Positions 1 to 31,373 of a stretch of DNA of 31,373 bases are shown here, piece by piece. The stretch is from a virus: positions 1 to 31,373 of IMG/VR virus record IMGVR_UViG_3300031566_000235; one strand, 5' to 3'. The position numbers and the translations under genes are program-made. The first letter of the stretch is position 1; the number at the start of each line of letters is the position of its first letter. Below the pieces are notes generated by a model. It saw only the letters and a program-made list of their open reading frames with translations. It searched no databases and was not told the origin of the DNA.

Positions 1-88
1 CGGCTGCGGGCTCATCCTGCTGATCATTTTCCTGATCCTCGCCTTTTCCGTGGTCACCGGCACCGACTGGACCCACTTCGGCTTCTAA
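1..88 (+). CDS. C-terminal end of a host membrane protein (partial)
   Basis: The window opens inside a reading frame whose first full codon is at 2 and whose stop, TAA, is at 86-88. The visible 28 residues are a strongly hydrophobic stretch (GLILLIIFLILAFSVV) followed by a short polar tail ending DWTHFGF. This looks like a last transmembrane helix with a short soluble tail. The family cannot be recognised from so little. It lies outside the prophage and is host DNA. Confidence 0.55.
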   Translation, partial: GCGLILLIIFLILAFSVVTGTDWTHFGF

Positions 89-104
89 CTTTCATCCGTC
101 GCTT

Positions 105-304
105 CCGCTGGACAACAGTCCAGCGGCTTGAGAGCACGGCGGACTGTGGTCCGCCGGGAGCATGTGAGAGGGCCGCTTCCGCTGGACAACAGTCCAGCGG
201 CTTGAGAGTGCGGCGGACTGTTGTCCGCCGGGAGCATGTGAGAGGGCTGCTCCCGCTGGACAACAGTCCAGCGGCTTCGCAGCACGGCGGACTGTGGTCC
301 GCCG
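105..304. repeat. Three tandem 74-bp units, each with two hairpins (host intergenic)
   Basis: Three copies of a 74-bp unit start at 105, 179 and 253. Each has a first hairpin with a 9-bp stem and AACA loop (105-126, 179-200, 253-274; core CGCTGGACAACAGTCCAGCG). Each also has a second hairpin with an 8-bp stem and TGTG or TGTT loop (137-156, 211-230, 285-304; stem CGGCGGAC/GTCCGCCG). The two loops are complementary (AACA with TGTT, exactly so in the middle unit). The array fills the gap between a host stop codon at 88 and the symporter ribosome binding site at 326, so it may act in termination or mRNA stability. It is not a CRISPR, because the units abut with no variable spacers. Confidence 0.85.
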
Positions 305-339
305 GGAGCACCCACGCGCATTGACAAGGAGGCAGCCCC

Positions 340-486
340 GTGGCAGAGAGGGACCACAAACTCAAGGGCACGACCAAACTCATCTACGGCGTGGGGGACG
401 TCGGCAACGCCGTCGTCAACTCCGCCATCCAGTTCTTCCTGTTGTTGTGGGCAGTATCGGGAAGGACTTACTACCGCACAGCATAG
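340..486 (+). pseudogene. 5' fragment of GPH-family sugar:cation symporter, interrupted by the prophage
   Basis: A GTG start at 340 follows an AAGGAGG ribosome binding site (326-332) with 7-nt spacing. The first residues, with GTTKLIYGVGDVGNAVVNSA, are typical of the N-terminus and first transmembrane helix of glycoside-pentoside-hexuronide symporters (MelB/LacS type). Host coding ends at the attachment core (428-440). Beyond it the frame runs into phage DNA and stops at TAG 484-486, giving a useless 48-residue product. The rest of the gene is at the right end (31056 onward). Joined across the 13-bp core, the frame reads NSAIQFFLMIFYTDGAL without a break, so excision would restore the gene. 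Confidence 0.9.
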
Positions 487-1966
487 AGGCGTAGGCTACC
501 TTCTCCCCGCCTTCCGCGGTCAGGGTGACGTGCACATCCAGCATGTCCACGACTCGCCGCCGTGCTTCGTAGCTTTGCTCTGCGACCTCCAGGCCCCGCG
601 CCACCTCGCCAGCATACTCGATGATGCTGTATACCTGGTCTTCGGTGAGGCTTTCCTGCTCCAGCTGATCAACCAGGACTACGCGCTCTCTCGCCAGGGC
701 AGCAATGCCATCCTCCAACTGCTTCTGCCTGCCGGTCAGGACATCACGGGGGAAGTTGCCGTCCAGGTAGAGATCGAGCAGTTTCTCCAGTTGGTTCTGC
801 CGTTCTGCCAGCAGACTGTCTACCACTGCTAGTCGGTCCTGCAAGGGCCTACTGGCTCCTTTCCGTTCCTCCTGCTCTGCTTGCAAACCAGAAGCCAGGG
901 CTGCCGGGTCAGTCAGAAACTGACCAATCCACCCCCACGTAGCAGTGTCGGCGTAGTCAGCGCGTACAGTAGGAAGCGCGCAATCCGCCCGCCAGCTACT
1001 GCATCGGTAGTACAGGTAGACCTGCTTGGGTGTCACCTTCGACGTGCCGCAGACGGCCAGGCCACATAGGCCACAGCGTATCCTGCCAGCCAACAGGTAC
1101 TCATACTTCCGGTTGCGGCTGGACATCTGGCGGTTGTAGACCCGCCTGGCACAAGCCGACTCCCACGTAGGGGTGTCTGTGATGGCCGGGATGGGTACCT
1201 CGACGCCGCCGTACTTCCAGCGCCCAATGTAGGTCTCGTTGCTGAGAAGTCTTGCTACAGTAGAAGGAGCCCACTCACCCTCAGCTGAGCGGGGCTTGGA
1301 ACATAGACCGTGTACATCGTTCCAGGTGGGGACGCGCATGTCCGTCAGCCTCTTGGCAATGATCCTGGTGCCCACTGGCCCGTCTGTCCCATCACCAGCT
1401 ACGTACCAGGTGAAGACCAGGCGCACGATCCGGGCTTCGGGTTCGTAGACCACCAGGGATTTCTCCCCGTCCTCTGCCCGGTAGCCATAGGGCGGGCGGC
1501 TTCGAGTGATTACGTAGCCGTCGCGGGCCTTGTCCCGGCGTGCCCGCATGGTGCGTTCGGCGATCTTCTCTCGTTCATACTCTGCGATCGTGGCCTTGAC
1601 GTGCTTATTGAGCCGGCCTTCCGGTGTGTCGGGATACTCGCCCAAGACGTACCCGATCTCTACACCAGCCTGCTTTAACTCCTGCTCTACGATCAACTGC
1701 TTGGCCAGATTGCGGGATAGGCGGTCAATCTCTCTGGTCACCAGGACGTCAAACTCACCAGCCCGAGCCATCTTCCTGGCCCGATCCAGTTGGGGCAGGT
1801 CAATGGCGTAGCCCGACGCGCCCCGGTCGTCTTCCGCCAGTTCGGCTACAACGGTATAGTCGTGTTCCTGGGCATACTTGCGCCCCATCTCCAGCTGACT
1901 ATTGAGGTTGCGATCCTCGCTCCCTCGGTCGTCACCTGAGACCCTGGCGTATAGAATGGCTCTCAT
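416..1966 (-). CDS. int: Large serine recombinase (phage integrase)
   Basis: This 516-residue serine integrase makes the attP x attB crossover. The N-terminal resolvase domain (about 1-150) has the YARVS motif with the nucleophile Ser10 and the conserved DRLSR (81-85). A recombinase domain follows, then a zinc ribbon (Cys298, Cys301, Cys322, Cys329), a coiled-coil arm (about 360-470) and a C-terminal tail. The length is normal for the family. ATG 1966 lies inside the 3' end of the ribbon-helix-helix gene, which implies translational coupling. The 3' end crosses the attL core: in the prophage the last residues are TGWRS, the WRS being encoded by host DNA, with the stop at 416-418. In the circular phage the frame would instead continue from 428 into 31055 and add HYRLTVLTVRLVL before a stop at 31014-31016. 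Confidence 0.95.
   Translation of the reverse strand: MRAILYARVSGDDRGSEDRNLNSQLEMGRKYAQEHDYTVVAELAEDDRGASGYAIDLPQLDRARKMARAGEFDVLVTREIDRLSRNLAKQLIVEQELKQAGVEIGYVLGEYPDTPEGRLNKHVKATIAEYEREKIAERTMRARRDKARDGYVITRSRPPYGYRAEDGEKSLVVYEPEARIVRLVFTWYVAGDGTDGPVGTRIIAKRLTDMRVPTWNDVHGLCSKPRSAEGEWAPSTVARLLSNETYIGRWKYGGVEVPIPAITDTPTWESACARRVYNRQMSSRNRKYEYLLAGRIRCGLCGLAVCGTSKVTPKQVYLYYRCSSWRADCALPTVRADYADTATWGWIGQFLTDPAALASGLQAEQEERKGASRPLQDRLAVVDSLLAERQNQLEKLLDLYLDGNFPRDVLTGRQKQLEDGIAALARERVVLVDQLEQESLTEDQVYSIIEYAGEVARGLEVAEQSYEARRRVVDMLDVHVTLTAEGGEKVAYASMLCGSKSFPILPTTTGRTGWRS
428..440. other. attL core
   Basis: TCCAGTTCTTCCT occurs here and at 31056-31068. The bases before it (ending GCCA) belong to the host symporter and those after it are phage. 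It is the exact sequence shared by the two prophage ends. As expected for a serine integrase, the core is short and lies in a protein-coding gene, not a tRNA gene. Confidence 0.9.
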
Positions 1967-2135
1967 CTCCCATCTCCTCCCGCTTGGGTAGTTCGATCTC
2001 CCCAGATACCCAGAGCGTCAGAAACTTGCGGATGACTTCGGACAGGGAGGCTTCTGCTTCGAGTGCTTTCGCTCGGGCAGCCTTGAGAAGTTCCTTCGGT
2101 ATGCGGATCGTCGTCGTGTGCTTCGATTCAGTCAT
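1932..2135 (-). CDS. Ribbon-helix-helix DNA-binding protein (CopG/Arc-like)
   Basis: This is a 67-residue protein. Its N-terminus TTTIRIPKELLKAARAKALE followed by SLSEVIRKFL is the classic beta-strand, helix, helix pattern of Arc/CopG-type ribbon-helix-helix proteins. I chose the start at 2135, although longer in-frame ATGs exist at 2156 and 2177. The extended -10 promoter at 2166-2174 places transcription start near 2159, and a purine-rich AGGGGGG lies just upstream of 2135. The 3' end overlaps the integrase start by 35 bp, so the two are co-transcribed. The position makes it a candidate integrase regulator or recombination directionality factor. This is inference; no such activity can be read from the sequence. 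Confidence 0.85.
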   Translation of the reverse strand: MTESKHTTTIRIPKELLKAARAKALEAEASLSEVIRKFLTLWVSGEIELPKREEMGDESHSIRQGLR

Positions 2136-2165
2136 CTGCCCCCCTGTGTATGTCATGGTATATCC

Positions 2166-2174
2166 ATTATACCA
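2166..2174 (-). promoter_or_regulatory. Extended -10 promoter for the RHH-integrase pair
   Basis: On the minus strand the sequence reads TGGTATAAT, an extended -10 element (TGnTATAAT). There is no good -35 at 17 bp. The predicted transcript begins near 2159 and leaves a leader of about 24 nt to the ATG at 2135. It would let the integrase be expressed separately from the upstream early genes. Confidence 0.6.
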
Positions 2175-2223
2175 CACTCGTCAACAGCCTGCGTGTGCAG
2201 GCAGGGGGCAGCCGCACAATTGC

Positions 2224-2355
2224 TTACGCAGAGGCAGGGGCCGATGTGGGTGGGGGGTTCGGCCCCTGCTGCTCTGCTTCCTGGGCCAGGCTGCGCAGGA
2301 AGTGGTAGACCTGGGCCAGCGTCTTGCTGGCCTGTTCGTCAGTAAGTTTCAGCAT
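2224..2355 (-). CDS. Small 43-residue protein of unknown function
   Basis: This short gene encodes MLKLTDEQASKTLAQVYHFL at its start and has a proline-rich end (PNPPPTSAPASA). The start is supported by a strong GAGGAGGA ribosome binding site (minus strand, 2362-2369) placed 6-7 nt before ATG 2355. The stop is TAA at 2224-2226. The N-terminal 30 residues look like one amphipathic helix. It lies 32 bp downstream of the 64-residue early gene in the same leftward run. I do not recognise a family. Confidence 0.65.
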   Translation of the reverse strand: MLKLTDEQASKTLAQVYHFLRSLAQEAEQQGPNPPPTSAPASA

Positions 2356-2363
2356 GTTCAATC

Positions 2364-2380
2364 CTCCTCATCTTGAGGAG
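2364..2380 (-). promoter_or_regulatory. Hairpin that would sequester the ribosome binding site of the 43-residue gene
   Basis: CTCCTCA (2364-2370) and TGAGGAG (2374-2380) form a 7-bp stem with a 3-nt loop. On the minus-strand transcript the 3' arm contains the GAGGAG of the ribosome binding site for the gene starting at 2355. It may limit translation unless opened. No U-run follows, so it is not an intrinsic terminator. Confidence 0.4.
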
Positions 2381-2387
2381 AATTGTA

Positions 2388-2582
2388 CTATGCTGAGGGC
2401 AGGGCAGGTGAACTCCCGCGCAGATCGGCTGCCAGTGGCCTAAGAATCTCCAGGCCTTCTTCACACTGCGCCTGCAGTTCTGTCAGGCGGTCCCTGAGTT
2501 CCTGTTCCGCCGCTGCTTTTCGCGCGTCCCACTTTGCCCCAACCTGGTTCACTAGCTCCAGTATCTCATCCAGTTCGGTCAT
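2388..2582 (-). CDS. Small acidic helical early protein, unknown
   Basis: This 64-residue protein begins MTELDEILELVNQVGAKWDA. Most of it (about 1-50) is charged, with heptad-like spacing that suggests a coiled coil. The tail is RGSSPALPSA. An AAGGAG site precedes ATG 2582 and lies inside the end of the upstream gene, which overlaps by 17 bp. The overlap points to translational coupling within the early leftward operon. I recognise no family. Confidence 0.7.
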   Translation of the reverse strand: MTELDEILELVNQVGAKWDARKAAAEQELRDRLTELQAQCEEGLEILRPLAADLRGSSPALPSA

Positions 2583-2811
2583 GTGTGATCTCCTTTTCTA
2601 ACTCAGCTTCCTCTCGTGGCAGCAAGCGCCGCCCGAAGGGGATCCCTGTTGATGGGCGGGGACCGCGTGGGGCTATGCACCGGGCGCCCTCGGGCAGGCT
2701 GCAAGAGTGGAACAGCCATTGCTTTGTCTCGTGGTCAAAGATGTAGAAATGCTCGTGGTGTGGTTCCTGCCCAAGTGGGCCATGTCTAACTGCACGGACT
2801 ACTCTGGCCAT
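2566..2811 (-). CDS. 81-residue early protein, unknown
   Basis: ATG 2811 follows AGGAGG with about 6-nt spacing and overlaps the end of the upstream gene (2786) by 26 bp. The protein has an aromatic stretch, HHEHFYIFDHETKQWLFHS, which suggests a small beta-rich fold, then a basic proline-rich middle and a charged end. I recognise no family. The start and stop overlaps on both sides support a real gene in a tightly packed early operon. Confidence 0.65.
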   Translation of the reverse strand: MARVVRAVRHGPLGQEPHHEHFYIFDHETKQWLFHSCSLPEGARCIAPRGPRPSTGIPFGRRLLPREEAELEKEITHDRTG

Positions 2812-3217
2812 GACAACCTCCTGTCTGTGCGCGATTGTGCGCGACTTCGGCCGCCGAAGCTAGCCGATCTCTGAGCACTAAGTAGGCCAGGCTGCTTCCT
2901 GGCTTCTTCTTGAGTTGGCGTAGCAAGTCGCAGTAGTTCGAGGGCGAGACGGGCGCCGATTGTGCCCACCCAAGCAGGCCCTCAATGTACCACTGGCACT
3001 GCCAGCGAGCTGCCCGCCTGGTGGCCACCTTCTCGATCTCGCCACGGTGCTGTGCCACGAACTCCTCTACCCGGTCAAGCCTGTACAAGCGTGCGGGTGA
3101 CGCGCTGTAGCCGTGAGGATTGGCGGCCAATTTGTCAGGATCGCCAAGTCGGTGTATCATGTTCGGCGTGAGCCCAAACAGGTTTCGTGCTGTGCTTGTG
3201 TAGATGAGTTGGCTCAT
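2786..3217 (-). CDS. Early protein with a possible N-terminal DNA-binding domain
   Basis: This is a 143-residue protein. The first 55 residues (ARNLFGLTPNMIHRLG, then RLYRLDRVEEFV) resemble the winged-helix layout of excisionase/MerR-like small DNA binders: a helix-turn-helix followed by a short wing and an arginine-rich helix. The remainder is helical and unrecognised. GGAGG precedes ATG 3217. The gene carries one copy of the 13-bp dispersed palindrome (2846-2858), read as SAAE. It sits just downstream of the repeat-rich segment 3303-3410, so it could be a regulator, an excisionase or a replication accessory. None of these is proven. Confidence 0.7.
   Translation of the reverse strand: MSQLIYTSTARNLFGLTPNMIHRLGDPDKLAANPHGYSASPARLYRLDRVEEFVAQHRGEIEKVATRRAARWQCQWYIEGLLGWAQSAPVSPSNYCDLLRQLKKKPGSSLAYLVLRDRLASAAEVAHNRAQTGGCHGQSSPCS
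2846..2858 (+). repeat. 13-bp dispersed palindrome, copy 1
   Basis: TTCGGCCGCCGAA inside the 143-residue early gene; symmetry extends to 15 bp (CTTCGG...CCGAAG). It is the only copy in the leftward left arm. Confidence 0.9.
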
Positions 3218-3234
3218 AACGTAACCTCCGTTTG

Positions 3235-3261
3235 AGCCAGGGAGTTCCCCGCTCCCTGGCT
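3235..3261 (-). promoter_or_regulatory. Leader hairpin ahead of the 143-residue early gene
   Basis: AGCCAGGGAG (3235-3244) pairs perfectly with CTCCCTGGCT (3252-3261) around a 7-nt loop. On the minus-strand transcript it lies just upstream of the GGAGG site for ATG 3217. No U-run follows it, so it is more likely an attenuator, a processing site or a partial terminator of the helicase message than a standard terminator. Confidence 0.45.
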
Positions 3262-3302
3262 TGTTCTTATCTCCAGGACAGCCATCTAAACAGCCATTTT
3301 CC

Positions 3303-3410
3303 TCGCTGTTCGTTATTCGCTATTCCCCCCTAAGGGGGGAGAATAGCGAACAGCGAAACGTTTCGCTGTCCTGTGCCATAGAATAGCGAAGAATAGCGAA
3401 ACAGCGAAAC
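3303..3410. repeat. Iteron-like repeat cluster, candidate replication origin
   Basis: GAATAGCGAA occurs at 3341-3350, 3381-3390 and 3391-3400, with its complement at 3316-3325. A related unit, CAGCGAAAC, occurs at 3351-3359 and 3402-3410. The centre is a perfect 18-bp palindrome, CAGCGAAACGTTTCGCTG (3351-3368). A larger hairpin joins 3316-3330 to 3334-3350 through C6/G6 arms. The cluster ends exactly at the stop codon of the helicase gene. Direct repeats with inverted arms next to a replicative helicase gene are typical of phage origins. An operator or terminator is the alternative. Confidence 0.5.
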
Positions 3411-4871
3411 TCAGTTCAGAGTATACAGGGTAGCGTGTCTCTTGCCCCCCTGCTCTGATTCTGTTGTTAGAACCCCCGCGGTGACCAGGTCGGTAAGCGC
3501 TGCCAGCGCTATGTTTCTACCAACCTCCTGCTCTGACTTGACCTTTTCTACCAGGTCCGACTGCGAGAGCCGGTCGCCGGTTTCGAGGGCGTCCAGGATT
3601 GTCCGTTTCGCCCTTGCGGGTTTGGAGTCGTCTACAATGGGCGTTCCGTAAAAGCGGGCACTCGTCAGTTCGCCGGTCGCGCGATCGCTGTCGTAGGTGA
3701 AGATCGCTCCGAAGGGTGCGGTGTCTTCTCCACGTGACTTCGTGGAGCGCACCTTCACTGTACTGCCCCGGTCCTCCCGCTCTACCAGCAAGGCCAGGTC
3801 AATCGCAGCCTCGATTCCACTGAAACCACGCAAGGTCTCACCCGCCCGCGTGTTGAGCCCGGTAGCCTTGCGCTGGTGGTGGATCAACACGACGGCCGCC
3901 CCGGTCTCTTCCGCCACGTACCGGAAGTTCGCCAGTACCTGAATCATCTCAGAACTGTTTTCGTCAACCCCACCGCTCACCGTCCCGAGGTTGTCTATGA
4001 CGATCAGGCCCGCAGATACCATCTTCGCGTGCTCGATTAGCCCGGCCACTGATTCTGCGTTGCTGCCGTTCAGCCAGGGCGAGGGCATCGAAACGTAGAA
4101 GAAGGGTGTGTCCGGTGCCAGGCCACGCGAGACGGCCAGGGCCTGAGTGCGCTCAGAGGTGCGTCGCTTCCCGTTATCGAAATCGCACCAGAGCACGGGG
4201 ACCATCGTTGTTCCGAATGGGGCCAGGTTCACGTCGCACGTCGGCAGTGGTTCCAGCCAGGGCAGGCCCGCTGCCACACTCATGCTCGCATCGGCCATTA
4301 GCATAGACTTCAGGCTGCCGGGTGCCCCGTACACGATGTTCAAGGACGGTAGCATGAAGATGCCAGAGATGGCATATTCCAGGGGCGGTCTCGGGGCAAA
4401 AGCATCTGTCAGGTTGCAAATCGTCCAGCCCAAGTCGTCGGACCGGACTCCCAGGGCCTCGGCCTGGGCGAGTAGCGCGCTCCTCTTGCCCTCATCGTCT
4501 ATGTAGGTGGCCTGGCCCATTAGCCTGACCTTGAGTTCCAGGGTTCGACGGTCTCTCATTCCCCTGACGATCTTGGAGTAACCGACTGCGTTCACCGCTG
4601 TAGGGCAGGCCGCTATCAGATCGAGTAGCCCAACGGCCCCTCCCACTGCTTCCAACACGTCGAGCGGCAACGTGATGGAATCTACCCCAGACCCCGCCCG
4701 AACCAGTTCCTGACCGGCTGCCCACAAACCTCTAAAGCGCATCTCGGAGAAACAATCCGGGGTGATGTTCTTGAGGTCTACGAAGATGTGCGGGTCCAAG
4801 AGGGCTGCGCCCAGTAGCGCTTCCTCCGCCTCCCGGTTGATCAGTGCTGAAGGTTGCTTTGGGTTAGCCAT
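3411..4871 (-). CDS. Replicative helicase, DnaB-N domain fused to a RepA-like RecA-fold ATPase
   Basis: This is a 486-residue protein. Residues about 8-130 match the helical DnaB N-terminal domain (INREAEEALLGAALLDP). Residues about 150-400 are a RepA/AAA_25-type RecA ATPase with Walker A GAPGSLKS (182-189), Walker B LIVIDN (289-294) and the motif VLIHHQRK (328-335). The C-terminus (about 415-486) looks like a winged helix (LSQSDLVEKV... ALTDLVTAGVL). It probably unwinds phage DNA as a hexamer at the adjacent repeat cluster. ATG 4871 overlaps the stop of the upstream zinc protein by 8 bp (ATGGCTAA), with AGGGAGG upstream. A DnaB-N front end on a RepA-like motor is less common than the two alone. 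Confidence 0.85.
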   Translation of the reverse strand: MANPKQPSALINREAEEALLGAALLDPHIFVDLKNITPDCFSEMRFRGLWAAGQELVRAGSGVDSITLPLDVLEAVGGAVGLLDLIAACPTAVNAVGYSKIVRGMRDRRTLELKVRLMGQATYIDDEGKRSALLAQAEALGVRSDDLGWTICNLTDAFAPRPPLEYAISGIFMLPSLNIVYGAPGSLKSMLMADASMSVAAGLPWLEPLPTCDVNLAPFGTTMVPVLWCDFDNGKRRTSERTQALAVSRGLAPDTPFFYVSMPSPWLNGSNAESVAGLIEHAKMVSAGLIVIDNLGTVSGGVDENSSEMIQVLANFRYVAEETGAAVVLIHHQRKATGLNTRAGETLRGFSGIEAAIDLALLVEREDRGSTVKVRSTKSRGEDTAPFGAIFTYDSDRATGELTSARFYGTPIVDDSKPARAKRTILDALETGDRLSQSDLVEKVKSEQEVGRNIALAALTDLVTAGVLTTESEQGGKRHATLYTLN

Positions 4872-5169
4872 TGTCGCCCTCCCTGAAGATTGCTTCCCGA
4901 ATCCAGTCTGGCGTGGGGACCGAGAGTTTCGGCAACAGGCAGCCGTATGGCAGCCCGAGCGCCTCAGTTATGTCGTTCGACGTACACCCCGCCCCGCATC
5001 TCACGTGTGCCCGCCCCGGGATAGGCTCTGTGATAACCAGGCATCCCGGGCGCTTCTCAGGGAAGAATAGCAGGCAGGATGGGCAGGTCGTTCGCCACTC
5101 CTCAAAACTGGGGACAAACTCTACGTCCCCAAGAACCTCAAACCGTCTGACGATGTGTTGAATAGCCAT
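4864..5169 (-). CDS. CHC2-type zinc-binding protein (primase-like zinc module)
   Basis: This is a 101-residue protein. The core has TCPSCLLFF, then a beta-rich stretch, then RCGAGCTSNDITEALGL. That is the spacing and wording of the zinc-binding domain that opens phage primase-helicases and CHC2 primases. Four cysteines (CxxC and CxxxC) can bind one zinc. No TOPRIM or Prim-Pol catalytic domain follows. I chose ATG 5169, not the upstream in-frame start at 5232, because GAGGTG lies just before it and the strong hairpin at 5207-5236 would otherwise be coding. It overlaps the helicase start, so the two likely act together, perhaps as a split primase-helicase. Confidence 0.75.
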   Translation of the reverse strand: MAIQHIVRRFEVLGDVEFVPSFEEWRTTCPSCLLFFPEKRPGCLVITEPIPGRAHVRCGAGCTSNDITEALGLPYGCLLPKLSVPTPDWIREAIFREGDNG

Positions 5170-5544
5170 AACGCACCTCGATGCTACAGATTGTCCCCCG
5201 CCCCCGTGGGGTGGTAGGAGTGAACCTACCACCCCAGGGCGAGGTGCACGGGCGAGTAGCTAAGCCGCCCGATAATTTCTCGCTGTACAGGCGTACAGTG
5301 CTTCATATTGTACAAAACGCCCGCGAGTGGGCCACTCAAGGCCACAAGCAGGCGTCTTGGAAGGGGCGCGGGTGCTGCCGGGTGCCATTCCGGGTTGTGA
5401 CCGCCGAGGTCCCTTTCCAGGCCTCAGCAGCAACGCCGCGCGGTCATACGACTCCCTTTGGCAGTGGGGGGCGAGCCGGGGCGTTCGGCAGCGCACCCGA
5501 CAGCCTGGCCTCACTCCGAGGGCAGTCACTGGCCTATGGGCCAG
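5170..5544 (-). other. Leader and control segment between the winged-helix gene and the replication genes
   Basis: No convincing gene is seen here. A leftward frame (5260-5529) has an arginine/proline-rich, random-looking product and no ribosome binding site. The segment holds a possible -10, TACAAT on the minus strand (5307-5312), without a good -35. It also holds a palindrome TTGTACAA (5308-5315) and an inverted repeat CTGTAC/GTACAG (5283-5288 and 5293-5298) just downstream of the predicted start. These TGTAC boxes are a plausible operator, and TTGTACCA recurs in the promoter of the winged-helix gene at 5882-5889. The hairpin at 5207-5236 lies in the leader. Confidence 0.45.
5207..5236 (-). 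promoter_or_regulatory. Strong leader hairpin ahead of the zinc-binding protein
   Basis: TGGGGTGGTAGG (5207-5218) pairs perfectly with CCTACCACCCCA (5225-5236) around AGTGAA. On the leftward transcript it lies about 38 nt before ATG 5169. It is followed by G-rich sequence, not a U-run, so it is not a standard terminator. It may protect or regulate the replication-gene mRNA. Confidence 0.5.
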
Positions 5545-5844
5545 TTATTCGTTTTCAGTAAGGTTCGGTCGTTCTTCTGGAGAGCACAGGCCGGCAGCAT
5601 AGTCCGTCCGATCCCGTGCCGCATAGATCGCCAGGGCTTCTGCCCCGCGCTTTGTAAGGCCGTAGCGTCCACGCCCGGTGCGGACCAGGAACCCGCCCCG
5701 TATCAGCACGTTCAACGACTTGGCAGTGGCCTGCCTCGTGCGATTGCCCAGCGCCTGTTGAATCTCTCGCAGCGACGGGCGGGGCACCGTCTGCTCGTAG
5801 TCTCTAACGTATTGCAAAATCTGAAAGCCCTTATTCGTTGCCAT
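5545..5844 (-). CDS. Winged-helix transcriptional regulator
   Basis: This 99-residue protein is almost entirely one winged-helix domain. A first helix, KGFQILQYVRDYEQ, is followed by PSLREIQQALGNRTRQATAK (helix-turn-helix) and then the wing, VLIRGGFLVRTGRGRYGLT. It resembles the LexA N-terminal domain and small phage regulators, but has no protease or dimerisation domain. AGGAGG precedes ATG 5844. A consensus promoter (5870-5898) drives it leftward, and the late promoter faces the other way. It is the best candidate in the window for the lysogeny regulator; no Xre/CI-type repressor is present. Its target could be the TGTAC boxes or the 13-bp palindrome, and the sequence cannot decide which. 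Confidence 0.8.
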   Translation of the reverse strand: MATNKGFQILQYVRDYEQTVPRPSLREIQQALGNRTRQATAKSLNVLIRGGFLVRTGRGRYGLTKRGAEALAIYAARDRTDYAAGLCSPEERPNLTENE

Positions 5845-5869
5845 CGTCTGTCCTCCTGGGTTGCTGGGG

Positions 5870-5898
5870 ATTATAGTTCATTTGTACCACTTTGTCAA
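5870..5898 (-). promoter_or_regulatory. Consensus sigma-70 promoter of the winged-helix regulator
   Basis: On the minus strand the -35 is TTGACA (5893-5898) and the -10 is TATAAT (5870-5875), both perfect consensus with exactly 17 bp between. The spacer contains TTGTACCA (5882-5889 on the plus strand), similar to the TTGTACAA at 5308, so autoregulation is possible. This is the strongest leftward promoter in the window and suits a gene expressed in the lysogen. Confidence 0.85.
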
Positions 5899-5975
5899 GT
5901 CGCACAGGGGGTCAATCTGCTCCAACGCGGGAGTACTTTAGTACGTCCAGGGCCAAACTGGGTGCTTTGAAATCC

Positions 5976-6004
5976 TCGACTCTGACTTGATCTTCGTTTA
6001 TAAT
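5976..6004 (+). promoter_or_regulatory. Rightward (late) promoter
   Basis: The -10 is TATAAT (5999-6004) and the -35 is TCGACT (5976-5981, four of six consensus bases) with 17-bp spacing. The predicted start, near 6011, falls in the first tandem copy of the 13-bp palindrome. A protein bound there would block initiation or early elongation. Upstream, 5932-5944 carries AGTAC twice as a small inverted repeat. No gene lies between 5845 and this promoter. Confidence 0.6.
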
Positions 6005-6010
6005 GATCCT

Positions 6011-6083
6011 AATTCGGCCGCCGAATTCACCATGAGCAAATTCGGCCGCCGAATTCACCATGAGCAAATTCGGCCGCCGAATT
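6011..6083 (+). repeat. Three tandem 28-bp repeats carrying the 13-bp palindrome (copies 2-4), candidate operator
   Basis: TTCGGCCGCCGAA occurs at 6013-6025, 6041-6053 and 6069-6081, exactly 28 bp apart. The linker between copies (TTCACCATGAGCAAA) is identical in its two occurrences. Flanking AT pairs extend the dyad to 17, 17 and 19 bp. The array starts at the predicted transcription start of the late promoter. Spacing of 28 bp is not a whole number of 10.5-bp helical turns, so successive sites lie on different faces of the DNA. The ATGs within the linkers have no ribosome binding site and are not taken as starts. Confidence 0.85.
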
Positions 6084-6186
6084 TACCGAACTGAGAAGAT
6101 GGAGGGGAGTGGCGCAGTTTCTATGCCGACTTGGATACCACTGGGAAAGCGCCCACTCCCTCCTTCGAGAAATCGGGGCAGATCAG

Positions 6187-6516
6187 ATGGCAAAGAAGTC
6201 AAAGCCCAAGCCAGGCACCACAATCTATGCCGGGGGAGAAAGGCGCAAGGTCGGCCCGCGCAGTGGTACCTCCAGGCTCAAGGAGCCGAACTCAAAATCG
6301 GGCCAGTGGCTTAGCAAACTACTGCTGCGCAAGGGAACGCTTACTGCCTACGCCCGCCCACGTGGTGGAGTCGGGGCAGATGGTAAGATCAACAAGTCCT
6401 GGGCCAAGTCGGAGCAGACTAGACTTCGCGCCAAATCATCCCGCTCCAAAACAGAGCTAACAGCCTTGCGTAGGCTTAACTTGTACATCAATCGCCTGTC
6501 TAAACCTAAGAGGTAA
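6187..6516 (+). CDS. Small basic protein, unknown
   Basis: This is a 109-residue lysine/arginine/serine-rich protein starting MAKKSKPKPGTTIYAGG, likely nucleic-acid binding by charge. It is the first gene of the rightward block and ends 3 bp before the terminase small subunit gene. The start is uncertain. ATG 6187 has only a weak GGGG upstream. A GTG at 6109 would add 26 residues but sits only 2 nt from GGAGGG. An overlapping frame (6060-6314) is rejected because it lacks a ribosome binding site and has an unlikely composition. I recognise no family. Confidence 0.5.
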   Translation: MAKKSKPKPGTTIYAGGERRKVGPRSGTSRLKEPNSKSGQWLSKLLLRKGTLTAYARPRGGVGADGKINKSWAKSEQTRLRAKSSRSKTELTALRRLNLYINRLSKPKR

Positions 6517-6519
6517 GCC

Positions 6520-6999
6520 ATGACAGAAGAACAAGTAGACTACACGCCAACAAGTACCAACAAGCACCAAGAAACCACCGAAACCACCCTCCAGGCACAT
6601 CTGGCCCAGCTCTCCAACGAGCAGCTTCGGTTCGTTCTTGCCCGGCTGAGAGCATCCTCGGCAAGGGACGCGGCCAAGGCAACTGGTATCTCCGAGGGCA
6701 CGATCAGCCACTGGCCTGCCTACGTTGGTGAGACTGTCACGTTGCTGCTTCTGGACACTGTTGCAGCTGCGCGGGCCTTGATGGTACGGACCCTGGCCCA
6801 GGCGATGGCAGTCAAGGTACATGGCCTGGAGAGCAAGGATGAGAAGGTCAAGCAGGCAGCGGCAAGCGAGCTGCTGGATCGTTCGCTAGGCAGGGCAGCA
6901 CAGACACTGGACCTGAAGCATGACCTCTCCGCCGAGGCGCGCAAGTTCTTGGCTGAGCTGATGGCCCTGGGCACTGGCGAGGACGAGAGCACCGAGTAG
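6520..6999 (+). CDS. Terminase small subunit-like DNA-binding protein
   Basis: This 159-residue protein has a helix-turn-helix in the middle (ASSARDAAKATGISEGTISHW, about residues 45-65), a long helical region (70-120) and a short acidic end. This layout is that of phage terminase small subunits, which recognise the packaging site and bring the large subunit to it. AAGAGG precedes ATG 6520. It lies upstream of the terminase large subunit gene but is separated by 846 bp of non-coding repeats, a likely place for the packaging site it would bind. Confidence 0.7.
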   Translation: MTEEQVDYTPTSTNKHQETTETTLQAHLAQLSNEQLRFVLARLRASSARDAAKATGISEGTISHWPAYVGETVTLLLLDTVAAARALMVRTLAQAMAVKVHGLESKDEKVKQAAASELLDRSLGRAAQTLDLKHDLSAEARKFLAELMALGTGEDESTE

Positions 7000-7008
7000 G
7001 CGACCATC

Positions 7009-7392
7009 TGCGCGCCTGTGGCATGGGTTAGCGATCCTGCCCTTCCAGAGTCGGCGCGCAAGAGACAGTGGTCTTGTGCGCGCCGGGGCATTAGAGCACC
7101 TTACTCAGTTGAGGCTTAGGCGCGCAAGCTATTGGCCCGAAAGAGCATTGGCAGGGCGGCGGGCGTCACTCTGTTGTGGGGGCAGCACTCTCTCAAGGAG
7201 CGGGTGCACGGAGAGGGGGTGCCCCGATCGTCGTAGCAGGCTAGCGGTCACAGTTGGTCTTGTGCGCGCCGTGTCGTAAAGGCACCTCACTCAGTTCAAG
7301 CACAGGCGCGCAGCTCTCACACTTAAGGGAGCATTGGCAGGGCAGTAGGCGGCTCGGTGTAGTGGGGGCAGGACATTCACAAGGGGCGGGTG
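7009..7392 (+). repeat. Repeated stem-loops and 186-bp imperfect duplication
   Basis: Three copies of an 8-bp arm TGCGCGCC face GGCGCGCA across loops of 36, 34 and 34 nt (7009-7016/7053-7060, 7077-7084/7119-7126, 7263-7270/7305-7312). The last two lie in two longer copies whose landmarks are all offset by 186 bp. Examples are GGTCTTGTGCGCGCC at 7070 and 7256, and CGGGTG at 7201 and 7387. GAGCATTGGCAGGGC recurs in both copies. The loop sequences differ while the arms are exact, which suggests selection on the stem. Confidence 0.7.
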
Positions 7393-7435
7393 GCTCAGAG
7401 GGTAGGCCCGGCACACTGATGGCGCCCGCTCACAA

Positions 7436-7448
7436 TTCGGCGGCCGAA
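7436..7448 (-). repeat. 13-bp dispersed palindrome, copy 5
   Basis: TTCGGCGGCCGAA (complement orientation) in the non-coding segment between the two terminase genes. Confidence 0.9.
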
Positions 7449-7690
7449 CCAGACCCAGGGCCGCGGGTACTCAGGGGAGCACCTAAGCAGGGCAAGTGCT
7501 AGGGTAGCACCGGCGAGATCGGGGCACACTCTGCCCTTCAGGACTGAAAGCGTGCACGCAGGGGCCTGCCCGGCAGTAGGCTCCCAGTCACAGTTGAGTG
7601 TCCCAAGATTCGTGCCCACGAGGTAGCGAGGCTGGTACGGCGGGCAGGTGTGGGGCGCAGGGAGAGGGTGCTCCAGTCGTGTGAGGTGGC

Positions 7691-7815
7691 GTTGGAGAGC
7701 CTGGCGGGAATGCCGGCTACATCCGTTCCGCTCCCTGCCAGCAGGTGTAAGGCCTCACCTCCGGTTGAGTGTTGGTTGGAGAGGCTCGGCGGGAATGCCG
7801 GCCTGGCCGTTCCGG
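7691..7815 (+). repeat. Two copies of a 40-bp repeat upstream of the terminase large subunit
   Basis: GTTGGAGAG followed by GGCGGGAATGCCGGC and then CCGTTCCG occurs at 7691-7730 and again at 7775-7815. Each contains the short dyad GCCGGCATTCCCGCC (minus strand). The second copy ends about 30 bp before the terminase gene start. The function is unknown; a terminase binding site is possible. Confidence 0.6.
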
Positions 7816-7845
7816 GGGCTTAGTACACTTGAGAAGGGGAACACT

Positions 7846-9240
7846 ATGGCCCGATGGCCTACCGTAGCACAGAAGGCACACACCTTCCAGCAGGTGGGTT
7901 ACAAGCCCAGCGAGGTGCAGTGGCCGATCCATCAGAGCGGGGCGCAGGTGCTTCTCATTGCTGGTGGAGAGCGGTCGGGCAAGAGCAGAAGTTCGGCGGC
8001 CGAAGTATTAGCTCGAACGCCGTGGTGTCACCGGTCCGGCCAGGTTGCGGTAGTCGCGCAAGAGTACGATCAGAGCCGCTCTGAGTGCGAATATTTAATT
8101 GGAGACTTCGAGAAGCTAGGGTTGCTGACGGGCACACCTTCCCTGCCCAAGCAGGGCACGTGGTCGTGGGACGTTATCAAGGGCACCATTGGATTTGAGA
8201 CCATCTCCCTAAGCCGGGCAGGGGTGAGGGAGCTCACGGGGCGGGGCAAGGCCTACGACATTGTGTTAATTTGCGAGTCGGGTTTGGTCAGCTACGACAC
8301 CCTCCTGGGGGCACTTGGTAGGGTATCGGAGACACGGGGCCTGATCATCCTATCGGGGACGTTGTGGGATAACCACGGGTGGTACGCTGAGCTTTACAAG
8401 TCATTCGAGGGGCCGAACATTTTCAACGGGGCGGTGTTCGCACTCCCGACGTGGGCGAACCTGGCAGTGTACCCTGGTGGCGAGGACGATCCCGAGATCA
8501 AGCGCCTGCGGGACACCCTTCCTGCCGATGACTTCTCCAGGCGGGTAGCAGCTCAGCTGGTGCCAAGTCCGGCCAGGATCTATCCTGAGTTCGAGTGCAC
8601 GACGCACGTTAAGCAGATCGAGTACGATCCCGAGCAGCCGGTGTACCTGGCAGTGGACCCTGGCTATCGCCCAAGCCGCTACGCGATCCTTGCCCTGCAG
8701 ATCGTGACCGATGGCACGATGGAGATCGTGAACCAGATAGACGAGATCTGGGAGCACGACAAGACTCATCACGACGTCATTGAGATGTGCCGGGCACGTA
8801 ACTGGTGGCACGGTGTAACGCAGGCCATCGGCGGGCACGAGACTAAGCAACACCAGGCAGCAGCCAGCACAGCAGAGGTGTGGCGCAACCTGGTGGGGAC
8901 AGTAGAGAACGACCCGGAGGACTTTAGCTTCACGACATTCAATGCGGGTCGGGTCTTAGACGGGATCGTGAGGGTCAAGACATTCCTGTCCGATCCTGCC
9001 CTGAAGGTACCGCGGTACTACTGCGCACCTGGTTGCACTGGCACTCAGCAGGAGTTCCAGGTTTACAAGCGCAGGACTGACAGCAAGGGCGGGGTGGCCA
9101 GTGAAGAGCCACAGGACAAAGACAACGACGCGATGGATGCGTTGCGCAACTTTCTGGTTCAGCGATACGGGCTGGTAGAGAAGGCGATTAAGTATGGCGT
9201 ATTCAAGCCAGGCAAGAGACGGGGCATGAAGTGGGGATAG
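7846..9240 (+). CDS. terL: Terminase large subunit
   Basis: This is a 464-residue packaging motor. The N-terminal ATPase has Walker A GGERSGKS (40-47) and Walker B IVLICE with the catalytic Glu at 144. The C-terminal RNase H-like nuclease has Asp271 in YLAVDPGYR, and a late acidic motif, DNDAMDAL (about 434-441). It pumps DNA into the prohead through the portal and cuts the concatemer. I chose ATG 7846, although the frame is open back to 7648, because GAGAAGGGG lies just before it, the start fits the family, and the upstream stretch is repeat DNA. A copy of the 13-bp palindrome (7992-8004) encodes SAAE at residues 50-53, right after Walker A. Confidence 0.92.
   Translation: MARWPTVAQKAHTFQQVGYKPSEVQWPIHQSGAQVLLIAGGERSGKSRSSAAEVLARTPWCHRSGQVAVVAQEYDQSRSECEYLIGDFEKLGLLTGTPSLPKQGTWSWDVIKGTIGFETISLSRAGVRELTGRGKAYDIVLICESGLVSYDTLLGALGRVSETRGLIILSGTLWDNHGWYAELYKSFEGPNIFNGAVFALPTWANLAVYPGGEDDPEIKRLRDTLPADDFSRRVAAQLVPSPARIYPEFECTTHVKQIEYDPEQPVYLAVDPGYRPSRYAILALQIVTDGTMEIVNQIDEIWEHDKTHHDVIEMCRARNWWHGVTQAIGGHETKQHQAAASTAEVWRNLVGTVENDPEDFSFTTFNAGRVLDGIVRVKTFLSDPALKVPRYYCAPGCTGTQQEFQVYKRRTDSKGGVASEEPQDKDNDAMDALRNFLVQRYGLVEKAIKYGVFKPGKRRGMKWG
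7992..8004 (-). repeat. 13-bp dispersed palindrome, copy 6
   Basis: TTCGGCGGCCGAA inside terL, read in frame as Ser-Ala-Ala-Glu immediately after the Walker A motif. Confidence 0.9.
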
Positions 9241-9243
9241 AAA

Positions 9244-9256
9244 TTCGGCCGCCGAA
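9244..9256 (+). repeat. 13-bp dispersed palindrome, copy 7
   Basis: TTCGGCCGCCGAA in the 36-bp gap between the terminase stop (9240) and the portal start (9277). Symmetry extends to 17 bp (AATTCGG...CCGAATT), as in the tandem operator array. Confidence 0.9.
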
Positions 9257-9276
9257 TTGGCCGTGGAGGTAAGTGG

Positions 9277-11223
9277 ATGAAGCCTTCTGACATTACGACA
9301 ACGTTTGTACAACAGAGAGCCGGGGCACTCAAGGCCACGTGGGGTGAGCGTAACTCCAGGATGGATGGCTATGAGCGCATATACCTCATGGACGTCTGGG
9401 AGGAAGCAGCCGGCCCGGACGAGCGCAGACTGGCAGCGCCGATCGGCTGGACCAGGGTCGAGTCCTACAAGGCGCTGCTGCTAACCAAGCCACCGATCAT
9501 CAGTGTTCCTGCCAGTGACATCAAGGCAGTGGCGGCCGATCAAGCCGACCTGATCGAGAAGTTTCTCTACGGTGTCTGGTATCAGGCCAACGTGCTAGAC
9601 GCTCTGGCAGATGCTGAGTGGTTCGCGTCCTGCTTCGGGGAAGGTGTGCTTCGCTGCCTGTACGACGACAACGCTGTGGCTGGTGATCTGCCCCTACTGA
9701 TCCAGGGCAACGTAGACCCACGCAACGTGTATGCTCTGCCCTCTTCCCGGCCTGGTCAGGACGCAGAACTGGTGCACGCCTGGAAGCGTAGCCGGCGTGA
9801 GATCGAGGAAGAGTGGGGCACCCTGCCGGGCCACCCTGATGGGATCAAAGAGGCAGAGTGGCTGGACGCAGAGATTGACTTTGCGGACTACTGGCGCACT
9901 GACGTCATTGAAGAGACGGTGAAGGAGAAGGTGCCTCAGTCGGAAGAGCCGGGCATTGAAGGGCTGGTGTCTACTGCCAAGAGTGAGAAGCCCAAGCGAG
10001 CCAAGTTCCGAACGGTCAAGAAGAGAGTGCGCGCAGTGACCAACTGCGTGGTAGCCGGCGATGACTTTCTCAAGAAGCCGGTGCGTATGCCTGGCTACAG
10101 CAGGATTCCCTTCATCAGATATGCTGGGATCTCTACTCCGCTCAAAGGTGAGGACGGGTCTCTGAGCGTGCTGTTCCCAATCACTGGCGGGACGACAGTT
10201 GGCTCTGGCAGTACCAAGGGTGCTATTGCTGCGATGTGTGAGCTGCTCGGGTACCGGCAGCGGATCGTGGAGATGTTCGCCAACGCAGCCACAGTAGTAA
10301 CCGGGACAGACAAACCTATCACTCTGGACTTCGGCCCCGATGCACAGAACTACCTACCTGACAAAGCCAAAGTAGACTTCCTCGTACCGCCCGGTCCTCA
10401 TCCTGCCGGTGACGCACAACTCCAGATATTGGAATCGCAGATCGAAGACGCAACCGTGTCGGCAGGAATGATGGGCAGGTATCAAGGTGATGTGAGTGGG
10501 CTGGCGTTGAGCGCAATGGCATCACCAGTTTTGATGCGAATCGCCCATCGTCAGCGAACCCGGGAACATGCGTACCAGAGTTTGAACGAACTGATCCTGG
10601 AGTTGGCAGAGTTCTACTCTGGGCCTGATGGTTGGAGTGTGTGGGGGCAGACTGGTGCTGAGGCAATTGACCTGGTGATCAAGCCAGAAGACATCGGTGG
10701 GTATCATAGGAACCTGGTCAAGCTGAGTGCTTCCCTGCCAAAGGATGCGAACGGTGAAGTGATGATGCTTGCCAACCTGGCAGGGCAAAGCCTGATCTCG
10801 CACACCACTTTCCTGGACTTGTTCCAGCAAGCGAAGGGCACGATCAACCAGTCGCCGATGGACGAGATCAAGGCTGTGCTCAGAGACAAGATGCTGTTCT
10901 CTAGCAAGGCGTCTGAGATCGTGGCCAACATAATCGTCAGTCAGTATAGTAAGGAGTTAGCAGAGGTGTTGGGGATAGAGATAGCAGAACAACAGACAAC
11001 CACACCAACTCAACCACCATCTACACCCCCAGGACCCCCCCCAGTACCCGGACTACCTAGCGGACCTATGCAAGGAATACCCCCTGGAGTTATAGCGCCA
11101 CAGCAGATCCCGGAGATGATAGGCAGTCAGGGGGAGCGGGGGTTAGCTGCGATGATGGCGATGGCAGGCAATCCGCCACCGGAAGCGCCACCCATTCCGG
11201 GGAATGTAGGAGGGGCGCAGTAG
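9277..11223 (+). CDS. Portal protein
   Basis: This 648-residue protein lies directly after the terminase, the usual portal position. Portal-like features are an N-terminal domain with many Trp/Tyr and the phrase WTRVESYKALLLTKPP, a middle wing with charged insertions (about 200-265), and a long helix with QLQILESQIEDATVSAGMMG (about 390-410), like the stem/crown helices of portals. Residues about 570-648 are a proline-rich tail (TPTQPPSTPPGPPPVPGLP) that is probably disordered. The dodecamer forms the vertex through which DNA enters and the tail attaches. GGAGG precedes ATG 9277. The length is typical of podovirus and P22/SPP1-class portals. Confidence 0.82.
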   Translation: MKPSDITTTFVQQRAGALKATWGERNSRMDGYERIYLMDVWEEAAGPDERRLAAPIGWTRVESYKALLLTKPPIISVPASDIKAVAADQADLIEKFLYGVWYQANVLDALADAEWFASCFGEGVLRCLYDDNAVAGDLPLLIQGNVDPRNVYALPSSRPGQDAELVHAWKRSRREIEEEWGTLPGHPDGIKEAEWLDAEIDFADYWRTDVIEETVKEKVPQSEEPGIEGLVSTAKSEKPKRAKFRTVKKRVRAVTNCVVAGDDFLKKPVRMPGYSRIPFIRYAGISTPLKGEDGSLSVLFPITGGTTVGSGSTKGAIAAMCELLGYRQRIVEMFANAATVVTGTDKPITLDFGPDAQNYLPDKAKVDFLVPPGPHPAGDAQLQILESQIEDATVSAGMMGRYQGDVSGLALSAMASPVLMRIAHRQRTREHAYQSLNELILELAEFYSGPDGWSVWGQTGAEAIDLVIKPEDIGGYHRNLVKLSASLPKDANGEVMMLANLAGQSLISHTTFLDLFQQAKGTINQSPMDEIKAVLRDKMLFSSKASEIVANIIVSQYSKELAEVLGIEIAEQQTTTPTQPPSTPPGPPPVPGLPSGPMQGIPPGVIAPQQIPEMIGSQGERGLAAMMAMAGNPPPEAPPIPGNVGGAQ

Positions 11224-11287
11224 AGGGTGGGGCCGATCCCATTACCTTCTACACTGCCGATTCCAGGCAGGGAAGGGGAGTAGCGAT

Positions 11288-11557
11288 ATGAAGGGTAAGA
11301 CGAGTGGGCTGATTCACGAGGCTGCCTTGGAGGCGGTGGATATTCTGGCCGACGTGGCGCAGAGTATGAAGACAGAGCAGCTTGGGGACAAGGCGGTACT
11401 GGCTCGATACGCGCAGCAACGTGGCGATCCCCAGGCAATTGTAGCATTCGCAGCGCAGCGGCTGCCCGGCACGGCACCCGAGCGGGTAGGGGCAGAGGCA
11501 GCGCGATACACCAAGGAGATGGAGTCTCTTTGGGCCAAGCAGTATGGAGGTAAGTGA
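11288..11557 (+). CDS. 89-residue virion-block protein, unknown
   Basis: This is a small helical protein starting MKGKTSGLIHEAALEAVDIL, rich in alanine and charged residues. GGGGAG precedes ATG 11288. It ends one base before the next gene's ATG, with that gene's ribosome binding site inside its last codons. Its position between portal and later structural genes suggests a minor head or connector factor. I recognise no family. Confidence 0.65.
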   Translation: MKGKTSGLIHEAALEAVDILADVAQSMKTEQLGDKAVLARYAQQRGDPQAIVAFAAQRLPGTAPERVGAEAARYTKEMESLWAKQYGGK

Positions 11558-11558
11558 C

Positions 11559-12155
11559 ATGGCAGTACTATACCCTGACAGATCAGAAGGGCCGGCGGGC
11601 AGTGGGGCGAGTGCCTGGCAGGCAGCTCTAGACCGTCTGTCTCAGGGCCAGTACACCGACAGGCTTCCAGCGTGGGGGCGGGGTAGTGGCTCTATATCTG
11701 GGGCAGCGCTTCCCCCAGTGCAACAGCAGGGGCAACAGCAACAGTCGGGCCAGACGTGGGGCGGCGGAGGTGGAGGGGGAGCTATCCTGCCTCCTGCGTG
11801 GGGAACAACGCCGATGACGACTGGTGGTGCTGGCTGGTTGCCTTGGGGTGACTGGGGCCAGACACCGTGGGCTACCGTGCCTACTGCGAATGCACAGGAG
11901 CAGATGGCCTGGATGAATGTTGGTTTGCCCTGGATGCAGCAGCAGGCTCAGCAGAACCAGTGGGCTACAGACTTCGCCCAGAGGCAGGCAACCGATGCCT
12001 GGAACCAGCAGTTCCAACAGAGTCAGTTTGCACAGCAGCAGGCGATGGATGCCTACAACCAAATGCTCGCCAAGGCGCAGTTGGAAGAGCAGGCGCGTGG
12101 CGTGAACATGCAGACCTTCGGGCGCCGGTGGCAACCCCAAAGTCGCTGGATGTGA
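11559..12155 (+). CDS. Gln/Gly/Trp-rich low-complexity protein, unknown
   Basis: This is a 198-residue protein. Residues about 45-75 are glutamine- and glycine-rich (a run of eight glycines). Residues 75-130 are tryptophan/proline/glycine-rich. Residues 130-190 form a glutamine-rich helix with repeated QQ, NQ and AQ. I chose ATG 11559, not the frame's earlier ATG at 11544, because GGAGGTAAGTGAC ends just before it. The make-up suggests a flexible, sticky virion component or an accessory to the next, giant protein. No function can be assigned. Confidence 0.65.
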   Translation: MAVLYPDRSEGPAGSGASAWQAALDRLSQGQYTDRLPAWGRGSGSISGAALPPVQQQGQQQQSGQTWGGGGGGGAILPPAWGTTPMTTGGAGWLPWGDWGQTPWATVPTANAQEQMAWMNVGLPWMQQQAQQNQWATDFAQRQATDAWNQQFQQSQFAQQQAMDAYNQMLAKAQLEEQARGVNMQTFGRRWQPQSRWM

Positions 12156-12184
12156 AATACCTACTGTGGCGGTGAGGTGGCTCT

Positions 12185-15100
12185 ATGCCCAGTCTCGCTG
12201 ATGTAAGGTTACACGAGCAAGAGGAAGCCAAGAAGAAGGCAGCGGTCAAGGCTGGCAAGCAGAAGCCTGAGTGGTGGCGTGAGCCTGCCCCCACTCCTGC
12301 CCCTCGGCCGGCGCCTGTTGCCCCATCCTTTGGGGTACCGCCCGCAGTCGTAGAGGCTGCCAGGCGTGGTGTTGCTCCGCCTGTCAACCCGTTTGCAGCG
12401 CAGGCAGCTGCCGCCCCTTCGCGTCCCCCGGGGCTTGCCTCTCCTCCTCTTGTTGTGAGGCCAACAGTCCCTGGCTGGCGCGACGCCGGCGCAGCGCAGC
12501 GGGCAGTTGCATCTGCCGTCCCCCCGTGGCAGCAGATGCTGCCGATATTGCCGAATGCGTATCCCCCAGAGGTTCTCGGGTGGCTGAAAGAGCACGCACC
12601 AGTAGGCGCGGTGCAGTACACGTACGAGCGCATCCAGGACATCTTGCAGAGGGCAGGTGAGCCAGTAGCAGGGCCTGGGCTAGCTGAGACAGCGGCAAGG
12701 GGCACAGGTCCGGCACGGCCTGGGCGACCGATGAGTTTCGCAGAGATGATGGCCCCGCCTGCCATGCTGGCACAGACACTAAGCCCAGAAGAGGCACCGA
12801 GGGCTCAACCATCGTTCGGTGTGCCACCAGGGGTAGTCAGCGAAACGCCCTCTGAGGCGGTAGAGCGAATCGTGGGAGGGGCGTACGGGCGGGCCTGGGA
12901 GATGCCCGGCGCGGTGTGGCGGGACGTCAAGAGAAGTCCTGTAACAGGTGGAGTCGCGCGCGGCGCGGAGACGGCAGTGAAGATGGCCCTGGAGGCGGCT
13001 CAGGTCCCGGTACGGGTAGTAGAGGAGTCCGTGGGCACGCTCACACAGAGGGCCCCTGGCAAGCACGGGGTCATACCCCTTGCCCCAACCCAACACATGA
13101 CCGAGGAGCAAGAGGCACAGAGCGCGGCGATCGCTGAGTCAGCAGGCCTCGGGTGGCATCCTGGTGCGAGGTGGGCGATCTCTCAGGGAGTACTGGCAGC
13201 GGCCCGGCTGGGTGCGTCCTCCATCAACGAGTACGTGGCGACGACCTACGGGAACACGCCTCAATCCCAGGCTGCTGTACGGCAGGCCAGGATGCTAGGG
13301 TTCAGTTCCTACGAGGCGCAACGCGAGGCAGTTGACCGGCTGATGGCCGGTGAGTCTCTGAGCACCGTAGTGGATGGCCGCGACGTGATGCTGTACCCGC
13401 CCAAGCCAGAAGATGCTACCCCTGCCGAGTTGCAGCGCTGGCAGCAGGACAAGGCAGCGGCAGATGCGTACCTGGCCGGGGTAGAGGCGCGTGGTGAAGA
13501 CAGAACTTCGGCGGCCGAAGAAATTCAGCGGACAGGGCGCATCCCTCAGAGCGCCGATCTGTGGAACGAGGTGATAGGGCAGTTCGGGCTAGACCCGGTC
13601 AACTACATTCAGGGGCTGAAGGCGTGCCAGAAGGTGAGAGAAGCACGTGCCGCAGCCCTTGCCAAGTACGGCGGTGACACTTCCGAGGTAGAGGCCATTG
13701 TAAAGGCAACAGCGGCAGCAGAGGTCCAGGCGCTTGACGACTTTGGCAAGCAGGTCACGCTGGTTGACGATGCTGTTAAAGAGGCAGACGATCTACCCGA
13801 TGCGCTGAAGGCTGTTCGGGAAGGCCCTCCTAGCGAGGCTCCCTGGTGGGAGAGCAAGCTGCAAGCCACTCAGGGAAGTCCTAGCGAACTGGTCTGGCAG
13901 CAAGCCACTCAGGGACCCCCGGGCGGAACTCCACTGGTGTCTGCTGAGGAGCTGGCCCAGCGCGCCGGAGATGCGGCTTACCTGGAAGACCAGCGGCGTG
14001 CTGCGACGGTTCTGGAAGCCAGAGACAAGGCAGCATCGGCTACTTATGCTGTGACCCAGGCTGCTGACGAAGGGCCGCGCGGGAACAGCATAGTAGACCG
14101 GATGAGGAACTGGCTAGACACCAATAGTCCTATTGCTCGCACCCCGCGTGCCAGGGCGGCCAAGGCTGCTAACCAGACCGTCCAGATATTTGGCACGCTG
14201 CTTGAGGGGGTAGACAGCCCAGACGAAGCAGCGGAGATTGTGCACCGCTTCATCACCGCTCCTGAAACACTGGTGTCCCACGGTGGCGGTCTGGCGATCA
14301 GTGGGGCTGCTGACGAAGTGAGGCCACTGCTAGCGCCGCTAGCTGATGTGCTTGATGACCCGGACTTCTACTCAGAGGAGGTGTTTACCCTGCCGGAGTA
14401 CCTGGCGAACCTGGCAACCGAGGTGAGCTACCAAAGCCTGCAAGCACAGGGGGTGGGAGCCGCGGAACTGTCAGGTTGGCAGAAGTGGGTACAAACGGTC
14501 AAGCAGTTCATGGGCAACCTCTACTTGACCAGTCCCGGCTACGCGATCCGCAACTGGCAAGGCGACATGTTCACGATGAGCGTGGATGGGACGGTCTCTC
14601 TTGTCAGTCGTGGTACGATTGACCGCGGCCTCGCGCGACTGGGTACAGTGACACCCCGTATAGGGGGTGAGGCAGCCGGGCAGATGCAACTGGTCGAGGG
14701 GCTAGACGATGCTAACAACTGGGTTTCCAAGACGTGGGGCCAATGGAAAGACTTCATAGGCAGAGGTGAGGAATCGCGCTATCGCCGGGCTTTCTACACT
14801 GCCTTCGAGGCGGGCCTGGATTGGGCACCCAAGATACCAGACGATGTTGCCAGGCTGATGGACCCTGATACGGTCAAGGCAGCAGAGGCTGGGCTGGCAG
14901 GGTGTCGCAACTTTGATGAGATGGTTGATGTAGTATCAAAGTTGGAGGGCTTGTCACCCGAGGCTACTGCTGCGCTGGACGTCTGGGCGCAAGGTGGGGT
15001 GCTTTCACGTGGGTGGTCAACTGCCCGCGCAGTAGCGGTCAGAGTGGCGCAGGCGGCGGCCGACTTTTCGCTGCTGGACTATATAGCAGACGAGACTTAC

Positions 15101-18073
15101 ATTGATTCCTTCCTGAAGGGCGTCAGTCCCTTCTCTTACTGGCTGACGCACAGTGCGGCCAACTGGCTCAAGCGGATCGCCGCGCGCCCTGGAGCACTGA
15201 CTGCCTACGTTAAGCTGAACAAAGCACTGGAGCTCGTCAATCAGGAGAGCGGGCTACCTGCCAAGTACGCTGGCTCGGTTGGGATTCCGGGTACGGATAT
15301 AAGGCTTCACCCGCTGGAGACGATAGTACCATTCCAGGCGGTGTTCTTCCAGAAGAAGTACCAAAGGGAAAACAAGAACCTGGTTGACGAACTGTTCCAG
15401 GCTGCCAGCGATGTTGGGCTGCGAGCCTTCCCGTTCATCGAACTGCCCCTACGGCTCACAGGAGTAGTGGGAGAGCCAGAGGAGATTGGCCGCTTTGCTC
15501 CACAGACTGGGGTGGTCTTGGCGATCACCGCCCTCTTGGGCATTGGCGGGCCACAGGGCATAGACCTGGAAGGCCCGATCAGGCAGCAACTTGGGATGCT
15601 CCCAGGTGGTGTCAGGGATCTCGCCGGGATGCTCCCAGGGGCTAACAGAGAGAGGATTGAGGCACAAGTGCTTCCAGGGGTTACACTGCCCGCTGGTGAG
15701 GGATTCCAGGCCAACCGCATTGATAACATGCTGGCGGCTGGGGCTGCCTTGAATCCAACGAAGGTGCAGCCCACGCTCATTGCGCAGGACCTCAACCGGC
15801 GAGCGCACGCAGGAGAGTTCTCTCTCAACACTGCGATGGGGGTCTTTGGCTCGCAGGACAAGATAGAGGCGCTGGCGAGAGAGCAGGGGTGGACTACATC
15901 ACAGTTGGAGGAAGCGCAGACAGTACTTCGTGATGGGGTACGGCTGGCGCAGATCAGCAGAGGGCTTCAGACGCTAACCTCGTATGGGCTGGGTCTTAGA
16001 GCCACCGTGCTAACGAAGGGAGAGCGAGAACAACTTGCGCTGGCCCAGGAGAAGCGGGCAACGATGTATGCCCCACTGACAGAGCAGGGAAGTAAAGAGG
16101 CGCTTCAGGCTCTCCAGCTAACCCATCCTGAGATGGGGCCATACGGGGTGAGGGGCTCTACCCTGCCAGGGGCCAGCCCAGAAGACCGTACTCCTGCTGA
16201 GCAGTGGCAGTGGAACGAGTACAGCCGGCGCGGTGACGAGATTCGGCGCGGGACTCAGACCAGGCTCGATGCTATCAGGCGGGGGACGCCCTGGGACAAC
16301 GAAGCAAGCCAGGCATTGTATGACCAGCAGAACGCCGATCTGGCGGCACTGCGGGTCGAGCTACACATTCCTGAGACAGGCGAGGTATTCCTGAGCTCGG
16401 TCTACGGTGCCAGCCCGGAGGAAGTACAGGCTATCCGGCGCAAGGACGTGTTGGCCGCTGTGAAGGCAGGGAGACCGAAGGCGGGCGACTTCATTGGGGC
16501 GGATGGTACGCCAGACTGGCCCCGGTACTACGAAGCGGTAGACGGCTACTGGGCCAACCTGACTGCCAGCATGAGGGAAGACCCGAAGATCGTGGCGGCA
16601 GCACAGGACTTGAGCAAGCGGACGGGGCAACTGGTCACTCCAGACAGCCTGTTGGCGGGGGTAGACCTGGCAGCCTACGAGGAGTACCAGAGGCAATACG
16701 ACAGCCCCACTGAGGCGGCGCTGAATGTCTGGGACACGAAGGTATCCGGTCCTGCCTGGGATGCATTCAATGCAGCACAGGCCCGTGGGGAGAAGGGTGC
16801 CCACGAGCGGTACATTGCGCCCATCCAGGAGATGCCTGCTGTTGATCTGATCGGGCAGATACAGGCCCTCTACCCTGGCCGGTGGACAGACAGGGAACTT
16901 GGTGTTGCCCTGCGGGATATGGAGATTCCGTCAGCAGCAACCATGTCCCTGAAGAAGAAGTCCCCGGAGGAGCAGGTGCTCTCTCAGGCGTCCAGCGGGT
17001 TCTGGGACCTCTACAACATTCAGATACCGCCAGGCGAACTGAGTTGGGAAGTACGAGAGATCCCGTCCGTGGCTGCCATTCTGGCCACAGAGGACAAGTC
17101 TACGATTCCCCTGGCGGAATACCAGAAGGCACAAAGGGACTTGGAGCTCTGGAAGCAGCAGAACGAGAACCCAGACTGGGGCTCACCGGAAGACTGGGCA
17201 GAAGCGCGGCGGCTAGATGATGAGTTTGAAATTTCGGCCGCCGAAAAGATCCCTGGGCTGGAAGGGATCATGGAAGCCTACAAGGCTATCCCTTACGAGG
17301 ATACCGCCGCCCGGGCAGCGTACAGAGTGGCGCACCCTCAGATAGACCAGCATGCTGACCTACAGATCGAGTTTGGGCTTGAGCCCGAGAACAAGCTCTG
17401 GGCTTATTACAACCTGGGGGGTGATGCGTTCTGGCAGTACTGGAACGAAGAGCTCCCGCCCGGCCAGATGATCTCAGACTTGAAGGACGATCCCTTGATA
17501 GCGCTTCTGCTGAATCCAGAGTCTAGGGAAACCGCCACCCCAGACCAGTGGCTTATGGGGCTGGAGATGGCGCGGAACTGGGGAGAGAAGAACTACACAG
17601 AAAAGTGGGGTACGCCAGAGGACTGGGCAGAGGCAAGAGCACAGGACGAAGAGTTCAAGACTTCGGCCGCCGAAACTATCCCTGGCTACGAAGCGATCCT
17701 GGCAGGGTACTATGACCTCCCCCCTGCATCTGCCGAGCGCCGGGCCTACAAGGCAGCGCATCCTGAAATAGGCCAGTACTTCGATGCGCAGGATGCCTTT
17801 GCTGCCACTCACGAACTGTGGGCTTATTACTACAAGGGCGGGCAGATGGGCACGTCATCCCTGGGCACGAACTACAGGTCGTCCGGGGGCAAGCGGTACT
17901 ACAAGCGTCGTGGTGGCGGTACGTATGCCCCCAACTTTGCGTACCAGGCGAAGAAGACGCCCAAGGTGTTCCTGGACACACCGCTGGCCTGGAAGAGCAC
18001 AATGCCAAAGCTGGAATACAGGTACCGGCCCACACCCCAGTGGAAGCTCGGGGCGAAGGCTTTGGGGTTGTAA
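12185..18073 (+). CDS. Giant 1962-residue virion-block protein, probably internal or ejected
   Basis: At 5.9 kb this is the largest gene, 19% of the phage. Its parts are as follows. Residues 1-220 are Pro/Ala-rich and disordered, with PSFGVPP at about 48 and 209. Residues 220-650 are helical and charged. Residues 650-1100 contain YLTSPGYAIRNWQGDM (about 780) and PFSYWLTHSAANWLKRIAARPG (about 980), which resemble phrases in large polyvalent/ejected phage proteins. A hydrophobic stretch, TGVVLAITALLGIGG, lies at about 1113. Two tandem 143-residue modules (about 1600-1885) share FW..., PEDWAEAR, SAAE.IPG and LWAYY. The end is basic and aromatic. It replaces a tape measure in position and size but lacks long coiled coils. 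I infer a podovirus-type internal protein delivered with the DNA. No enzyme motif was seen. Confidence 0.7.
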   Translation: MPSLADVRLHEQEEAKKKAAVKAGKQKPEWWREPAPTPAPRPAPVAPSFGVPPAVVEAARRGVAPPVNPFAAQAAAAPSRPPGLASPPLVVRPTVPGWRDAGAAQRAVASAVPPWQQMLPILPNAYPPEVLGWLKEHAPVGAVQYTYERIQDILQRAGEPVAGPGLAETAARGTGPARPGRPMSFAEMMAPPAMLAQTLSPEEAPRAQPSFGVPPGVVSETPSEAVERIVGGAYGRAWEMPGAVWRDVKRSPVTGGVARGAETAVKMALEAAQVPVRVVEESVGTLTQRAPGKHGVIPLAPTQHMTEEQEAQSAAIAESAGLGWHPGARWAISQGVLAAARLGASSINEYVATTYGNTPQSQAAVRQARMLGFSSYEAQREAVDRLMAGESLSTVVDGRDVMLYPPKPEDATPAELQRWQQDKAAADAYLAGVEARGEDRTSAAEEIQRTGRIPQSADLWNEVIGQFGLDPVNYIQGLKACQKVREARAAALAKYGGDTSEVEAIVKATAAAEVQALDDFGKQVTLVDDAVKEADDLPDALKAVREGPPSEAPWWESKLQATQGSPSELVWQQATQGPPGGTPLVSAEELAQRAGDAAYLEDQRRAATVLEARDKAASATYAVTQAADEGPRGNSIVDRMRNWLDTNSPIARTPRARAAKAANQTVQIFGTLLEGVDSPDEAAEIVHRFITAPETLVSHGGGLAISGAADEVRPLLAPLADVLDDPDFYSEEVFTLPEYLANLATEVSYQSLQAQGVGAAELSGWQKWVQTVKQFMGNLYLTSPGYAIRNWQGDMFTMSVDGTVSLVSRGTIDRGLARLGTVTPRIGGEAAGQMQLVEGLDDANNWVSKTWGQWKDFIGRGEESRYRRAFYTAFEAGLDWAPKIPDDVARLMDPDTVKAAEAGLAGCRNFDEMVDVVSKLEGLSPEATAALDVWAQGGVLSRGWSTARAVAVRVAQAAADFSLLDYIADETYIDSFLKGVSPFSYWLTHSAANWLKRIAARPGALTAYVKLNKALELVNQESGLPAKYAGSVGIPGTDIRLHPLETIVPFQAVFFQKKYQRENKNLVDELFQAASDVGLRAFPFIELPLRLTGVVGEPEEIGRFAPQTGVVLAITALLGIGGPQGIDLEGPIRQQLGMLPGGVRDLAGMLPGANRERIEAQVLPGVTLPAGEGFQANRIDNMLAAGAALNPTKVQPTLIAQDLNRRAHAGEFSLNTAMGVFGSQDKIEALAREQGWTTSQLEEAQTVLRDGVRLAQISRGLQTLTSYGLGLRATVLTKGEREQLALAQEKRATMYAPLTEQGSKEALQALQLTHPEMGPYGVRGSTLPGASPEDRTPAEQWQWNEYSRRGDEIRRGTQTRLDAIRRGTPWDNEASQALYDQQNADLAALRVELHIPETGEVFLSSVYGASPEEVQAIRRKDVLAAVKAGRPKAGDFIGADGTPDWPRYYEAVDGYWANLTASMREDPKIVAAAQDLSKRTGQLVTPDSLLAGVDLAAYEEYQRQYDSPTEAALNVWDTKVSGPAWDAFNAAQARGEKGAHERYIAPIQEMPAVDLIGQIQALYPGRWTDRELGVALRDMEIPSAATMSLKKKSPEEQVLSQASSGFWDLYNIQIPPGELSWEVREIPSVAAILATEDKSTIPLAEYQKAQRDLELWKQQNENPDWGSPEDWAEARRLDDEFEISAAEKIPGLEGIMEAYKAIPYEDTAARAAYRVAHPQIDQHADLQIEFGLEPENKLWAYYNLGGDAFWQYWNEELPPGQMISDLKDDPLIALLLNPESRETATPDQWLMGLEMARNWGEKNYTEKWGTPEDWAEARAQDEEFKTSAAETIPGYEAILAGYYDLPPASAERRAYKAAHPEIGQYFDAQDAFAATHELWAYYYKGGQMGTSSLGTNYRSSGGKRYYKRRGGGTYAPNFAYQAKKTPKVFLDTPLAWKSTMPKLEYRYRPTPQWKLGAKALGL
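13507..13519 (-). repeat. 13-bp dispersed palindrome, copy 8
   Basis: TTCGGCGGCCGAA in the giant gene, read as SAAE (residues about 441-444); symmetry extends to 15 bp. Confidence 0.9.
17233..17245 (+). repeat. 13-bp dispersed palindrome, copy 9
   Basis: TTCGGCCGCCGAA in the first C-terminal module of the giant protein, read as SAAE; symmetry extends to 15 bp. Confidence 0.9.
17662..17674 (+). repeat. 13-bp dispersed palindrome, copy 10
   Basis: TTCGGCCGCCGAA at the equivalent place in the second C-terminal module, exactly 429 bp (143 codons) after copy 9, again read as SAAE. The flanking codons have diverged while the 13 bases are identical. Confidence 0.9.
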
Positions 18074-18079
18074 ACTGAC

Positions 18080-18121
18080 CCCCTTGTAATCATTGATAGA
18101 CACTTAGCAAGGGGTTATAAT
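18080..18121 (+). promoter_or_regulatory. Strong internal promoter for scaffold and capsid, with overlapping inverted repeat
   Basis: The -35 is TTGATA (18093-18098) and the -10 is TATAAT (18116-18121) with 17-bp spacing, close to consensus. An inverted repeat, CCCCTTG (18080-18086) and CAAGGGG (18108-18114), brackets the -35 and fills the spacer, so a dimeric regulator could sit on the promoter. It lies in the gap after the giant gene and would give extra transcript of the proteins needed in most copies. Confidence 0.7.
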
Positions 18122-18179
18122 GAAGATCAGCAGGGGCCAGGTCCCTGCCAGACTTAACAAGCAACAGGAGGATTCCACC

Positions 18180-18941
18180 ATGACTATGTCGGAATTGTCC
18201 GGACAGAGTGGAGTTGCCCAGGCGGGAGCGACAGGCGAGAGTGCAGTTGCTCCAGTAGCCCCGGCGACAGCTGCTCAGGGCCAGACGATAGCCCCGAGTC
18301 AGGAGCAGCAAGCAGGAGCAGCCCCAGCGGCTGCCCCACCGAAGGTTGATCTCACGACACTGCCAGAGTTCAGGCAGTACCAGGCGGCTGTGGACCGCGA
18401 GAAGGAAGCGGCACGGCGCAGAGAACAGGCATACCAGCAGCAACTTGCAGCGGTCCAGGCGCAACAGGCTCAGTACGCTCAGCAAGTGGAAGCACTGAGA
18501 CTGAAGGGCGCCGACCCAGAAGAGGCCGTGCAGTACCTGCAGGCCCAACTGAGTCAGGAGCGCCAGCAGGCACAGGCAGCGATGCAGGTGCAGGCCAAGG
18601 CCGACGAGTTGCGGGAACGTGCTACGAAGATGCTGAGTTCCCTGGGGCTAGACCTTGAGACGCCTGAACTCGATATGAGTGGTGGGGCGACGGAAGCGGG
18701 CTACACGATGCTGCTCGAATCCGCACTGAAGATCGCTGCCGAGAGAGGCGGCGCGGCCAAGACTGAGGCCGAACAGGCTGCCCTCAGAGCTGCGCAGGCG
18801 GCGCAAGTAGAGACCGCCAGGCAGATGGGGGCGACCACCGTATCAACATCAACTGGCCCCGGTGCTACACCAACCGACCCGTTTGGGGGAGAGAAGGACC
18901 CGAGCAAGCGGCTGGCGATTGCGCTAGGGCTCAAGAAGTAA
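18180..18941 (+). CDS. Capsid scaffolding protein
   Basis: This is a 253-residue protein. Residues 1-55 are Ala/Pro/Gln-rich and disordered. Residues about 65-150 are a long Gln/Glu/Arg coiled coil (REQAYQQQLAAVQAQQAQYA). The remainder is helical with a lysine-ended C-terminus (RLAIALGLKK). This is the standard make-up of phage scaffolds, and it lies just before the major capsid gene. It would guide prohead assembly and then leave. I chose ATG 18180 because AGGAGG precedes it and the upstream frame start at 18120 falls inside the -10 box of the promoter. Confidence 0.85.
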   Translation: MTMSELSGQSGVAQAGATGESAVAPVAPATAAQGQTIAPSQEQQAGAAPAAAPPKVDLTTLPEFRQYQAAVDREKEAARRREQAYQQQLAAVQAQQAQYAQQVEALRLKGADPEEAVQYLQAQLSQERQQAQAAMQVQAKADELRERATKMLSSLGLDLETPELDMSGGATEAGYTMLLESALKIAAERGGAAKTEAEQAALRAAQAAQVETARQMGATTVSTSTGPGATPTDPFGGEKDPSKRLAIALGLKK

Positions 18942-18967
18942 CCTGATCCTTTGAGGAGGATTACGCA

Positions 18968-19942
18968 ATGGCAGCGACACTGAACGATTATGCCAAGCAG
19001 TCCAAGAGCCCTCTGAAGACTGCAATCCTGGAGAACCTGCTCCGGTACTCCGACCTGTTGGCGATTCTCCCGTTCGAGAACGTGGACGCGCTGACCTCGG
19101 TCGTGGTTCGTTGGCAGCATCTCCCGACTGTTGGCTTCCGCAAGATCAACGCCGGATACGCCGAAGCGTCTGGCCAGACCGACCAGGTCGAGGAAAGCGT
19201 CAAGCCCTTTGGCGGTGACGTGGACGTTGACCGGGTATTCGATCTGGTCAAGAACGTCATCCAACCGGTGGCCGTGACCCAGACCAACATGAAGCTGAAG
19301 TCCATTGGATACGGCTTCAACGACTACTTCATCAACGGCGCCCCGGCCTACGACGTGGACGGCTTCTACGGCCTGCAGTACCGTGTGGGCACCCTGCCCG
19401 CCCGGCAGTCGTTTGTCCTGGGAGTAGCCGGCACGCCCTTCGACGTGACCGCCGACGCCGACAACGAGAACGCTTTCCTGGACGGCCTGCACCGCCTGAG
19501 CAAGTACGTTGGCGGGGCTGACGCCTTCTTCATGAACGAGAACATGTGGTTGGGCGTGGGCGGTGTCCTGCGCCGGCTGGGCCTGCTTGACTCAAGCAAG
19601 GACCAGTACGACCGCGAGTTCGCCACCTTCGGGAAGGCCAAGCTGATCGACATCGGCGTGAGGGCCGACCAGGTGACCGACATCATCTCCGACACCGAAG
19701 ACCCCGGCGACGGGGGCGACGACACGACCAGTATCTACGCCGTCAAGTTCGACTCAGCTGAGGGCCTGACCGGGATTCAGCTGAACGAGATGGAAGCCTA
19801 CTGGGTCGGTGGCGACGATCACGAGCTGGAAGACAAGCCGGTGAAGCGTCTGCGGATTGACTGGGTGGTGGGGCTGGCCGGGTTCGGCTCCTACTACGCC
19901 GCTCGGATGAGCAACCTGATGCCCGCTGGCGACTGGAGCTAG
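18968..19942 (+). CDS. Major capsid protein (HK97-like fold expected)
   Basis: This 324-residue protein follows the scaffold gene with a GAGGAGG site. The N-terminal arm (LNDYAKQSKSPLKTAILENL) is followed by SDLLAILPFENVDAL and the E-loop-like stretch GYAEASGQTDQVEESVKPFGGDVDVD. A P-domain-like helix (AFLDGLHRLSKYVGGADAFF) and the terminal strand VKRLRIDWVVGLAGFGSYYA match the order seen in HK97-type capsid proteins. Its sequence is unusually rich in GC-ending codons compared with neighbours, as expected for the most highly made virion protein. Confidence 0.88.
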   Translation: MAATLNDYAKQSKSPLKTAILENLLRYSDLLAILPFENVDALTSVVVRWQHLPTVGFRKINAGYAEASGQTDQVEESVKPFGGDVDVDRVFDLVKNVIQPVAVTQTNMKLKSIGYGFNDYFINGAPAYDVDGFYGLQYRVGTLPARQSFVLGVAGTPFDVTADADNENAFLDGLHRLSKYVGGADAFFMNENMWLGVGGVLRRLGLLDSSKDQYDREFATFGKAKLIDIGVRADQVTDIISDTEDPGDGGDDTTSIYAVKFDSAEGLTGIQLNEMEAYWVGGDDHELEDKPVKRLRIDWVVGLAGFGSYYAARMSNLMPAGDWS

Positions 19943-19981
19943 GCTCCGGCCTCAGAGTCTAGGATATAGAAGGAGAAAATC

Positions 19982-20374
19982 ATGACTCACAAGCTAGCAA
20001 GAACCAGCGCGGCTGCGTTCGATGACGAACTGATGCTGCGGCGCGGTATCTACCGCCCCGTGGTTACAGACGACACCTCTGACGGCCTGGCCATCTATGG
20101 GACTGCTGCACAAGGGGCGACCATGAAGATCTCGGTCCCCGGCACGGACCCGGACGGCATTACGGTCGAGTTCGCCATCGAAGCGGCAGACGTTGATGAC
20201 GACGACAGCTACGAGGAAATCGCCCGCAGTGAACCCATCAACGCCACGGGCGAGTACCTGGTTGGCTTCAGCACTCAGCGGACCTGGGTGCGGCTGGTGA
20301 CAGAGGTTGAGGAAGGGTCGGAGTGTTCCTGCATTGGCAAGGTCAAGGTAGGGATCGTTCCTCTGGGAATCTAG
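19982..20374 (+). CDS. Small head protein, possible capsid decoration
   Basis: This is a 130-residue, acidic, beta-rich protein. Residues 40-130 alternate in beta-strand fashion (GITVEFAIEAADVDDDDSYE, then YLVGFSTQRTWVRLVTEV), suggesting one immunoglobulin-like or jelly-roll domain. AAGGAG precedes ATG 19982. It sits directly after the capsid gene and before a terminator, so it shares the strong capsid transcript. That points to a component made in high amounts, such as a decoration protein. The family is not recognised. Confidence 0.65.
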   Translation: MTHKLARTSAAAFDDELMLRRGIYRPVVTDDTSDGLAIYGTAAQGATMKISVPGTDPDGITVEFAIEAADVDDDDSYEEIARSEPINATGEYLVGFSTQRTWVRLVTEVEEGSECSCIGKVKVGIVPLGI

Positions 20375-20408
20375 TCGCGCACACTACAACTGAATAGCAC
20401 AAGTGACT

Positions 20409-20446
20409 GCGGGGCGGGTCTCCCTGGCCCGCCCCGCTTTAGTTTC
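20409..20446 (+). terminator. Intrinsic terminator after the capsid genes
   Basis: GCGGGGCGGG (20409-20418) pairs perfectly with CCCGCCCCGC (20428-20437) around a 9-nt loop, followed by TTTAGTTT. The stem is 10 bp and almost all GC. It would reduce transcription from the capsid promoter into the later genes. Confidence 0.85.
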
Positions 20447-20466
20447 TACACCAAGAAGGAAGCCCG

Positions 20467-21648
20467 ATGCCTATTAGCATAACCGCATTCGTAAAAACTC
20501 TGGCAGGAACGGCCGCCTACTCCAGTCATCTGCTACGCGCTATTGGGCCTTTGGGCTACTTGGCCCGGAGCCCCGACTTCGCTATAGACGTGGTGGGTAG
20601 GGATGAAGTTCTAGCGGCCGGCAAGGCAGCGGACGCGCTTCTGGACAAGGACCTCTGCCTGTTCGCACGGCAGTTCAGCAGGACACGAAACCAGGCAATC
20701 GTGAACAAGGTACACGAGCTTGGCGGCCAAGTCGTGTTCGACTGTGACGACGATCTGACCGGAAGGTACCATCCCAACTGGTCAGGCGACAAGTTTATCG
20801 AGATGCTTGGGCTGGCAGACTGCGTGACGGTGGCCACACCTGGCCTGGCCTCTGCCCTGGCCGAGTACACCAAGCACGAGCCAATCGTGCTGCCGAACTA
20901 CATTGTCCTGCCCTGGTTTGCTCAGGAGAGTGTAGAAACCGAGCGAGTGTTTTCTGCCGATACAATCACAGTGGGGCTGGTGGGAACGCATAATCACTGG
21001 CGGGGCGACTGGCAACCTGTGATAGAGGCTCTGGGCAGGCTGGCCCGAGACTACCCCAACGTCCAACCTGTCATAGCCAGTGGCTGGGTATCAGCAGAAG
21101 TACGCCAGGCTATCCCGCGCTTGGCAGTGATAAAGCCGGTATCCTACGCTGCATACCCTGGCCTGGTACGCCAGTTTGACATCGTGTGCTGCTGCCTTGA
21201 CCCAGACGACCGGTTCAACCAGGGCAAGTCCTCGATAAAGGCATTGGAAAGCATGGCAGCGGCCAGGCAGCTAGTCGCCGGCCTGGTGGGCGGGGCGGTA
21301 CCCGTGTGCACGGACATGCCACCCTACCGGGATATAGTCAACGGGCGCAACGGCCTGCTTGTTTCCAACGACCAGTGGTACGACGCGCTCACCCTGTTGG
21401 TACGAGACCGGCGCCTGCGCCATCGGCTGGGCGCGGATGGGCTTGAGTGGGTAACAGAGCACGGGAACATGAAACGTGAGGCCCATCGGTGGGGCGACGT
21501 CTACAAAGAACTTCTGGCGGGGCAGCTGCCCCGGAAACCTAGAGAGACTGTAATCGTAGCTCCAATTCGGCCGCCGAAGTTTCGGCTGGCGGCCTGGTTG
21601 TGGGCAACAGTTAGGAGGATCGCACATGGCACTAAAGACACGAAGTGA
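20467..21648 (+). CDS. GT-B fold glycosyltransferase (GT4-like) in the virion block
   Basis: This is a 393-residue protein. The N-terminal half has VVFDCDDDL (89-97), a phrase common in phage and bacterial GT-B glycosyltransferases, and LADCVTVATPGLASAL. The C-terminal half has NQGKSSIKALESMAA (251-265), GGAVPVCTD and NGRNGLLV, the usual nucleotide-sugar-binding layout of GT4 enzymes. It would transfer a sugar from a nucleotide donor; the acceptor is unknown. AAGGA precedes ATG 20467. It follows the capsid terminator and overlaps the next gene by 23 bp, so it is locked into the virion operon. Virion or cell-surface glycosylation are the two plausible roles. Palindrome copy 11 is near its 3' end. 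Confidence 0.8.
   Translation: MPISITAFVKTLAGTAAYSSHLLRAIGPLGYLARSPDFAIDVVGRDEVLAAGKAADALLDKDLCLFARQFSRTRNQAIVNKVHELGGQVVFDCDDDLTGRYHPNWSGDKFIEMLGLADCVTVATPGLASALAEYTKHEPIVLPNYIVLPWFAQESVETERVFSADTITVGLVGTHNHWRGDWQPVIEALGRLARDYPNVQPVIASGWVSAEVRQAIPRLAVIKPVSYAAYPGLVRQFDIVCCCLDPDDRFNQGKSSIKALESMAAARQLVAGLVGGAVPVCTDMPPYRDIVNGRNGLLVSNDQWYDALTLLVRDRRLRHRLGADGLEWVTEHGNMKREAHRWGDVYKELLAGQLPRKPRETVIVAPIRPPKFRLAAWLWATVRRIAHGTKDTK
21566..21578 (+). repeat. 13-bp dispersed palindrome, copy 11
   Basis: TTCGGCCGCCGAA near the end of the glycosyltransferase gene. This is the one coding copy not read as SAAE; it encodes IRPPK. Confidence 0.9.
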
Positions 21649-22498
21649 CATCATAGGTGCGGTAGCGGACGCATTCGGTGGCTTCCGCAGAGTGGTGGCA
21701 ACGGGTGGCAGTACCACAACCATCGTTGATGCGGCCAACCTGATGGAGCCTGACTCGTATTGGGTCGGGCACTACGCCTACGTGGTGACCGACGCTGGTG
21801 GACTGCACGCCGCCCCGGAAGGGCAGGAACGGCCAGTTGTGGGCTACGATCTATCGGCAGCCACCCTCACCGTCTCCCCTGCATTCACGATGGCCATTGG
21901 GGCAGGGGACGTGTGTGCTCTTGCGCAGGAGCGCCGCACCGTCTTCGAGTCTGCGATCAACGAAGCGATCCGGGCAGCAGAGATGACCTGGCTGGTGTTT
22001 TCCTCGAACGAGGCCATTGTTCTCGATGAGGATGACTACGAGTACGCTCTGCCTGCAGGCCTGGTGACCCTCAACCGTGTCCTGGTTCGGGCAGAGGATA
22101 CCGAGCCCTGGATGGACGTGCCGGCCAGCAACTGGCGGGTTACTGGCCTGCCAGGCGCACAGGAACTGGTCTTCAACTCCTGGAATGGCTTGAGCGAGGA
22201 CTACACGCTCAGGATCGAGTACTACGCCAGGCCGGCAGAGATGGCCACCGACACTGCCACACTCGGGGTTGGGGAGCCGATGGAACGAGAGATGGTGAGG
22301 TTCGTGACACTCTATGCTCTCTACTGGCTGCATGACCGGGCAGCGAACAAGAATGAATCGGCAGCCACCTTCCAGGTGCACTACACCAAATCAGATAGCT
22401 ACCTTAAACTGGCAATGGACGTCAAGGCCCGGGCAGCAGGTTCGTGGCGTGAAGCTGGCAGGATACACACTGCAAGACCAAGCCGGGCCAGGGGGTAG
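21626..22498 (+). CDS. Head-tail connector-like protein
   Basis: This is a 290-residue protein. Its order is an N-terminal helix (KTRSDIIGAVADAFGGFRRV), a beta-rich middle with a strand pattern like a small barrel, a helical segment (ERRTVFESAINEAIRAAEMTW) and a helical C-terminal half (EREMVRFVTLYALYWLHDRA). The shape matches phage adaptor/head-completion proteins, which bridge the portal and tail. AGGAGG precedes ATG 21626 inside the glycosyltransferase gene. It ends 3 bp before the tail gene. The role is assigned from layout and position, not from a diagnostic motif. Confidence 0.6.
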   Translation: MALKTRSDIIGAVADAFGGFRRVVATGGSTTTIVDAANLMEPDSYWVGHYAYVVTDAGGLHAAPEGQERPVVGYDLSAATLTVSPAFTMAIGAGDVCALAQERRTVFESAINEAIRAAEMTWLVFSSNEAIVLDEDDYEYALPAGLVTLNRVLVRAEDTEPWMDVPASNWRVTGLPGAQELVFNSWNGLSEDYTLRIEYYARPAEMATDTATLGVGEPMEREMVRFVTLYALYWLHDRAANKNESAATFQVHYTKSDSYLKLAMDVKARAAGSWREAGRIHTARPSRARG

Positions 22499-22501
22499 AC
22501 C

Positions 22502-25459
22502 ATGACGGATAAGCGTTATCACGTCGTATTGAAAGATCAGGCTTCGGGGGAAGAGCTTGGGGTAATGCTGGTAGGAACCAGCGCAATCTCGTTCAGCCGC
22601 AACCTGGTCAACCCCTACGCCACCAAGATGGGTGGTGGGGAAACCAAGGACAGTGACCTGACCGAGTGGTCCATGCTTTCCTGGCGTGACTGGCGAACGG
22701 GCAGGGGGCAGGAGAATCTGGTTGATCCGGCTGCGTTCCTGGACGCCTGGAACCTGGAGACCAGGATTGCGAACCAGCTGACTCTCGGCCCACTGCCCCA
22801 GAACCCTGGGGGAACGCTCCCCCGCTACGAGCCGGGGAACGGCACTCTGTACTTTACTGGGTGGCCTGGGCCAGAAGTCCAGACGGGCAACAGCGGCAAC
22901 GGCGCGTATGCCCCTATCCTGGGCACAACCCCCTCACAGGCAGCAGGCCAGCGCTTCCTGGTGAAGTCGAGCCAGCGCTGGATCTCCTCAATCGAGGTAC
23001 GGATCAAAAAGGCAGCAGCGACAACAGGCACGATCACCCTGTCTATCTACGCTGATGGCAACGGATTCCCGACCGGCGCTGCCCTGGCCACGCAGGTAGT
23101 AGCGGCAGCGTCTGTTACTACGGCATTCACCTGGGTTACGTTCGCCCTTGCTGCTCCCCTGGCCGTCTCCGAGGGGTACTACTGGATCGCCCTTTCAACC
23201 TCAGATGTGAACGGGTACGCCTGGAATATGGCGATGGACAACCCGTACATGTACGGCCTGTGCTACGCTGCCGTGTACTCGCAGAGCGCCTGGTCATCCT
23301 CAAACCAGTGGCGCAACTTCGACATGACATTCAAGGTCCACTTCGCCAAAGTCTCTCTGTCTCAGGGGTTCGCCCCTGTGGGAGACATTACGTGTACCAG
23401 CATTCAGCTGTACCTGAGTGCTGCCAACTCCCTGGGCGCTGTAACCGTAGGGTTGTACGCCAACGCTGGTGGGGCACCGACTGGGGCAGCGTTGGCGTCT
23501 AAGGTAGTGAACCCTTCCTGGGCGTATGGCTGGTACGAAGTCATCTGGGGGGCCGGTGTGGCGCTGACTGCGGGGACTACCTATCACATCGTGGTTACTC
23601 CCAACGCTGAGGGGACTGACCCGCCCGCCTACGACCGGTACCTATGCTGGTCGGGGGCCTCTGGCGGGGGCTACGCTGGCGGGATTTGCAACAGGCGGCT
23701 GGACTCTGGTGCCTGGGCAGCACAGACTCAAGACCTGTACTTCCGGGTGAACCGTGACGAACTTGACGGGCCAGCGGTGGCATTCGCGCGGTACGACGGG
23801 AAGTGGTACTGCGGTGCGGGGGACTCGGTGTACGAGTGGGATACGGGGACCTCGGCGTGGACGACCAGTGACCACGTACACGGCAAGGACGTGACGTCGC
23901 TGGAGACCTGGGGCGGCTATCTGTGGGCAGGGCGTGGGGCAAGTAACGTCTTGCGCAAGTATAGCGTGGCGGGCGGCTGGGCCGCCGTGGCCGGGGTGTA
24001 TGCCAATTTGCTCAAGGCCGGGGGTGGTTACTTACATGCCTCCAATGCCACAGTGGGGAGCACCCACGAAGTCTTGTACACAGCTGATGGCACGGCGTGG
24101 GCCGCTCCTATTGAGATTGGGGTGGGGGACCACGCAATCACGGCCCTGGCCTGGTTTCGAGATATGCTCGTCGTGGCGAATGCAATCAACCTGTGGGCCA
24201 TAGCCGCCGAGATGGGCTACCCGGTACTTGACTGGTCTTCTCAGGAAGACGTCAACAACGGCAAGTCCATGCTGGTGTGGGGGAGGACAGGCTGCCTGTA
24301 CATCCCCCTGCGCTTTGGGCTGTACAGGTGGAATGGGGACTCGATGATTGCGGTTGGCCCAGAGCAGGGGACTGGCCTACCTTCTGCCAGATCAGGCTAC
24401 ATCAGCGCGATGGTTGGGACCAACAACTGGCTGTTCGTAGTCATCAACGCCGGGAGTGCGGGGACGTCTTCGATCCTGGCGTACAGTGGAATGGGCGGGT
24501 GGCACGAACTGCAACGCGCAGACCAGGCAAACCAGGCGATCAACGCTCTGGACTTCGAGGTTCTAAGTTCCCCATCTCGGCTATGGTTCGGCCTGGGCAA
24601 CGAGACCCGGTACTTGCAGCTGCCCGACTACTCGGACAACCCGTACCAGTGGACGTCCTATGAGTTCAACGCCATTGGCGAACTCGAAATGTCCTGGTCT
24701 GGGGGAGAACTTCTGGAGGTGACCAAGGACTTCCACGAAGTCGTCATCCGGGGCGAAGACTTCGCTGCCGGGCAGACCGTGACTTGCTACTACGAGGTTG
24801 ACCGGTGCGGGCACTGGACATACCTGGGCCAGGCCAACGCTGGCGTTCGTGTTTCCCTGCCGTTCGCAGCGTCTCCATTTGGGTACCGCATGATTGGAAC
24901 TGGCAGCACGACGACCACGATAGAGCTGCAGGCTGACGATACAACCGAGGGGGTTTCTCCTGGCGACTGGGTGGGGATCAACGCTGAGATCAGGCAGATC
25001 AGCACGGTCCCCGACACGGACACGTTCGTGCTGTACAACCCCCTGTCTGCTGCCCCGGCAGCCGGGGACTTTGTGTACGCCAGCAAGCCAGCCGGGCGAG
25101 AGTTCAGGCTGAAGTTGGTCCTGGCAACCACTGACCGTACAGCAACACCCAAGATCACGGCGGTGTTCCTGCGCTACCAGGCCAATGTCCTGGACAGGTA
25201 CGTGTACAAACTCTCGATCAAGATTGAGGATGGGCTGACAGACCTGGCAGGCAACCCCTACCCTTACACGGCAGCGCAGCTGCGCGGACTGCTAGACACC
25301 TGGTCGAAGCGGGTAACGTCCTTCAGTCTCTACGATCCTGACGGTACGGCCCACACGGTCAAGGTGAGTTCGGCGGCCGAAGGTGGGTACTCCCTGGTCG
25401 AGAGCGCGGGGCAGTACCGCTATCGCTCCGAGTACATCATGACCTTAATCGAGGTGTAG
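22502..25459 (+). CDS. Large tail protein with tandem beta-sandwich domains and a propeller-like region
   Basis: This is a 985-residue protein. Residues about 140-290 and 290-425 are two copies of a beta-sandwich of about 137 residues. They share ITLSIYADGNGFPTGAALAT and VTVGLYANAGGAPTGAALAS, a pattern common in carbohydrate-binding and surface-anchored domains. Residues about 430-740 have repeated short strand blocks (KWYCGAGDSVYEWD, GYLWAGRGASNVLRKY) that look like a beta-propeller. The C-terminal 240 residues are further beta domains. It is likely part of the short tail or the receptor-contact structure. The start, ATG 22502, has only a weak GGG upstream. Palindrome copy 12 (25369-25381) encodes SAAE. 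Confidence 0.75.
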   Translation: MTDKRYHVVLKDQASGEELGVMLVGTSAISFSRNLVNPYATKMGGGETKDSDLTEWSMLSWRDWRTGRGQENLVDPAAFLDAWNLETRIANQLTLGPLPQNPGGTLPRYEPGNGTLYFTGWPGPEVQTGNSGNGAYAPILGTTPSQAAGQRFLVKSSQRWISSIEVRIKKAAATTGTITLSIYADGNGFPTGAALATQVVAAASVTTAFTWVTFALAAPLAVSEGYYWIALSTSDVNGYAWNMAMDNPYMYGLCYAAVYSQSAWSSSNQWRNFDMTFKVHFAKVSLSQGFAPVGDITCTSIQLYLSAANSLGAVTVGLYANAGGAPTGAALASKVVNPSWAYGWYEVIWGAGVALTAGTTYHIVVTPNAEGTDPPAYDRYLCWSGASGGGYAGGICNRRLDSGAWAAQTQDLYFRVNRDELDGPAVAFARYDGKWYCGAGDSVYEWDTGTSAWTTSDHVHGKDVTSLETWGGYLWAGRGASNVLRKYSVAGGWAAVAGVYANLLKAGGGYLHASNATVGSTHEVLYTADGTAWAAPIEIGVGDHAITALAWFRDMLVVANAINLWAIAAEMGYPVLDWSSQEDVNNGKSMLVWGRTGCLYIPLRFGLYRWNGDSMIAVGPEQGTGLPSARSGYISAMVGTNNWLFVVINAGSAGTSSILAYSGMGGWHELQRADQANQAINALDFEVLSSPSRLWFGLGNETRYLQLPDYSDNPYQWTSYEFNAIGELEMSWSGGELLEVTKDFHEVVIRGEDFAAGQTVTCYYEVDRCGHWTYLGQANAGVRVSLPFAASPFGYRMIGTGSTTTTIELQADDTTEGVSPGDWVGINAEIRQISTVPDTDTFVLYNPLSAAPAAGDFVYASKPAGREFRLKLVLATTDRTATPKITAVFLRYQANVLDRYVYKLSIKIEDGLTDLAGNPYPYTAAQLRGLLDTWSKRVTSFSLYDPDGTAHTVKVSSAAEGGYSLVESAGQYRYRSEYIMTLIEV
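25369..25381 (-). repeat. 13-bp dispersed palindrome, copy 12
   Basis: TTCGGCGGCCGAA near the end of the 985-residue tail gene, read as SAAE. Confidence 0.9.
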
Positions 25460-25460
25460 G

Positions 25461-26036
25461 TTGCAGAAGATCTCGAAGATCTCCAGAGCTCATAAGATCG
25501 GCGTTATGAGGCCCGGGCGCATTGATGCTATCCTGCCTGGAGCGAAGCGGGCAGGAGCCAAGCAGGTAGACCTGATGCCCGAAGAGATCAAGGCCATGAT
25601 CCCTATCATTGGCGAGACCCGGGCAAAGGCGATCTTCAAGCTCATGCAGCAAGGCGTACGGGGCACCCTGCCAGAGCTATCCGCTTACGACTGGCTTGAG
25701 AAGAAGCACGTCAACTTCGCATTCCAGTCTCCCCTTCTCGGGGGCAGGGCAGAACACGGCGGGGCAGTCATTGACTTCCTGCTGTACGACCTGAGCCCAC
25801 AAGGGTACTTCGTCTGGAGAATCCAGGGAGACTGGTGGCACTCTGGTGTGGGACCTGCTGGTTCAGGCAAAGCGACTATTGCAAAAGACGAGATCCAAAA
25901 GGCTCGTCTGCGCGCCGTAAAGATAGGCGGTATTCCCATCGTAGACGTTATTGACGTATGGGAGTCCAGGATTCTGGGCGATTATCCGCGGGTGTTTCTG
26001 GCAGCAGAAGCAGGACTGGAGTTGGGGAGGATGTAA
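25461..26036 (+). CDS. Probable PD-(D/E)XK-type nuclease in the tail module
   Basis: This is a 191-residue protein. Residues about 66-170 have GTLPELSAYDWLEKK (helix with Glu72), GGAVIDFLL (Asp105) and FVWRIQGDWWHS (Gln122). KDEIQKARLRAVKIGG (helix) and IVDVIDVWE then follow. This matches the Vsr/restriction-like nuclease core of alpha-beta-beta-beta-alpha order, seen also in small phage nucleases. The start is a TTG at 25461 with GAGGTG a few bases upstream. No ATG near the N-terminus has a better site. It sits between two tail genes and overlaps the fibre start by one base (TAATG). Its job in a tail operon is unclear: host DNA degradation or packaging help are options. Confidence 0.6.
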   Translation: MQKISKISRAHKIGVMRPGRIDAILPGAKRAGAKQVDLMPEEIKAMIPIIGETRAKAIFKLMQQGVRGTLPELSAYDWLEKKHVNFAFQSPLLGGRAEHGGAVIDFLLYDLSPQGYFVWRIQGDWWHSGVGPAGSGKATIAKDEIQKARLRAVKIGGIPIVDVIDVWESRILGDYPRVFLAAEAGLELGRM

Positions 26037-28513
26037 TGGCAACGACAATTCAATTACCTCGCGACCCGCAAATCGGGGAGACGATTGTGTTTGGCGGGGA
26101 TGGGTGGGAGTTGCGCCCGTTCCCCCTGCCTCCTTCTGCTATTACCCAGATCCACACGAACACCATCATGCGCATTGCGATGGGGGAGACCCGTTCCCCC
26201 AACTTCGTGAAGGGCAGTGACGGCTGGTGCATCTACCCGGATGGCAGCGCAGAGTTCAACAACATCACCGCCAGGGGCACGATCTACGCAAGCGCGGGAG
26301 TCATTGGCGGCTGGACGATTCAGTCTGCCTACCTGGCCAAGGACACCGGTACAGACGCAACCAGCGCGGGGATGGCGCCCAGCGATTTCCCCTTCTATGC
26401 CGGAGCGGTTTATGCGAACCGGGCTACTGCCCCGTTCAGAGTGACACCAGCGGGGGCTATCACTGCAACGTCGGGGACGATTGGCGGGTGGGCTTTGGCC
26501 GCTGCCTACATTGCCAGGGATTCTGGGGTTGACGCGACGAGTGCAGGCATGGCCCCGGACGACTTCCCATTCTACGCGGGGACAATCTACGCCAACCGGG
26601 CCGCTGCTCCCTTCCGGGTCACGACTGCCGGAGCGTTGTTTGCCACAGGGGCCACGATTACCGGCAGCATTACGGCGACATCCGGCACGATCGGTGGCTG
26701 GTCTATCACTGCAACGCAGATCAAGGCTACTGCGGACGCGGTAATCCTGGACAGCGCCGGTATCATCACGGTCGGCGGGGTAGGGTATCTGCAGAGCAAT
26801 CCGTTCACGGGCGGGGCGGTGGGGTGGCGGATCACGCCAGCCGGGGCAGAGTTCGGGAACATCACAGCACGGGGCGAGATCAGCACGTGTGTCCTCACGT
26901 ACAACGAGGTGCACGTGAACGCCGGGATTCTGCTGGTTGCGCCGCGCGCAGGCAAGCTCGCCAGCCAGCTGACCGTAGCAGCCAACGGTTCGTTCGACAT
27001 TGGGGATGCAGGGCGGCTCCTGGTCAATGACATTGTGCGGCTGAAGGACAGCACGTATGACCGCTGGCTCACGGTGACCGCAGACAACGGGGATGGCACC
27101 TACAACTACACCCTGTCGAGCGGGGCAGCAGGTGCGGTGTTCAACCCTGGCACGGCGGTAGCATCATACGGCCCCAGTGGGGCAGGTGGTCTGATGCTGA
27201 ATGCGGTTGGCCCCAATGGTCCCTTCATGGACATCTTCACCCATGCCGGAAGCCCTTGGACTACACTGACCACAAAGGTTAGAGTAGGGAACCTGGCCGG
27301 GATCGTAGACGCGGACCTGAGCCCGACAGGATATGGCTTCTATTCGGACAACGCCTACTTGAAGGGCGACCTGGTGGCCGGTGGCGGGAAGGTTATCATC
27401 GACAATACGGGAATCCACGTAGACATTGAGGGGTCCACTCCTTCTTCGGGCAGGGTTGTCTTCGAAGACTTTGGTGGCACCTACGACTTCTGGGCAGCGA
27501 TGTGGACCTATGCAAGTGGCGCGGCATACAACTTTCGCCTGCGCAACCGCGCAGCCACGGCGACATACACAACTGCGATCACGAGCCTGACAGCAGAGGG
27601 GCCAGCCGCCACAGCAGAGACCGTGAGTGAGGTGTACTTGTCAGCGCCTACGGGCTGGTCGGGCCTACGAGCAGCCGCAGGGACCTATGCTATGGTAGGC
27701 GTGTGGGATGGGCCAGCGACAGTGGTGCGCCCAAAGACAACCTGGAACAGTGGCGGGAACATCGTCCACAAGCTATTCGACGCCGCAGGGGCAAATAAGC
27801 TTTCGATTCAGGACAGCGCTGAAGTAGAGGTGGCATACATTAATTCGGATGGCCGTGCCTACTTCAAGGGCGGGCTGAGTGTAGGAACACCCACGGCAGA
27901 TCAAGCGCTATGCGTCGGCGGGAACATTCACGTGACCTCGGCGGCTGGGGGTTCGCTTGGTTATGTCTACTCCGACACCGCCAACTTCGGCCTGCTGAAT
28001 AACCAAGGGAGTTGGGCTCTATATTTCCCCAATAACACACTAACGGGAACGTTTCCCGGTAGTATCTACGTGAACGGGTCGATTGTCGCCAGCACTCCTC
28101 TGGGCGCACGAGCGAGATTGGCTGCTACTGTGGCTTACGCTGAGGGGTGGTCACCAATCACGCTAGACACAGAAGTGTGCGACACGGATGGTTGCTTTGC
28201 GGCGCCGAGCACTGCGATATACGCGCAGCACACCGGGTACTACATGCTGACCGGTAAAATCCGCTGGGCTGCAAATGCAACCGGGATACGTGGCATCGGC
28301 ATCCGAATCAACAGTGCGTCCTACGTAGCTCAGTACGTCCTGCCGGCATTTACTTTTGCCCAAGATATGATGTGCTCCTCTGGTATGGTTTACCTTACTG
28401 CTGGTAATTACGCACAGTTGTACGCCTACCAGAACAGTGGTGGGAACTTGAACATGGAAGGCAACATCGCTGGCGGCGAGTACGTCTTCCTGTCTATCAC
28501 CCGCATGGCATAG
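26036..28513 (+). CDS. Tail fibre or spike with C-terminal C1q/TNF-like domain
   Basis: This is an 825-residue protein. The N-terminal region (about 1-60) probably attaches to the tail. Residues about 85-230 hold two tandem units of about 63 residues (GGWTIQSAYLAKDTGTDATS and GGWALAAAYIARDSGVDATS, then FPFYAG and ANRA.APFRVT), the GGW pattern of many phage fibres. A long beta-rich shaft follows. The last 140 residues (from LGARARLAATVAYAEGW to EYVFLSITRMA) read like a trimeric C1q/TNF jelly roll, a common receptor-binding tip. I chose ATG 26036 because GGGGAGG precedes it and it overlaps the upstream stop; the frame is open upstream to 25958. Confidence 0.82.
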   Translation: MATTIQLPRDPQIGETIVFGGDGWELRPFPLPPSAITQIHTNTIMRIAMGETRSPNFVKGSDGWCIYPDGSAEFNNITARGTIYASAGVIGGWTIQSAYLAKDTGTDATSAGMAPSDFPFYAGAVYANRATAPFRVTPAGAITATSGTIGGWALAAAYIARDSGVDATSAGMAPDDFPFYAGTIYANRAAAPFRVTTAGALFATGATITGSITATSGTIGGWSITATQIKATADAVILDSAGIITVGGVGYLQSNPFTGGAVGWRITPAGAEFGNITARGEISTCVLTYNEVHVNAGILLVAPRAGKLASQLTVAANGSFDIGDAGRLLVNDIVRLKDSTYDRWLTVTADNGDGTYNYTLSSGAAGAVFNPGTAVASYGPSGAGGLMLNAVGPNGPFMDIFTHAGSPWTTLTTKVRVGNLAGIVDADLSPTGYGFYSDNAYLKGDLVAGGGKVIIDNTGIHVDIEGSTPSSGRVVFEDFGGTYDFWAAMWTYASGAAYNFRLRNRAATATYTTAITSLTAEGPAATAETVSEVYLSAPTGWSGLRAAAGTYAMVGVWDGPATVVRPKTTWNSGGNIVHKLFDAAGANKLSIQDSAEVEVAYINSDGRAYFKGGLSVGTPTADQALCVGGNIHVTSAAGGSLGYVYSDTANFGLLNNQGSWALYFPNNTLTGTFPGSIYVNGSIVASTPLGARARLAATVAYAEGWSPITLDTEVCDTDGCFAAPSTAIYAQHTGYYMLTGKIRWAANATGIRGIGIRINSASYVAQYVLPAFTFAQDMMCSSGMVYLTAGNYAQLYAYQNSGGNLNMEGNIAGGEYVFLSITRMA

Positions 28514-28530
28514 TTTCGATGGTGGCATAG

Positions 28531-29121
28531 ATGGTAACACCATGGAGCACACAGCCCGGGCCGACGATGCCCTTCTTCGATCCGTATAGCCTGACCCTGA
28601 ACGGGCAGCCAACGTATGCCGGGTGCGGACCAGTGGCTCTTGGCATGATCACAGGGGCCTACCACAACCAGGTGCCCGCCTGGCAGGCTCTCTCTCCCCA
28701 AGGGCTGATCGACGCCAACGCCGGTCTGTTCACGGAGCGAGGGATTGGGATCCACCAGTTTGACGACGATCTGCGGGCTGCCAGGTACAGCCCGCGCACT
28801 TATATGGGCACGGACTGGGAGACACTACAGACCGTGGTCAACCAGGGGCCTGCAGTAGCCTACGTTGAGTGGGAATGGAAGCCGGGCAACGCGGCACACG
28901 GGGTAGTGGTCACGGGCGCCAACGATAAAGAAGTACACGTTGCCGACCCCGGGACAGGCACAGAGTACGTGGTGCCTACGCCCCAGTTCCAGCAGAGTTG
29001 GAAGTCACAGGGAAACGTACTGTACGGGGTCGAGCCGTTCTGGAAGTTAGCCAAGGGGAAGCAGGAAAAGGGGGCGCCCTCTCCTCCTCCCTGGAAGGTA
29101 GAACGTAAGCAAGGGCGGTAG
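28531..29121 (+). CDS. C39-like cysteine peptidase, probable lysis enzyme
   Basis: This is a 196-residue protein. Cys32 lies in PTYAGCGPVALGM, His123 in AAHGVVVTGAN and Asp139 in VHVADPGTG. This is the Cys-His-Asp set of C39-like papain-fold peptidases, which occur in phage endolysins and virion enzymes. It most likely cuts peptide bridges in the host cell wall. It has no signal peptide and no separate wall-binding domain, but ends in a basic tail (KVERKQGR). The start, ATG 28531, has a weak GGTGG upstream. The gene is directly ahead of a holin-like gene, which supports the lysis role. A C39-type maturation protease is the alternative. Confidence 0.75.
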   Translation: MVTPWSTQPGPTMPFFDPYSLTLNGQPTYAGCGPVALGMITGAYHNQVPAWQALSPQGLIDANAGLFTERGIGIHQFDDDLRAARYSPRTYMGTDWETLQTVVNQGPAVAYVEWEWKPGNAAHGVVVTGANDKEVHVADPGTGTEYVVPTPQFQQSWKSQGNVLYGVEPFWKLAKGKQEKGAPSPPPWKVERKQGR

Positions 29122-29123
29122 AT

Positions 29124-29136
29124 TTCGGCCGCCGAA
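29124..29136 (+). repeat. 13-bp dispersed palindrome, copy 13
   Basis: TTCGGCCGCCGAA in the 39-bp gap between the peptidase stop (29121) and the holin-like gene (29161). Confidence 0.9.
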
Positions 29137-29160
29137 CTTTAGAGGGAAAGGAGGGAACAC

Positions 29161-29349
29161 ATGGGTGAAATGAACCTGGTGAACATCCTGACGGTTGGGG
29201 GGCCAGTGGCCGGCATTGCGATCCTGAGCATCTGGCTGAACCACAAGCTGGTGACTCAGTGGATCGCTCAGATCGAGGGCACATTGCAGGACCTGGCCCA
29301 GCAGATGGGGCAGGTTACCGAAGCACTGAGGCACCTCAACGGGAAATGA
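29161..29349 (+). CDS. Holin-like small membrane protein
   Basis: This is a 62-residue protein with one predicted transmembrane helix (VNILTVGGPVAGIAILSIWL, about residues 7-26). A short amphipathic coiled region follows (IEGTLQDLAQQMGQVTEAL). The size, single helix and position after the peptidase fit a class III-like holin or a similar lysis membrane factor. AAAGGAGGG precedes ATG 29161. It is the last gene of the rightward block. Confidence 0.65.
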   Translation: MGEMNLVNILTVGGPVAGIAILSIWLNHKLVTQWIAQIEGTLQDLAQQMGQVTEALRHLNGK

Positions 29350-29370
29350 CGCGAGCAGAAGCGGTAGAAG

Positions 29371-29383
29371 TTCGGCCGCCGAA
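29371..29383 (+). repeat. 13-bp dispersed palindrome, copy 14
   Basis: TTCGGCCGCCGAA in the 46-bp convergent gap between the holin-like stop (29349) and the HNH gene stop (29396). No classic terminator is seen in this gap. Confidence 0.9.
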
Positions 29384-29395
29384 GTTCAGACGGGG

Positions 29396-29890
29396 TTACT
29401 CGATATGCCTCCAGTGTGTTCTGTGGGTGATCTGGCAGGCAGTGGTAGGGGTGATGCCAAACCGCACAGCAAGTTGCCTGTATTTCCAACCTGCCTGACG
29501 GAGCTGCCTGATCTCGCGAACCTGGTCTTCGGTGAGCTTGGCGTTCCCGTTCTGGCTGCCCTTGGCAGAGCGTCCTCGCTCTGCCCTGTCGCGCATGTTG
29601 TCGGTGTGGGTGCCCAGGTACAGATGAGCAGGGTTGACGCAGGGTGGGTTGTCGCAGGTATGGCAGACACACATGCCCTCTGGGACCTCCTGCTTATGAT
29701 GCAGTTCCCAAGCTACCCGATGGGCAAGCATCTGAAGCGGCTCCCTGACGGTGTATTGGCCATACCCCTTTCTGATGTGGTGCCCCTGCCACTCCCAGCA
29801 GTCGTCTGGGCCACGCTCATCCACGAATGACCAGAAGCGGATAAGTGTGCTGGTATGGCACTTGTTGTGGACGCGGCGGCGTTTGGCCAA
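29396..29890 (-). CDS. HNH endonuclease with C-terminal helix-turn-helix
   Basis: This is a 164-residue protein. The HNH core is LAHRVAWELHH, then CVCHTCDNPPCVNPAHLYLG (about residues 75-94), with paired Cys for zinc and the H-N-H residues present. Residues about 115-164 (LTEDQVREIRQLRQAGWKYR, then LAVRFGITPTTACQITHR) form a helix-turn-helix that would set sequence specificity, as in free-standing phage homing-type HNH enzymes. I chose a TTG start at 29890 because AAGGAGG (29897-29903) precedes it by 6 nt; the open frame upstream to 30013 is inside the next gene. It may be a selfish nuclease, or may aid packaging cuts as in HK97-like phages. Confidence 0.82.
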   Translation of the reverse strand: MAKRRRVHNKCHTSTLIRFWSFVDERGPDDCWEWQGHHIRKGYGQYTVREPLQMLAHRVAWELHHKQEVPEGMCVCHTCDNPPCVNPAHLYLGTHTDNMRDRAERGRSAKGSQNGNAKLTEDQVREIRQLRQAGWKYRQLAVRFGITPTTACQITHRTHWRHIE

Positions 29891-29946
29891 TAGAGTCCTC
29901 CTTCTTGCTAGAGATAAGAAGTCTTGGCGTAGCCAGTCAGTCCAGC

Positions 29947-30264
29947 CTACTTCGCTGCGTCCAGCTTGGCCATGAGCGTGAGCGATTGGGGCGCTGTTGG
30001 CCAGCCATCCCACTGGGCAGCCAGTTGGGCCAGCGTAGCAAAGTCAGCGTCCTCCAGCGCAACGTCGAACTCAAGGTCTGCCTTCTCGACAGTGACCATC
30101 CCGTCATCAGCGGGGTGCCAGCCTGCTTCCTTCTGCTCGTCTTCCTTGATCCGTAGGGCCTCCATGATGCGCAGGTAGATCGCCACCTGGTTCAGTGGCC
30201 CGGACTGCGGGATTGCGCGGAGCAAGAACATGCGTTCAATGACACTCAGCTTCAGGTTTTTCAT
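29947..30264 (-). CDS. Small conserved-type phage protein, unknown
   Basis: This is a 105-residue protein starting MKNLKLSVIERMFLLRAIPQ. The short N-terminal strand-helix (SVIERMFLLRAIP) and a C-terminal acidic part are like a widespread class of small phage proteins with no known role. ATG 30264 is chosen because AAGGAGAAAGG precedes it; an upstream in-frame start at 30384 overlaps the next gene and lacks a site. It lies between two HNH genes in the same leftward run. Confidence 0.7.
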   Translation of the reverse strand: MKNLKLSVIERMFLLRAIPQSGPLNQVAIYLRIMEALRIKEDEQKEAGWHPADDGMVTVEKADLEFDVALEDADFATLAQLAAQWDGWPTAPQSLTLMAKLDAAK

Positions 30265-30305
30265 AAACCTTTCTCCTTGTTCGGCATACGAACTCCTGTG
30301 GACTT

Positions 30306-30950
30306 CTATGTCCAGTCTGCCCAGTAAGACTCTGGCCGATAGTCTATGTACCGGCCCTGCTTCCGGCCGTTGCACCCGCCGCAAAGCGGCTGGATGTTGT
30401 CGATGTAGTCGCTCCCGCCTAACACAAGTGGAACCACGTGATCTTGCTGTATATGTTCAGTGGCCCCACAGGCCAGACAACGAGAGCCGTACCGCGCCAG
30501 TACCGCAAGCCATTCCCCCGTCGTGTGCCTGCCCTCAGCTCCTAGTTTCCTGGCGTGCCTGTGGGCGTTGCGTACTCTGGCAGTCTCGCGATCCTGCTCG
30601 TAGTGTTCTGCCCGCCACTTCTTCTTAGCCTGGCGTATCTCTGCGGCGTGTTCCTGCCTGTACTTGCGGGCGTACTGATCGAGTTGCTCACGGTGTTGCT
30701 CTCTGTACCTGACCCTGTAGGCCCGCATGTAGGCTCGGCGTTGCTCGCGGCGCTCAGCCTGGCAGACTTGGGCGTAGACCCGCTTGTGCCCTCTGTGCTC
30801 TGCATACCATTGCCTGCTGTGAGCATTTTGGCATTGCTTGCACCAGTAGTAAAGGCCACTCTTGCTGTGCCTATCGGTCGAGAACTCGCTCAGGGGCTTT
30901 TCCTCACCACACTTCGTGCACCTTTTGGTCGTCTCTGCCGTTGTAGTCAC
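30306..30950 (-). CDS. HNH endonuclease with N-terminal zinc ribbon
   Basis: This is a 214-residue protein. Residues 11-41 are a zinc ribbon (CTKCGEEKPLSEF ... CKQCQN). Residues 45-140 are a long basic helix rich in Arg, Glu and Gln. The C-terminal domain is an HNH nuclease: CLACGATEHIQQDHVVPLVL, GGSDYIDNIQPLCGGCNGRK. The DH...N...H/C pattern is complete. The frame starts with GTG at 30950, just ahead of the first zinc cysteines. No ribosome binding site precedes it, but a possible promoter places transcription start at or next to this GTG, so the message may be leaderless. It is the gene nearest attR. Confidence 0.82.
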   Translation of the reverse strand: MTTTAETTKRCTKCGEEKPLSEFSTDRHSKSGLYYWCKQCQNAHSRQWYAEHRGHKRVYAQVCQAERREQRRAYMRAYRVRYREQHREQLDQYARKYRQEHAAEIRQAKKKWRAEHYEQDRETARVRNAHRHARKLGAEGRHTTGEWLAVLARYGSRCLACGATEHIQQDHVVPLVLGGSDYIDNIQPLCGGCNGRKQGRYIDYRPESYWADWT

Positions 30951-30953
30951 GGC

Positions 30954-30981
30954 AGTATCGTACCAGATTGTCAGTTGTCAG
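30954..30981 (-). promoter_or_regulatory. Possible promoter of the right-end HNH cluster
   Basis: On the minus strand the -35 is CTGACA (30976-30981) and the -10 is GATACT (30954-30959) with a 16-bp spacer. The start would fall at about the GTG of the HNH gene. CTGACA is repeated at 30969-30974. This would let the cluster be expressed from the prophage independently of the integrase. Confidence 0.35.
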
Positions 30982-30999
30982 GTGAGAAGCTACGGTAAT

Positions 31000-31012
31000 T
31001 TCGGCGGCCGAA
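31000..31012 (-). repeat. 13-bp dispersed palindrome, copy 15
   Basis: TTCGGCGGCCGAA 43 bp from attR; symmetry extends to 17 bp (ATTTCGG...CCGAAAT). In the circular phage it lies one base past the stop codon of the integrase (31014-31016). Confidence 0.9.
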
Positions 31013-31055
31013 ATCACAGAACCAGGCGGACAGTCAGTACCGTTAGCCGGTAGTG

Positions 31056-31068
31056 TCCAGTTCTTCCT
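31056..31068. other. attR core
   Basis: TCCAGTTCTTCCT, identical to attL at 428-440. To the left is phage DNA; to the right is host symporter. The distance between the two cores gives a prophage of 30,628 bp. The rebuilt attP would have 31055 joined to 428, and the rebuilt attB lies within the symporter gene. Confidence 0.9.
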
Positions 31069-31373
31069 CATGATCTTTTACACCGACGGCGCACTCATCG
31101 CGCCCGCGCTGGCCTCCAGCGCCCTCCTGGTCGGCAAGATCTGGGACGCCATCAACGACCCCCTGTTTGGCTGGCTCTCCGACCGCACCACATCCCGCTT
31201 CGGCAAGCGGCGCGTCTACATGATCTTTGGTGCATTGCCGCTGGCTATCACCATCATGCTCCTGTGGTTCGTGCCGCGCGGCCTGCCTGACGTGTGGGTC
31301 TTCGCCTGGATCGCCGTCACCTTCCTGCTCTTCGACACGGCGTGGACGCTGACCAACGTCCCCTACTATGCCC
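31056..31373 (+). pseudogene. 3' part of the interrupted GPH-family symporter (runs off the window)
   Basis: In frame from CAG at 31058, this reads QFFLMIFYTDGALIAPALAS and then KIWDAINDPLFGWLSDRT, the signature of GPH symporters (the conserved acid-rich loop after helix 2). FGKRRVYMIFGALPLA and DTAWTLTNVPYYA follow. It supplies residues from about 31 onward of the protein begun at 340. In the lysogen it has no proper start; an ATG four codons past the core lacks a ribosome binding site. The gene continues beyond the window. Confidence 0.9.

Follow-up and report, generated by a model that had tools for sequence, protein, structure and literature searches.

What purpose may be served by a 13-bp sequence that recurs fifteen times, without a single change, in one prophage? 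The question is raised by a 31,373-bp virus contig (hereafter the window, i.e., the whole stretch of DNA that was analysed), in which an integrated prophage is bordered on both sides by short pieces of host DNA. The flanks (positions 1–428 and about 31070–31373) are host DNA, as each end holds half of one sugar-symporter gene, split at the common sequence CCAGTTCTTCCT: a GPH/MelB-type sugar:cation symporter starts at the left end (from 340) and the same gene continues at the right end (from about 31,070). Among chromosomal genes, those most similar to this symporter (78–79% identical) belong to Anaerolineae-type Chloroflexota, which makes an unsequenced bacterium of this group the probable host. 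Besides the serine integrase, the prophage encodes, according to Pfam and PHROG scans that covered most genes of the window, a DnaB-like helicase, a P22-type portal, a large terminase subunit, a GP7-type major capsid protein, an SU10-type adaptor, tail proteins and HNH nucleases. No match to the prophage was found in the GenBank phage collection. The ends and the integrase are located as follows:

429–440, + strand: attL core CCAGTTCTTCCT, located in the symporter gene of the host
31058–31069, + strand: attR core CCAGTTCTTCCT, after which the host reading frame resumes
416–1966, − strand: serine integrase (Pfam Resolvase, 2.3e-27; PHROG integrase, 7.2e-88)

The repeated sequence is TTCGGCCGCCGAA. 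A sequence-only reading of this DNA had listed 15 exact copies and had put the number expected by chance at far below one. Every coordinate proved exact, a second-order Markov model predicts about 0.002 copies, and none appeared in 100 dinucleotide shuffles. When up to two mismatches were allowed, the search of the window returned only the other-strand readings of the same 15 sites, in which the central C/G is flipped, and the site set is thus all-or-none. The sites are given below, with the strand as read from the central base:

2846–2858, + strand: site 1, in the leftward (replication/ribbon-helix-helix/integrase) operon, 35 bp upstream of the conserved ORF 2566–2811; flank one-sided
6013–6081, + strand: sites 2–4, three copies in a 28-bp tandem array that starts 8 bp after the −10 hexamer of a rightward promoter
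7436–7448, − strand: site 5, in the noncoding stretch that separates the small from the large terminase gene; without orthologue in the sister phage
7992–8004, − strand: site 6, in the large terminase gene directly after the P-loop (TCG GCG GCC GAA, SAAE)
9244–9256, + strand: site 7, terminase/portal junction
13507–13519, − strand: site 8, within a 1962-aa gene
17233–17245, + strand: site 9, within the 1962-aa gene, in a duplicated stretch
17662–17674, + strand: site 10, within the 1962-aa gene, in the second copy of the duplicated stretch; kept in the sister phage
21566–21578, + strand: site 11, close to the end of a glycosyltransferase gene, the next start codon being 60 bp on
25369–25381, − strand: site 12, close to the end of a 985-aa gene
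29124–29136, + strand: site 13, junction of a C39-like peptidase gene and a holin-sized ORF
29371–29383, + strand: site 14, directly after the holin-sized ORF 29161–29349
31000–31012, − strand: site 15, upstream of a leftward HNH gene and 46 bp from the attR core

Both the leftward and the rightward transcription units carry sites, and these lie, as had been described, inside genes (6 of 15) as well as elsewhere, including gene junctions. No copy was found in the host flank, in line with the earlier claim; at prophage density only about 0.35 copies would be expected there, so this absence is uninformative alone.

A search with the major capsid protein identified a sister phage, a 31,304-bp contig whose major capsid protein is 92% identical and whose prophage is integrated in the same host gene. 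The same sister phage is present in a second metagenome, identical over 12.8 kb, and a search with the integrase for further members of the family returned the sister phage only. The sister holds 11 exact copies of the 13-mer and one copy with one change. It is conceivable that such a sequence is a host-wide iterated repeat (HIP1-like or an uptake sequence) that was merely acquired by the prophage, and a HIP1-like palindrome had been named as an alternative at the outset; a density of about one site per 2 kb and the sites inside genes do resemble such repeats. However, a single exact copy was counted in 34 Mb from eight Chloroflexota genomes, those with the nearest relatives of the host gene, and 400 further Chloroflexota genomes have 0–3 copies each, a reversed-pattern control being of the same order. 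The density of the 13-mer is at chance level in these 408 genomes, all relatives of the host, and the host repeat was rejected on these counts: within the limits of what related genomes can show it is excluded, and we regard it as hardly credible. The count in related prophages, which had been suggested as a check, gave 11 in the sister and none in ten prophage regions with a related terminase, i.e., distant relatives of the phage. The same ten regions had no analogous dispersed motif of their own, beyond host REP-like repeats in one, and no closely spaced pair of sites was found in other viral contigs.

The core of the site has perfect dyad symmetry, with TTCGGC and GCCGAA on the two sides of one C or G. 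Seven sites are orthologous between the window and the sister, and in these all outer bases are conserved (84/84, 12 per site), the flanks having clearly diverged. The centre is flipped between C and G in five of the seven, e.g., between the site at 7992 and its orthologue at 8070 in the sister, and is never A or T. This is the pattern that a two-fold symmetric binder would allow, for which C:G and G:C are the same site seen from the other side. The earlier statement that the sites occur in both orientations accordingly holds as a readout of the central base and fails as a statement of true orientation, since the core is a perfect dyad whose centre flips freely between orthologues.

Preferences outside the core had escaped the sequence-only reading. 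A is present at −2 (two bases before the core, + strand) in 26/26 exact sites of both phages and T at +2 (two bases after the core) in 14/26. As both bases are present at 11 of 14 noncoding sites, the two phages taken together, the fuller site appears to be a 17-bp dyad, ANTTCGGCSGCCGAANT, with the 13-mer as its invariant core. Among the matches listed for this extended pattern in viral contigs, more than one site was found only in the two contigs of the sister. The excess of A(−2) over T(+2), and one one-sided site (2846) that runs against local transcription, might point to a polar element that is read along the genome and not by transcription, i.e., a signal for replication priming or one that is strand-specific or sets the direction of packaging. 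On the other hand the majority of one-sided sites lie in coding sequence, in a common frame that makes A(−2) cheap and T(+2) costly, several of them are orthologous pairs, and most noncoding sites are symmetric. A polar element seems quite improbable to us. Polarity is at most a possibility, because the one-sided sites are nearly all coding and only three noncoding ones are among them.

The sites inside genes (6/15 in the window, 6/11 in the sister) allow selection on DNA to be separated from selection on protein. Ten of these 12 are in one frame, TCG GCS GCC GAA, which encodes Ser-Ala-Ala-Glu, and all five Ser-Ala-Ala-Glu peptides in the late proteins of the window are encoded by the motif, for which codon usage predicts less than 1% each. 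In a more distant relative (L016) the Ser-Ala-Ala-Glu that follows the terminase P-loop is kept and is spelled TCC GCG GCC GAG. Third codon positions inside the coding sites shared by the two phages (centre excluded) are conserved in 20/20 cases, compared to 70.8% at other conserved residues (P about 0.001). On the strength of this difference the aligned sequences indicate that selection acts on DNA, not protein.

The late-region sites lie about 3.8–4.3 kb apart irrespective of gene borders. The distances are 4263, 3726 (or 4155 via 17662), 3904, 3803 and 3755 bp, which bears out the description of a frequent spacing of 3.7–4.3 kb beyond the array (3726–4263 bp). The regularity has a P of about 1e-5 to 3e-5, in a test that was chosen after seeing the data and for two phages that share ancestry. 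A near-regular spacing of about 3.8 kb whatever the gene borders, together with DNA-level selection on in-gene sites, could reflect DNA organisation or segregation, where a phage protein bridges or condenses the genome, or holds it for packaging or partition, in a MatP/matS-like manner and with repression as a secondary effect. MatP has a ribbon-helix-helix domain. The matS site of E. coli is a 13-bp sequence repeated 23 times (PMC3330122) and is palindromic, as is the present one, and the weak fold matches obtained for the ribbon-helix-helix protein of the prophage include MatP–matS structures. The likeness is limited to the size of the site, its dyad and the fold of this one candidate, as matS is chromosomal, is spread over 800 kb and has no promoter-operator role, and MatP is larger and has further domains. 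Moreover, the three copies packed at the promoter resemble an operator, neither ParA/ParB nor a MatP-like coiled coil was found, a phage that integrates does not need partition in the lysogen, and the regularity was noticed after the fact in two phages of shared ancestry. A primary role in DNA organisation is therefore considered unlikely.

The array lies at one of two divergent promoters, which are:

5976–6004, + strand: rightward promoter TCGACT-17-TATAAT, kept in the sister (TATAAT at 6413); drives the rightward operon
5870–5898, − strand: promoter of the winged-helix gene, TTGACA-17-TATAAT (12/12), with no 13-mer on it

A site follows the −10 box of the rightward promoter in both phages, as the three-copy array in the window, where it spans +1 to +70, and as one copy (6437) in the sister. 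This placement, the presence of 15 exact copies where about 0.002 are expected and of 11 in the sister, the occurrence of sites in both transcription units, their absence in related hosts, the conservation of outer bases at orthologous sites and of third codon positions within them, the encoding of the late Ser-Ala-Ala-Glu peptides by the motif and the flank symmetry A(−2)/T(+2) at 11/14 noncoding sites all favour the reading that the sites are operators of a genome-wide phage repressor. We consider this reading probable, and infer from it a protein binder and silencing. The promoters also provide observations against it: a second conserved phage promoter, TTGATA-17-TATAAT at 18093–18121 ahead of the scaffold/capsid genes, is free of sites, and so are the own promoters of both candidate binders, a ribbon-helix-helix and a winged-helix protein. 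In a check for intrinsic terminators the site was terminator-like in two places, without a proper T-run.

As the array is located in the 5′ leader of the late transcript, the sites could also act as RNA, i.e., as a hairpin of 5–6 bp (UUCGG-CSG-CCGAA) to which a phage RNA-binding protein binds for antitermination or translational control. Since either strand of the palindrome yields an identical hairpin, orientation does not exclude this, and the first gene of the late transcript encodes a small basic protein. The hairpin is however weak (−3.8 to −6.8 kcal/mol) and is lost on folding in some of its native contexts, the 26 sites include no compensatory or G-U variants, one near-site apart, and no Rfam match was obtained. 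An RNA element is very unlikely in our opinion. The alternatives to operators thus rank as DNA organisation, the polar element and the RNA hairpin, in decreasing order.

Operators dispersed over a phage genome have precedents. The mycobacteriophage L5 stoperators had been proposed as the closest parallel. In L5 and other cluster A phages, which are temperate, more than 20 copies of a 13-bp site are spread over the genome, some of them at a promoter but the majority elsewhere, and the repressor is thought to block elongation (PMC9283540; PMC6550527). The parallel holds for size, dispersal, number (15 and 11 copies in the two related prophages) and the occurrence of sites both at a promoter and away, and breaks down for symmetry and in-gene location. 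The L5 sites lack symmetry and point in the direction of transcription (PMC9283540; PMC6550527), whereas the centre here flips between orthologues and the site at 2846 runs against local transcription. They are also bound by a monomer, differ from copy to copy and are confined to short gaps between genes, in contrast to the invariant perfect dyad seen here, of which six of 11 copies in the sister and six of 15 in the window are in genes. The scans of most window genes detected no relative of the L5 repressor gp71 (HTH + Stoperator domain). The exactness at 26/26 sites, stricter than in L5, and the in-gene sites, which are unusual for repressor operators, are further observations that do not favour operators.

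SPBRE in the Bacillus prophage SPbeta is a repeated 15-bp element and the proven binding site of the master repressor MrpR (PMC10516654). It is likewise scattered over a prophage with a serine recombinase, and the use of one site both at a lytic promoter and in other parts of the prophage has its counterpart in the array at +1 to +70 and the remaining sites. SPBRE is however located in promoter regions, and MrpR has a tyrosine-recombinase fold, none of which was recognised here. In phage phiC31, which is temperate and has a serine integrase, near-identical inverted repeats across the genome are repressor sites; they are described as intergenic and differ from the prophage dyad in sequence and length. 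By analogy the present site set may work like L5 stoperators and SPBRE, and judged from its sequence it falls outside the L5 family, as symmetry and location were tested and differ.

Only two candidate regulators were recognised in the Pfam and PHROG scans of most window genes:

1932–2135, − strand: ribbon-helix-helix (Arc-like) protein, 67 aa, candidate binder; adjoins the integrase (PHROG 6506, 8.6e-7)
5545–5844, − strand: winged-helix protein with a LexA-type DNA-binding domain, 99 aa, candidate repressor; divergent from the rightward promoter (Pfam LexA_DNA_bind, 0.0015; sister, 9e-6)

The winged-helix protein has a wing and a C-terminal helix in its model. The proteins of the two phages are 27–28% identical and their recognition helices differ at every aligned exposed position, which argues against this protein as the binder, since the sites are identical. 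For the same reason the ribbon-helix-helix protein is slightly favoured. It is 50% identical to that of the sister over its length, with the strand residues kept, and its AlphaFold core (pLDDT 86–92) has weak fold matches that include Arc, CopG, AmrZ and MatP. The case is modest, because relatives of this protein, some with the same strand residues, are found in related Chloroflexota elements without the motif, one of them beside a related integrase. This counts against it as the binder and it may serve the integrase instead; given the motif-less relatives, the conservation of the T-x-R strand residues is weaker support. A third candidate is the small basic protein encoded at 6187–6516, directly after the array, whose aligned part is 76% identical between the two phages.

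If the sites are operators, a phage-encoded dimeric DNA-binding protein would bind the ANTTCGGCSGCCGAANT dyads. At the start of the rightward promoter, with three copies in the window, the bound protein would stop transcription of the late operon at initiation or early in elongation. Further sites would be occupied along both operons, including inside long genes, with no gap of more than about 4.3 kb, and here the bound protein would either block elongation from stray or internal starts, as a roadblock, or bridge the sites together. Either way the whole prophage would be kept silent and immunity to relatives would be conferred. It is tempting to speculate, though we hold it to be distinctly unlikely, that the ribbon-helix-helix protein on invariant 17-bp dyads, retained every ~4 kb through synonymous selection, structural genes included, folds or bridges the prophage into a silent unit, so that silencing would depend on architecture and not on promoter occupation alone.

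Genome-wide silencing of a phage via dispersed sites has few studied cases so far. The present one comes from a group of Chloroflexota phages without relatives in the phage collection searched, and combines invariant symmetric sites inside genes with a clear signature of synonymous selection. For this reason it would provide a clean test of whether in-gene repressor sites are roadblocks for elongation or points of bridging, and the conserved dyad is a ready probe for the proposed repressor.

Near its end the 1962-aa protein, the product of a long late gene, contains an internal duplication of about 143 codons (window 17220-17850), and each copy holds one of the 13-bp dyad sites, at 17233 and 17662, respectively. 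A second strong promoter, TTGATA-17-TATAAT (region 18070-18125), is found upstream of the scaffold/capsid genes and is kept in the sister phage, the related 31,304-bp contig. It is overlapped in the window by an inverted repeat, CCCTTG-N21-CAAGGG, both arms of which are altered in step in the sister phage (CTCTTG/CAAGAG). It is possible that this inverted repeat is an operator for another regulator, e.g., the winged-helix protein (5545..5844, minus strand). The noncoding gap between the small and large terminase genes carries two direct repeats with a spacing of 186 bp (7069-7392), a candidate cos/pac region.

The host flank contains three copies of a 74-bp repeat (100-321), in each of which the two palindromes CGCTGGACAACAGTCCAGCG and CGGCGGACTGTGGTCCGCCG form a pair, and the sister prophage (L109) is flanked by the same repeats. 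A distant relative of 38.5 kb (G006; L026/L027) has its own scattered intergenic element, GTCAACGGATNGGGAAACGGATAAACGGATA, which is made of AACGGAT units and occurs in about seven places, almost always on the same strand and mostly directly upstream of gene starts. In fragments of distant relatives (L017, L018, and L019), repeats resembling CCTCAGCCTTAACCT occur five to eight times. REP-like repeats, CGCCGGAATGACGGA ... ACTGGATTCCGGC, dispersed in the region surrounding a related prophage in G125 (L125/L126), are probably host repeats.

Another Chloroflexota genome (G027; L274, 7605-9867) encodes a related serine integrase side by side with the same ribbon-helix-helix neighbor, which suggests that the two proteins form a conserved pair, perhaps an integrase with its directionality or control factor.
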